DNA of 64,000 nt. Source: Mesostigma viride. Lineage: Eukaryota > Streptophyta > Mesostigmatophyceae > Mesostigmatales > Mesostigmataceae. Numbering within the stretch: the first letter of the stretch is position 1; each line of letters opens with the position of its first letter. The notes under the pieces are model-generated. The model was given only the letters and a program-made list of their open reading frames with translations, was not told the DNA's origin and searched no databases. Shown here one piece after another: positions 1 through 64,000 of this stretch. The stretch covers positions 2,563,285 through 2,627,284 of the forward strand of contig RPFO01000164.1 in the NCBI GenBank assembly GCA_009746045.1, written 5' to 3'. Both the position numbers and the translations under genes were made by a program.

Positions 1-640
1 TGGGTTAACAATAATCATAGCATTTCAGAGGGTTTTGCCAGTGGGTAAGAAATTCTGGAAGCGTCTGTCGTTTTGCAGAAATGCTGAGAACTCATGGCAT
101 CTGGAAAGACCGTTAACGCAACAAAGAGGCGCATGTGCTCAAGCATTGATGCCTGTTCTGAATTGAGCCAGCAATTGAGTCCAATGCATGTGCAATATTT
201 GTCATTAAGATAATGGATTATCATCTTGAATTCACCAATTCACACTTAAAAAGTATAATCTAAATTTTGCCGATGGTCGCGTGATATCTCTGTATCAAGG
301 AGACAACCAGCGCAGGCCAGAAATCGGGAGAATCCGGACCATGATAGCTTGAGCCTGCCGTTATCTTTCCGCGTTTGAGTCGTTCAGGATGATATGAATA
401 TTAATGGAGATGGAAATGTGTACATAGCCCTGTTCATATGGGGACAGGACACAACCTTGCCACACATTGACACGTACCACTCTCTCAAATACAGACGGCA
501 AGTATTAAATTAAATTATATTTGAACTTATCTCCGCTGGGATGATTCTCCCGATTTCTGGCCTGCGTTGGTTGTCTCCTCCATATCTCCGTTGGGAGTAC
601 ATGTAGCACATATCCCTGAGAAGAGGCATATGGCATTCTG
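1..640. other. Non-coding flank with repeat copy
   Basis: No convincing gene. The stretch is AT-rich and is dominated by the short inverted-repeat element at 299-578. Its outer sequence also occurs near 3750-3780, 28965-29590 and 59800-59935, so this is dispersed repeat DNA. Confidence 0.6.
299..578. repeat. MITE-like element with 36-bp inverted ends
   Basis: Positions 299-334 and 543-578 are inverted copies with about one mismatch; both contain CCAGCGCAGGCCAGAAATC or its complement. The interior of about 210 bp has no ORF. The same terminal sequence is found in five other places in the window, in both orientations. That fits a non-autonomous DNA element or a repeat terminus of a larger family. 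No clear target-site duplication was identified. Confidence 0.6.
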
Positions 641-699
641 GGCTAGTTCGGCCTGCTAGGGTAGCGTGTAAATTTCGGACGAGATATTAGGCAGCGTAG

Positions 700-950
700 G
701 ATAGCATTCGTAGGACATCTTGCTCGCACCAGTGAGGTAGACACCGACCTTGGTCGATCTGGCCGGCCCCCAGCGGGTTGGCCAACCAGGGCCGGCGCGG
801 CATATCCTGACCTCAGTGGCCTGGCCCCAAGGACATTCCTAGAAAGATGGGTATAAACCTCCCATGACCTATACACAGCAGTTGCTGGCCGACCTAGAGC
901 GGTCCCAGCTAAGTTTGAACACCGCATTCACTCCCTCGCCACGATCGAGG
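700..950 (+). pseudogene. LINE reverse-transcriptase C-terminal remnant
   Basis: A plus-strand reading contains GHLARTSEVDT followed by Pro/Gly-rich sequence. This matches in style and order the [11 protein letters not shown] segment just after the RT domain of the LINE at 42402-43430. Stops interrupt the frame, so only a degraded scrap of the RT C-terminal region is left. It sits immediately upstream of an ORF1-like remnant, but the two may come from different insertions. Confidence 0.45.
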
Positions 951-989
951 TAGCCGCGGATCTTGTTAATCGGCCATGGCCGACAGCTG

Positions 990-2140
990 AGCTCATAACT
1001 TTCACGTTTGGGCACCAAATTCGGCTGTGAATATCACAATCGCTTCGTCTTTCTAAGGCGCACACGCTGATATATTTTTCGGATTATGCAATATATGACG
1101 AGCCGAATGCTCCTCTACGCAACGCAGCCTGGCGGCTGCGCGAAGCCCTGAAAATACGTCTGCAGCTCCGGCCGCTGCAGCTTCGCCCTCAGGCCCGGAA
1201 GGCAGCGGTGACACTAGTCGCGCACTGCATGGTGGTCGCCCAGGTCCCTCCCGGGCTTGCCTCGCCCGCAGCATCGCCTGAACCCAAGCGCAGTCGCCCA
1301 GGTGAACCTAGCTGGTCCGAGCGCGACTTTGACGTCTACAGGTTATTTTCCACCTTCGACGTCGACAGGCCCGGCTATTTTCAACAGCCCCCCATCAAGA
1401 TACTGGAGCTCGTGTTTTATCTGGGTCGCACGCCTCGCTCATTGCCCTGTGCCAGCAGCTGGAAGCCAAATTACGCCTCCGCAACGGAGTTGACGGCCGG
1501 TTTTCCACTTAACCGCGGACCTGACCACCTGCCAGGCTGGCCTCCCGTCCGCGCCTTCAACTCGCCGCTCTCTTTTCCATCCTTAAGCGCTCTGCCGACG
1601 ACCTGTGGGTTCCCTCCCCCTTGACCGAATCCACCTTCCTCCACCACCTCAGTTCAAGAAGCCATCACGCAGCACGTTGACTGGTCAACCCCCCTTCAGT
1701 TGCTGCAGATAGGATGTGGCAGCCGTGGGCCGCATGCTGCCGGCTGGACCGAGCTCCCCGCCGGCCATCTCGATTCACCGCCACCTCCACCCTCCTCGCC
1801 TCCACCCCCACCCCCACCACCGCCTCAATCCACCGACGCCATCAGGTGCCGCCCAGCTCCGTGGCACTGACGCCATTGCCATCGAGTGCCTGCAAAGCAT
1901 GCACCGCAGGCCTCACCGCCCGGGCGGTGAAGGACATCAGTTGCCGCCCGGCCAGCACCTGCTGGCCCTGGGCAGCGACGATGCTCCTCCCACCCAAATC
2001 TGGGCGGACATGCATTCTGAAGCAGCAACCACCTCCACCACCTCCGCCACCTGACTGTCCGCCGTCACAACACAGCTCAAGCAGCGCAGACGCTGCCGGA
2101 CCGCCACGAGGAGGCCGAGCTTGACAAGCGCAGCCTTAAT
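990..2140 (+). pseudogene. LINE 5' region and ORF1 remnant
   Basis: Nucleotides from about 990 match the start of the better preserved copy at 60172, with a shared run around CATAACTTTCACGTTTG. The match continues in broken frames to an ORF1-like segment at about 1860-2130, where IWADMH corresponds to TWADML of the other copy. Frameshifts and stops are frequent. The copy ends at about 2140, where it abuts an RT fragment in the opposite orientation, so the junction is a rearrangement or nested insertion. Confidence 0.6.
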
Positions 2141-2747
2141 GGTGCTGGTGATATTATATATGGCATGCCGAGGTACAGGTCCTCATTGCGGACGTGAGCA
2201 GCATATCCTACTCGGAAAATGGATCGCAGCATGTTGGTGACCGCGCCGTCCAGCTTTCGGGCCAGGTCGGCGGTGAGGGTCCACGTCTCGGCCCCATCAT
2301 ACGTAAGAACCGGAAGAACGAGGACCTTAAACAGGTCCTGCTTCTCGATCTTGTCTGGACAGGGGCTTGCGCCACAGGGCTCGATATTGGCGGATAAGGC
2401 GTGCCAGGCGAGGGAGATGCGGTGGTCAACATCAGCCTCGCAGCTGGGGAGGAGGCTGGCCAGCAGCTTGACACGGTCCCGATACAGGACTCGAGAGCCG
2501 TCAAGGAGAAAGAGGTCGGGCGGTGGGTGAGTGAGCCCAATTGCCAGAGCCTCCGTCTTTTTGCTGACCTCAAGCCCCACTGCTCGGGCCTCGATAGCCA
2601 GGCAGTCAAGCCACGTCTGCACGTGCCCAGTGTCCTCAAAGAGGGTGGTGTCGTCTGCATAGATGATGTCCGCGCCAGCCGAATCTCGATCCGTTTCCGC
2701 CCCGCCATGCCAGAAACGGTTGTCAAAGGCCTTGATATAGTCGACAA

Positions 2748-2964
2748 GGAGGTGCAGGTGCACCTAGTGCACCCAGAGCAGGTGATAGTTGTACATCCTA
2801 CACCTGCAGGTTGTCGCCCTGATTGTATTACAAACCCATAGATGCCCCTTAATATTATTAAAATCATAGCTCCGTGGGGAGCATATGTAACTCATAGCCC
2901 TGAGAAATTCTCAGGGCTATGAGTTACATATGCTCCCCACGGAGCTATGATTTTAATTAATTAA
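2748..2964 (+). mobile_element. Truncated LINE 3' end with target-site duplication
   Basis: A 217-bp insertion bounded by TAGTCGACAA at 2738-2747 and 2965-2974. It ends in a TTTTAATTAATTAA tail and resembles 61970-62090, another LINE 3' region. Target-primed reverse transcription explains the 5' truncation, tail and duplication. Its tail half forms a perfect palindrome. Confidence 0.75.
2857..2957. repeat. Perfect 101-bp palindrome
   Basis: Arms 2857-2906 and 2908-2957 are exact reverse complements over 50 bp with a single-base spacer at 2907. The sequence can extrude a cruciform. It consists of LINE 3'-terminal sequence in head-to-head orientation, so it probably arose by foldback during reverse transcription or by inverted duplication. 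Confidence 0.9.
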
Positions 2965-3639
2965 TAGTCGACAAAAATGAAGACCAGCGGCAAACCATCA
3001 GGGCAAAGGTGACGCACCTCCTGCATCATCTGGCGCGCGACATGGCGTACAAATACAGCCAGTGACAGTGTTACGACCACGACGGAAACCCATCTGAGAC
3101 TCACCCATGGTGTGGGTCCAGCGCGGCGCGGAGCCGGCTGTGTGCACAGCATCAAGTACGCATGATCGAAGACCTTCAGCGCGGCGCTCTGGAGGCAGAC
3201 ACCCCGATAGTTACCGGGGTCAGAAGCAGAGCCCTTCTTGTACAGCATGACTCGGATGGCCGTCTGCCACTCAGCAGGCGGGGGCTCATCAGAGATCGAG
3301 CAGGACACGGTTGCAGAACGCCAGCAGAAGATCCCTCACCGCCGGGCTCTTCAGCATGCAGCTCAGCAGAAAGGTGGTCGGCACCGACCGCCGCGTCGTA
3401 CGTACCGCAGGCGAGCAAGGGCGCCGTCCAATTCCTTCTAAGTGAAGAGGTGGACGACGCCGTTGGTGGCAAGGCAGCCGTCCTGCAAGGCGGGGACTTG
3501 GTAGTCCGCGGCCGAGGAGGGGGGCGCAGGCGGCGGGCCGGGGGGTCCCGGGCAACATGTGTTGTGCACATACAGGGATTAAAAGCAGTCCGGTGCTCCG
3601 TGACTCCCCAACGGGAGCACGAGTTTACTTACTTAATTA

Positions 3640-3864
3640 ATTAATGGCGTCTCAGCAGAGACTAGCTCGATCTAGCTGCATGCATAAGCTAAGCTTGGCT
3701 TAATTCATCATGCATCCGTGGGGAGTCCCATCATAGGCGCACATGCGATTTCTGGCCTGCGCTAGTTGTCTCCTTGATAGGCGCACATGCGTGCCATAGG
3801 CATGGGCCACGTGCTAAGCTAGATGTAAGCCTGACGTTAGTCTACACTACTGAAATTAAATTAC
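3640..3864. other. Left flank of the integrated virus
   Basis: Short non-coding stretch with a TTAATTAATTAA LINE tail near 3634-3645 and a repeat fragment at about 3750-3780. The final bases before the viral end read ATTAC (3860-3864), repeated just after the right viral end. Confidence 0.5.
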
Positions 3865-3882
3865 TATATATATATAACCCCT

Positions 3883-3956
3883 ATTGAGTGATAGGGGCTT
3901 GTGGGGTACCGGGGAGCTATTATTGAGTGATGATGATTGAGTGATAATTGAGTGAT
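3883..3956 (+). repeat. ATTGAGTGAT iterons in left TIR
   Basis: Four copies of ATTGAGTGAT start at 3883, 3922, 3936 and 3947 and are mirrored in the right TIR. Clustered short direct repeats at a replicon end are candidate binding sites for a replication initiator. The virus encodes an OBP-type helicase, which in herpesviruses binds origin repeats. Binding here is inference. Confidence 0.5.
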
Positions 3957-4242
3957 AAAATATTGGAGTTTTTTTTACTTTTTACTGACACCCGTCACGG
4001 GCTTACTGCCCCTTCTCAACCCCCGCCAACCTTGGCTCGAGGGTCGCCGGGCTTTAGAGGTGCTTAATAATGCTGGCATCCGTCACCACCAGCCGTGGGG
4101 CTGCCGCCTACCGATCCCCTCCTACTCCCGAGCCTGGGGGTGCGATGGTTCGTGACGGGCGTGAAAAGTGTGACTTCCGTTTTGCTCAACCATGACCGAC
4201 CGCGGACAGCGGGGTTGGGTGAGAACTGTGGGAGAAGGTTCG

Positions 4243-4481
4243 GCGTTCTGCCCAACTTTTATACCAAAAGCTTTTAAGAGTTGGGCAGAACGCGGGACCT
4301 CGAAAAGTCAAGCTCACCGCCCAGCGCGCACCCGGGTCGATGGGCGGCGTGAAAAATGTGACTTCCGTTTTGCTCAACCATTACCGACCGCGGACAGCGG
4401 GGGTGTGTGAGGACGGCGGGAGAAGGTTCGGCGTTCTGCCCAACTTTTATACCAAAAGCTTTTAAGAGTTGGGCAGAACGC
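4243..4481. repeat. Two hairpins in left TIR units
   Basis: Hairpins at 4243-4293 and 4431-4481, each 51 bp, have perfect 15-bp outer arms (GCGTTCTGCCCAACT and its complement) around an A/T-rich loop. They are 188 bp apart, once per TIR unit. The corresponding outer unit in the right TIR has a paired base change, which suggests the stem matters. Confidence 0.8.
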
Positions 4482-4626
4482 GGGACCCCGAAAAGTCAAG
4501 CTCACCGCCCAGCGCGCACCTGGGTCGCTGGAAAACCCAGCCCTGGTCGGGAAATTCGCGGAACTTTCGTGCAGGGGTCTGCGTCCTCGCGGTACTCGGG
4601 AAGGGCGGGAGAGGGGGTGGCGGGGT

Positions 4627-5007
4627 TTAGCGAATGTCTCTCCAGAGTTGCAGTTGCTCCTTCACCTTCGCGAATGTCGGCGAAGAGATGGACTGCCTGC
4701 CCGTGACGCAACCGGCCATGATGGAGAGAACCGCGAGGTCCTCGCACACCTTGTGAACGTCGTCCGGGGTCGCCTCGCTACCTAGTGCGCGTGAGGCGGC
4801 GGCTAGGAGGGTCAAAGGATTGTCAAGCTGTTCTAACTCTAAACGGTAGTTGTCATCGTACGGGTCAGGCTTTCCGGCGATGATGCAGGATATGCGCGCC
4901 ACCTCTGCGGCGTTGCGGGCCCGTTCAGTGCCGTCCTGGATGTACCCGCCACTACCCGGCTTGCAGGCCTCGATGCAGTTCAGAATGTCGTTCATGGTCA
5001 CGAACAT
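4627..5007 (-). CDS. Viral hypothetical protein, 126 aa
   Basis: Last gene of the leftward block; its stop lies inside the inner edge of the left TIR. The protein is soluble-looking and probably helical, with no signal peptide, membrane segment or recognisable motif. Codon 5 is a second ATG (4995), so a 122-aa form is possible. A CTATACAG box at 5016-5023, 8 nt before the first ATG, matches the viral promoter-like motif and favours the first start. Function unknown. Confidence 0.6.
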   Translation of the reverse strand: MFVTMNDILNCIEACKPGSGGYIQDGTERARNAAEVARISCIIAGKPDPYDDNYRLELEQLDNPLTLLAAASRALGSEATPDDVHKVCEDLAVLSIMAGCVTGRQSISSPTFAKVKEQLQLWRDIR

Positions 5008-5048
5008 GTTGGGAGCTGTATAGATTCATGCAAAGAGAATTTTATTGA

Positions 5049-5231
5049 TTAGTTATGTTTATTATCAGGTGATGGGGCGGGAGTCGGAGTGCCCTCGGAG
5101 TCTGGCGCGATTTCAAAAGGGGCGTACACGACCTCATAGGCGCGCCTGTACGTCGGGCTCCTTCTCATCCTCCTTATTGACTCCTCCAGAATTTCTGAGT
5201 ACTCGTAACCAAGCTTTAAACAGTTGCCCAT
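5049..5231 (-). CDS. Possible small viral protein, 60 aa
   Basis: Same strand as its neighbours and fills the gap between the 126-aa and 164-aa genes. It starts MGNC, a context compatible with N-myristoylation or palmitoylation, followed by an Arg-rich helix and a Pro-rich acidic tail. No clear TATA-core motif lies directly upstream, so it may be read from the 164-aa gene's transcript or be spurious. Function unknown. Confidence 0.4.
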   Translation of the reverse strand: MGNCLKLGYEYSEILEESIRRMRRSPTYRRAYEVVYAPFEIAPDSEGTPTPAPSPDNKHN

Positions 5232-5265
5232 AGAAGTGTTTCAATCTATGATGAGCTTTTTTAAC

Positions 5266-5760
5266 CTACTTGTGATGGCACTTGCACTTGTCGAACCCGC
5301 GAATTTTCTCAAAACGCAAGATGCAAAGAAACGACTCGTGGGTTAGTGGGATGAATTGTTTGTCATCAACTCCTCTGTCAATGTGCACTAAACCGATCTC
5401 GAGTCTCCCGCCATTCCTAAACAAGTGATCGTTTTTTGGGTTGAAAAATGCATGGTCGTTTATCACGGTGTACGAGGCGGCAACATCTTTGCATTCTTCC
5501 GTACATAGCACGACACTGTCTTGTGGGTTATGCTCTCCTCCAGAAAAACTTGAAGAAACTAGTCCGACAAGCGAGTAATTTTCTTGGTTTTCCACGTCCT
5601 TGAGATATGCGAAATGGACCCCTCCGCGCCATGTGCTGTCTATGATAGGCGCTCTTGGGTCTGGCTTGATATCGAAAGAATAAATTCCATTGTACTCGTC
5701 GATTGTGTTCTGTGACGCGACAGAATCTAAAGCGATTTGGTAAAATGTGGGATAATCCAT
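5266..5760 (-). CDS. Viral hypothetical protein, 164 aa
   Basis: ATG at 5760 with CTTATAAG 13 nt upstream (5774-5781). The mixed, beta-rich composition suggests a compact globular protein; it ends in a Cys/His/Lys-rich tail (KCKCHHK). No transmembrane segment. Its place beside the adhesin and capsid genes suggests a virion or late protein, but no family is recognised. Confidence 0.6.
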   Translation of the reverse strand: MDYPTFYQIALDSVASQNTIDEYNGIYSFDIKPDPRAPIIDSTWRGGVHFAYLKDVENQENYSLVGLVSSSFSGGEHNPQDSVVLCTEECKDVAASYTVINDHAFFNPKNDHLFRNGGRLEIGLVHIDRGVDDKQFIPLTHESFLCILRFEKIRGFDKCKCHHK

Positions 5761-5811
5761 GGCTTTATTACAACTTATAAGAGATAATAGTTCTAGTCTT
5801 ATTAAAGTTCT

Positions 5812-7503
5812 CTACGCTGGGATGGCGGCGGGAGTGCCCCACTTGGCCACGAGGTATCCGCGGATCCGTTCAAGCTCCGCTGACGTTTTGGCGGTGTTGT
5901 AGATTAGGATCTCGCCAATCCACCCATCGAAGGCACGACTTGCGTTGCTCGATTCTCCTCCGATAGAGAGATTTCCTGAACCAGTCGTAGGGTCCGATCC
6001 AATTCTATTATAACCAGCTCTTCCATCGAAGCGGGTGACAAACTCATTTGTGCTGCTGTTGCATGAAATCGCCATGACGTGTGGTACGTTGTCGAAGAAT
6101 TCCGCCCTGGTGCACACGAGTTCGTATACATTATTGGGAGGGAAGATGGCAACGGCCTGTACATCTGGATGGTACACTACTACATAACTATTGTTATTTG
6201 ACGACCCAAGCATATACCCTCTGACACCCGTATACCCCCCTACTACTGGATACGTCGCAGTCGTTAGCTGTTTGGCGACTAGGAGGATGCTCGTGTTGGT
6301 CCCGATCGCCCCCCAAAAGGTGCTTGCGGACGTTAAGTAGCCCGCGCGCGAGTTGATAAAGCGAAGGGATTGTTTCGAGTTCAGTTCCGTCGTTGCCAAC
6401 GTCGGACATTTGGCGGAAGTGTCCTGAGTCATGTGGTACCCGTTCGGCCCCTTGTCGTTCACGCGCATTACGTTCCCGCCCGCCGTGTTTTGCTGGGTCG
6501 TGCCGGACGTGTCGCTGAACATCGTGGCGCTGTCGGACGGATCGTACCACGCGAACAGTGCGGGGTCCGTTGCCGGGTTGTAATTGTACGTGAATGACAG
6601 TGTGTTTGATGTCGTGTTTCCAAGCCCTGACGTCGCGCTCGTCACGGTGCCCGCGCCCATGCTTACCGTCGTCGCGAAGTCAGACATGGTAGGGGTCACG
6701 TCGAACGTGTACGTGGCGCCACTTCCCAACAAGTTGGACGCGGTTCCGTTGGTTACGGTGATGTCGCCCAACGAGAACCCGGCGACCGACGTGCTAAAAG
6801 TGGCCGTGACTGGGTAAACGGCACCCGTCGGGGTTCCGGACGCAAGAGTCACCGACGGATTCGCCGAGTACGTGAACGACAGTGTGTTAGATGCCACGTT
6901 GGCGTTCCCTGTCGATGCGTCAACAACAGCACCCGCGCCCACGCTAACGTTCGTGGCAGAATTGGCTGTAGTTGGCGTCACCTGGAAGGCGTACGACGCC
7001 CCGCTGCCGGTCAGGTTGGCGGCTGTCCCGTTTGTCACCGTGATATCGCCCAGCTCGAACCCCGTGACGGACCTGCTGAACGTGGCGGTCACGTCCACGG
7101 AACTGGTGGTGGGCGTCGAGCCCGCGGTCGTCGCGAGAGTCACCGTCGGAGGGGGCGAGTACGTGAAGGAGAGGGTGGAGGAGGCCGTGTTGCCGATTCC
7201 TAGCGTGTTGATTGCTGCGTTTGCTCCAACGCTGACGGTTGTCAGTGAATAAGCGACTGCCGGAGTCACCGTGAACGTGTAGGAGGTGTCGCTACCCGTT
7301 AAACCGGATGCAGTACCATTTATGACAGCGATATCACCCAAGGCGAAACCGGTGACTGGTTGGCTGAATGTTGCTGTTACTGCAATCGGGGAGGCGCTGG
7401 GATTTGATCCTCCTGTAGTTGTTAATGTGATTGACGGCGCTATTCTTACCGGTTTACGCTTCTTCCGCATCAAAGCAGGACAAACACCATACTCAAACGA
7501 CAT
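5812..7503 (-). CDS. Ig-repeat plus LamG-like adhesin, 563 aa
   Basis: After a short basic N-terminus, three tandem modules of about 90 residues (roughly 24-114, 115-205 and 206-295) share the pattern VTATFS..VTGF.LGDI.V.NG.A..L.GS, typical of bacterial Ig-like domains of the Big_12 type. The C-terminal half from about residue 305 (FAWYDPSDS) to GYLVAKWG resembles a concanavalin/LamG-type lectin fold seen at the ends of phage tail and surface proteins. It most likely forms a spike or fibre that binds a host glycan. There is no signal peptide, as expected for a capsid-attached protein. The repeat type is best known from bacteria and their phages, so horizontal origin is plausible. GTATAC lies at 7511-7516, just upstream of the ATG. 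Confidence 0.75.
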   Translation of the reverse strand: MSFEYGVCPALMRKKRKPVRIAPSITLTTTGGSNPSASPIAVTATFSQPVTGFALGDIAVINGTASGLTGSDTSYTFTVTPAVAYSLTTVSVGANAAINTLGIGNTASSTLSFTYSPPPTVTLATTAGSTPTTSSVDVTATFSRSVTGFELGDITVTNGTAANLTGSGASYAFQVTPTTANSATNVSVGAGAVVDASTGNANVASNTLSFTYSANPSVTLASGTPTGAVYPVTATFSTSVAGFSLGDITVTNGTASNLLGSGATYTFDVTPTMSDFATTVSMGAGTVTSATSGLGNTTSNTLSFTYNYNPATDPALFAWYDPSDSATMFSDTSGTTQQNTAGGNVMRVNDKGPNGYHMTQDTSAKCPTLATTELNSKQSLRFINSRAGYLTSASTFWGAIGTNTSILLVAKQLTTATYPVVGGYTGVRGYMLGSSNNNSYVVVYHPDVQAVAIFPPNNVYELVCTRAEFFDNVPHVMAISCNSSTNEFVTRFDGRAGYNRIGSDPTTGSGNLSIGGESSNASRAFDGWIGEILIYNTAKTSAELERIRGYLVAKWGTPAAIPA

Positions 7504-7529
7504 GGAGCTAGTATACTACCACAATGACA

Positions 7530-7694
7530 CTATTTTTTTGGCAGAGGATACTGGAACTTGGGTTCCATCAGCGGGCCCTTCTTGGCCGGCAAGTTAGTCG
7601 CCGTGCCATTATCGGCCAGCTCAGGGGTGTCGAAGACCAGCGTGACTCTGTTGAGAGGATTCGCGGTGTATCGCGGGTCCTTGAGATAATCCAT
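7530..7694 (-). CDS. Small viral protein, 54 aa
   Basis: An ORF of 54 codons between the adhesin and the major capsid protein. It begins MDYLKDPRYTANPLNRVTLV and ends in PLPKK. Support comes from its exact fit in the gap, its strand, and a GTGTATAG box 6 nt upstream (7701-7708) matching the viral motif. Proline- and lysine-rich; a small virion or cement-type protein is possible but unproven. Confidence 0.55.
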   Translation of the reverse strand: MDYLKDPRYTANPLNRVTLVFDTPELADNGTATNLPAKKGPLMEPKFQYPLPKK

Positions 7695-7724
7695 CGAATG
7701 CTATACACTAACCATCAGACATTT

Positions 7725-8972
7725 TTACAGGTACACGGCCGCCTGCCGCCCTGCGCCGACGTCCATCTTCGCCTCCATCTCTACGAAGATGTACGAGACA
7801 TGACCCGCACCCGCGCTGTCGACGCGCAGAGTCACTACCGATGCAGTGCCCCGTAGATCGAGACCGCTCTGGTACTCGGCGCCAGCACATGGCATGTTGA
7901 GGTGACAAGCCATGACGAAATCGCTACCAGCCCATGTCTCGGGATTGATGTCTGCCCTTGCGCACGACAGACTGTTCCCCTGGTCATTGAAGGCGCTAAC
8001 CAGGTTCACCCATGCCTCTGTGATGCCCATCCTGTACGCTGGTGTCTGATTGCTGCCGTTGATGTCGAACTGGAATCCGGTGAGGCCGTCGGCGGTGTGC
8101 GCGAACATGGTGTTGTATCGCGCGTTTGCCACATCAGCTGCGGCTGCTACCTGGACAGCCAACAACTTTGACGCGGATGCAGACGAGAGGGTAGCCTTGA
8201 TGCTGTAGGTGTCGCCGGGAATCGTCTGTTTGGTCGATTGCCAGGTCTTCCACCTGAACGGCAAGGTGCCACCCTCAGCCAGCCGAGACGCGAAGATCTG
8301 AGAGACCACATCCTCTTGGAACCTGTACGTGTCGATCGAGAAGTGGATGTCCTTCAGCTCAAACCCGAGACCAGCCCCAGCCGCAATACCAGCACCAGCG
8401 TTAGCAGCTCCTGGGATCATCACCCCGCCGTCCATGAGCGTGATGCGGATCTCGATCGGTGGAAAGAGACTGAGGTCGATGATTCGAGGGTCGCCGGACA
8501 AGAACCCGAGCCAGTTGTCAATAATACCTTTTTGTGCTGTGTTCGCTGTAAGGGTTACGTTAGCCGCGTCGTTGAGAGACCAACCGGCAGGCCCCTGAGA
8601 GTTGATAAATCCCTGTCCTCCATGGACCGTCAACAAAGTGTTGAAGAGCTGGGCGTAATCGTTGATCGAGTCCACAGACTGGCCACCAACCAGCACCTCG
8701 AGCCGCCTGATGAGCGAAGACGTGTACGGTGGAAACTTGCAAAAACCAGCCGTCGTAGTCGGTGTCGCTTCAAAGAACATGGCGAACGAGTGAAGGTCGG
8801 CAAACCCATGGGTAGGCAGCCGGACCGCCACCACCGACCCCTGCTTGATGCCGGAGTTGGCGGAGAGCGTGGAGAGCTGTACGCGGGACGTGGAGTGCTG
8901 ACCGAGCGTCTTAATGAGGTACTGCATGGACTTCGGGATCGCGCGATTGTACCAAGAACCGTCAGAAGACAT
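7725..8972 (-). CDS. MCP: Major capsid protein (double jelly-roll)
   Basis: 415 aa, within the range of PLV capsid proteins. The N-terminal part has IKQGSVVAVRLPTHGFADL and then RRLEVLVGGQSV. A mid-protein LFPPIEIRITLMDGG segment and Gly/Ala-rich loop follow, and a second beta-rich half ends AKMDVGAGRQAAVYL. This layout fits the two upright jelly rolls that build trimeric hexons of polintons, PLVs and virophages. A perfect AGGTATAC-type box sits at 8983-8990, 10 nt before the ATG. The gene lies next to the penton gene, as is usual for PLVs. The family call rests on pattern recognition, not a profile search. Confidence 0.85.
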   Translation of the reverse strand: MSSDGSWYNRAIPKSMQYLIKTLGQHSTSRVQLSTLSANSGIKQGSVVAVRLPTHGFADLHSFAMFFEATPTTTAGFCKFPPYTSSLIRRLEVLVGGQSVDSINDYAQLFNTLLTVHGGQGFINSQGPAGWSLNDAANVTLTANTAQKGIIDNWLGFLSGDPRIIDLSLFPPIEIRITLMDGGVMIPGAANAGAGIAAGAGLGFELKDIHFSIDTYRFQEDVVSQIFASRLAEGGTLPFRWKTWQSTKQTIPGDTYSIKATLSSASASKLLAVQVAAAADVANARYNTMFAHTADGLTGFQFDINGSNQTPAYRMGITEAWVNLVSAFNDQGNSLSCARADINPETWAGSDFVMACHLNMPCAGAEYQSGLDLRGTASVVTLRVDSAGAGHVSYIFVEMEAKMDVGAGRQAAVYL

Positions 8973-8982
8973 GGTGTGTGTT

Positions 8983-8990
8983 GTATACCT
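8983..8990 (-). promoter_or_regulatory. GTATAC box upstream of MCP
   Basis: Reads AGGTATAC on the coding strand, 10 nt upstream of the MCP start. The same core precedes most viral genes at 5-13 nt, so it is a candidate viral promoter element. Confidence 0.6.
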
Positions 8991-9012
8991 TCTACCTTAG
9001 ATAAAAATCCGG

Positions 9013-9297
9013 CTAGCTTAGGAACTTACCAAGCAGCGGGTTGGACGCCCTGTGCGCGTCCACCTTCCTCTCGATGTGCGAAAGGGCGTCGAGTCCGGTC
9101 TTCGCGGCCTTGTAGACCGTTCCCAAGACTGGGGAGCTTTCGAGGAGTTTGCTGGGAACGTGCCCGAGAGCTGCGTCCGCGGCACCGGCGGCACCCTTGA
9201 TGAACCGCGCGCCCTCGCCGACTTTCCTGATCGCGTCCCCCGCCATGTGTCCGATTTTACGCGCGGTGCTCACGACTTTGCCGAAATCAAGCTTCAT
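9013..9297 (-). CDS. Small Gly/Ala-rich virion-type protein, 94 aa
   Basis: Basic and amphipathic, with a Gly/Ala-rich centre (residues about 28-48) and no strong transmembrane span. It lies between MCP and penton; its first 11 nt overlap the end of the penton gene (9287-9297). GTATAA at about 9308 lies 9-10 nt before the ATG. Position and composition recall small internal or membrane-active capsid proteins such as adenovirus pVI, but there is no sequence proof. Confidence 0.6.
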   Translation of the reverse strand: MKLDFGKVVSTARKIGHMAGDAIRKVGEGARFIKGAAGAADAALGHVPSKLLESSPVLGTVYKAAKTGLDALSHIERKVDAHRASNPLLGKFLS

Positions 9298-10144
9298 CCT
9301 CTTCGTTTATACCTACCTGGTTAGATAATCTTCTCGCAGGCAGAACGTCCTTGTCGAGCGCCATGTACTTGAGAATACCCCCGATCTTCCGCGCCTCGAC
9401 CCCCATGGCCTTTTGCGGGGATATCCGGAAAGTCAGCTGAACCACCCAGTCGCTGTACAGCTGGATCGGTGCGTCGTCCTCGTCTAACAGGCGCAGGCTG
9501 ATCGACCTAGGTGAGTCTCGTACGTGCTGCCACAGTGGACTCTGCGCCTGCCATATGATGGGCTCGAGAAATTTGGACAGGTTCGGACAACACGCCAACA
9601 GACCGCCGTAGACCGTCCCGTGGGTCGCCGAAACCACATTCCCGCGCACGATGTCCGAGTAAACATACACGGCCCGCAGCCGCCCGTTCGTGGCTGGTCG
9701 GTTGCTGTAAACGACGAACTGGTCATTCGACTGATGAATGCCGGGTGTTAGCCCGAGGACCCGCCCGACCGACTCGCCAACCAGGAACTGGAACGGACTC
9801 TCTGCAACGAACGTGTACCGACTATTGGCCCGATCATAGGTGACTGTGAAGCTGCTGTCGATTGTCAATAAAGTCGTCTCGATGTTCTGGCGGTTCTCGA
9901 TGGTGGTCCACGACCCGACCGGCAGTGAGACCGTGTGCGCCGTCGCCATCGTGACCTCAAAGGTGTTGTTATTGCTGTTGATGTGTGTCTGCTCGTAGGG
10001 AATCGTCAGCAAGGTCAGCCCCACGTCGTGGTAATCCTCTAGCAGGCCAGCAGGGATGTCCCAAATTGGATCATGTAGACCGCCCCTGGTCCTGTTCTCG
10101 GTCCTCAGCGTCAACGTCCTGCACTCCTGAACGTACTCCTTCAT
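9287..10144 (-). CDS. mCP: Minor capsid protein (penton, single jelly-roll)
   Basis: 285 aa, beta-rich throughout. It contains LRAVYVYSDIVRG followed by a region ending SLRLLDEDDAPIQL and WVVQLTFRI. This strand arrangement is typical of the penton proteins that cap the five-fold vertices in polintons, PLVs and virophages. It lies directly upstream of the 94-aa gene and MCP on the same strand, the common PLV order. Its start overlaps the end of the 103-aa gene upstream by 74 nt, so translation may be coupled or transcripts shared. Confidence 0.8.
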   Translation of the reverse strand: MKEYVQECRTLTLRTENRTRGGLHDPIWDIPAGLLEDYHDVGLTLLTIPYEQTHINSNNNTFEVTMATAHTVSLPVGSWTTIENRQNIETTLLTIDSSFTVTYDRANSRYTFVAESPFQFLVGESVGRVLGLTPGIHQSNDQFVVYSNRPATNGRLRAVYVYSDIVRGNVVSATHGTVYGGLLACCPNLSKFLEPIIWQAQSPLWQHVRDSPRSISLRLLDEDDAPIQLYSDWVVQLTFRISPQKAMGVEARKIGGILKYMALDKDVLPARRLSNQVGINEEDEA

Positions 10145-10382
10145 TCTCTACAATGACTTCAGAAGTTATTTCGTTCTTGCCGTGGATCACGACCTTGCCA
10201 CTCTCTCCCGCAAGCCCACGCGATTTCCTCTTTAGGACCCTCCTCTCCTTCCCGGTGAGCGGCTTGCTCCTACAGTACAGCATGGCTGCCTCGATGAACT
10301 CGCGAGGGGTGTCGGGGTAGAGTGTCATCCACTGGGCGATCTGCAGCATCTCGGCGTCGGAAAAGAGGTTGTCCATATTCAT
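10071..10382 (-). CDS. Viral hypothetical protein, 103 aa
   Basis: The first in-frame ATG is at 10382; upstream codons in frame would start at a non-ATG codon and run into the box at about 10393-10399 (CTATATTG on the coding strand), so 10382 is preferred. The helical N-terminus contains TPREFIEAAMLYCRS; the middle is very basic (KERRVLKRKSRG) and the tail acidic. It overlaps the penton start by 74 nt. Function unknown; nucleic-acid binding is possible from the charge pattern. Confidence 0.55.
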   Translation of the reverse strand: MNMDNLFSDAEMLQIAQWMTLYPDTPREFIEAAMLYCRSKPLTGKERRVLKRKSRGLAGESGKVVIHGKNEITSEVIVENEGVRSGVQDVDAEDREQDQGRST

Positions 10383-10411
10383 AGACCTTTGCAATATAGC
10401 ATTCGAAATTT

Positions 10412-10936
10412 TTACAGGGGAGATTCACGAGACCCACTAATACCAGTAAGCTCCCCCCGTCTAAGGGCCCCGGATACGTGCTTCGGTTCCTTCTTCTTGA
10501 TCATTGCTCTCAGATGCTGGTTCAGTCCTTGTTGTGTATTTGATTTTGGCTTTAACCCGCAATCGGCACATTCATAGTCGATACTAGAAAATCGCGACCC
10601 GCCTTCAAGTCTCGCTGGTTCTGGCGAGGCAGCTACTGGTGGTGCTACTGGGACAGACACTGGAGCGGCCGCTTCAGGTTTTTGGTCATAGGCGGACAAG
10701 GGAGGGTACGCGACAGGTTTAGCGTTTGCCATGATGGCGGACATCAACATCGCGTCCCTGAACCCGCGGGTCTCGGCGACTTTGCCTTTCTTGGCGGGTC
10801 GGCGCACTGGGGTCGAGTGGATGATGATGGAGTTGGTCATCGTGCTCGTCGTGGGCATTTGGGCAGTGGTGCGGACCTTGCGGCGAGGCTTGTGTGCTTT
10901 CTTACTTGGGCGTTTTGACGTCTTCCGAGGCATCAT
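10412..10936 (-). CDS. Basic protein with C-terminal zinc-finger motif, 174 aa
   Basis: The N-terminus is extremely Lys/Arg-rich (residues 1-25), like a DNA-condensing core protein or nuclear localisation signal. The middle is Pro/Ala/Val-rich and likely disordered. Near the C-terminus YECADCGLKPKS followed by spaced His residues resembles a C2H2-type finger. Two adjacent ATGs (10936 and 10933) are possible starts. It is probably DNA-binding: packaged core protein or regulator. Confidence 0.6.
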   Translation of the reverse strand: MMPRKTSKRPSKKAHKPRRKVRTTAQMPTTSTMTNSIIIHSTPVRRPAKKGKVAETRGFRDAMLMSAIMANAKPVAYPPLSAYDQKPEAAAPVSVPVAPPVAASPEPARLEGGSRFSSIDYECADCGLKPKSNTQQGLNQHLRAMIKKKEPKHVSGALRRGELTGISGSRESPL

Positions 10937-10962
10937 GTGCTTTATAACACTGTACTAAGATT

Positions 10963-13900
10963 TTAAACAGTCCACGTGATTGGGCCAAATATCTCCCCAC
11001 TTGCCGGCAATCCTGACTTGGACCTGCATTTGAGGGGCGGGTCGAGATACACCACAGCACTACCAGAACCCAGCGGCTTATCCACCCTCAAGAGTATCTC
11101 ATACACCCCGTCAGCCTCGTCATAACCAGGCGCGACTCGCCAAGATGGACCGACAAGGAGCCTGCCGGTTGTGCCAGGCCCATAAATGAAATTCACGGCA
11201 TCTGGCAGAAGTCTGTAGGGGTGGCCGATGTCCAGAAGGGCGGGCGCACCTTGCGTGAAATGGACCCGGAGATAGAACGCGCTAAGTGTGGTCGGGGGCG
11301 ATATGACAGCCCCGTTTTGATCTCGAAAGCTCAGAGTTCCCTTTGGTCCGAGTTCCCAGAGCTCTGGCTGCATGTAGTCATAGGCCACCGTTCGCATCCC
11401 GGTTATCGAGAATGGGATTCTATGGGCCTCGCGCTCGTCTGTGTAGACAGCCTCATTGAGGTATGATGTCGTGCCTACTTGAAAACCCCCGTCCCCATAA
11501 AACTTTGCCGTCGATGAGGACGTAATGATGAGGGTGGAATGTGGATTAAAAGAAGCCGTTGGCGTGAACGTCACAGTGAACAAGTGCGTTAGACCTCCTA
11601 GAGAAGGAGAGAATGGCGTCGGTAATTCGATGGATACAACGATCCATCTAGTCGATCCACTTATCCAATTTGCCGCGGAAAGCGTGCCTCCCTCCCAATC
11701 TGCGCCCTTTATAATGGTGCTTACGGGGTTGGTATGACTTAGAGACGTGGAGTTATAGTACAAATCAACTGTGAACTTTTTTATGTGTGGGAGGTCTGGT
11801 AGTACCCCGTAGACAGCAACTGGGTACGTCATGGGCGTATTCCCATGATTGTATGGCGGCAACTTGGCGACGGCGTGGACGATGTTATCTTTCGTTGTCA
11901 GAAGTTCCGTGTAATAAAGGTTCGCCACCCCGGGAACAGGAGAGGAGAAGTAGTTACGGCCCATGATCGAACAAATTAGCGATTGTGTGCCGCGGTGAGT
12001 GAGCCGCAGAGTGTTTCCAGATGTTGAGTAAAGGCCTGTTGAGTTCGTGGTCGTAAGCGAGATGAACTCGACATTGTTCGTATTGTCGATTATTTCGCAC
12101 GCGTTGATAATCGTCTGGTGGGCGCTGTCCAGATGAAAAACTAACCTCACCTGACCAGGCGCATACGGAGCTATGATCCCAGTCGGAGAGGCTGTGAAAA
12201 TGCCTGTCACGGAATTCGCTAGCTTAGTCATACTGCTCAGACCAGTGGGAGCGGAATAGGAGATGTATCGATCAATTAAACCATCGGACCGTCTCCTAAA
12301 CGCTATCCAGAAGATCGTCTTACTTGCCCACGTCGCGTCGAGTGTATACTCAGTGGCGATCTTCCGGTTTTGATATAGCCCGATCTTCCCGTTCGTCTTG
12401 TCGATATTGATCCCACAAACCGACCACCAGTTGTCGGCTGCTCCTTGATTCCTCCAGCAGTTGTGACCGTCCGTGAAAGCGGGGTGGTACTTTCCCGTTA
12501 TGTCGTTGTGATCCGAGAGCGAGACAAATGCGGTGCCGGACGGGACGATCATTTCGAAACACAGGACAAACGGACCGTCGATTTCCTGGTCGCTGAACAC
12601 GACGCACTTCTCAGGAGGTGTGACATCGTTCGCGGCCAGCCCGTAAAAACTCGCGGGATCGGGCGTGAACTCGTACTTGTCGTGTGTCGGCTGCAAAGTC
12701 GTAGCGGGATCTCGCGAGAAATGCAGGAGGCTATGGAACGTCTTGGACGGTCCGCTTACCGTCACGGTCTCTCCGGTCAAGTGCGGGGCGTCGCGAGGAC
12801 ACGAGAAACGAGGCGTGATTTGGACCGTCTCCTGCGACGAGTGTGGCAGAAGATAGTCCCAAACCCCGGCGCCGGTCACGGATCCGATCACGGACCCGTC
12901 CGCGACGATCTCGTAATTTGCGGGCGTCTGCGCGCCGTCGCCCCATCCCGTGGAATGGTCTGCGTACATCTGCATGCCGATCCTCGCCGGTCTCGTCGTC
13001 GTAAAGTAATGGCTGGGAGTTCGAATCGCCGCGACGAGCGGGTCTGTCTTCACCACGCCCACGACGGCCATTTTCCGCTGGGTAGTAGACGTAGCCATCG
13101 TCGCGTCGTTATAGATCGTCACATTGGCCGACACGAGCTTCCCATGATCCGCCGACGTCAACGCGCACGTAACCGCGTCCTCTCCGCGCAGTCCCCCGTC
13201 CACGTCAAGCTGGAAACTACCCGCGGCGTCGGTTAACGCGACATCGTCGACTTTCCACGAGATGGGCAGTTTCCGTTGATAAGCCCACGGCGTTGTGTTC
13301 TTGATCCCTATCTTTAGAGGCGGCACACCGCCGTCGCCAACGACTACCCACGTCTGGTAAGGCGCGGTCGTTCTCCAGTAACTCTCGGTCGGCTGGTCGA
13401 TCCGCCCTATGTCCCAGGCCGTTAGAGGGGCGTATGTGCGCGTGATGTGGAGGCCGTTAGAGAGTCTCTGCATCCTATTCAGGTCCCTAGTCGTCGCAAA
13501 CCCGACCTGAGAGAAACTCATCAGTTTTCCAAAATACGCATGACCGGTGCTTCCAAAATGGATTTCGTCCATGTGAGGACCGTCTACAGTCTGGCTTGCG
13601 TTGATCGGATCCAAAGCCCCAAGAACCTGGACTTGGTACGTGCATTTCCCGTCGCTGTCTCCTCCCGTGACCGTGTAGGGAAGAAGTATGCGGATATCCT
13701 GATTGTTTGTGATCGTGAACGTAGTTCCAGGGGCAGACAAGGTGCCGTTCTCGTATTGGATCGTGAACATGGCGCTAGGGCTGGGCAATGTGGTGTATCC
13801 AACACTGTGCCTATCAAATAGCCAGTCGATCTGATCGCGCGTCAATATTCGGTCTGCGACGATCTCGGAAATTGTCGCGTATTGGTCGAGCAGTCGCAAA

Positions 13901-14066
13901 GAGGAAATCCGAATCCAATCTGCGACGATGCCCCCGTCGACCTCTAACATCCCGCTTGTCTCGCCCGTCGTAACCGCCGACCATTCGCTGTAGTTGTCGC
14001 CCAGTCTCACTCGCGTCGGGGCGCTAGGGTATACGTAGCGGACCCCGTTAACACGTCGTACGTCAA
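10963..14066 (-). CDS. Giant fibre/adhesin-like virion protein (N-terminus displaced by insert)
   Basis: Open for about 1035 codons from 14066 to 10963. It is extended to an apparent ATG at 14112 only by sequence belonging to the AT-rich insert. The protein is beta-rich and Thr/Ser/Gly-rich with no membrane span. One section (about residues 470-680) resembles a concanavalin- or SPRY-like sandwich. A later section with HLFTVTFTPTASFNPHSTLI resembles cohesin-type beta domains. It is probably a receptor-binding fibre or vertex protein. The original N-terminus may be the coiled-coil ORF at 15920, on the far side of the insert. No family is certain. Confidence 0.65.
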
Positions 14067-15778
14067 AACTCAGTCCTATTTTTAGGACTGAGTATGCCAA
14101 CTTTGAGATCATGTAGCGGTAAGGGTAGGGGGGTACCCCATATGTTTGATATGCATCAGAGCACTCAATATCATGCTAATGCTTGGGCATATGCCTAAAA
14201 AATCATATGTTGACCAAATCATGTAAAATTTTACAAGGGTGTCAACCCATGCTCGCGATTTGGCAATTTTCTGTGGAAGGACGAGTTGGGAAAATTCAAT
14301 AAAATCCATATGCATGTTGAAAAAATATAGGCGTGTAAACAATACAGTTCTTGAAACATGGCAAAAAACTGGGCTCAATTTGGCCACAGCCTCTACCTGA
14401 AACTCACCAAAAACCACCAGCCCTAAGAATGGGTTTCGAGGTTGCTAGCAATGTGCAAGCATGTAAGTGCGGTCATACTACACACCACCGTGGCAACCAA
14501 CCATGCCAATCAACTCATTTCCCTTCTAGCATAACAGGAAAACATACTTGCATCATCATATTGCAGTTATATTATACCTTAGTATATGTGTGAGAGCCTA
14601 TGCACGCACGTAGGGAATGGGCATTGTTACCTACCTACAAAGGGTTTTATTATGAGCCTTAACCACCAATATAATGGGTAGGTTAAGCATATTTCAATTG
14701 TTTTTAACAAGAATAGAGATGGCTAACACTGTTTTGCCTTGCCATGGCATGGCCAACATACTTGCTGGCACATGATGACAGTGGTTTATCACCAAGATTC
14801 TTCACTCACCCGTATAAGCTTGAAAGCACGCTGGATGCAGCCCATGGCCATACAATCACGCAGTATGAACGTAGCAAAAGAATAACTAACATCTATGAAG
14901 GTATTTAAACCCATACAGCGCCTAAAAAACTGCAAAAGTACACTAGGGTAAGGCAAATGCCTGGTAACATCATAAAAAATGGGGGGTTTAGAGAGGGGCA
15001 GGCAACGGTCAAGAAAGCGCATCAAGATTCGAAACTGACAGCGCCTTGCAAGCTCAAACTCATGTAAGAACATAACAAAACGATGAGGTGACGATATTTC
15101 AGCTTTACCGTGCACGGATGGCGTTATCTTGGCCCAGGCGGTGCCCGCAAAAGTGACACTTGCGGCACACAAACCATGACATGACAGAGTGGTCGAAATC
15201 ATCAAATCTTTACTGCCACTGACTTAATTCTACACACATGCATGATAATAAGTAGAAAGAAGCATATAAACCCTTCGAACTGCACCGTAAAGTAAATTTA
15301 GTCATCAATTCCGTCAACCTGCCTGGTCGCAGTTTTTTCCAGCAAGAGCAGTGCCGACACCTGGTAAATCGCATCCCCGGGAGCTAAAAATTGGTTTGTG
15401 TCATCTTTAGGACATATTAAATCTATTTCCTGGGTTTTACCAGCTAAATCGTCCGCAAACGTAAACTGCATGCATGGGCGCAAGCCGCCATGGCTAGGTC
15501 GTGCATTTCCGGAACTCACGTTTCACGTGAAAAAGTACCCTTACCACCTGTACTTTGACCGTACATTTAGCCGCCCAAACAAAATCCAAAAAAATCGCAA
15601 AAATATGTCTAAGAAAGGTCATTTCACGTAGTATTTGAATAAATTTTGAGGGAATTTTTTTGACAAACATTCCGACTTGGGCGAATTTTCTACGAAACCC
15701 AAAAACTCAGTCCTAAGAATAGGACTGAGTTGAACTCAGTCCTAAGAATAGGTGCAGTGACGAACGACGTGTTAACGG
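14045..15778. mobile_element. AT-rich insert with nested inverted repeats
   Basis: The insert is clearly AT-richer than the surrounding virus and has only unconvincing ORFs. Outer arms 14045-14065 and 15758-15778 are inverted repeats matching at 20 of 21 positions. Just inside lie palindromes at 14068-14093 and 15705-15730 (ACTCAGTCCTA, spacer, complement), plus an extra half copy at 15734-15752. It looks like a non-autonomous DNA element with complex ends inserted between the start of the giant fibre gene and its body. Whether the outer arms belong to the element or to a hairpin target is unresolved. Confidence 0.65.
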
Positions 15779-15920
15779 TGATGTGCGAGTCGAAGGGGTG
15801 GACCTGCAGCTGAAGGGACTGGAGATCGCTCTCGAGGTCCGCAATTCGCTCGTCCACCGTGTCCTCTCCGAGCCCTGTGCTCAGGTTATAATTGGCAGGA
15901 TTCCCGCTAACCACGACCAT
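15753..15920 (-). pseudogene. Possible N-terminal fragment of the giant fibre gene
   Basis: ATG at 15920, divergent from the coiled-coil gene at 15960. The peptide includes DTVDERIADLESDLQSLQ, a short heptad coiled coil typical of trimeric fibre N-termini, then runs into the insert's palindromes. The 39-bp gap to 15960 could hold a shared bidirectional promoter. The most economical reading is that the insert separated this head from the body at 14066-10963. It could also be an independent small gene. Confidence 0.45.
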
Positions 15921-15959
15921 GTTGTTCTAATATTATCTAAGACATTAACTATAGCGCCA
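15921..15959. promoter_or_regulatory. Divergent promoter region at the centre of the virus
   Basis: An AT-rich 39-bp gap between the leftward and rightward gene blocks. CTATAG at 15949-15954 lies 5 nt before the rightward ATG; ATATTAGA lies before the leftward ATG. Confidence 0.4.
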
Positions 15960-16520
15960 ATGAACCCAGTCCTAGACGCCCCAGATTCGCCAACGAGCCC
16001 CGCCGCCGCCGACGCGGAATCGACAGCACCACAGGAGCCCGTAAAGACCGAGGAGGTTAGCAAGGCTGTGAAGTACAAGAAGGGCGCACAACTCTCCGAG
16101 GAGCAGAAGCAGGCCCTCAGGGACAAGATGCGGCCGTACCACCAGAAGAGGAACGAGGAGCGCGCCAAGAAGCGCCAGGAGGAGCGCGAGGCCGAGATCA
16201 CCAAGCGCAAGGTCCTTGAGAAGGAACTCGAACTCCAGCGGCAGAGACTGGTCGAGCTCGAGCTGGAGGAGAAGCGAAACAAGTTCCGGATAGAACGACT
16301 GTTGGCCGCCGAGGAGGTCGCCGAGACTCCGACGGACACCCCTCGACCCCGCCGCCGCGGGAAGAAGCCAAAGTACGAGGTCGAGCAGGAGGAGCGCGAA
16401 CAGGCCGCCAAACCGAAAGCCCCTCCGCCTGCCGTGAAGACCGCGCCGACTCTCACGCCTTACGAGCAAAGGATGCTGGCTATCCGGGCATCCCTGCTGG
16501 CCTCGCTCAACGACGACTAA
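15960..16520 (+). CDS. Viral coiled-coil protein, 186 aa
   Basis: The ATG at 15960 is preferred because longer readings begin at a non-ATG codon and run over the promoter gap. The N-terminus is acidic and Pro/Ser-rich. A continuous, highly charged Glu/Lys/Arg helix spans about residues 45-125 and should form a coiled coil. A basic stretch RPRRRGKKPKYE follows and the C-terminus is helical. It stands directly before the packaging ATPase (20-bp gap). A scaffold or DNA-associated role is plausible; no family is recognised. Confidence 0.65.
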   Translation: MNPVLDAPDSPTSPAAADAESTAPQEPVKTEEVSKAVKYKKGAQLSEEQKQALRDKMRPYHQKRNEERAKKRQEEREAEITKRKVLEKELELQRQRLVELELEEKRNKFRIERLLAAEEVAETPTDTPRPRRRGKKPKYEVEQEEREQAAKPKAPPPAVKTAPTLTPYEQRMLAIRASLLASLNDD

Positions 16521-16540
16521 AAATCTCTGCCTTCTAATAA

Positions 16541-17425
16541 ATGCCAGAAATCGAGAGCATCCACATCGAGACGCCGCTCGCCAACAAGGACCTCAAGCTG
16601 AAATACGCCAAGACCCGCCAGGTCCCATCCAACGCGCCAAGGCTGCACTTTATCGCCTCTTTTGTGGGCATGCGAGGGACCGGGAAGACGACGGCGGCCA
16701 TCAACATGGTCAAGGCGTACTTCGACGCGCACTCTTTCGACAAACTGTACCTGATCTCGGGGTCCGCCACGACCGAGCCGAAGTACAAGCTCCTTCCGAC
16801 GCCCGCCATGAGTATGGAGACGTACACGGACGACAGCTTCAACCAGATGGTGGCGGACATCAAGAAAGACCTCACGGAATACGAGGAGTACCAGCGGGAC
16901 TTGAAGGTGTGGGAAAAGTTCAAGAAGGAGTTCTTAGACGGCCAGAAGACCGAAGAAGACATGGACCTCAACATGTTTTTGACCCTCGACAGGCTTCAGT
17001 TCAAAGAGCCCGAGACGCGGTTCCAGTACGGGCCTCCCTCCTCGATCATCCTCATCGACGACATGGCGGGGTCAAAGCTCTACCGGGCGGACTCGAAAGG
17101 TCCCGTGTCGTCCTTTGCATTCAAACACCGGCACCTGTTAACGTCCATGGTCTTCGTCAACCAGTCATTCACGAGCGCGGGAGTTCCGAGGTCCGTCCGC
17201 GCCAACGTCTCGTTCCTCGTGCTCTTCCGCACCAAGGACCGGCGGGCCTCGCGACAGATCGCAGAAGAATCGGCGGGTCACACGTCACCAGAGGACTTCC
17301 TGGCACTGTGGGAGTACGCCACCCAAAACAGCCCACACGACTTCCTCGCGGTCGACAACGACGAACCAGACGACTCGAAACGCTATAGGAAAAACTTTGA
17401 TACCTACTTGGTCCTGAAAAAATAA
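16541..17425 (+). CDS. Genome-packaging ATPase (FtsK/HerA, A32-like)
   Basis: 294 aa. Walker A GMRGTGKTT is at residues 43-51 and Walker B IILIDD at 169-174. A later MVFVNQSFTS segment carries a polar sensor residue (Gln about 207). Size and motif spacing match packaging ATPases of PLVs, virophages and nucleocytoplasmic viruses, which drive DNA into preformed capsids. It follows the coiled-coil gene by 20 bp and is probably co-expressed late. No truncation is seen. Confidence 0.9.
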   Translation: MPEIESIHIETPLANKDLKLKYAKTRQVPSNAPRLHFIASFVGMRGTGKTTAAINMVKAYFDAHSFDKLYLISGSATTEPKYKLLPTPAMSMETYTDDSFNQMVADIKKDLTEYEEYQRDLKVWEKFKKEFLDGQKTEEDMDLNMFLTLDRLQFKEPETRFQYGPPSSIILIDDMAGSKLYRADSKGPVSSFAFKHRHLLTSMVFVNQSFTSAGVPRSVRANVSFLVLFRTKDRRASRQIAEESAGHTSPEDFLALWEYATQNSPHDFLAVDNDEPDDSKRYRKNFDTYLVLKK

Positions 17426-17453
17426 AATCTATTCTTATTACTATACACTTGCG

Positions 17454-17982
17454 ATGGACTTGAAGCAGGCATTTTCTCAGCCCACGACGCCCTCCCCACA
17501 ATATAGCCTCCCAGACCCAGCCACTCACAATTGCGCGGGGCTCAAGGTGAATAACAACTCCTACCGTGGCAGTTCCGACCGCCGAGATCTGGTGCTCAAC
17601 CTGGCCACACTCGTGCGCTACCTGACCGGCGCCAGAATAGCACCAAGGTCCACGAGAGGATGGCGGCGTTTGTGCGAGAGTGCGGGTACGACGGCGAGCT
17701 GCCCCCCACGCATACCGGGATAGGCCACGAGTGCCGCCAAAAGTTGATGCACATCATCGCCATGAAACGCAAACCCCGCAACCCCCCCCTCCGCCAAAGG
17801 CCCCTCGCCCCCCGAAAATCAAAAAGGAAGTCATCCCTCGGAGCCCCAAGAAGCGTGGTAGGCCCGCGGGGTCGAAGGACACAAAGCCGAGGACTCATAA
17901 TATCGACCCCGAAACAGGTCTTCCCAAGCCTTGGGGGAGGCCTAAGAAAGGGAAGTCGGGTGGCGATGACAAAAGAACCTAA
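17454..17982 (+). pseudogene. AT-hook DNA-binding protein gene with two frame breaks
   Basis: ATG at 17454 after a CTATAC box (17441-17446). Three overlapping frames each carry the credible part in turn: to about 17634 (ending LVRYLTGAR), then about 17635-17782 (MAAFVRECGYDGELPP and following), then from about 17790 to 17982 (KKRGRPAGSK and WGRPKKGK, two AT-hook-like motifs). Both changes have the same sign (one base short). One is near AGAATA at about 17634, the other at a run of eight C at 17782-17789. They may be sequencing or assembly errors, decay or frameshifting. The likely role is minor-groove DNA binding. Confidence 0.6.
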
Positions 17983-18416
17983 AACTCACGTTTTCTTTAT
18001 TCGATTTGATATCTATTTGCACCATTGTGTGCGCCTTGAGTAGAGCTTTCCGGGGACACCAAGAACGTCGAAAACGGACTACAAACGAGAAAGTTACGCC
18101 ACTTGGCGCGAGAGGGTGTGGGAAGGGGGCGGCGGCCGGTGACAGAGGTCTGCGCGAAGCGCGCGGAATGATTTCCGACATTTTCGACCATTCCGATTTT
18201 TTTGGCAGGCATCGAGAGAAAGTTCCCGGGCCTTGAAAACTTCTTGTCAAGGGGTGCCAGTGTTTTGGGACTTGTGAAATTTTAAAAAAGTTGGCTCGAA
18301 ATTCATCAACCCTTGGCTGCAAGTTTTCATACCCTAAAAATATTAGCTCGATGCCCAAGAATCGAAACAAAAATCAACAGTGCGTTCAAAAATCCCAAAT
18401 TTTTTTCTAATGTATA
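17983..18416. other. Viral intergenic stretch before the recombinase
   Basis: About 430 bp without a believable gene; ORFs present lack coding character. It holds a small GC-rich inverted repeat near 18150-18165 and AT-rich sequence towards the recombinase promoter. It may contain cis elements. Confidence 0.5.
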
Positions 18417-18424
18417 GGTATAAG
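18417..18424 (+). promoter_or_regulatory. GGTATAAG box upstream of recombinase
   Basis: GGTATAAG, 8 nt before the ATG at 18433; same core and placement as at MCP and primase. Confidence 0.6.
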
Positions 18425-18432
18425 TACCCGCC

Positions 18433-19713
18433 ATGGTCAAAGTCGTCAGGTCCGAGGAAGAACTCCGCCAACGCCGGGAAGCGCAGGCCCGCTATCGGCT
18501 CAAACACCCAGAGAAGGCCGCCCTACAGCGAATGAGAGCGATGGCCAAGAAGGACCAGTGGACACCCACCGAGAAGTGGTTGGAGAAACACGGGACAGAT
18601 TGCGAAGAGGTCAACGAGGTGCGAGCAGTCGTCGGCCTCCCAGAAAAGGAGTGCAAACCCCAGGAAGCACCTTCAAAGCCCGCGCCGCCTAAGAAGACAT
18701 TGGCACACCCCGCCCTTTGGTCCTTGGACGACGCCAAGAACATGGTCGCGAATTTGCCGGAGACGCTAAGCCCCGCTGAGGGGGCGGGAAGGAAGAGGGC
18801 GCAGAGGGCCAAGGGGCAGATTTCGAGGGGTTCTGGGAAGACATACCTCGCGCGGTTGACAAAGATCCTCAGGCATCTAGGATACGAACCAGACAAAGAC
18901 GGTGCCAAACCTGTGACGCCCCTCCTCGACACCAAGAAAGTGCGCGAGGCCGTAGACGCCCTGTCTGAGCCTTCCGAGAGGGGCGGCAAGAAGGACCGCG
19001 CCATCACCAAGAAGACGAACGCCAAGGACCTTTTCTCATCGATCAACTCGATCGATAACCAGATGGATGCCGGCAAAAGGATCCCGCAAGACGTGCGCGA
19101 GGCCTACGTGGAGGACATGGCGACGTCCCAGGAAGGTCTCGAGGCCAACGCGGAATTCGTGAGCGAAAACAAGCCACCAGCCCACCCATGGCCCGAGCTC
19201 GTCGAGTTGCGAGATAAGGCCGTCAAAGAGGGCTTGGAGAGCGACAAGGCGCTCATCGGCCTCCTCTACTTTTCCGGCGAAGAACTGCCACCTGTCAGGC
19301 TCGACTACCACGACGCCCGGATTGTGAAATCGGCGAAAGAATTGGGAAAGACCGAGAACGGCTACATCCCAAAAGAGTACAGGTTCATCATCAACGCCCA
19401 CAAGACCGCGCCGGTCCTCGGGGCGATAGATTTTGTAGTCCCCAAGAATCTGAAAACGTTGCGAGAAGCGCTCGACATGCGGAAAGACAGGCCTTACTTG
19501 TTCATGCCTTCTCGAGGCAAAAAAGCCCCAATGTCAGTCGAAACATTCGGCGCGATCCTCCGCAAACATTTCCACGGCGTCGACAACGCTCGCCAGGCTT
19601 TCGTGACCCAATTTGTCATGAATGCAGGCATGGCGGCGAGGAAGCGGTTTGCGAAAATGATGGCGCACTCGGTCAACGTCCAGATCCAATACGAAAGAAT
19701 GAGGAATGATTGA
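18433..19713 (+). CDS. Tyrosine recombinase / integrase
   Basis: 426 aa. The N-terminal third is basic and helical, probably DNA-binding. The C-terminal catalytic core shows Arg289 (PPVRLDY), Arg387 in the box-II region (DNARQAFVTQF), His412 (MMAHS) and the nucleophile Tyr420 (QIQYERM). The first residue of the usual HxxR is Asp here, a known variation. It would cut and rejoin DNA through a 3'-phosphotyrosine link and is the only integrase in the element. PLVs with tyrosine recombinases instead of RVE integrases are known in algae. It starts after a GGTATAAG box and ends before a hairpin at 19745-19767. Confidence 0.85.
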   Translation: MVKVVRSEEELRQRREAQARYRLKHPEKAALQRMRAMAKKDQWTPTEKWLEKHGTDCEEVNEVRAVVGLPEKECKPQEAPSKPAPPKKTLAHPALWSLDDAKNMVANLPETLSPAEGAGRKRAQRAKGQISRGSGKTYLARLTKILRHLGYEPDKDGAKPVTPLLDTKKVREAVDALSEPSERGGKKDRAITKKTNAKDLFSSINSIDNQMDAGKRIPQDVREAYVEDMATSQEGLEANAEFVSENKPPAHPWPELVELRDKAVKEGLESDKALIGLLYFSGEELPPVRLDYHDARIVKSAKELGKTENGYIPKEYRFIINAHKTAPVLGAIDFVVPKNLKTLREALDMRKDRPYLFMPSRGKKAPMSVETFGAILRKHFHGVDNARQAFVTQFVMNAGMAARKRFAKMMAHSVNVQIQYERMRND

Positions 19714-19744
19714 TTCGCTCACTTGTTGAAAATTGATTGTCACC

Positions 19745-19767
19745 CTTTTATAACGTAGTTATAAAAG
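19745..19767 (+). terminator. Hairpin after the recombinase gene
   Basis: Perfect 10-bp arms (CTTTTATAAC and its complement) around GTA, 31 nt after the stop. Giant viruses and virophages often use such AT-rich hairpins for 3'-end formation; that role here is inference. Confidence 0.5.
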
Positions 19768-19888
19768 TCCCGGGTTTTTTCGACCATTGAGAAAGTCTAT
19801 TCTTTTATTGATTAATAAAATCCAAGTTTTTGTCCAACCCAGAAAATTCCAACCCGAGTCCAGCCAGAAAAAAAAATCTAAGCATAGA

Positions 19889-19895
19889 GGTATAC
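19889..19895 (+). promoter_or_regulatory. GGTATAC box upstream of primase
   Basis: GGTATAC, 11 nt before the ATG at 19907. Its position makes 19907 the preferred start over an upstream in-frame reading. Confidence 0.6.
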
Positions 19896-19906
19896 ACACA
19901 TTCATC

Positions 19907-20323
19907 ATGACGACCAAAGTTTACCTGAAGTACAACCCGCGCTGGCTCCCAGCCCAACAGATGGCAATCGACAATGGAGAGAAACTAGGCCATCCTTTCT
20001 TGGCAGCCCTCGACAAGGACGAGAAAACAGCCAAAAAGTACACGAGCGTCAGGGATGTCGAACACCTTATGGAAATTCACAAGGAGTGTATCGACCATCC
20101 ACACATCGACATGCACTGCCTTTACGAGATGGTCAAGGAGGATCACCCCTCCTGGATGCACTTCGACCTCGATGACATCTACCCAAAAGGAGAGGACATC
20201 CCAGACGTGCTCCACCACTTCATACGCATTTTTGAGGCCTTCTGCTTCGATGTGCTGGAAAAAACCCAGACGGCTTCAAGTATCTCATCTCAGGCTCACC
20301 GAGAGAGAAAGGAGACGGCATGA
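19907..20323 (+). CDS. AEP primase, N-terminal fragment (frame-broken)
   Basis: The reading runs 138 codons, but only the first 118 or so are meaningful. FDLDDI (Asp87, Asp89, Asp90) matches the metal-binding motif I of archaeo-eukaryotic primases. After a run of six A (20259-20264) the coding pattern moves to the -1 frame and continues into the next ORF, where motif II begins. The fragment alone lacks the rest of the active site. Either one A is missing (mutation or sequencing) or ribosomes slip -1 at the A run. Confidence 0.75.
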   Translation: MTTKVYLKYNPRWLPAQQMAIDNGEKLGHPFLAALDKDEKTAKKYTSVRDVEHLMEIHKECIDHPHIDMHCLYEMVKEDHPSWMHFDLDDIYPKGEDIPDVLHHFIRIFEAFCFDVLEKTQTASSISSQAHRERKETA

Positions 20324-23300
20324 AGGTGTCATTTCACATAGTGGTCAAATACCTAAAAACCACCGACCTGGCCGCGAGACACTACATCATCAACGAATTT
20401 GGCTATTATGTCCGCAGCCACTTCCTCGACCCCGACTCGACATTTCACAAAGACGCGGCGCTCCTCATCAACCGAGAGAAGGGTTGGCCGTACATCCAGA
20501 AAAAATGGGAGACGTTTGCGGACATCCCCAAGGACTGCGCGACGGATGGAAACATCAAGCTGGTTATCGATGAGTCGATTTACACGAAAAACAGATGTTT
20601 TCGGATGGTGGGCCACCACAAGTTTGGCCAGCACGACCCCAACGCGGTATTGCGCATCATCAGCGGGTCGGACGACATCAAGGACCATCTAGTCAACATT
20701 TACCCCACAACCGACCAGACAGGCGTCCAGACCGTCGAGATGCCCGAGGGGTGGAAGGAGCACTACATGAAGAAATCCGGAAACGCTGGAAGGAGGGCTC
20801 CCAGTGCGTCCATCTCTATGTGGAAAACCGTTTCTGGGACGTTTGTGGACGCTTCGAAAGTCGCCAGATCAGTCGAGGCCATCGCGAAGGTGTCGCCAGG
20901 GTCCAGGTACATGAATACACAGGAACAGTTTTCTGTTATGCGCGGGGGCGCCGTCAAAGTCTCTCGCTTTACATTGGACCCAGGCACCAAGTGTCTGATA
21001 TGCAAGGAGAGCCACAACAGTCCAGGTCACGGGCCAAGGGTCGAGGAGTATAGCGACGGTGAGGTGGCGTACACCTGTTGGGCCGAGAAGCCCAAACCGT
21101 GCAAGACGCATATCAAGATCGCCGACCGGTTCGAGTACATCTCCGACAAGGTCGAGTTCACCGAGGTGTACAGCGAGGGGAAGGTGCGCCACTTCGACCT
21201 GGCGCCGATCGTGCACTCCCTCCATCCAGGCAGCACCGAGAAGCTCACGTACATCACCCAGTCGAGCATGGGCACTGGGAAATCAGAGGCAAACCGCGCC
21301 ATGATCGCGGCGGTCCTCAATCTCTACAAAGATGCGCGAGTGTTGCTGATGTTCGCCAACATCTCCCTATCCAGGCAGGAAGAGTACAACCTCAACAAAG
21401 ATGTCATTGATCCAGCCCTGAACGGCGGCAAAACGAGAACGCGTGCTGAACTGCTGGCTGATTACAGATACTTCCTCAACTATCTCAAGAACTCTCGCAA
21501 GGAGGAAGGCGCCAATGACTATTGGATCACCCACCCACGCGTGCTGGTAGTCCTCAACAGCATCCTGCGCCTACAGGACCGCAGATTCGACGTCGTTATC
21601 TTGGACGAGGTCGACAGCATTTTTAACGCCTTGTCTAATGCCGTCATGAGGGACCGAGAGAACGTTTTCAAGGCACTCATGGACATCATCACGAACGCCA
21701 AAGTATTGATAGCATCGGATGCCAACATCACGGCAGGGGCTGTTAACTTCATCAGGTCCCACAGACCAGCCACGGACTTTCGCGTCATCAACAACGAGTA
21801 CGTTAGACCTACTAACAGGGTGTTACATTTTACATGCATCAAGCCAGGGAGGGGGTGCGAGAAGGAGTGGATATACCAGGCGTCGAAGCAGGCAAAGAAG
21901 TTTCTGGACGCTGGCAAGACGTTCGTGCTGGTCAGTTCTGAGGCAGGCGGCACTCTCGACAGGGTCCGCGAACAGCTCGGAGACTCTCTCAACGGTGTCA
22001 ACACGCGCCGATACACCAGCAAGACGCCGAAGGGCGACCTCGACCTGGGAGCGAACGAGGCGTGGAAAGATGTCCAATACCTCGAGTACAGTCCGACCAT
22101 ATCCGTTGGCGTTTCGTACACCCTTCCCACGTTCGACTCGATGATCGTCATGGCTCGGAACAGTGACAAGCACGCCCCATACACCACTACACTCCAACAA
22201 ATGCACCGCGTAAGGCAGCTGCGAGAGGGCGACGTGCACGTTTTCTACCTCGACTCGACCACGCCCGCAACCAGACCGCTTGCGGATTTCAAGCTGATCA
22301 AGAGCCACACTCGCCAACAAGTCGACGAGATGTTCATGATGATGAAAGGGTTGAAATCTAGCGTCATTAGTTCATGGGGCGAGGACGGGGAGCGCCTTTT
22401 TGGCGACACATCCCCAGCGTACAATTTACTGTGCCGCAACCTAGAAGCATTAGGGGCGTCAAGGAGCCATTACGACGAACTTATGATAAGGACGCTGAGG
22501 GAGCGGTATGGTTACAAGATAGCAGGAGAAGTCCAGGCGGGCAGGTCGGAAGAGGCACCAAAGCTGAAGAAAATAGAGAAGGGAGAGTTTGAGCCGCGGA
22601 TGATCAGCGCCGAGGAGTACCGCGAACTCACGGCGAGGGCAGGTGACCGTGACGCGATATTGACAGACGCCGAGTGCAAGCTCGTCGAGATGTACGAACT
22701 GTGTCATGACCGGTACAAGATATCAGAGGACCTCATAGACGAGGGCCTCATCAAGGAGCTGGCCGATGAAAAGGCTCGCGAGACGTACCATGCCAGGGAG
22801 CAGTACTCTCGCGTGACAGAGCTCGGATGGGAGGCGGCGATTGGCGAGGGCATCGTCGACGACCGCGCGAGGAAGAGTGAGAACGTCTTCGGGCTCGTCA
22901 GGAACAAGAAGATCGATCACGCCTACCGCCTCACAATGGCCAGACAACTGCTGGCTGGCAGTGGGATCATGGAGTTTTGCTTAGACGGCAAGAGTGCATC
23001 GTCGACGGCTATCAGCCGCGAGAGGCTGACTGAGGCGGTGAACAAACTCGACCGGGATTGGTTGTATACCTACCAGGGGAAGTTCCGGTCGGTGTTTGGG
23101 TATCGACGGAGGAGCAAGAACGGACCTGGGTGTCTAAGTTTCGAGCAGTGTGTGGGGGTCCTCGAGTCCATCCTCGCGTCCACGTTGGGCATTAATATGA
23201 GAACTTGGCGCGAGGAGCACGAGAAGGCAAGCGACGCCTACGTCTCTAAAGAGTGCATGATCGAATTCTTTGAGAAGTATAAGCCAGAATGGTGGGGGAA

Positions 23301-23379
23301 GCAGGCAGAGATAGCGGAAGATATCAAGAAAGTAAGGGAGTTCAAGATGCCTAGTGACTATCAGTTTGCGTTTCGTTAA
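20320..23379 (+). CDS. Primase C-terminal part fused to OBP-like SF2 helicase
   Basis: 1019 aa from the first ATG. Residues 1-10 (KVSFHIVVK) carry AEP motif II, so the primase domain is shared with the fragment upstream. A zinc-ribbon-like set (Cys225, Cys228, Cys253, Cys261) follows, as in UL52-type primases. The helicase has Walker A GTGKS (318-322), DEVD (429-432), a PTISVGVSY segment (592-600) and QMHRVR (Arg630, Arg632). These are the hallmarks of herpes UL9/NCLDV origin-binding-type helicases. It should unwind and prime viral DNA; no polymerase is encoded, so host or helper polymerase is needed. The true 5' end is probably 19907. Confidence 0.85.
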   Translation: MKVSFHIVVKYLKTTDLAARHYIINEFGYYVRSHFLDPDSTFHKDAALLINREKGWPYIQKKWETFADIPKDCATDGNIKLVIDESIYTKNRCFRMVGHHKFGQHDPNAVLRIISGSDDIKDHLVNIYPTTDQTGVQTVEMPEGWKEHYMKKSGNAGRRAPSASISMWKTVSGTFVDASKVARSVEAIAKVSPGSRYMNTQEQFSVMRGGAVKVSRFTLDPGTKCLICKESHNSPGHGPRVEEYSDGEVAYTCWAEKPKPCKTHIKIADRFEYISDKVEFTEVYSEGKVRHFDLAPIVHSLHPGSTEKLTYITQSSMGTGKSEANRAMIAAVLNLYKDARVLLMFANISLSRQEEYNLNKDVIDPALNGGKTRTRAELLADYRYFLNYLKNSRKEEGANDYWITHPRVLVVLNSILRLQDRRFDVVILDEVDSIFNALSNAVMRDRENVFKALMDIITNAKVLIASDANITAGAVNFIRSHRPATDFRVINNEYVRPTNRVLHFTCIKPGRGCEKEWIYQASKQAKKFLDAGKTFVLVSSEAGGTLDRVREQLGDSLNGVNTRRYTSKTPKGDLDLGANEAWKDVQYLEYSPTISVGVSYTLPTFDSMIVMARNSDKHAPYTTTLQQMHRVRQLREGDVHVFYLDSTTPATRPLADFKLIKSHTRQQVDEMFMMMKGLKSSVISSWGEDGERLFGDTSPAYNLLCRNLEALGASRSHYDELMIRTLRERYGYKIAGEVQAGRSEEAPKLKKIEKGEFEPRMISAEEYRELTARAGDRDAILTDAECKLVEMYELCHDRYKISEDLIDEGLIKELADEKARETYHAREQYSRVTELGWEAAIGEGIVDDRARKSENVFGLVRNKKIDHAYRLTMARQLLAGSGIMEFCLDGKSASSTAISRERLTEAVNKLDRDWLYTYQGKFRSVFGYRRRSKNGPGCLSFEQCVGVLESILASTLGINMRTWREEHEKASDAYVSKECMIEFFEKYKPEWWGKQAEIAEDIKKVREFKMPSDYQFAFR

Positions 23380-23508
23380 ATCAGGGGCCAAAACGGCAGC
23401 GATGACTATGCCTGACCAGGGCTCCAAATAGAAATCCCTTGCCGGTTAACACCCACAAATACGCTTAGACATTTTTTGAAAGTGGCGCATCCTTTTGAAA
23501 AAAAGACC
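23380..23508. other. Short gap between helicase and right TIR
   Basis: About 130 bp, no gene seen. Confidence 0.6.
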
Positions 23509-23657
23509 CTAAACCCCGCCACCCCCTCTCCCTCCCTTCCCGAGCACCGCGAGGACGCAGACCCCTGCACGAAAGTTCCGCGAATTTCCCGACCAGGGCT
23601 GGGTTTTCCAGCGACCCGGGTGCGCGCTGGGTGGTGAGCTTGACTTTTCGAGGTCCC

Positions 23658-23897
23658 GCGTTCTGCCCAACTCTTAAAAGCTTTTGGTATAAAAGTTGGG
23701 CAGAACGCTGAACCTTCTCCCGCTGTTCTCACACACCCCCGCTGTCCGCGGTCGGTAATGGTTGAGCAAAACGGAAGTCACTTTTTTTCACGCCGCCCAT
23801 CGACCCGGGTGCGCGCTGGGCGGTGAGATTGACTTTTCGAGGTCCCGCGTTCTGCTCAACTTTTGAATGCTTTTGTTATAAAAGTTGAGCAGAACGC
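23658..23897. repeat. Two hairpins in right TIR, one with a paired change
   Basis: The inner hairpin (23658-23708) keeps TGCCCAAC/GTTGGGCA. The outer one (23847-23897) reads TGCTCAAC/GTTGAGCA and has perfect 18-bp arms. Both arms changed together, so pairing is preserved. Confidence 0.85.
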
Positions 23898-24182
23898 CGA
23901 ACCTTCTCCCGCAGTTCTCAACCCACCCCGCTGTCCGCGGTCGGTCATGGTTGAGCAAAACGGAAGTCACACTTTTCACGCCCGTCACGAACCATCGCAC
24001 CCCCAGGCTCGGGAGTAGGAGGGGATCGGTAGGCGGCAGCCCCACGGCTGGTGGTGACGGATGCCAGCATTATAAAGCACCTCTAAAGCCCGGCGACCCT
24101 TGAGCCAAGGTTGGCGGGGGTTGAGAAGGGCCAGTAAGCCCGTGACGGGTGTCAGTAAAAAGTCAAAAAACTCCAATATTTT

Positions 24183-24256
24183 ATCACTCAATTATCACTC
24201 AATCATCATCACTCAATAATAGCTCCCCGGTACCCCACAAGCCCCTATCACTCAAT
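24183..24256 (-). repeat. ATTGAGTGAT iterons in right TIR
   Basis: Mirror image of the left iteron cluster; the outermost copy is at 24247-24256. Confidence 0.5.
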
Positions 24257-24287
24257 AGGGGTTATATATATATTACAAATAATCGCC

Positions 24288-25381
24288 ATGATTCGGTCGG
24301 TTTTTTGCCGGCTCCTGCCCCTTTTGGCAACAGCAGCGCCTGACCTCCTGGACCCCAGCAGCCCTTTGCCCTTCGTCACCGCCATCCAGGAGGCCTATGC
24401 TGAGATCCAGCAGGCCTGTTCTCCCGTCCGTGCCGCTCAGGCGGTACAGCGCCACCTCCCTCGCGGCACTCCCTCGGTCGCCTCCGTTCAATCTCCCGCC
24501 GCATTCCCTGCTCGCGTCATCGATAAACACCAGAAAACCTACGCGGGTATTCTGCACACGGCTGATTGGATTGCTCTTTTCGCGGACCTCAACGCCCAGG
24601 GACGTGCGTGGCTGTTCTCGCTTTCCTTGCGGAGTGTGGGCTCGGCGTACCTTCGTGCTCTTCCCATGGCCCCCCCATTCGCCTTGGCTCCCAGCCACTA
24701 CTCGGTGGCGCTCCGGCACCAGCTATTTGCCCCGCAGCCTCTTGTTCCGGCCGGGCGGCCTTGTGGTAGCTGTGGGCAGCCGCTGGATCCCACGGGGACT
24801 CACTACCTTGCCTGCATGGGGGCCAACAGAATCAGAATTGGTATTTGTATTTGCACACTGTCCTCCTGACGGTGGTGCTCGCCATGATCCGGTCGGTTTT
24901 CCCCCACGCGAACATCCGGTCCGAGGATGCGGATGGCGCTGCCTTCTATTCCCCCAACCACCGGCCTGACATCGTGGTGCTGGACTTTGAGGGGGGTGGC
25001 CGGCATCTGCTTATTGACGTTTCGGTGGCGCGGCCCTTGGCTCTTAGCCACGTGGCTGGGGCCTCCCTCACGGCAGGTTACACGGGGGACCGGGCGGAGC
25101 GGGCCAAGCTCCTGGCCTACGGCGACGTCGGGCACCATCGTGTGGTGCCCTTTGTCCTGGAGGAGTTTGGGGCCATGGGGCCCCTGACCTCCGCCTTCTT
25201 CAAGGAGTGTTGCCGGCTCCGGGAGGACCGGCTGGACCTGGAGGGCCAGCGGGCCCCATGGTCGGCGCGGACCTGGACGTCATATTGGCGTCAGCGCTTG
25301 TCGGTGGCGCTGACTCGGGCCATGGCTGACATCATGCTCCGCCGTACGCGGGCTGATTTTGCGGTGCAGCAGGGCTATTAG
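24288..25381 (+). pseudogene. LINE C-terminal region with REL-type endonuclease
   Basis: Two overlapping frames (24288-24869 and 24845-25381). The first ends with CGSCGQPLDPTGTHYLAC, the Cys/His knuckle found after the RT in many LINEs with a restriction-enzyme-like endonuclease. The second has RPDIVVLDFEGG followed by LLIDVSVARPLALS, the PD-(D/E)xK-type active-site pattern, and ends at AVQQGY. A frameshift near 24830 breaks it. It begins 17 bp from the viral TIR end. Related fragments lie at 25872-26335, 26523-26901 and 27080-27220. Confidence 0.7.
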
Positions 25382-27298
25382 GTTCCTCCCGTTAGGCGTT
25401 TCCATTGGTCTTATCGTAGTATAGAGCTTTGACATGGCTCTGTATATAGGTTCATAGCTGGGCGTTTGCTTTGGTTTGAGTGATTTCACTCTGCTGTAAG
25501 TAATTATATTTTTAATATATATATTAATAATATAATTACTTACAGCAGAGTGAAATCACTCAAACCAAAGCAAACGCTCAGCTGTAAACCTATATACAGA
25601 GCCATGTCAAAGCTCTAGCTATACTACGATAAGACCAATGGAAACTCCTAACGGGAGGAACTTACTATATATACATTATAAAAATATAATTACTTACAGC
25701 AGAGTGAAATCGCTCAAACCAAAGCAAACGCCCATGCAGCTGTAAACCTACATACAGAGCCATGTCAAAGCTCTATACTACGATACTGAAGGCCAATGGA
25801 AACGCCTAACGGGAGGAACCTAATAGCCCTGCTGCACCGCAAAATCAGCCCGCGTACGGCGGAGCATGATATCAGCCATGGCCCGAGTCAGCGCCACCAA
25901 CAAGCGCTGACGCCAATATGACGTCCAGGTCCGCGCCGACCATGGGGCCCGCTGGCCCTCCAGGTCCAGCCGGTCCTCCCGGAGCCCGGCGGCAACACTC
26001 CTTGAAGAAGGCGGAGGTCAGGGGCCCCATGGCCCCAAACTCCTCCAGGACAAAGGGCACCACACGATGGTGCCCGACGTCGCCGTAGGCCAGGAGCTTG
26101 GCCCGCTCCGCCCGCCGGTCCGCCGTGTAACCTGCCGTGAGGGAGGCCCCAGCCACGTGGCTAAGAGCCAAGGGCCGCGCCACCGAAACGTCGATAAGCA
26201 GATGCCGGCGGCACCCCCCTCAAAGTCCAGCACCACGATGTCAGGCCGGTGGTTGGGGGAATAGAAGGCAGCGCCATCCGCATCCTCGGACCGGATGTTC
26301 GCGTGGGGGAAAACCGACCGAACCATGGCGAGCACTGGTCACCGTCAGGAGGATGCAGTGTGCAAAAACTTACTATATATACATTATAAAAATATAATTA
26401 CTTACAGCAGAGTGAAATCACTCAAACCAAAGCAAACGCCCAGCTATAAACCTATATACAGAGCCATGTCAAAGCTCTATACTACGATAAGACCAATGGA
26501 AACTCCTAACGGGAGGAACCTACTAATAGCCCTGCTGCACCGCAAAATCAGCCCGCGTACGGCGGAGCATGATGTCAGCCATGGCCCGAGTCAGCGCCAC
26601 CGACAAGCGCTGACGCCAATATGACGTCCAGGTCCGCGCCGACCATGGGGCCCGCTGGCCCTCCAGGTCCAGCCGGTCCTCCCGGAGCCGGCAACACTCC
26701 TTGAAGAAGGCGGAGGTCAGGGGCCCCATGCACGGCACCAAACTCCTCCAGGACAAAGGGCACCACACGATGGTGCCCGACGTCGCCGTAGGCCAGGAGC
26801 TTGGCCCGCTCCGCCCGGTCCGCCGTGTAACCTGCCGTGAGGGAGGCCCCAGCCACGTGGCTAAGAGCCAAGGGCCGCGCCACCGAAACGTCAATAAGCA
26901 TTTTTGCGGTGCAGCAGGGCTATTAGGTTCCTCCCGTTAGGCGTTTCCATTGGTCTTATCGTAGTATAGAGCTTTGACATGGCTCTGTATATAGGTTTAT
27001 AGCTGGGCGTTTGCCTTGGTTTGAGTGATTTCACTCTGCTGTAAGTATAATTATATTTTAAATATATATTCCCATTCCTGGAGGGCCAGCGGGCCCCATG
27101 GTCGGCGCGGACCTGGACGTCATATTGGCGTCAGCGCTTGTCGGTGGCGCTGACTCGGGCCATGGCTGACATCATGCTCTGCCGTACGCGGGCTGATTTT
27201 GCGGTGCAGCAGGGCTAATAGGTTCCTCCCGTTAGGCGTTTCCATTGGTCTTATCCGGCGTAGTATAGAGCTTTGACATGGCTCTGTGTATAGGTTTA
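25382..27298. repeat. Nested and inverted copies of the REL-LINE 3' end
   Basis: The 3' UTR at 25382-25520 is followed by an inverted copy at about 25530-25670, then minus-strand pieces of the endonuclease region at 25681-26340 and 26376-26900, then plus-strand 3' ends at about 26905-27060 and 27080-27298. Shared landmarks are TTTGAGTGATTTCACTCTGC and GGTTCCTCCCGTTAGGCG. No intact gene remains. The pattern suggests repeated insertion plus inverted duplication. Confidence 0.75.
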
Positions 27299-27664
27299 TT
27301 AATTAATTAATTAGACTCGTGCTCCCGTTGGGGAGTCACGGAGCATTAACCCCGATGGATGGATGGATGGGTGCACACATTCCTACCGGTCTAATCTATC
27401 TACATTGGCTACATACATCTATCTAACAACATTCTAACTACAACATCTATCTAGGCAGCCGCACGCTGCCCTAGGGGGAGCTATCTAGCGTGCCTCCCGC
27501 GGGATTGCCGCACACGCGGGCGCTTCCCCACTGGGGGGGGCTCGTTGTCCTCTATGACCTGGGCCCACTTGGCCTTGTCCATCATCTTCTTCCAAATCAC
27601 GGAGAGGCCTAGGCCCCCCATGTCCTCTACTAGCTGTTCCTTGAAGGTGCGGGCCTTGGGCCAG
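27299..27664 (-). mobile_element. 5'-truncated LINE fragment with TSD
   Basis: A 366-bp fragment of the same family as 42215-43398, in minus orientation with an ATTAATTAATTA tail at its left edge. It is flanked by GTATAGGTTTA at 27288-27298 and 27665-27675, so it inserted into a REL-LINE 3' region. Confidence 0.8.
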
Positions 27665-27752
27665 GTATAGGTTTATAGCTGGGCGTTTGCTTTGGTTTGA
27701 GTGATTTCACTCTGCTGTAAGTAATTATATTTTTATAATATATATTCCCAAG

Positions 27753-28028
27753 GTGTTAGTGTTACCGGTTGTTAGTGTCACCGCCTTCCCCACTCACGGG
27801 ACAAGGTGGCTCCCCCACCAGTTCTGCTCACCTTCCCCTCCCGCCTGTGAGGACAAGCAGCGGTTCCTCTCTCGTCGCAAGCGGTTGCACGACCTCACCT
27901 GGACGCTGGACGACGACCTAACCCCCGCTCAGCAGCAGCAGCGACGCGACCTGTGGCCGGAGTACCCTCAGCCACAAGCAGGACCCCCAGAAGCCCAAGG
28001 TGTACTGGAGCTGCGGGGACCTGATTAA
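27753..28028 (+). pseudogene. LINE ORF1 C-terminal fragment
   Basis: Encodes FLSRRKRLHDLTWTLDDDL followed by TPAQQQQRRDLWPEY. This matches the ORF1 C-terminus near 61440-61560 (TLDDDLTLAQQQRRRELWP) and the general L1-type ORF1 pattern. Truncated at the 5' end; ends in a (TTAA)n tail at 28024-28045. Confidence 0.65.
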
Positions 28029-28045
28029 TTAATTAATTAATTAAT

Positions 28046-28400
28046 AGACACGTGACTGCGTCACGTGAGCATCCTCATGCAGTGGGAGGGGAACATGGGA
28101 TGGAGTGGATGACCAGTATAAGCTATCTAGGTCCTAGTTACAGGGGTGTGGGCACCGCGGCCCGAATCGCTATGAATGCCATACTTGGTCACACGCGGAG
28201 CCCCCACAGGCTTGGGGGTGGTCTCCTTCATCACTACTTGCCATCTATCCTTGCGCACCATCTGGCCTCCATATTACAGACAAACCAGGAGGCTGCCCGG
28301 GGGTGAGCCTGTCACGTCTAGTGTAGCACATGTCCATGCCGAGTCTATCACGAAAAGTCCACGGGTGGCGGACCTGATGATTAACCACAAGATGCATGTG
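28046..28400 (-). repeat. LINE 3' end copy (family of 57624-59125)
   Basis: Inverted copy of about 58770-59120, with landmarks CACGTGACTGCGTCACGTGA and ATCGCTATGAATGCCATACT. Non-coding 3' part only. Confidence 0.7.
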
Positions 28401-28964
28401 GACGCCCCCCGCGGGCTAGACTAAATAGCCCTAGCTTGTATCCACTGGTAGTCACTGCCGCTATTGCAGCCATGCTTAGAACGTTTCCCTAGCCGTGCCA
28501 ACATACCTAGTCACGTGCACCGCTAACGCCCGCACGGTACACAACCAGCCATGTAGCCTTAGCTTAGTGTACAGCCATGCTACGCCCTGGCTATCGGATC
28601 AGTTTAGATCGCCCACGCTCCTTGTTATGCCATGCTCGATCACATGGGTCTTATTGCACCCACAGATTGCCGGATCGTTAGCGTGTCCGTTTAGCTAGCG
28701 TGCCCGAATGCAGCTGTGGCATGCCTTAGGCATGAAGGAGACTGGGGGTCTCTGCCCTTTCTCCTGTTGTGCACACAGGGATTGAAAGCACTTCGGTGCT
28801 CCGTGACTCCCCAACGGGGGCACGAGTTTAATTAATTAATCAATTAATTGTTAGCGTTGGCTTTGTTTATTTTTACGTGGGTACCTTTACTCTGATGGAA
28901 GTCATGATATTTTTAAATATATATTCCCTAGTCTGGCCGGGGTAGCTGGGGAGTATAGTCCCGG
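28401..28964. other. Gene-free repeat flank
   Basis: No gene seen. Resembles LINE 3'-terminal sequence at 62560-62745 near its right end (GGTGCTCCGTGACTCCCCAA and a TTAATTAATTAAT tail). Confidence 0.5.
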
Positions 28965-29590
28965 CAAGTATCAAGGAGACAACCAGCGCAGGCCAGAAAT
29001 CGGGAGAATCCGGACCATGGTAGCTCGAGCCTGCCGTTATCTTGTCCGCGTGTTCGAGTCGTTCAAGATGATGAATATGGATGGTGATGGAAATGTGTAG
29101 CCGTGTGCATTGAAATTATGGCTGGCTTACGTGTAGAGCGACTAGACGGTGGGGCCGGAAACAGCTTGCTTGATCAGGGCGTGTGTTTCGAGCCACTGGC
29201 CGGGAGTGTCTAGGGGTAAGCACCATTGCTGCGATCGCTCTCCCACCATTTACGAGGAAATTAATACCCGCAAATGGGAAACCACTGAAAAGGTCTAGCT
29301 AGTCAGTCATTACGTTAGCCATGCCATGATTCCAAACGTCCAAGAACTGCACACGGTGCAAAGGCAAAAATCCGGAGGACAGCACTTTCAAATGTGCGGC
29401 GGGAAAAAAAAAAAAAAAAGTATGGTGGGGTCCTTATCCAGGAGACAACCAGCGCAGGCCAGAAATCGGGCTCCAGAATCCGGACCATGGCAGCACAAGC
29501 CTGCCATCCTTATCAAGGAGACAACCAGCGCAGGCCAGAAATCTTATCAAAGAGACAACCAGCGCAGGCCAGAAATCGGGAGAATCTTAT
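28965..29590 (+). repeat. Dispersed repeat, inverted partner at about 59490-59935
   Basis: Starts TATCAAGGAGACAACCAGCG. Further copies of this end are stacked at about 29436, 29514 and 29546. The body (about 29090-29400) matches the reverse complement of about 59500-59800. The ends also match the MITE-like element at 299-578. No coding content. Confidence 0.7.
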
Positions 29591-29599
29591 AGCCAGTTA

Positions 29600-30930
29600 C
29601 ATCGTTTTTCTCGACAAATAGGTTCCGACAAATAGGACTTCATCAGAAAGGTTGTACGCCTGCATTGCATACACTGATTTTGAAAGCAGACAACAAGTGC
29701 ATTATGCTTAAGCAGGTCAAGAATTTTCTCAAGCAAAACCAACACATATACGACACCTAAGTTAGTCGCAGCACGCTGCACAGACAGATTGTAGCTCGCT
29801 TCTAGGATACACACATGCAGCTACTCCATAACTAACTTATCTTTATACTAATTATTCTACATTGTTTCTGGTCTACCCGGCAGTCGATCCAGTCAAGTTC
29901 GAACGTTACGCGAGTGTTGTGTCCGATTGCACGTTCTTGTGGGACAAGGGTCGACCCTGGCCTGACTCCACATGCACATGCACCCGTGCATCAGAATGAC
30001 CAACAGAGGCACGTAAGAATGAGACAAGGTGTGACCACTACACCCACATATCAGCTCCCAGCTGCCAAATTGCATTGCATATGACCACAATAGGGAAAAC
30101 GGTTCCATGTGGATCATGTAGTTACACACATGATGTTAACGCATCTGCAAATACCATCAGCAGGTGCTCATGTGTCAAAAATGTACATGTACAAATCCCA
30201 AGGAATCCAGACCTTTGGTAGGGTTATGCATGCATTCCCGGGCATCCCCTACCATGCAGTCTGCGACAAAAACTAGCACTACTTTAATGCACGACACACG
30301 CCCCCCTAGGGAGATCGCTGGGCACCCTTCCGAATCCTTTGGAGCCCTTTACAGTGTGGGATGGAGTAGAGTTGTCAACCACCCCTTGGCACTGCCCGGT
30401 AGCACGTCCCCACAACTTGGCCTCGCAACCACTCTGGTTGTACAATTGGGGCTAGCAAAGCTGGTTCTTCGCATGCCACAACACTGCATCAACGGCATTG
30501 CGCCACCTCCGAAAAAAGATTGCAGTCATTTCATTGAAACTGCAGATGGGCTTTTGGTTGACCCAATGCTCATAGTGGCGGGTTTGGCAGAGTATGAAGA
30601 GCTTCAAAGGTTTCAGGGGTTCTTTCACCCGCAGTGCACCTGCAGAAGAATATACATGGCAGGAAACCAGTTTAAACTCTCTGTGGTGTGGGCCCGCAGC
30701 TTTTAGCATGCGCTCCTGGTTCCGTAGATCTATGGTACACAGTCCTCACATGACTTTTCATGTCTGCTGCCATGAGGTGATTCAAATGACACACGTCCCA
30801 TGGTCCCATGGTACCAAGTTCACCCCCCATGGCTCAAAAAATGATCTGGAAAGTGATCTTTGATCTTTAACCCCCAAGGCGTGTTTTGGTCGGAAGAAAA
30901 CCAGCTGGCCATTTCTAACAGCAGGGGCCG
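29600..30930. other. Unassigned stretch
   Basis: ORFs up to 180 codons occur (30164-30706 plus strand) but show no motif, no repeat and no neighbouring exon. I cannot support a gene. Confidence 0.4.
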
Positions 30931-30933
30931 CTG

Positions 30934-31596
30934 TTACGACAGCAAGCACTGGCCAGGCCTGCCCAGCTCTTCCACATCAGGGGGCCGGTCTTCTGGGTCC
31001 ACGGTGTGGTCTCTGGCATCGTCCGAATTCGGCTCCTGCCCTCGTAGCTGTCGAATTTGCGCGAACCACTCGTCCCTTCTGCCCCAGCTTTCTGGGCAGT
31101 CCTCTGGGGGGACCTGGGATATGTCGTCGGGATGCACACGCCAGTGGGTGTAATTACCGCATCCCAGATGGCATGCCCAGGTGGTGGTCCCGTACTCGCC
31201 AGGACTCGGTTGATACCGCCACATAGGGTGTGGAATACGCTGGACGCCACCGCAATCTTTGCAGATGTAGCGAAGGTGGTAGCGCAGGCCGAACAGGCAC
31301 GCGTCGCAGACATTATTAGTTACCAAATTCCTTTGCTGACAGCATAATCGGCATGTTCCAGAGTTCTCGCTGCGAACGACGTTGCCCTGCCCGTCGAGGC
31401 GGATGAAGCTTCGACACGTTGGGCACCTTCCCAAACCGTCCTCACCGCGGCTGCAGATAACCTGGATGCATCGGAAGCAGTAAGCCAAGGTAGACGACTC
31501 ACGGCCGCAGCATGGCATGCGCACAGGCTCTATGTTATCCTGATAACAGACCGCGCAGGAAGCGCTTGGCTGAACGGATCCTGCGTTATCTCCCAT
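30934..31596 (-). CDS. RING-type zinc-finger protein, 220 aa
   Basis: Single uninterrupted ORF with ATG at 31596. The N-terminal domain CAVCYQDNIEPVRMPCCG, then YCFRCIQVICSRG and GRCPTCRSFI, has the cysteine spacing of a RING or RING-like finger (residues about 14-65). A second cluster (CRLCCQQRNL, CDACLFG, CKDCGG) forms more zinc-binding pairs to about residue 120. The rest is Trp- and acid-rich. RING proteins are usually E3 ubiquitin ligases; the substrate is unknown. It lies between LINE debris and the OFD1-like gene; being intronless it could be a retrogene or viral import. Confidence 0.65.
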   Translation of the reverse strand: MGDNAGSVQPSASCAVCYQDNIEPVRMPCCGRESSTLAYCFRCIQVICSRGEDGLGRCPTCRSFIRLDGQGNVVRSENSGTCRLCCQQRNLVTNNVCDACLFGLRYHLRYICKDCGGVQRIPHPMWRYQPSPGEYGTTTWACHLGCGNYTHWRVHPDDISQVPPEDCPESWGRRDEWFAQIRQLRGQEPNSDDARDHTVDPEDRPPDVEELGRPGQCLLS

Positions 31597-31599
31597 CGC

Positions 31600-33538
31600 G
31601 TTCCCTAGATGTGTGTGTGGGGGATCCGATAGGGTCGTTATTGGCTGTCGTGGATAAAAAATTCCAGACTACTTCGGAAATGTTCCCGTCAGAGTCGCCA
31701 GCAGCTTGGCCATGGCCGTGAGTCTCGAAATTTGCACATTTTCAACCATTACCTGGTCATCCTTAGCCCAGTTGAGTTGAGTTGAGTTGAGCTTATTCCC
31801 ACGCCGGTGAACCGACAGGGTTAGCCGTAGCCCAGTAAGGCCACCATTGAAAATTAATTAATTTTTACGAAGTGTGGATGCAAATCGGGTGGCATATAAT
31901 AGGAGGGGTGACATCTCCAGGCAAAATTTCCTGGATACTAGGGGCCCGTCCCAGGGCCTGACTGCTGCGGTAAGCGCCGGCCCCTGAATTGAAATAGGGG
32001 CTGGCGAGTAAAACGAGGGTCGGCGGCGGTGGCCCCGTATTACTGGCCCCCGATAGCGCAGCGCTACGTGGCCGAGCTGCGGCACCACGTGGCAAGATGA
32101 GGCACCACGTGGCAAGATGAGGCGCCACGTGGCTTGATGCCGGCATGCCTCTCCGACGACAGGCAATTACTGGGCAAGACATATCACAGTACCCTAGTAC
32201 CATCCGAGCTACTTATGTCGCCAAACTATCTCTGTTGGATATGACCGGCGTGGGATTCCAACTAAACTGAACTGAACTGAACTGAACTGGGCAAGACATC
32301 TGCAGACTGCATGACAGTATAGCACGGCGCGGCGTGAGGACGGATGCCGACACAGTTTTTTGTGTAGGCATCCGTAGGCCCGTACATAGCTGGCATCCGG
32401 GGCATGGCAAGATGGGACGCCACGTGGCATGATGCGGCATGCCGCGCCTGCTGTACAATATGGGGGCCCGAAATCTAGGGCTGGCGGCTGCATAAAAATT
32501 CGGCCCCTGGAATCTCCCCTATAGGGGCCGAAAAGATGGGGGCTAGCTAGAATTGGTGCCGGTAGCTGCACGGGCCCCTAGTATGGAAATAGGGGCCAGA
32601 CATTCTGGACCGGCGGCTGCAGGATCCGGCCCCTATTTAGCTTGGCTCAATGTCACCCCTCATTTAATCCTTGCCGCTTGCCGGGATCCCACGCCGGTCA
32701 TAAGCCAGAGATTGTAGCGGCCGAGGGAATATATGTAGGATATCGGTGTCAACCTGTGTCAACACTCAATATAGTCAACACCGTTGTCAGTTGTCGTCAC
32801 TCAGTCATCACTGTCGTCAGGAGCGAGTCAGGAGCGATTCAGCGAAGATCATGACTTTATTACTTATTTAAAATCCATTTTATTTGGCATAAGATCATGA
32901 TTTTCTTACTTATTTAAACAGGGATTTAAAATCAATTTTATTTGGCATAAGCTGACTGCTCATAGGCGAGATGTCCACCTGTACTTCATGTCGAACGTTC
33001 GCCACCTCAGCCCGGATCTTGCCCGTATTCAAGCATCGGCGGGAGCTCTCACGTTAACCCAGAAGGTGTCCTGAATGGGACATTCTCAATCTTGCTAACT
33101 TCGCACAGCCTTCTGTACTGTAGACACGTGGAACCACGACGGGAAAAGAGACGGTGACATTCAAATGTTGGAAATTTGTCCTCGACCAGGACTACGGTTA
33201 CTGTATGATCAAATTGCGGGGAACGTCAATGTTGGAAGACGGCCATGCTTGGCGCGACGGCCAAATGACAGCTTTCCTTTTCCACATTATATGGCTGCAG
33301 CTCAACACATGCACCTCGAGCTACACGTTATTTTGATATAGGGTCAGTTTGTTTACCAATCTCTAAGTTGCTCTCGTTGAGGTCTGATGGGAAAATCGGT
33401 AGAGCTACCGGATTTCGTCAGCTATATGAGGTTTACATCATAATGTCGTGGCGGACTAGCACCACATAACCGAAAACAATTTGTGCGCCTGTTTTTTCCC
33501 TTACACCGCGGGCTTTCTATTTATAAGAGACACGCACA
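31600..33538. other. Intergenic region with short tandem repeats
   Basis: No gene supported. GTTGA repeats at about 31768-31790; CTGAA repeats at about 32265-32288; a 20-bp-scale repeat with CCACGTGGCAAGATGAGG at about 32088-32145; GC-rich blocks with GGCCCCTATTT near 31990-32640. The last part is the upstream region of the OFD1-like gene; TATTTATAAG at 33519-33528 lies only about 11 nt before the ATG, so its role as a TATA box is doubtful. Confidence 0.5.
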
Positions 33539-36500
33539 ATGCCGGAGGCAGACGAGGTATCCATGGACGATCTGAAGGGGCAGATTTACACGTCCCTTCG
33601 CGGGGCTGGCGTTATTGATGCTCTAAAGGTAAGGGATTGAGCAAAGGGCAGGATTTCGAAGGCTTATTCGACATGTTCACAATTCTTTCATTTCCGGGCT
33701 CTGCGTGCTTGGTAGTTACATCTACGGTTATATCTCCGTGCTTGATACCCATGATGCCATGCAGACGCAGCTGCGCTCCCAGATACTGCGGCACTTAAAG
33801 CGGCAGGATTCTGAATTGCTTTCTCCACGCGCGGAGAGCGGAGACCTTTCGCTGAAGAAGAGGCTTGTCAACAGCTTGTTCATCGACTACCTCAAGACGG
33901 TCCCGTACTCGTACTCACTATCCGTGTTTCTGCCGGAATGCGGCATGGCGTCGGCTAACCAGCCTCTTTCCAGGCACGAAATGCTGGAGGTGATGCAGAT
34001 TCACTCGTCCTCCAAGATAATGCCATACCTGGTAATTCTTTTACTCTTTCCCTTATTCATCCAGTCTCGCATGAAGCAATCATTTCACACTCGAAGTGCT
34101 GTTCTGTACCCCTGTCCTCTGGACTGCCAAATGCAGGGAATGCACACCATCCATCCAAGCAGAATGCACCTGGGAAAGGAAGCCGATTCCCTGCCTGTCC
34201 AACTTCTAGTAGCCATAAACGCGTGCACAAGTGCAAGCCCCCAGATGCTCAGGCAGGGTTGGGACCCAATAGAACCGTTGTGTGCCTTCTTTCCCCTCCT
34301 CCCCTCCTTTCCCTACCACTTTCTCACCCCCCTTTGCCCACCCCCCCTTCCGCCTCCGCAGTGCGATACGTCCTCATCGGGCGGCGCGCCATCCGTGTCA
34401 TCCAACCCCGCCACCGCGCTTGTGGTCGAACTGCTGGATGGCATGTCCCGTCTCCAGATGCACAGTGCGATGGTGCAGAGCGCGACGCAGACGTCTAGCT
34501 TTGGCGACGATATCGGTGAGCGCTGTGCTTGCACCCTCAAGTGCAGCACATTGGGTAGCACTGCTGGCTCTTTTGTCCCGTACGCTGCGTTGCTCTGCTA
34601 GCAGCCGCAATCGCAGTGAATGCATCAGCACGCCGGTTGTCAGGTTTTGTCCTTGCCTCCACCAGCAAGTGCAGTGAGTGGTGGTGAGCATGGCTGTGCC
34701 AGAGGTCCCGTGTTCAGCTGCTCTGGACATGTGCTCGGGTGGCCGTTGCCCTGGCTGGGTTGGGGTGGACAAGCCAAGTTTCACGCACCCGTCAAGATGT
34801 GGTCATGTTGGCTATGGCGGGATGGAAAGGAACACATGAAACAATTGGCGGCAGTCCGGATTACCTAATTAAAAAAGCACATTTTGGCGAATTAATTATC
34901 TTTGGCAGGGAGAATATAAGTTTTTATCCCTGCCTTTCGGATTTAGACTTTTTCTGGCATGTACACAGCATATTCGGAGAGTGCTCATCGAGACCTATCG
35001 AATGCGCTACCCCCCCAGTGTCCTGCTTGCCCGGTCTTTACTTTGGCCCATTTGAAGGGGACAGCATGCGGCCAAATTCACCTGTCTTGTAGCCCTACTA
35101 TCACTAAACCGGAAACAAACTTTGGAGTTCTGAGGCAAGATCCAGGATAGTCTTGCGGAGATCTGCCGATTGCAGCACTCCAAATAAAGTTTGGGGGTGG
35201 TTCCCGAGACCCGGACTACGGAGGTAGGCCGGATCACGGCCAATCGTTCACAGGCGGTAGTCCGGATTACCGCCAATCGTTTCACATAGTACTCAAGGCC
35301 AACGGGTACTCCAGGCAAACATTCGGGGGGTGGGGGTTCGTTATGGTTGCAGAGCTTGGGTTGTTGGCAGTGGTACAGTACCAGGGACAGACAGAGAGTG
35401 TTCTGGTGAAGTGCCTGCATGCCTACATGTACGGTCAGGCGGTTAAGAGTAAAAAAAAGCAGCCCCTGGCAAGTGCGCAATATGTGCCTGCGACCCGCCT
35501 GTCTGAACATGTGTAGGGTGCGGTTGTTGGGCATGTCACACCTGTGGACATATCATTGCGTACTCCCTGTTCGCTGAGAACCAGCTCCCCGTGATCACCG
35601 ATTGGTTCGGGTGGACGGGCGACCCCTCTGCCTGACCTGGTGAATGACTATTCGTCAATAAAGTGAGAAGATGCTAGTTGATGGAATGGAGAGGCAACAG
35701 CTTTTCGTTTATATTAGGCACCTGACATGACACGGCCCTGTTGCTGTGGCAACCCACCGATGCGCGCGTGCAGGCGGCACACTGCGTGAGGTGGAGAACC
35801 TGTTCCTGGAGAAGGTGGAGGCCGAGCGGCTGCTGCCGTACCGCACGCTGGAGGAGCGCATGGTCAAGTACCGCAAGGAGTGCGACGACCGAGCCAGGGA
35901 GGAAATCGCTGTGCAGGTGTGTGTGTGGGGGGGGGGCATGGGGGGGGGGATGGGGGCATTGGTGCTGGGTGGTGTGACAATGGGTGGGGGCGATGGGGAT
36001 GGTGGATGTGGTGTGGCCACGGGGGGTGGTGGAGGTGGTGTGGCATTGGGGGTTGGTGGAGGTGGAAATTTTTCTTGTGCAACGGGAAGTTGAAGTTCCA
36101 CTGGAGGCAAGTAATCGGTTCTTGTTGTGGTCGTGATGTGGGCGATGGGGCCATGGCGTTTGGTGTTGGGTGACCCTGGGATGGATCACCTGAATGCCGG
36201 AGTGCATGAGGATTGGTGGGGCCACATTGTGGGCGATGCATGCAGAATGTGCACATGGGTCAGGGCCAGGGCATCCGTGTGGGCCTGCTATTGGCGACTG
36301 GGCAGGGCTAGAAGGTAGAGCTGGGAGAGACTGCGTGGTTAGATTAGGGAGGTTGGCAGGGAGGAAGTGGGGAAGGTTGACGGGCAGCTCATTGTTAGCT
36401 GGCTAGCAAGCGTGCAGGGCTGGGGAGCAGAGGGGCATTGCCAGCTGATGATTGGCCATATGCTGGCTCGTCGGGGATGGGGGGATGCCCCCGCAACCTT

Positions 36501-39500
36501 GTCTCCTCATGCTCCGTCATGCAGCCTTAGCTATGGGTGCTCCCTCATATGACTCAACACCCTCCATGGTAATCTGTGGGTGTGAGCCCTCATGTGAGGA
36601 ATATAACTTGCTTTGCTGCACTAGGCATGCCCCCTACTAGGCACCTGCTGCACTACGCACCAATGGGAATGTGCCAATCGGAGCCCCAAGCTCACTCGCC
36701 GCTTGGCCACCCACAGGACGATGGGTTGGGCTACTGGTAGGGCAAGCAGTTGGGTCTCTGCCCAAATGTGTCCAAGGGTGACACGTTGTCGTGGGAATTC
36801 CTCTTTCTGATGGATATTACTGACCTCCAGGCGCTGATTCTGCCGTCTGGCGTAGCAAGGCCACCCGATTCCTCCTCAGAGGGTAGACTCCTCTTATCCT
36901 CATTATGCCTTAGTTGCCTTCATGCTCAACGTGCTCCATTGTCCTCGGCCCATGCCAACGTGTATGGCACCCTTGCTCCTGGGCCACGACCCAGTAAGCT
37001 CCCTTCATTTTCGCCACAGTGACTCGCACCCATGGATGCACATGTTGCATGTGCACATGCTTGCGTTGCGTGTGTGCGCGTGCTCACCGCCAGGTGGCGC
37101 GCGTGCGCCAGTTTGAGGTCGGCTCGGTCAAGATGGAGGAGGCGGCGCGCTACCGGCGGCAGCTGGAGGAGGCGCGCGCGGATCTGGAGGCCATCCACGC
37201 CGACCGGCTCGAGCGGCTGCGCGAGAGGGAGGAGTCGCACATGCTGCGGCTGAGGCAGCAGGAGAAGGTGGGTTGGGGAGAAGGCGAGTTGGGGAGATGG
37301 CGGGACTTGTGTTGGGTGGAAGATGGACAGGAAGGGGGGGGGGGGGAGGGGTTGGGTGGTGCGGGTGCAATGGGTGGGGGGGTGGGGGGGGAAGAGGGAA
37401 TGGAGGTGGGGGGTGAAGGCAGTGGACTTGTGCGCACACAGTCGTGCGAAAAGCCGGGCATTGCAGTCGCAGGGCTTGTGCTCACTGCCCCTCACGGGAT
37501 GGGTGGCCAGGGAAGTAACCAGCTGGTGCATGGCGACCCCTGGTTTTGTAAGTATACGAAATATAAGCAATTGCGTCATCTGTCACCGTCCACCCCTACC
37601 TGCCTAGTGCCTACACCCCATGTATGTACCTCTACCTACATCCATACCTATAACCTACCTATATTGTCAATTGCTGTCGCCGTAATGTATTCTATGTTGC
37701 GCTCTCCTCAATTCTACCCTTACCCGGCCCCTGCCGTCCCCCCCGCCCCCGCTCCCGTGCGCGCGTCCAGGCGATGGAAGCGGCTGCGTTTGAGCACCGG
37801 CAGAAGATCATCGCGGAGAATGAGGCGCTGCGGGCGATGCGGCACGAGCTTGATACGCGCAAGGACGTGCAGGTAAGAGGGCCGCATGGTGCAGGTACAG
37901 TAGAGCACAAGGTACGTGCTGGTGGATAATTCGATAAAGGGCAAGGACGTGCAGGTTGCGGGGTGGACATGCGAAAGGGCATGCAGGTGTGCGTGGGTAG
38001 CTAATGGGATAAATGGCAAGGACTTGCAGGTAAACAGCCCCCACAGTGCAAAGGTAGGGTTGAGCACAAGGTTGTATAGGTGGGGGGACTGACGGGTCAT
38101 ACAACGGGTAAGGAAGTGCAGGTGAGATGCCCCCTGCGGCAGGAGGGTGGGGTGAGATGGCTTGGGTTGCGGGTGGGCTGGCGAGACAGAGTAAGCATGG
38201 ACATCCGGGTGGAGGGATATGCACAAGGGCTTGCGGCTCCTAGGGTATCAAATGGGGAAATTCATAAGTGGCTTGCATGGCAGTAGGGCAATCTATAAAG
38301 TATACTATATGTTTTTTAGTATTATATCACACAGTTGCGTGGGCATGGAGTGCATTCGCGCTTTACACACCTGCCTTGCCATGTTCAATGGTGTTTTCCT
38401 AGCGTTTGCGTACAAACACCAACGGAGTCTCTCTCTGTCTGTCCCAAGGTTGCCGGCACGACACGTTTTTCAAGTTTTCCAAACAATTGAACCTCTCTAT
38501 CGCAGGTCAGGGTAGTGGGTAGAAGAAGATTCAGATAGGTACATTTGTACCTACTCTCCTGCCCTTGCCCGTCTCTCTGCTGAGCACATGTGCCTGTCGT
38601 GCTGCTGTGCTTCCCAGTTGTACTCTGCACGTGCCCATCTATCCAAGGGGCATGTTCCAGTGGGATGAAGTTACTAGATGAGTTGCAGCCAGATCTTGCT
38701 CTTGTACTTTGGGCCCACAGGCTCAGCGTGGCTGACCTTGTGGGCGCACCAAGGTTGCATGCTGCTTCGGTTCCAACCAAACCCCTCATGTTTGTGCCCC
38801 TCTTTCATGCCGTCCTTGCCCACCCCTTCCCCCATGCCCCCCCTCTCCCGCTGTTCACCCCTGCCCCCATTGCCCCCCCTCCCCCCACTTCCACCCCTCT
38901 CGTCCCCCCCCGCTCCTCCCCCCCCCCCAGGACAAGGCGCACGCGCTGATGGATGAGCGGCTGAGCGAGCGCGAGGGCAGGCTCAAGGAGCGCGAGGGCG
39001 AGCTGGCGCGGTTGAGGGAGCACGTGCTGGCCCAGGCGGATGAGGCGTCGCGCCTGTGAGTAATGGGGGTTGGGGCAATGCAGGCAGTGAGGATGTGAGT
39101 CAGGGGGGGCGAATAAGGCGGATGAGGCGTCGGGCCTGTGAGTAATGGGGGTTGGGGCAATGCAGGCAGTGAGGATGTGAGTCAGGGGGGTGGAATACGG
39201 CAGATGAGGCGTCACGCCTGTGAGTGATGGGGGTTGGGGCAATGCAGGCAGTGAGGATGTGAGTCAGGGGGGGGGAATAAGGCGGATGAGGCGTCGCGCC
39301 TGTGAGTAATGGGGGTTGGGGCAATGCAGGCAGTGAGGATGTGAGTCAGGGGGGGGGGATAAGGCGGATGAGGCGTCGCGCCTGTGAGTAATGGGGGTTG
39401 GGGCAATGCAGGCAGTGAGGATGTGAGTCAGGGGGGTGGAATACGGCAGATGAGGCGTCACGCCTGCGTGCAGGGGGGTGTAGTCATGCAGGCATTGCGT

Positions 39501-42500
39501 GTGGGAGTTAGGGGATGGAATGCGTAACTGCAATGACGCCTTGTGTCTGTGAGGCAGGGATGGGGTAGTGGCATCGGGCAGAAGGTTTACTTCACCGTGC
39601 CATGAGGCCACAGGGTGCCCTGCTGGGTTCCTCCTGCACACCGACAGCCTCAACCCTAGGCAGATATTTGGGTACTTGCAGCTGCCTCAATGATGGAGTA
39701 TCTGCTGACGCACCATCCCCATCCATCTTGGTCTTTTGCCGTGTTGGCCATTCTTGGTCTCTTACCATTCGTCACCATTCGTCATCATATGTCACCGTTT
39801 GTCACCATTCGCCACCATTTGCCACCATTCGCCACCATTCGCCACCATTTGCCACCATTCGTCACCATTTGCCACCATTCGTCACCATTTGCCACCATGG
39901 GTGTGGTGGCCCACAGGAGGCAGCGTGACCTGGAGGCGGACCACCGTGCAGCGATGCAGGCGGTGGCGGCCGACAGGGAAACGTTGAAAAGTACGTCAAG
40001 CGAGGCAGGCGATGCAGTCATGCACATTTTTGCCAGGACTTTTCGATGCTAGGATTCTCACCATACACATGAAGAGGATGCATCAAGGTTTGCGGTTGTA
40101 AGTGGAGCATGTACCTTTGTAAATAGCATGAAGTCTGGACTTGGAGTGTGTGTGTGGGGGGGGGGGGGCACAGAGGCACCCCAGAAGCCCCCCATCTGTG
40201 TCAAGTTAGCGGCAGCGCCAGCGATGACTAGCAACAAAGAGCGCGGCAGCAGCCACGAAGGGATTATCCACTTGATGCTGTAGGCAGTATCTGCTCAATG
40301 CTGTCGTACCCAGCTGTCTTCGCTCCGTGTGCTTGTCCTTGGTGTTTCTTCACGCACACACGGATTTAGCACTCTCTCCGGTGGCATGGTCGGGAGCCGA
40401 TTAAATGGGTGCACGTTCTTTCAGCATCGCTCACAGAGGAAAGAAGCCGTGGATGGGATGGTGGGGTGAGTCGAACGAATGGGCAGACTAAACGGGCATG
40501 AAAAATCTGTGCTGGGGCTTTGTCCTTCAACCCCTGCTTTACCTGCATGTGATATGTTTTGATAGATGGCCGAGCGTGCGGTGCAATCAGCCATAGCTAT
40601 GCATTACTGTGGGTGTTGGTCTACTTGATACTATGGGTGTTGGTCTACTTGATAGTAAGGGTGTTGGTCTACCTGATACTATGGGTGTTGGTCTACTTTA
40701 TAGTAAGGGTTTTGGTCTACCTGATACTATGGGTGTTAGTCTACTTGATACAATATGTTATTATCTCCCCCCCCGCAGGCGACCAGGCGCGCTTCCGTGA
40801 CGAGCGGCAGGCGCTGCTGGCCGAGGTGGCGGAGGTTCGTGAGGCACGGTCGCGGCACGAGGCCACCGAGGCGCGGCTGCTGGCCACCGAGCGGAAGCTG
40901 GAGGACGCGTTGTTTGCACGCAAGCAGGTGGGTGCGGATGCAAGCAGGCACATGCATCCTGTGTTGTGCACATGCAAACAGGGGGGTTGGGCTAGAGGAA
41001 ACTGGAAAGCGCGCTCTTCGCACGCAAGCCGGTGGGTGGGCTTATGAAGAACCTTGCACTGCATACCGTCTTTCAATTTGGCAGGCTGCATACCGTTTTT
41101 CATGGGATCTGCAAAACGTTGCGAGTCGCGGCCATATGTTGGCACACAAGAATTCTGTGCATTTTCGCTTCATGCGATCCCGGTTTGCTACTTAAGGGCA
41201 AAGCCCCCCAGTCGTCGTGAGACTGCAGGGCATGGTTTATCTCCCGCCAAGACAAGTACCACGCAGCATACTGCATCTCAGCATTCACTGGCCTGCTTAG
41301 CGATCATTACTTAGCAATCATTACTTAGCAATCATTACTTAGCAACAAGTGTATCCCATAGGGCTCCGCCCCTAATTAATAGGTCGCTTTTTTGCAAGAC
41401 GTGAGACGTCCTATCTAAATTCGGCCCCTACTGGCCTATGCTATTCCCACCCTTTGATCTGCCATAGATGACTTCCCAGTTCCACTATCATGAGGTCGCA
41501 TTCCCACGTCGCCGCCTTGCCGGTCTTTGGATCCACGAACCCTGTCGGACAACCGGCGCGCCGGGTCAACCTCAACCTAAACGTCGCCGGCCGCATTTCC
41601 GCCCTCTACAACCTTTCCCGTCCCCCCATGCGGATCCCGTCAAGTAGAATCCGGTGAAAAATAATCCCGTGGAATAGAATCCCGTCAAGTTTATCCCGTA
41701 AACAGTATTCCGTCTAGCAGTCCTCCATCACCGAATCCCATCTATCCCGTCAATCCCGTCAATCCCGTCAATCCCGTCCAGCGGCGGAGTTCAGTAAATC
41801 TCTGCCCACGATCCTCGTGATCATGCCAGGTAAATCCTGTCAAGTAGCTCCCGACAAAATAGTCCCAGCTTGAGTTGGATCCCGTAACAATACCTTTTTC
41901 ATATCCCAACTCCGAGAACTAAGTAGGTGCGAATGGCAAATTTTTCGACGAAATTTTGTACCATGACTGTTGAGAAGCTCGGTTTATAGGGTAGGATCAT
42001 TACTTAGCGATAATTACTTATCAGTCATACTTAGCAATCAATAGGTGCTGAAGCTAAGGTCCATTGGAGTGCCTTCCTACCAGAGAAACAAGTTTATTAC
42101 AATAAGTGTGTGCAGGCTTTAACAGTTGAGCCTAGCCACACCCTCAAAATCATTGTACAAGTCATTGTCAAGTTAGGCCAGTTCACCATGCTGGGGCCCA
42201 GCACATGCCCCCTTAATTAATTAATTAATTAGACTCGTGCTCCCGTTGGGGAGTCACGGAGCATTAACCCCGATGAATGGATGGATGGGTGCAAACATTC
42301 CTACCGGTCTAATCTATCTACATTGGCTACATACTACATCTATCTAGCAACATTCTAACTACATCATCTATCTAGGCAGCCGCACGCTGCCCTAGGGGGA
42401 GCTATCTAGCGTGCCTCCCGTGGGATTGCACACGCGGGCGCTTCCCCACTGGGGGGGGCTCGTTGTCCTCTATGACCTGGGCCCACTTGGCCTTGTCCAT

Positions 42501-44518
42501 CATCTTCTTCCAAATCACGGAGAGGCCGAGGCCCCCCATGTCCTCTACTAGCTGTTCTTTGAAGGTGCGGGCCTTGCGGCGTCTAACATCACTGGGCCCA
42601 GCCCACGTCAGGAGGTGCCGGCCAGGCTGGGCTGGTCGCAGTCCTGCGGGGGGGCCACGTGAGGTGTCTACCTGATTGGTGCGAGCTAGGTGCCCTACTA
42701 GCTGCAGGCGGCGTTGCTTAATTGTGCTGGTGATATAGGGCATGCCCTGGTACAGGTCCTCATTGCGGACATGAGCAGCATATCCTACTCTGAAAATGGA
42801 ACGCAGCATGCTGGTGACCGCGCCGTCCAGCTTGCGGGCCAGGTCGGCGGTGAGGGTCCACGTCTCGGCGCCATACGTGAGAACAGGAAGGACGAGGACC
42901 TTGAACAGGTCCTGTTTCTCGATCTTGCCCAGGGGCTTGCGCCATAGGGCCCGGTACTGGCGTAAAGCGTGCCAGGCGAGGGAGATGCGGTGGTCCACAT
43001 CCACCTCGCAGCTAGGGAGCAGGCTGCCCAGCAGCTTAACGCGGTCCCGATACAGGACTCGAGAGCCGTCTAGGAGATAGAGGGGCGGCGCTGAGGTGGT
43101 GAGCCCAACCGCCAGGGCCTCTGTCTTCTTGCTGACCTCAAGCCCCACTGCACGGGCCTCGAGAGCCAGGCAGTCAAGCCATGTCTGCACGTGCTCAGTG
43201 TCCTCAAAGAGGGTGGTGTCGTCTGCGTAAATGATGTCTGCCAGCCGAATCTCCGTGTCCGCACCGCCATGCCAGAATTTGTTAGCAACCTGCACTCCTG
43301 GTTCCCTGCCCACGATGCGGGCAAATCGCTTGCGCGCCTGAATCATTACGTATTCGACAACAATAATGAACAGGTAGGGCGACAGCACGCAGCCCTGCCA
43401 CATGCCCCCTTGGTCCAATCTTGTCCCCAACAGCAGCGAGGGTGGGTGGGTGGGAGCTGCAAAAAGGCCTCCCTACGTTCACCACACCACTCTAAGTACG
43501 GTGTGAAAATGGAAAACAAAGCACATGTCTCAAGGCGCCGCGCCCCCCTCAATCAAGGGCGGGCACGGTTGCCAGTAGGCACTAGTACCGGCGCACCGCC
43601 GGTCCCTTTTCTCTCTCTAGTCCTAAGTAACAACAAGCACCTAACATGGTGTAGGTGACGTACGGTAGAGCTACGCTACAGGCGGCAGATCGGCCCCCTT
43701 TGAGCCCGCCGCAACATAACTATAAAATGAGCAGATAGCTCAGAAAATAGGTGCTGAAGCTAAGGTCCATTGGAGTGCCTTCCTACCAGAGAAACAAGTT
43801 TATTACAATAAGTGTGTGCAGGCTTTAACAGTTGAGCCTAGCCACACCCTCAAAATCATTGTACAAGTCATTGTCAAGTTAGGCCAGTTCACCATGCTGG
43901 GGCCCAGCACATGCCCCCTTGGTCCAATCTTGTCCCACATCACCATCTCTGGCCACCCAGGCCGTTTCCAGCCCTGGTGGTAGGAACGCAACCACTTGGA
44001 ATGCTGGGCTCTTGTTGGCATGATGATGCCCCCTTCCCGCCCCCGTGTGGCCGCTACGGTCTCCCGGCGGACGCAGGGCGGAGCCACATGCGTTCCCCTT
44101 CCTAGAGGGGCGCATCCCAGTGCTGCCGCTTTAGGACTTATGCCACCTGGGAACGTCTCCAGCTCACCCAACCACCATCACCAGCCCACCGGCAAAGCCG
44201 CTGGGATTTCCCGAGGGTAGAGCCACTGCCACTGGCTCCATTACCCCCCATCGTGGTGATAATGATGGCTGCGGACCTCCTAGCGCCAAGGCTCACCATC
44301 GCCATGGTGTCACGAGCCTTGGCGCAGCCGCAGCCGAGTGGAGCTTTATTATGGTATATAATGCATTTTCTTAAAACAAAGCCGGACCGCACTGCCGGGT
44401 TCCACACGCACCCCCCCTCGTGGGGGGCGCGTGAAAACGGCAAAGGCAAAGCGGAGCCCGCCGCCTTTGGGCGGGCGTAGCGGAGCCTTAGACGTTTTCA
44501 CGCGCCCCCCGCGAGGGG

Positions 44519-44580
<62 letters not shown>

Positions 44581-47500
44581 TTTCAGGCTTGCCAGGCGCT
44601 GTAGAATTTCTTAACCAGATTTTTTGTAAGTGCGCATGAATACCCACGGTTTTCCGCAGCTTCCCACCTCTCCCTTATCGCCAAGGGCAGAAGGGGCCTG
44701 CTCGCCGGAGCGCCGAGAGGGTACAGAGTGCCTGCCGACCTACCCATGCCGACAGGACCCCCCCCGACCCACGGCAGCCGCTGCCTTTGCTGAAAAACTG
44801 GGCAATTATGAATAGCGCGCTCCTCCCACCAAGATTCGCTCCAGCCCCGCATCCTCCCCGAAACTCCCGTCTGGCCACAGGCCGAAAGATCGGGTCCGCT
44901 GTCAGGCTCCTGGTAGTTATGGGCTACCCTGGCACCCCACGCTAGCCATCTCCACGTTTAAGGCAGATTCGCCTCCACCTGTGATTCTTTCCACCGTAGC
45001 CGCTGGCCCTGGCCTGTATGGCTCCTTCCCTGACGTTGTCCGACTAAAAAACGCAGCTTCCCCAGTGTCAGGAAGCTGCTTGCCGCACCCAGGGGTAGAG
45101 GGGAATCGTCAGTGGGCCCAGCGCCGGAAATCACACCCTTTTACTCAAATCGTAGAGCCCCCCACCCAACAACCATTACCGTGGCCTGTAACGGTAGGTG
45201 GCGATCATAAAGACTTTTATTCCAGGCCTCTCCACGCCCGGAGAGGCCGATAGCATCGTCTTACATTCAGCGCAGCCGCCATAGCGGCCAGCCGACCTTG
45301 CCAGCAAATGCTGGGATCAAGTTGCGAAGCTGCAAAAAGGCCTCCCTACGTTCACCACACCACTCTAAGTACGGTGTGAAAATGGAAAACAAAGCACATG
45401 TCTCAAGGCGCCGCGCCCCCCTCAATCAAGGGCGGGCACGGTTGCCAGTAGGCACTAGTACCGGCGCACCGCCGGTCCCTTTTCTCTCTCTAGTCCTAAG
45501 TAACAACAAGCACCTAACATGGTGTAGGTGACGTACGGTAGAGCTACGCTACAGGCGGCAGATCGGCCCCCTTTGAGCCCGCCGCAACATAACTATAAAA
45601 TGAGCAGATAGCTCAGAAATTACTTAGCGATCATTACTTATCAGTCATACTTAGCAATCATTACTTAGCGATCATTACTCATCAGTCATACTTAGCAATC
45701 ATTACTTAGCGATCATTACTTATCAGTCATACTTAGCAATCATTACTTAGCAGTCGTTACTTAGCAATTATCACGTAGCAATCATTGCTTAGCAATCATC
45801 GGCATTACTTAGAGAACACTGCTGGGCGTGCCGCGCCGTCCCTGCAGCACGCTTCATGCATGGCTGGATGGTAACACGGGACGATTCGTTGCGGTCGTAC
45901 GTGGCACGTACTTGTGTGAGGGCAGGCGGAGGAGCGGTTGACCAAAGCGCTGGAGGACCTGGACGGCGCGCGGGCCAAGGCGGCGGACGTTGCGCTGGAC
46001 CTGGCAAACTGCCGCCAACAGCTGTCAGATGTCACGCTGTACGTCCGCACTAGCAGGGCAGGGCGGGGCGGGACGGGGCATGGCAGGGCATTGTGACGCA
46101 TGACAATGTGTGGCATGGCATGGCATGTCAAGGCGCCTCCCTCCTCTCATGAGAATCCAGGCTTCACACAAGGCCAGGCTTCACAACAATTCATATTGGA
46201 GAATTTCGAACACACTTGCTCCGGTAAAGAGCTTTTTCGCAGTTGGGCTATCGCTTGGGATGCCTTCGGATCGGGAGACCCCTATAGCCGCGAATTGATG
46301 CAAGAGGTCCTGTGTTCGAATCCGGTATGGTACCAAGCTATTTCAAGGTATATGCTTGGTGACTGCTGAACGTAGTTGGCAGTGAGACCAGCTCCGCTCC
46401 GACCCCGGAGGCCAGTCCTGTTTTCATCTGCTTTCTGCAGCCCTTGGTGTTGGCAGGGTTCCGTCTCGCTTGCCTGTCCCCCCATTCGGTTTCGTATTGT
46501 TTCCTTTCAACTCTCTTCTCCTGCAAGGAGCCTCGTTACTTAGAAGAAAGGCATAGAGGGGCCTTGGCATTCCTGTGATGGTTCAAGAGCTGGGTGGGGA
46601 CATATGTCAGCATGCACTCATTCCTCGAGTTTCTACATTCCATTCCCTCCTCTCCCTTGTGTCCCCACTACCCCCCTCCCCTCCCCTCCCCTCCCCTCCC
46701 CTCCCCTCCCCTCCCCTCCCTCCCCTCCCCTCCCTCCCCTCCCCTCCCCTCCCCTCCCCTCCCCTCCCTCCCCTCCCCTCCCCTCCCCTCCCCTCCCCCC
46801 CTCCCCTCCCCTCCCCTCCCCTCCCCCCCCCCTCCCCTCCCCTCCCCTCCCCTCCCCTCCCCTCCCCTCCCCTCCCCTCCCCTCCCCTCCCCTCCCCTCC
46901 CCTCCCCTCCCCTCCCCTCCCCTCCCCTCCCCTCCCCTCCCCTCCCCTCCCCTCCCCTCCCCTCCGCACCCCCCCCGCTGCTATGCCCAGTGTCACACGC
47001 AGCGCCCAGTCCTCGCTGGAGGCGCAGCTGGAGGCGGCGCGTGCGGAGACCAGCGCGACACGCGAGGCGTTGGCGGCTGAGAGGGAGGCATGGGCGCGGG
47101 AGCGCGCACTGCATGCAAAGGAGGCGGCCACCGCGCAGGGCAGGATCGACAAGATGGTGAGGGGGGGAGGGGTTATGCGGCGCTGGGTTTGCACGGTGGG
47201 GGGGGTTATGGGGGTGTTCTGCCGCACAGGATGCATATGAGTGAAGGTGGGGCGGGAGGGCAGGTTTCACAGCATTGTGATGGGGGGTTTGGTGCAGCGC
47301 ATGGTTTGCGAGAGGGGGATGGGGGCAAGATATAACATGTGTGTGATGTGAAGGGAGGCGAGATTGCGGGCCAGTCAATAGTTTGCTCGTACAACGGTGT
47401 GCTGTGTTGTTTGTGGGATTGGAGCTTAGTACATTATATTTCTGCTCTATTGGATTGAACAGTTGAGGATTTCTTCTGACACCGCCACAGGGGAACAGCT

Positions 47501-50500
47501 TCGCCATGCTCAAAGGTGCCATGTGGTAGCCAAAGGTGCAGTGATTTCCCTGCCACACACATTCGTGTTGCTTTTTTCATACGACTAGCCTAATTATGTG
47601 TATCGCCTTATTGCGGCGAGCCGTACATTTCCTTTCGTCAAAGTGAATCATCCGTGTGTTTCTTGTTTTTATTTGTTCCCTGTTCTTCTTCCATCCTCTT
47701 CCTCTAACCCAGCTCATTTATTCTTGCCCCTGCCCAAAACAACGCCCTTGGCCTTGTTTGCACCCTTCTCAACCTTGTGCCAACCCTTGGCCTTGTTTGC
47801 ACCCTTATCCGCCTTGTGCCATCCCTTTCTTGTGCGTGGCCCCGATGCTCCCCAGTCGGCCAAGCTGGACCGTGCGGAGGCCGACGCTGACGCCTGGGTG
47901 CTGCGGGAGCGGCGGCTGCAGGCGGCCATGCGGCGCGCGGAGCAAGCAATGCGAGAGATGGTGAGGCATGCCACCGCACTACCATGACTTATTTGATGAG
48001 AGATGGTGAGGCATGGTGCCGAACTACTTTGAGCTTGTGATGAAGATGGCGGCGCAGTGTTCCAAGGCAAACCTGTGGACCAAAACGAGTGCCTTGTGAA
48101 GCTGTAGCACGTGCACGTGCACAAGGAACGTCCAATTGATAAGCCAGGAGTCGCTGTTGCGACGGCGCAATGTTCGGCAAAGCTATAGAAAGTACTTGAT
48201 GGCCACAGCGTTAGGACGTGAATGGTGCAGTGGCATGCGGGTAGAAGGTGATCAATGTAGCCAAGGATGTGATAACATGGTTGCGTGATGTGTATATACT
48301 ACTATATGAGTATGGCACGACTTTGCCCGGTTTGAGGTGATCCAGGGCCTCTTGTGCTTCCACCGCCACGGCCACCACCACCACCACCACCACCACCACC
48401 ACCACCACCACCACCACCACCACCACCACCACCACCACCACCACCACCACCACCACCACCACCACCACCACCACCACCACCACCACCACCACCACCACCA
48501 CCACCACCACCACCACCGCCACCACCACCACCAGCACCACCACCACCGCCACAAACATGCATTCCGCGGGGGCTTCCCCCGTGCAGCCTGGCATCTGTTA
48601 TACGGCAGGTCATATGCGACCGGGTGTACACACATGCCGGATGGCAGAGTGATGCTGTCGGTTGGGGTGCCATGGCGCGGGGCCTGCCGCACATGTCCCT
48701 CATTTGCTTCCCCCACCCGTCACCCCCTCAAGCGGTCCTCTCAAACAGCAAAGCCATGTCCCCGCGACCACCCTTTCAAAAGGCGGCGCACCCAACTGCC
48801 ATTACCTCATGTTTGCGTGGTAAGACACCTAACCTGTACAGGCAGCTAACCATGGTCATTGCCCCACCTGCCATGCCCCCACGGGGTCGGCCCATGGCTT
48901 CTTTCCCCACACCTGCGGGGAGCCCCCCGGTGGCTTCCTGATTGGTCCCACACAATTGCAGGCGGATGGCCGCGACACGCTAGAGGAGCAGCTGCAGGAC
49001 GCCGCTGTCACCCGCAACGCACTCGAGCGCCAGCTGGAGGATGCCCACTCGCTTGTGGCCACGCTGCGCACGGGTAGGTGCACCTATACTGTTTAGCATA
49101 ACGTTTTTTAAAGCTTCTTTCTCGTGCCTTGCGTCGGGTGGACGGGCTCTCTCCTGCCTGACCGTACACCCGTGTCGTCCACGAGCCTGCACGTCGGACT
49201 TGGCTCGTTTACTCAGTGGCGAATTCCGACACCCACTGTGTATGCGTGAATGCGGTATGCATGTGCACTGAAGGGAAGGCGCTAAGCATGCGCGCTAAAG
49301 GGAACAGTAAGCGAGCTACACACATAGCAGCGGTGGCCTCATGGGGCACCCGGAACCCGCCCTCGATGCTTGGTTGCCATGCTATTATTATCTTCTTTAT
49401 GCGCGGTCGCCATGCTTTCAGTATTGTTTACACGCTGCTCGGCCTCCGATGCAGCCTTTCACCATCTCGCTGGTGCCCTGCGTGGCAGACTGTGGGGGGG
49501 GCAGTCGGGCAATAGGGGGTGGGCGTTGGGAGGGGCGCGCATGGGGGCCGCTGTTTTGGGGGTTGGCACGGCGGTACCCTTAGTGGGGGGCCGCATGCAT
49601 CCTGGATCCGCTCATTCGGTTTATTTGTGCGTGCTCGGACCTGCGCTATCTGCCTCCTGCCGTTGCGCTCGCCGGATCGTGGCCGGTACATTTGCGGCCC
49701 CAGCGCTGGCCCAAGAGCGAGACAGCAGGCACGCACTGATGCTGGCGCCGCAGTCAACCCCGGTGTATGGCAGCGCGGCGGCCCCTGGGACAATCGCCGC
49801 TTCAGTAGCAGCCATGGCGGCAGCACGCCGGTTCCCACCACCCCCATCCGCGGCCGCCGGGCTAGGGCAACCCTCCGGTCGGCCCTTGGACGCAGCCATC
49901 ACATCATCGTCCATGTTTGACAAGGGCGGGGCGTTGCCAGCATCGATGGTCAAGCTGCGGCTGGAGCACAGTGGCGACGTGCTGACCGCCGGCACGGGGC
50001 GATCGCCCTCATTGGATGGGGCCAGTGGCACCGATGGGGCATCCCAGGGACCCACGCGGTCGGTGGATGAGGCAATGCGGCGCCTGCAAGTGCTGGAGGC
50101 AGAGGAGAAGGTAGGCGGGGGCCTGCATGTGCCAGAATGGGTGGCGTGTGCCAGAATGGGTGGCATGCGCCAGAAGGGTGGCATGCGCCAGAATGTATGA
50201 GGCCGCCCTTTTCGATAAGCTGCGTCATCGTTGCTATCCTTCCCATGGGCTTACACCGTCATGAGTAAGTAACAAGTTCTTGCATGCCATGTGCGGGGCC
50301 GCGTCACGGAGTACTAGGCCAACCTCATACACACACTAGAGTGATTGAGTAAGTCATGGAGTATGTATTTGTTTGTCGTGCGTGGGGCCGCGTCACGGAG
50401 TAGTAGGCTAATCTCACTTTCTAAAATCACGAGCGTTAGAAGTAAAGATCGTGGGTATCACCGTCTGCATCCACGGTCATGTTCTCATAGTAATAGATGA

Positions 50501-52143
50501 CAGATTGATATTACTTGCGCCCATGTCAGAACATGTGCCCAACATCAAAACACGCATCTAGCTAGCACACATGCCAACATCTCTTGCTTGCTGCATTGAT
50601 CACGCACGTTTGTGCGCATCATTCTGCATTCCCCCCCCCCGCCCCCCCTCAGGTGATGGAGCGCACGTTGGCCAGCTTCCGCCAGCGGTTGTCACGGGGC
50701 CGTGCGACCAACGAGAGCAGCCTGGCCGTGCTCGAGGAGCTGCGGTTCCTCACTGCTTCGCGGGCTGGGGAGGGGGGGGCCCTGGACGAGAGCGGCATGA
50801 GTGACGCCAGTAGCGGTGACGATGATGGGATGGACCGCGCTGGTGCCGGGGGCAGTCATGACTACGCCCAGGCTCGGTCTGGCAGGGAGGACCAGCGAAA
50901 GGGGGATGACAGATCAAGCGTTTTGGCTACGAGGGGAGGTGCAGCCTCCGGGAGCGTCGATCGCGGCAAGGGGGTCACGTCGTTGGGGATTTCTTCCATA
51001 GGGGCCAGGGGGGATCGGGAGGATAGTGACAGGGACAGGGATGCCGGCAGGGGGCTCCCTGTGGTGACAGAAGGGAGCAGCGAGCAGGACAGTCGGGGTG
51101 CGAGTGATGACCGTCGTAGGAGGGAGGAGCGTGCGCGGGAGGAGGAGTGGCAGCGGTCGGTGGCGGCGGAACGCGCCCGCAAGGAGCGGGAGGCCGAGCG
51201 GGTTCGGGCAGAGCGCGCGGAGGACCGGCGGCGGCGGGAGGAGGAAGCCCGCAGGGAGGAGGAGAGAGAGCGGAGGGAGCGGGAGGAGTCGCGTCGCCAG
51301 CAGGAGGAGGACCGGTGGCGTGCGCAGAGGGAGAAGGAGGCGGCCGAATTGGCGGAGGAGCGGAGGCGGGAGGAGGAGAGGGAGAGGCGGCGGAGGGAGG
51401 ACGAGGAGGAGGCGAGAAGGAGCGAGGAGTGGAGGGAGGCCGATCGTCTGCGGGCGGCCAAGGAGAGGGAGGAGGCGCTCCGGCGGGACCGGGAGAGGGA
51501 GGACAGGGAGAGGGAGGAAAGGGAGAAGGAGAGGGAGAGGGAGGACCGTATGGCACAAGAGCGGCAGCAGAGGGCCAGGGAACAGGAGGAGCTACGCCGC
51601 CAGCAGCAGCAGCAGCAACAAAAGGAGTTGGAGGAGGAGATGAGGCGGGGAGAGGAGCAACGGCGGCTCGCGGGCGATGATGGCGGGTCTGACAAGCTGC
51701 GCTCGGTGTCGGGCGAGTCGTCGTCCAATGACGTGCTCAGCCTGCCGGGGCTGGGTGGCCCCGACAGCGACCCCCCGGGGGGCAAGAACGACAGAGATGA
51801 CAAGGATGAAAGTGACGGTGGCGGCGATGATGGGGGCGGGGCCCCACAGGACGAGTCATCGGCGTCCAACAAGGAGAGCAGCGGCCACGGGGGTGGGGGT
51901 TCCATCGCCAGCTGGCACAGCGGGTACGGGCAGGTCTTGGACTACAGTGCCAGTGACGCGATTACCCCGCTGGACGATGAGCCCGGGTTCGGCGTGAGCG
52001 CGATCCACAAGAGTGAGTCGTCGAGTCCAGCGGTCAGCTACACAGGGGGGGGCAAGGGGAGCGGTGCCGGCTCGGTGGTGCCTAGCGTGGAGAGTCTGCA
52101 CTTGGACGAGGGTCTGGCGTCCTTCTCCAGCGACCAGAAGTAA
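33539..52143 (+). CDS. OFD1: OFD1-like LisH/coiled-coil centriole protein, 15 exons
   Basis: Exons: 33539-33628, 33765-34031, 34362-34515, 35774-35916, 37094-37267, 37771-37872, 38931-39055, 39917-39990, 40779-40927, 45926-46038, 46991-47156, 47856-47960, 48962-49073, 49704-50110, 50653-52143. All introns are GT-AG and all junctions keep phase; the total is 3672 nt, 1223 aa. The N-terminus ([19 protein letters not shown], then TQLRSQIL) and the LisH motif at about 63-93 ([20 protein letters not shown]) match OFD1, a distal centriole/basal-body protein needed for flagella. Exons 4-13 encode an almost continuous coiled coil. Exon 14 is Pro/Ser-rich. Exon 15 has a Glu/Arg-rich helix (51120-51680) and a Ser/Gly tail. 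Extra exons in the long intron 9 cannot be excluded. Confidence 0.8.
35917..37093 (+). other. Intron 4 of OFD1-like gene, G-rich
   Basis: Starts with long G runs and TGGTGG-type repeats (about 35925-36065). No internal gene seen. Confidence 0.5.
39036..39475 (+). repeat. 82-bp minisatellite duplicating exon 7's 3' end and donor
   Basis: The last 20 or so bases of exon 7 (GATGAGGCGTCGCGCCT) plus the 5' splice site and about 60 bp of intron repeat with a period of exactly 82 bp. Donor GT positions are 39056, 39138, 39220, 39302 and 39384; the sixth copy at 39466 has lost GT (reads GC). Confidence 0.9.
39765..39898 (+). repeat. 11-bp minisatellite in intron 7
   Basis: About 12 copies of TTCGCCACCAT-like units just upstream of exon 8. 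Confidence 0.85.
40608..40752 (+). repeat. 24-bp minisatellite in intron 8
   Basis: Six copies of CTATGGGTGTTGGTCTACTT-type units, ending 26 bp before exon 9. Confidence 0.85.
41300..42040. repeat. CATTACTTAGCAAT satellite, left part
   Basis: Tandem units at about 41302-41345 and 41995-42040; the same satellite resumes at 45620-45810, so the composite element split or extended it. Between the two blocks are TCCCGTCAA-rich repeats. Confidence 0.7.
42215..43398 (-). mobile_element. 5'-truncated LINE with TSD
   Basis: Inserted into unit 1 of the composite repeat. The duplication CACATGCCCCCTT is at 42202-42214 and 43399-43411, and the empty site is preserved in unit 2 (about 43908-43920). An AATTAATTAATTAATTAG tail lies at the left (3') edge. 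Truncated inside the RT domain at the right. Confidence 0.9.
42402..43398 (-). pseudogene. LINE reverse transcriptase, C-terminal two thirds
   Basis: Open frame from the truncation point. It contains [16 protein letters not shown] (motif B region), the catalytic [14 protein letters not shown], then [21 protein letters not shown] and the WxxxxDN-like end before the stop. Codons before 43398 belong to flanking repeat, so the apparent ATG at 43430 is not native. Fingers domain and motif A are missing, so it cannot be active. Confidence 0.85.
44405..44583. repeat. GC-rich hairpin followed by (TA)n and poly-T
   Basis: Arms near 44416-44440 (GGGGGGCGCGTGAAAACG) and 44490-44516 are inverted repeats of about 25 bp. 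They are followed by about 22 TA dinucleotides (44521-44564) and about 20 T. Lies inside unit 2 of the composite repeat. Confidence 0.8.
45620..45810. repeat. CATTACTTAGCAAT satellite, right part
   Basis: Tandem 14-bp-scale units (ACTTAGCGATCATT, ACTTATCAGTCAT) immediately after the composite repeat. Confidence 0.8.
46668..46967 (+). repeat. CCCCT pentamer tract before exon 11
   Basis: About 300 bp of pure pyrimidine made of CCCCT units with small slips, ending about 25 bp upstream of the exon 11 acceptor. It acts as, or extends, the polypyrimidine tract. Confidence 0.95.
48372..48552 (+). repeat. CAC trinucleotide microsatellite in intron 12
   Basis: About 60 CAC units with few interruptions. 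No role is evident. Confidence 0.95.
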
Positions 52144-52635
52144 GTCGTTCTTGTGTTTCAAAAAAAGCCTTTCGTGCGTTGCATAGCTTGGGGGCAGAAG
52201 TTTATACTAGTGAAATTTACTACAGAGGACTGCGCTCCCTGTATTCTTATCGTGTATGTTATTATGTTATGTATGTGGGTGGTACGCTATGGTGTCGAAA
52301 TACCAAGCCCTCCGTGTGTCCGTGTGACTGGAAGCATTTTCTCTGTTCCAAAGTTTCTCTGTTGTGCAAAGACTCGGTAGATTTCACCAATGCCAGTAGT
52401 TTCAACACGTGCGCCCTGGTCCTCTTTGTAAAGGTAACGATGTTTTTTCCTGGGATCGTTACGCACTATATTTCCAACAAATATGGCTAGGTTATCGCAG
52501 TTTCAACTTCGACCAGGTGTCGGGTAATGGTGGTGATGGACTAGAGGCTTCCCATGGTAGCCCTGAATTCCTAAAAAACGGCCACCCAAGTCTAGGAATG
52601 TGTTGCGGTCGCCAGAGGATTCGGTCGTGTGGGTT
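52144..52635. other. 3' region of OFD1-like gene
   Basis: A TGTAA-type algal polyadenylation signal is possible at 52427-52431. Another donor-like AGGTAACG follows at 52433. No further exon could be assigned. Confidence 0.4.
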
Positions 52636-54631
52636 TCGGATTTCTTTGAAAAGAGTTTCTCGAAGTGAGGCGGGGAATAAGGCCGCTCACGGGAGCCGCC
52701 TGGATGGTCGGCTGAACCGGGCGGGTTTGGCAGATGTAACCGGATTTGGCTAATGGCTGGCGACCTGGAATTGTTAGTAGGGGCAGTGGCCCTATTGTGC
52801 TACAATCTCGAAACAATCTTATGCTTAAAGTTTGACAGGGCCGGGTTTGTTGAACCGGTTTGTTGAATGATAATTAGAACCTTTCGGAAAGGGTATTTGA
52901 TTGGTTGTTGTTTTTGTGGTACGGTAGGTGTCGCTACATTCTCAGGTTGGCGTGTTAAGTTAAGCTCGGTTGCTGATGTCAGCCCCGTGCTAGGGCAGTT
53001 TGACTACTTTGGCGGCGTAGTGACATTGTTGTGGTCTTTTTTCTTGTAAACGTTGGCTGAGCGCCGACGGCTGAGGCTATGGCGGTACAAGAAGTGCCTC
53101 ACCAGCCTTGCGCTCAGCATGGGTGCGGGGCTAAAATTTGTTAACCAAATTTCCGGCATCCATGATCCCTGGCTGCTTAAGGCGGTTGGGATTCATGGCT
53201 GCCACTGGCCCGGAATTAATGTCCGGGTGATCGGGGTTTAAATGCGAAGCGGGGGCTGATGCATTATTTAATGGCTGGTTTGTTTGAAAGAAACGGCCAG
53301 CTGGCCGGGTTGGGCAAGGGCTAGCTTGCTTGATGGTTCCGTACCTGGGGATGCTTGCGCCTCGGGTTGGGCTGTCGGCAGGCTGGCCTGCCTTTGAGTT
53401 GTCTCGTACCTGGAAATGCTTGCATTCCGGGTTGGGCTTGGCTTGAGGGCCGCCGCGGCTCGGGGGGGTAAAAAATTTAAGTCACCGTTGTGGGACACGG
53501 AGCCTCGGCGCAGGAGGCAAGGGCTGAAAGCCAACTTGATTTCGTAATCAGTGGTATTTCCACTTTTTTGTACGGAAGGAGTGTTTATGTGCTCGGCACT
53601 AGGTTGGTTGCTCTTCAAAAAAGTTGTAAACTGGGCGTCGGCTGGAATCAGCGGCGCCAGTCAGCAGCTTTTGCTTTGACTTTGTGTTCCGCGACAGCAC
53701 CCCTTAGCGGACCAGAGAAGAGGTCGGCAACGAGGTCAGCGGGGGCCCCCGAGTGGGGTCAAAAATGCGAGCTGTGTCGATTGACAGTGCATGAATTTTT
53801 GTGCATTCACAGTCGCTGGGAATTAAATCTGTTTTCTGGCAACGGAGAGCGCCCATCGCGACAGGACAGCTTTTGACGGGAAAGGAAATGGTGCTTCTTT
53901 AGCGGACCGGAGGGCCAGGAAGGGGAGGTTGGGTAATCGCGAGCCATGCCTAAGGAGTTCTTAATAGCGGTTCTGTAACCGCTACCTGTCTGTATGCATC
54001 TACTTATTGTTTTAACAAAGATGCTGGTGACTATGGTGAGCAAACGGGTGTATGAATCGGATTTCTTTGAAAAGAGTTTCTCGAAGTGAGGCGGGGAATA
54101 AGGCCGCTCACGGGAGCCGCCTGGATGGTCGGCTGAACCGGGCGGGTTTGGCAGATGTAACCGGATTTGGCTAATGGCTGGCGACCTGGAATTGTTAGTA
54201 GGGGCAGTGGCCCTATTGTGCTACAATCTCGAAACAATCTTATGCTTAAAGTTTGACAGGGCCGGGTTTGTTGAACCGGTTTGTTGAATGATAATTAGAA
54301 CCTTTCGGAAAGGGTATTTGATTGGTTGTTGTTTTTGTGGTACGGTAGGTGTCGCTACATTCTCAGGTTGGCGTGTTAAGTTAAGCTCGGTTGCTGATGT
54401 CAGCCCCGTGCTAGGGCAGTTTGACTACTTTGGCGGCGTAGTGACATTGTTGTGGTCTTTTTTCTTGTCCCACCCACCCACCCTCTTTGGTGGCCTGGTC
54501 TGCGCGGGTAATCGCGAGCCATGCCTAAGGAGTTCTTAATAGCGGTTCTGTAACCGCTACCTGTCTGTATGCATCTACTTATTGTTTTAACAAAGATGCT
54601 GGTGACTATGGTGAGCAAACGGGTGTATGAA
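52636..54631 (+). repeat. Tandem duplication with internal deletion
   Basis: Block A is 52636-53047 and 54057-54468 (412 bp each); block B is 53931-54056 and 54506-54631 (126 bp each). Order A-x-B-A-y-B, where x is 883 bp and y only 37 bp. No coding function seen. Confidence 0.9.
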
Positions 54632-57600
54632 AGAGATTTCTTTTATGAATGCTACGTGGCCTGGCGAGGAACTGCGTGTTGCAACATGGGCGATAGGGAC
54701 TGTGCTGTAGACTGTGGTGTATCTTCTGTGGGGTTGGTCTATTTGCCAAGGCATGCTTACCCAAGGATGATAGAGGTAACCTGGATCAAATGTTTCATTC
54801 AAAACCCTGACAACATGGCCGCACACGTTTTCCCGAGCCACTTCCCTTAGAGCCATTCCCCTAAACATGATTTCATTTACCCTGAGCATGATCTCATTAC
54901 TTTTTTCGTATACCAAGCCTAACGTTTTCCCCTGGGTTCTGTTGCTATGCGTCTTTGTTCGATCCTTGCACTTCGACCCTTGCGTTTGTTTGCAGAAGCG
55001 ATGCAAAGTCTGAAAGTAGCGAAGGATGGTAAAGTTGCTGCATCTAGCAGCTCGTTGGCTATGCAATCAGCCAGTGGAGTCATGCCGTGACGTGCAAAAT
55101 GCAGCATTTACAGATGATATGAGTAATTTTAAGGGGAGGGGACACCCCTAAAGGGCACTTTTCTGGAAACCATACCTATGCATGTTCTAAAAATCCAAAT
55201 ATGATTGGGGACCATAAATATGATTTTAAAAAAAAATTCCAACCACTTGGGGGGGGTACTAGCCCCCACCAGATGCCGGTTACGCGCTAAAAATAGAAAA
55301 AGACGCTACTTTTGGCATATTTTCCCTAGGACAATGGGCAAACATATTTGGACCAAATCATATATTTCCATATAGTTCCCCCACTTTTGAGAAAGTCTGC
55401 CTAATTTTGAGCACAAAACAATGATGTTTAGACACATTGATGGATTTTCCCGCAAAAAGGGTACTTTTTTTCACCAAAAAAAATAAAACAAATCATAAAC
55501 ACATGGAATCATGCCATATCTTTTATTTTCAAATACTAGAGAGGGGGGACATGCAGCCCCAAATTTTCAGGTCATTCTGACAAGCACAGCCCTATTTGAT
55601 GGATATTCCTAGATTGCCACCTGTGACGAAGCTAAGGGAGGTTTTAGCTAGTATTTAACCACACTAACACCCCTTTATACATCTAAGCCTCATGAAAACT
55701 GGCCAAACCACATACTACCATTCTCTGCACATATGGTACCTCCTATGTTCAAGGTTTGACGCCATTCTGACAAGAACTGCCCAAGTTACAACCATTCCAA
55801 GACGGCCACCCATGTAGACGCTACAAGGAAATTAGAGTAACCATTTAGCCACACTAGCACCTCCTTCTTCATCAAAGACATCTGCAAACTGACCAAAGCA
55901 CACATAATCAACTCTTGCACGCTGACGGCAACGCATGCTCAATGTGGGGGGTCATTGCGACAAGAACTGCTCAAGTTGATGGGTTTCCTATTTGACCATG
56001 CACATGACAAGGCGCTAAGGACCACTCAGTAAGTTAGTAACCCCACAGTGCCACTGAATATGCCATCCAACATGCACCAAAACCATGCAGAGTATGTTTA
56101 CAAAGTACGAAGGGGTGGCCACGCACCTCATATGTCTTCATCATCCCTCCAGCATGGCCAGCCTTGTAAATATGTGCATAGCCTTGACGATGGTAGCCCT
56201 AACATGCCTAAGCAGCATTTCCTATTTTTCTCCCAGGTTAGAGTGTAAGGTTGATGCAAACCAAGCTAATCAACACAACAACACCTCCTAAACTGTCCTC
56301 CCCGGCATGGATGACAAACTGGGACTATGGAGGGCAAGGAACCAAGTAAGAACATGGTATATATAGCTTGCATGCAGTCATGCATGTCAACCATGGTTGG
56401 CTCAGCACATTGTAGTCTTGTCACATCATCATAACAAAGGAAAGCTCAAACAACCATTGGTGCCAGCTATCTACATGCAGTCACACAAATGCAATATCTC
56501 CAACATCATCATCACTATAACACTTCCATCCCTGCACGATAAAAAGCAAAGAAACCATTGGCGGCCCTTCACCGCATGAGCGCTGTGATGCCGCTGCGGC
56601 CTGCGAGGAGAGAGGGTGCGTCACTCTCAAACAGCAAGAAGCGTCCATACGTTTTCACCTTTGCGGAGTGTCTGATCAGAATATACGCACAACATCCTTG
56701 CCAGAACACCTTTTATGAAATGCCTTATACCTTCCCGAAGAGCTATAGGCTGCGACTGAAGCGGCCCTGATCACGACATCAACGAAAACAATCTAAAGCT
56801 GCCAGGTATTCGACAACACAACGGCAAGCGACGGCGAGCTAGCTGGCGGAAACTGCCCAAAAAGAACGCAAAAAACCTCGAACGATGAGCTCATAGAAGA
56901 AAGCACCGATAGCAGATAACATTCGCGACAAATCTGTACCTTGCCCTCGTAAATCCCTCGCCCAGGCGCGCAACAACAGCCGTTCTTCCATTGACAGGTC
57001 AGACACGCACTGCGCAGGTCTGAACAATTACTTACCGACGAATGGCCGAAAATCTGGCAAAAAGCACCAGCTCAGTTTAGAATTCGATGCAACCGATATT
57101 AATGCCTGCTTCACGGTCAGAACAGCCCCCAAAACCGCTATTTTACAGCCGCTATCATGAATTCTATTTCATTCCGCGCGACCAAAAAATTCAGATTACC
57201 CCCCATGCCGATGGCATAAAAAAACAACAGCGATATTGTAAACCAGCTGATTTCCGCCACAAACTAACATCATAAACTCATCTCCTTTTAGATTCGAGTA
57301 AAATTTTTGCATTTCGCCTGCCCTAGTGTGGTAGTTTCGCCTGAACGCAGTCGCCATGGCCACTTCCGCAAGGGGTGCGCGCACCGTGCACGTGAAATTT
57401 GTGACCTTCGGCTCCGGCGCGAATTTTTTGGCGCCAAAAAATTCGGGGGTGTCCCGTCCCCCAACACCACTTGTCACAAATTATGATGCGTTCTTGCAGC
57501 GGTGGGCATCTTACCAAGTGTATGTGTGTGCATGTAGGAAAACTATACCGCATCATCACGACCGGACCCCTTCGGTAAAGTCTAGGAGTTTATACAGAGG
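54632..57600. other. AT-rich gene-free stretch
   Basis: About 3 kb without a supported gene. 55.1-56.5 kb is notably AT-rich, low in ORFs and has loosely repeated phrases such as CATTCTGACAAG (about 55573, 55770). Short ORFs look random. Confidence 0.5.
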
Positions 57601-57623
57601 CCATTCATAAACATGCAAGTCAA

Positions 57624-59125
57624 ATGGGCTTCCGTCCTGGGCGCAACACCGTCATGGCCATCTTCGTCGCGCGTCGCCTCTTCGAGGAAATCGCTCTCCT
57701 GCACACTGGTGAGTTTCCGGGCGTCATCCTGATCTTCGTCGACTTCATCAAGGCTTTTGATTCTGTCCTCTGGGACGCTCTATGGGCTGTACTTGCTCGC
57801 GCTCGCGTCCCCACTCCCCTGATTACCGTCATCCGCACGCTGTATGAGGGGTCAACCACTTCGGTGCGCACTCAACACGGCATTACCCCGCCATGCCCAC
57901 TGCAGAACGGCGTCTGGCAGGGTTGCGTCCTGTCGCCGTACCTGTTTATTATTGTAGTGGATTACGTTCATGCGCCAGGCACGTGCTCGCTTTGCTAGCA
58001 TTGCAGGGCGAGCCCCTGGCCTAGCGATCACGAACGAGCTTGGAGAAGGGGGGCCGACTAACAAGCAGAATTTACTAGCTGACCTCATTTATGCCGACGA
58101 CATCACACTCATCGAGAAGCCGGAGTCTGCCCAACTTTGGCTGGACTGCCTTGCGCTCGAGGCTCGGGCGGTTGGTCTAGAAATCAGCCCCAAAACGGAG
58201 GCCCTGGCCCTCGGCATGGCAAGGCCCCCACCCACGCTCCGCCTGTTAGACGATGCCGAGGTCAACTACCCTCCTTCAGGCCGCTTCAAGCTGCTCGGCA
58301 GTTGCCTTCCCGACTGCGAGGACGACATGACGACACGAATCGGCATGGCGTGGGCGCACCTTCATGACCAGTGACCGCCGCTGGTGGAGCAACCCCGCCC
58401 TACCCCGGATTGTCAAGCGTGACCTCTTCAAGGTCGTCATTCTGACGATCCTGACCTATACGCGGGCGCCAAGACCTGGACACTGACGCAGGAACTGGAG
58501 CAACGACTCGACGGCGCCGTCACCAAGATGCTGCGCAAGGCCCTTAACATCCCCTTTGGTTTGCACATTAGTAATGAGGATTTGTACGCTGATTTGCCCT
58601 ATGTTTCTCACATTATTAGGCACAGGCGCCTGGGCCTAGCCGGGCACCTGGCCCGCACAGATCAGGTAGATACATCATGTAGACTAGCTGGCACCAAGCC
58701 CGCACAGCGGCCTGGGCGATATGTCCTCACCTGGCGTGCCCCCGGCCGCGCGCGGCAGGGCCGCCACCCGTGGACTTTTCGTGATAGACTCGGCATGGAC
58801 ATGTGCTACACTAGACGATCAGAATGTGCTACACTAGACGTGACGGGCTCACACCCGGGCAGCCTCCTGGTTTGTCTGTAATATGGAGGCATATCGATGG
58901 TGCGCAAGGATAGATGGCAAGTAGTGCAATGAAGGAGACCACCCCCAAGGCTGTGGGGGCTTCGCGTGTGACCAAGTATGGCATTCATAGCGATTCGGGC
59001 CGCGCGGTGCCCACACCCCTGTAACTATAGGACCTAGATAGCTTACACCATCCATTCCATCCCATATGTTCCCCTCCCACTGACGACTTATGCTCACGTG
59101 ACGCAGTCACGTGTCTATTTAATTC
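57624..59125 (+). pseudogene. LINE reverse transcriptase with frameshifts and 3' UTR
   Basis: Three frames in order. 57624-57964 has FVDFIKAFDSV (motif A) and [16 protein letters not shown]. 57970-58374 has YADDIT (motif C) and EISPKTEAL. From about 58380 it runs to 58880 with TWTLTQELE and GHLARTDQVDT. One base change near 57966 and another near 58375 break the frame. The 3' UTR extends to about 59125; an inverted copy of it lies at 28046-28400. Same broad clade as the RT at 42402-43398 but clearly a different family. Confidence 0.8.
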
Positions 59126-59129
59126 ATCT

Positions 59130-60165
59130 CAACTCACGCGCGTTTTTGCTAGTATTTGGTGGCAGTTGGTCACTAAATGGGGTCAGATGACCTTAGGACC
59201 TGGTGCACGGTTGGTAGTCATGAGCATCAGTCTCCTTGCAAGCAGCCAGGCCGGCCGGCCAGAAGCTCTTAATATTTGCATATTATACGGGATTTGTTTA
59301 TTATAGAACCTGAAATTTTGCTAAAAATAGATGTGCCAAAAATAGACCAACCGAGGTCGATCAGAAAAATCTGGAAAGTTCAATTCCTTCTATTGGTGTC
59401 CCAAACATGCTGCCTGCACATATATCTAGCATGTTTCATGTAGGGCTTATAAGGTAGGTGTTTGGCATGCACTTTCATACCGTTGTGAAAGTGCTGTCCT
59501 CCGGATTTTCGCCTTTGCACCGTGTGCAGTTCTTGGACGTTTGGAATCACATGGCACGGCTAACGTAATGACTGACTAGCTAGACCTTTTCAGCACTTGG
59601 TTTTCCATTTGCGGGTATTTCCACGTAAATGGTGGGAGAGCGATCGCAGCAATGGTGCTCACCACTAGACACTCCCGGCCAGTTAGGCTCGAAACACACA
59701 CCCTGATCAAGCAAGCTGTTTCGATCCGGCCCCAGCGTCTACGTCATCTAGTCGCTCTACACGTAAGCCAGCCATAATTTCAATGCACAAGGCTACACAT
59801 TTCCATCTCCATTCATATTCATCATCATCCTGAATGACTCGAAAACGCGGACAAGATAACGGCAGGCTCGAGGGTACCATGGTCCGGATTCTCGTTCCGA
59901 TTTCTGGCCTGCGCTGGTTGTCTCCTTGATAGGGTGGAAGATTAATTAATTAATAGACACGTGACTGCGTCCCACGATAAGGTGGAAGATGATCATGGCT
60001 GAACAATGGCTAGGGCATGGCATCTCAGCAGAGAGCGAGACTCTGCATGCCCATAGCCTAACCTCTGCATGCCCATAGCCTAACTTGTTGAGGGTACTAC
60101 CCCCATATATACGCCAATAATACTTACGAGCCACGAGCCACGAGGTAGCCATGGCTCAGACGGCG
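59130..60165. repeat. Dispersed repeat in minus orientation and flanks
   Basis: About 59490-59935 is the inverted partner of 28965-29400, ending TTGTCTCCTTGATA. 59942-59954 has a TTAATTAATTAAT tail. 59130-59480 shows nothing recognisable. Confidence 0.6.
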
Positions 60166-60171
60166 GAGCTC

Positions 60172-61681
60172 ATAACTTTCACGTTTGAGCACCGAATTTA
60201 GCCGTGAATATCACAATCGACGCGTCTTTCTACGACGCACATGCTGATATAATTTTCCGAAGCTACTACGCAATATATACGATGTGCAAACGCCTCAGAC
60301 TCGACGCAACGCAGCCTGACGGCTGCGCTCAGCAATGAAAATACGTCTGCAGCTCCGGCTGCAGCTCCCGGCCCACCGGCCCAGAAGGCAGCGGCGCCAC
60401 TAGCCAAGCTCTAGTGGTCGCCCAGCCCCCTCTCGGGCTCGCCTCGCCAGCAGCGTCGCCTGAACCCAAGCGCATGCAGTCGCCCTGCCGAGCCCACCTG
60501 GGAAGCGTTCGACTTTGACGCCACTGAGCCAGCCCGGCTTTTTTGACAAGCTCAACCCCGACAAGATCCTGAGCTACGTGTTTTTCGGATCGTATGCCTC
60601 GCTTCTCGAGATGTGCAAGCAACTCTTCCATCAGGGCCGCCTCACCGATGCTTTCCAGAGACGCACCCACACCTTCGACGACATCCTCAAATGTCGCCGC
60701 CCCCACCTTCAGCAACGCGTCCTTTTCTCTCTCCTTGGCCGCTCCCTCGAGGAGCATTGGCCCCCAAAGCCCCTTGAGCACCACCACCTTAACCGAATCC
60801 TCTATCCGCTCACTCCTCAAGGAGGCCCTCGAGCAGCAGGTGGCCCCCATCGCTGCATGCAGATGTGGCGGCCATGGGCAGCACGCTGGCTGCCGAGCTC
60901 CCCCTCCTCTCCACCATCTCCACCGCCACCTCCACTCTCCTCGCCTCCTCCACCGCCACCATGCACCTCCACCTTCGACGCCATCACCGCCCAGCTCCGT
61001 GACATCGACAAGCGTCATCGCTATCGAGGTTCTGCAGAACACCGCAGGCCTCACCGCCCAGGCGGTGAAGGACATTGCCGCCAAGCCAGCCCCGGCTGGC
61101 CTGGCCGGCGATGCTCCCCCCATCACCACCTGGGCGGACATGCTTAAGCAACATACCACCTCCACCACCTCCGCCGTCGCAGCCCAGCTCCAACGGCAGA
61201 CGCTTGACCTCCGCGAGGAGGCCGAGCTCGCCAAGCGCAGCCTCAACGTCATTGTCAAGAACTTCACCATGGAGGAAGGTGAGAATTTCGAGAAGCTTGC
61301 GCGTGCTTTTGAGAGAGAAATCCTTGGTCGCATGGGCCTTACTGGTGAGATCGACCTGGTCGCCAACCGCCTTCCCTGCGCGCGGGGTAAGGCAGGGGCA
61401 CCCCCGCGCTCCTTCTCACCTTTAAGACCCCGGCGGACAAGATTTCTTTTCTCAGACGCCGCAAGCGGCTCGAGAAGACTCTCTTCACCCTTGATGACGA
61501 CTTGACCCTGGCGCAGCAACAACGGCGACGGGAGCTATGGCCGACCTACCTCCAGCTCCGGCAGACCAAGGCGGGGCAGCCGGTGTACTGGAAGGGGGCG
61601 GCCATCTACGTCGGCCACAAGCCCTGGCACGCGACCCCCTCGACCACCGCGGCCCCAGCGACTCCAGAAGCCCCAGCCTAG
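60172..61681 (+). pseudogene. LINE ORF1 (L1-type) with frameshift
   Basis: The 5' part matches 990-2140. The best frames are 60594-61385 (QAVKDIAAKPA, TTWADML, then LNVIVKNFTMEEGENFEKLA) and, after a one-base shift near 61395-61410, a second frame to the stop at 61679-61681 (TLDDDLTLAQQQRRRELWP, VYWKGAAIYVG). The last part has the RRM/CTD-like pattern of L1 ORF1 nucleic-acid chaperones. Frame breaks indicate a dead copy. Confidence 0.65.
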
Positions 61682-62180
61682 GGGAATACAGTATATTAGT
61701 GTAGAATAGATAGACCGTGGCCATGTACATGTACGCCTCCTACAGGCACTATACTAGCTAAGCCACGCGCTTTATTTAACCATGTACATGCGTGCCGATG
61801 ATGTGCCACACTCCAGATGATGCATGCCTAGCTTTATTTAGTTATGCTGTGCCCATGCAGAGAGCTGCTCTCTGCTGAGATGTCACGCTCTGTATAGCTA
61901 TGATGATCTTCCCCCCCATGACAGGCTCCCCCTTAGCTGGGCATAGCTTGATAGATCATGGGGATGCAGGTGCCCTGGTGCACCTAGAGCAAGTGTTGTT
62001 TACATTCCCACTCTTGCAGGAAGTAGCTTAGAATGTATTATAGGCTCATATGCCCCTTCTCTGGGCTATTAAAATTAAATTAAATTAAATTATAACATGC
62101 CTCCGTGGGGAGGTCATGTAGCACATATTTCATGATGGATGGGGTGGGGGAAGCCGCGTGATCGAACTATCCTAACTCTG
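61682..62180. other. LINE-derived non-coding stretch
   Basis: No gene. 61965-62100 resembles 2750-2870 (LINE 3' UTR) and ends in AAATTAAATTAAATT repeats. Confidence 0.5.
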
Positions 62181-62189
62181 TCTAGAAAA

Positions 62190-62450
62190 TCCTAACTGCA
62201 CTACTCATCAAAACGCCTCCTCCGCTTGGGGGGAGGTGGCTTGCCCACAGGGTCGGGCGTGTGCGCCTTGACAATCTTCTTCCACCGCGTCTTGTCCTGC
62301 ATGGCAGTCCAAAGACGGGAGAGAGAGTGGATGCGGTGCTCAAACTGGGCTGGGACCACGAGGTCGTCCAGCAGCATCTGAACTCTGGGCTATGTGCTAC
62401 ATATACTCCCAACGGAGTTATGTTCCTAATTAATTAATTAATTAATTAAT
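62190..62450 (-). pseudogene. LINE 3' end, C-terminal RT tail
   Basis: A minus-strand frame reads FEHRIHSLSRLW, then TRWKKIVKAHTPDP and a Lys/Arg/Pro-rich end before the stop. Position and composition match the C-terminal tail of the RT at 42402-43398 ([11 protein letters not shown]). A long TTAATTAATTAA tail follows at about 62428-62458. Confidence 0.6.
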
Positions 62451-62458
62451 TAATTAAT

Positions 62459-64000
62459 AGCCTAACCAATAGCCAATGATATCCGCCAGCCTAGCTATGT
62501 GCCTCGCCTAGCACCGCATGTTTGCTCACGCCAAGATAGTAATGCAATGCTCACACGGGTCATAGCGGCACCCACAGGGGGTGCCGGATCGTTTCAACGG
62601 ATCCGATTGTGCACCCTGTGGCATGCCTGAGGCATGAGGGACAGGGGGGGGGTCTCTGCCTCCCTCCCGGCTGTGCACAATCAGGGATTAAAAGCACTCA
62701 GGTGCTCCGGACGTGACTCCCCAACAGGAGCACGTGTGTAATTAATTAATTAATGCATAGCAGGACATATCAAGTCTGGGCCAATGTGCCCTACACATGG
62801 ATCATACAGGACCGTACTATCCCAGTTGATCTGCGACCACAAGCGGCGATTAAGCTTTGGGTCCAAACGCGCTGCTGCTGCTGCTATTCATCCACAAACA
62901 TGAAGACGTTCTTGTCAGACTTGATCATGCGGGTGGCCCTCGATGAGCCGACGATCCTCTCCAACTGGGAGGGTTTGTGATGCGCAAGAACACACCACAC
63001 AGGCATAACAGGTGTATCCAATGAGAAACAAGGAGCATCACAAGACGTCACAGGAGGTCACAAGAGGTCACCACAACCCACGTATGGGGGCTCTGGAGCT
63101 TTGGTCCAGAACTGCTTCCTTCCTTAGCGATAGCCGGTAGCATATGCGTCTAGTTGTGGCGGTGTGAGCCCAACACCTATGCCAGCTGCCGCAGGTTCTT
63201 CAGCCTGCAGTTGGTGACGGGTGCACATCCGCTTTGTTGACATGAGATGAAAAGCAAATATGGAATTTGGCTTCCCATTAGACACTCATGAACTTGAAAA
63301 ATTCTAGGAATTCTCCCACGGGCAATTTTAGATAAAAATATCCTCAAGGGACTGTTGTGCAAAAAGGACTCTTGGACATCTCCAAGCCCTGTGGTCCTGG
63401 CTGGTTCTGTGTTTCAAAACATCACCAAAGCAAATGCCACTAGCATGCTGCATTCACTGTTGTTGCGTCCGAGGCCATAACTAGTGTGGCGCAACCATGT
63501 TAATTACACTTGTTCACTCCCAAGAATCACCAGTCTTTATTGAAAGAATGAGCGGACTAGGCCATCATGAATGAATGGCAAGGTGGAACCGAATAAGAAA
63601 ACAATTCAGCACGTAGCGCCTGCCCCCAATCAACAGAGAAAAAGGTGGGTGGGTGGGCGAAAGAAACTACCTAGACAACAAACTGCGTTAGGCTAAAATC
63701 CCCTTCGGCCAAGTAGGACAGCCGTTCATCACCGTCATTCAATTTCTGTGTAACGTCAGACTTGCGTCATGAACACCCTACGAAATACTGAAGCGTCGAA
63801 CTATTCCTACTCCTAGTTCCAAAGCCCACTAGGGCTTGCCACGCAAAGTGCTTTTGTCACTAAATATGGCCACTGACAACTGTCGACTGTCACGTCACTA
63901 GCATGTGACGCCGGGTTTTCAGCAACGTCGTACATTCGTACTTAAGAGCCTAAGGACTACTGGCGCCCGGCCTGACCAAGGGCAGCCGGCCCAGAATTTC
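62459..64000. other. Unassigned right end of window
   Basis: LINE-like terminal sequence to about 62760 (with a TTAATTAATTAAT tail), then 1.2 kb in which I see no gene, repeat or structure I can support. Short GGTCACA repeats near 63040-63075. Confidence 0.4.

Follow-up and report, generated by a model that had tools for sequence, protein, structure and literature searches.

A 20.4-kb integrated element in the streptophyte alga Mesostigma viride, probably one damaged copy of a recently multiplied polinton-like virus family

The window analysed here, a 64-kb stretch (64,000 nucleotides) of Mesostigma viride DNA, contains an element of 20.4 kb, a 1.7-kb insertion counted in, whose features are collected in Table 1. 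Its terminal inverted repeats align over 766 columns at 96.7% identity, in agreement with the original prediction of repeats of about 765 bp; the element had been placed at 3865..24271, and its limits are here corrected to 3866 and 24273. Each repeat arm holds two tandem units of 188-189 bp. Between the repeats the genes follow the divergent two-block layout that had been described, a minus-strand block (126-aa, 164-aa, fibre 1, major capsid protein (MCP), 94-aa, penton candidate, 103-aa, 174-aa and fibre 2) preceding a plus-strand block (186-aa, ATPase, a small ORF, recombinase, primase part and helicase). A Pfam scan covering the larger ORFs, though not every small one, detected neither a protein-primed PolB nor a retroviral integrase. 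Terminal repeats and a length inside the 14-40 kb range of polinton-like viruses (PLVs) characterize both the window element and a second copy, C180, of 24.2 kb.

Table 1. Features of the element (positions are those of the window).
Feature	Positions	Strand	Remarks
Left terminal inverted repeat	3866..4630	+	tandem pair of 188-bp unit, one dyad per unit
Dyad 1	4236..4300		26-nt arms, AT-rich centre
Dyad 2	4425..4487		inverted arms in left repeat
126-aa ORF	4627..5007	-	>90% covered without stops in 7 other stretches
164-aa ORF	5266..5760	-	ORF call; profile searches (Pfam, PHROG) without match
Predicted fibre 1	5812..7503	-	Big_12, phrog_10356; varies between copies
Major capsid protein, 415 aa	7725..8972	-	predicted double jelly-roll
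TCTAA-N-GGTATA before MCP	8984..9001	-	promoter-like, pattern search
94-aa protein upstream of MCP	9013..9297	-	ORF call
Penton candidate, 285 aa	9287..10144	-	position and conservation only
TCTAA-N-GGTATA before 94-aa gene	9308..9325	-	promoter-like, pattern search
103-aa ORF	10071..10382	-	ORF call
174-aa basic protein, C2HC-like stretch	10412..10936	-	ORF call; profile searches (Pfam, PHROG) without match
Predicted fibre 2 body	10963..14052	-	native 5' end cut off by insertion
1,718-bp insertion	14053..15770		missing in 7/7 other stretches; end structure
186-aa charged coiled-coil-like protein	15960..16520	+	kept in copies
Packaging ATPase, 294 aa	16541..17425	+	Pox_A32, PHROG terminase
TCTAA-N-GGTATA before recombinase	18406..18422	+	promoter-like, pattern search
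Tyrosine recombinase, 426 aa	18433..19713	+	R289, K324, R387, H412, Y420 alignment
TCTAA-N-GGTATA before primase	19877..19894	+	promoter-like, pattern search
Archaeo-eukaryotic primase, N-terminal part	19907..20323	+	HFDLDD; frame change before next ORF
Primase second part, zinc-finger-like stretch and UL9-like superfamily-2 helicase, 1,019 aa	20320..23379	+	Herpes_ori_bp
Right terminal inverted repeat	23509..24273	-	organised as left repeat: tandem 188-bp unit pair, dyads
Dyad 3	23651..23715		inverted arms in right repeat
Dyad 4	23840..23904		T/A variant, both arms changed

The capsid assignment is upheld by the predicted double jelly-roll structure of the MCP, a model of middling quality (pLDDT 65.9) whose best viral counterpart is A0A2H4YBC6 (21%, E 8.2e-28); PDB sequences gave no meaningful match. 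The packaging ATPase likewise stands, with a Pox_A32 match (E 1.8e-4) whose 21.5 bits fall just below the 22.8-bit cut-off, a PHROG terminase match (E 6.9e-5), alignment with the Pox_A32 proteins P0011, P0012 and P0014, and relatives at 29-91%, including one at 91% in EukProt (P0010). The penton claim found no such backing: the candidate matched nothing in Pfam, PHROG, NCBIfam or PDB sequences, and its single-sequence structure model (pLDDT 30.9) is unusable. The 94-aa protein and the MCP are fused in one Mesostigma gene model, and in the 174-aa protein we take the C2HC-like stretch to be such a motif without profile support. The five recombinase residues listed in Table 1, which we take to be the catalytic R, K, R, H and Y, are invariant across six aligned sequences, in line with the predicted tyrosine recombinase, while the His of the usual HxxR box is replaced by Asp. 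This protein had no profile match in Pfam, NCBIfam or PDB and no relatives in phage sequences.

The repeats, capsid, ATPase, recombinase and primase-helicase, together with flanks made up of host repeats with reverse-transcriptase-like ORFs among them, support the initial view of a PLV integrated in an algal genome. Both ends were surveyed in ten near-identical copies from the window's own assembly. Of the ten left-hand stretches, eight contain the left repeat and seven the exact terminal sequence; in these seven copies, as in the window, the element end follows a TA run before which lies different host sequence. Since one element end is joined to different host DNA in the copies, these are true ends and insertion took place at several sites, so that integration is attested at more than one junction. 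The right repeat was found at the expected distance in none of the ten right-hand stretches because copy lengths differ. The right end of C180 was located 24.2 kb from its left end, its two repeats being 99.87% identical over 755 columns; as only this right repeat was then recovered, full length is established for the window copy and C180 only. A target-site duplication was considered and judged unproven: TTAC lies on both sides in the window but with a TA-unit offset, and nothing alike is seen in C180. Both observations fit published recombinase PLVs, which in the available excerpts of PMC12220804 are mostly devoid of target duplications and sometimes have offset ones.

An MCP search of the same assembly yielded 531 candidates; every one of the 101 that were scored matched, at 68-100% identity. 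Sixteen full-length rows and one partial row (98%) fall at 98-100%, the window's own included, three rows at 93% and 81 at 68-78%; 93 of the 101 are free of internal stops and eight are not. The recombinase returned 100 rows (98 of 379 candidates scored), some of them pieces of one gene, with 94 free of stops and 19, the window's own included, at 97-100%. Both counts, at least 101 for the MCP and at least 100 rows for the recombinase, are lower bounds. Given at least 100 related capsid genes, some near-identical, the family has likely spread recently in the genome.

The predicted primase-OBP helicase proved right in kind but occupies two ORFs in the window copy rather than one. The helicase matches Herpes_ori_bp (E 8.5e-20, 70.9 bits against a cut-off of 20) and origin-binding proteins in the PDB (E 3.7e-6); with NCBIfam CyRepA1, a cyanobacterial plasmid protein, it scores 98.1 bits, below the cut-off of 200. 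No relatives were found in plasmids, and phages gave one weak match, a Leptolyngbya phage (26.6% over 28%). The DxD and sH motifs, which like HFDLDD we presume to be those of a primase, are spread over the two ORFs, and Pfam and NCBIfam gave no primase profile match. At all seven junctions in six other copies primase and helicase lie in one frame, and for this reason an overlapping gene pair or programmed frameshift at the boundary was rejected. It is quite possible that the frame change in the window is a sequencing or assembly error, leaving this copy broken only in fibre 2, as the length difference is private to the window among these junctions and the rest is 99.8-100% identical to C180. 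However, a 99% relative in EukProt (P0015, jgi/Mesvir1), a Mesostigma gene model representing a cluster of 12 member sequences that are not necessarily all Mesostigma, also skips the junction, a sign, perhaps, that a second assembly has this defect too. None of the stretches compared from the window's own assembly reaches 100% identity with the EukProt proteins.

Two large adhesin-like proteins had been reported, and fibre-like genes are indeed present, but the 1,049-aa ORF is not an intact gene: an insertion at 14053-15770 parts fibre 2 from its native 5' end. The insertion (1,718 bp, 42% GC) is missing from all seven other-copy stretches spanning the site and has near-perfect 13-nt terminal inverted repeats, with the 6-bp GTTAAC present twice around it and once in other copies, a target duplication. 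The AT-rich 14.1-15.8 kb region was also considered as a divergent promoter, a reading excluded by its being this insertion. In five of the seven other copies fibre 2 is a single frame of 1,078 aa whose start lies on the far side of the insertion point; in the other two, C1657 and C1568, no fibre 2 frame of 800 aa or more was found. Because two genes are broken in the window copy the description 'near-complete' was too strong, and this copy would probably produce neither an intact fibre 2 nor an intact primase-helicase.

Predicted fibre 1 contains three bacterial Ig-like stretches (Big_12, E 1.1e-29), and its C-terminal part resembles the phage virion-protein family phrog_10356 (E 3e-12). Copy-to-window identity, computed in 500-bp bins, is 99.4-100% over 16366-19866 for C180, C2022, C335, C1657 and C2133 and 95.0-99.8% for C1568 (one bin uncovered); past 20866 only C180 is covered, at 100% as far as bin 22866. 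Over the fibre 2 body (bins 10866-12866) identity is as low as 69-82% in some parts of C180, C335, C2133 and C2022 but stays at 96.6-100% in C1657 and C1568, and the place of divergence differs from copy to copy. In fibre 1, bin 5866 stands at 76-81% in six of seven copies (119-139 bases covered) and bin 6366 at 91-96%. The predicted attachment-fibre genes are the fastest-diverging part of the element, a pattern that we read as receptor-binding modules being exchanged or changing fast.

The motif TCTAA-N(4-12)-GGTATA occurs four times in the window against 0.02 expected, every time inside the element and 27-30 nt upstream of an ATG, namely those of the MCP, 94-aa, recombinase and primase genes. 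TCTAA alone lies within 60 nt of the start in six of 15 genes, a figure reached by 0 of 5000 random placements; the gene starts were chosen by the analyst, and the data that supplied the pattern were also those tested. A slightly looser pattern applied to 60 loci was matched 68 times: in 67 cases an ATG follows at 27-31 nt, and the remaining match runs off the end of its locus. This check is only partly independent, as near-identical copies make up most of it. The motif is retained upstream of the MCP gene in the 78% and 93% identity classes and upstream of primases with about 35% identity to that of the window (L055, L057); under the looser pattern it is missing ahead of the recombinase genes in L052, L053, L055 and L057 and ahead of the 94-aa gene in L017-L020. 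In the excerpts available, TCTA is the promoter of mavirus/EMALE04 and the late motif of CroV (PMC8547959), and is also common to ChlorV (PMC13196603), a likeness that suggests, short of showing, a giant-virus helper. The element might accordingly be a virophage-like, helper-dependent form in which TCTAA acts as a late promoter of giant-virus type and genes are expressed only during giant-virus infection. The published TCTA motifs and the proximity of TCTAA to gene starts make this conceivable, and we hold it tentatively: the second block, GGTATA, does not figure in the published TCTA descriptions as far as these excerpts go, the window contains no match to AAAAATTGA, the early motif of mimiviridids, and no helper for the element is known.

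Every 188-bp unit carries inverted arms of 25-26 nt flanking an AT-rich centre. Among 19 such dyads in the copies examined there are two alleles, 14 with C/G and four with T/A at a paired position, both arms always being changed together, while one arm of the nineteenth lacks 1 nt; the paired change may be a single historical event. UL9 sites in herpesvirus origins consist of inverted boxes beside an AT-rich spacer, a layout which the dyads recall, making them candidate origins. Inverted arms are also often the binding sites of recombinases, and the symmetry of the dyads and their placement in the terminal repeats would suit that role in place of a helicase origin. We regard this as doubtful, as the dyads sit 370-620 bp inward of the element ends, which consist of TA runs.

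Taken together, these observations make it probable that the window contains a single damaged member of a PLV family that counts 101 or more capsid-gene relatives and that its own recombinase has likely multiplied in recent times, with the primase/UL9-like helicase predicted to start replication at the repeat dyads and TCTAA-GGTATA predicted to drive the genes. This reading builds on the genes present, the terminal repeats, element edges set in different flanks, the number of copies and their near-identity, and the two lesions, as well as the motif with its spacing and the divergence concentrated in fibre-like genes. The capsid, ATPase and positional penton suggest that virions are, or formerly were, made; the recombinase would insert the element into AT/TA-rich sites without regular target duplication; the helicase would bind the paired dyads, whereupon the fused primase could begin synthesis; and the motif may drive element genes, with fibre divergence arising from exchanged receptor-binding modules. 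A bolder version, in which a basal streptophyte alga hosts a currently mobile, recombinase-driven PLV lineage whose replication starts in herpesvirus fashion, with a UL9-like helicase-primase on paired repeat dyads, a giant-virus-type TCTAA promoter switch and fibre modules swapped between copies to alter binding, seems unlikely as a whole. Copies adjoin one another on C335, so part of the copy number may stem from host duplication, but multiplication by host DNA duplication of an otherwise dead element is very improbable: the doubled recombinase and primase in C180, the two lesions of the window copy and the stops in 8/101 MCP rows would fit it, whereas in the window copy and seven others the junction with host DNA, which differs between them, falls precisely at one and the same element end, and 93/101 MCP rows are stop-free.

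Scans of IMG/VR with the MCP, ATPase, penton and the MCP and helicase profiles found no relatives, the MCP profile matched no GTDB genome contigs, and relatives were found only in Mesostigma and a few other contigs. This isolation favours the suggestion of a new lineage, but PLVs with a primase-superfamily-2 helicase and PLVs with a recombinase have each been published (PMC12220804, in excerpt). The former are described there from 20 Rhodomonas lacustris elements and one MELD virus, and genome-wide PLV expansions are also on record. As far as the same excerpts go, the cryptophyte PLVs share with the Mesostigma element terminal repeats, a capsid/ATPase core, many copies per genome, a tyrosine recombinase without regular target duplications and, in the Rhodomonas elements, a primase-superfamily-2 helicase, the helicases being likened by description. 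Fibres are likewise common to both, of laminin type in the cryptophyte PLVs, with bacterial Ig-like stretches in fibre 1 of Mesostigma; the streptophyte host, bipartite TCTAA-GGTATA motif and repeat dyads set the present element apart. The combination is an apparent new variant within an already known PLV type. No published description of it, nor of PLVs in Mesostigma among the matches listed, was found in a search that had supplements and subscription papers outside its scope; Bellas 2023 mentions streptophyte MCPs, and Mesostigma may be in its supplements. One literature match for PLV and Mesostigma concerns Mesostigmata mites.

Mesostigma is among the earliest-diverging streptophyte algae, on the line leading to land plants, and its more than 100 related capsid genes, some near-identical, offer natural copies for studying PLV entry, multiplication and decay. 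The dyads, the fixed-spacing motif and the fibre-confined divergence each give a testable prediction. The line leading to land plants is named as an exception to PLV presence in the excerpted text of PMC12220804. PgVV-type PLVs (Yutin 2015, PMC4642659) resemble the element, in the portions available, in their repeats, their core of MCP, minor capsid protein (a candidate only in the Mesostigma element) and ATPase, and a tyrosine recombinase without retroviral integrase or PolB; their helicases are of superfamily 3 or 1, or TVpol-fused, in contrast to the superfamily 2, UL9-like helicase here. Mavirus/EMALE virophages, as excerpted from PMC8547959, are likewise integrated capsid-bearing elements with repeats, with the TCTA promoter in type 4, but have a retroviral integrase, some with a tyrosine recombinase in addition. 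The UL9, pF1055L and mimivirus R8 helicases, as far as PMC11253617 was available, have the Herpes_ori_bp part in common with the Mesostigma protein, in which the helicase lies behind a primase in a 20-kb element.

The fibre 2 gene, which is predicted to encode an attachment fibre, is interrupted by an insertion bounded by near-perfect 13-nt terminal inverted repeats, at which a 6-bp sequence, GTTAAC, is duplicated. The insertion is likely to be a small non-autonomous transposon.

Features within the element and its host flank (window positions)
Feature	Position	Context	Remarks
Insertion	14053-15770	interrupts fibre 2 gene	1.7 kb, AT-richer
Reverse-transcriptase-like ORF fragment	42402-43472	host flank	
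Reverse-transcriptase-like ORF fragment	58423-58881	host flank	
Long CCACCACCA array	48360-48552	host flank	

The helicase part (20320-23379) attains a higher bit score on the profile CyRepA1, a cyanobacterial plasmid protein (98.1 bits), than on Herpes_ori_bp (70.9 bits), yet only the latter passes its cut-off. Upstream of the major capsid protein (MCP) gene lies a 94-aa gene (9013-9297), and the Mesostigma gene model P0001 joins the two into one protein, a fusion which is perhaps an annotation artefact.

The copy of the element on contig C180 (loci L029, L041, L030 and L042) is 24.2 kb long and presents two recombinases and two primase starts, with approximately 5.5 kb between the duplicates. 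Contig C335 carries two related elements (L045 and L046), both inside approximately 27 kb, and besides this pair a third recombinase (73-75%), which contains a stop.

Adjoining the right end of the element, positions 24847-27746 form a nest of one host repeat, with inverted and direct copies, several of which end in TA-rich runs resembling the element's own ends. Further into the host DNA, the CCACCACCA array translates as poly-Pro, poly-His or poly-Trp depending on the frame.
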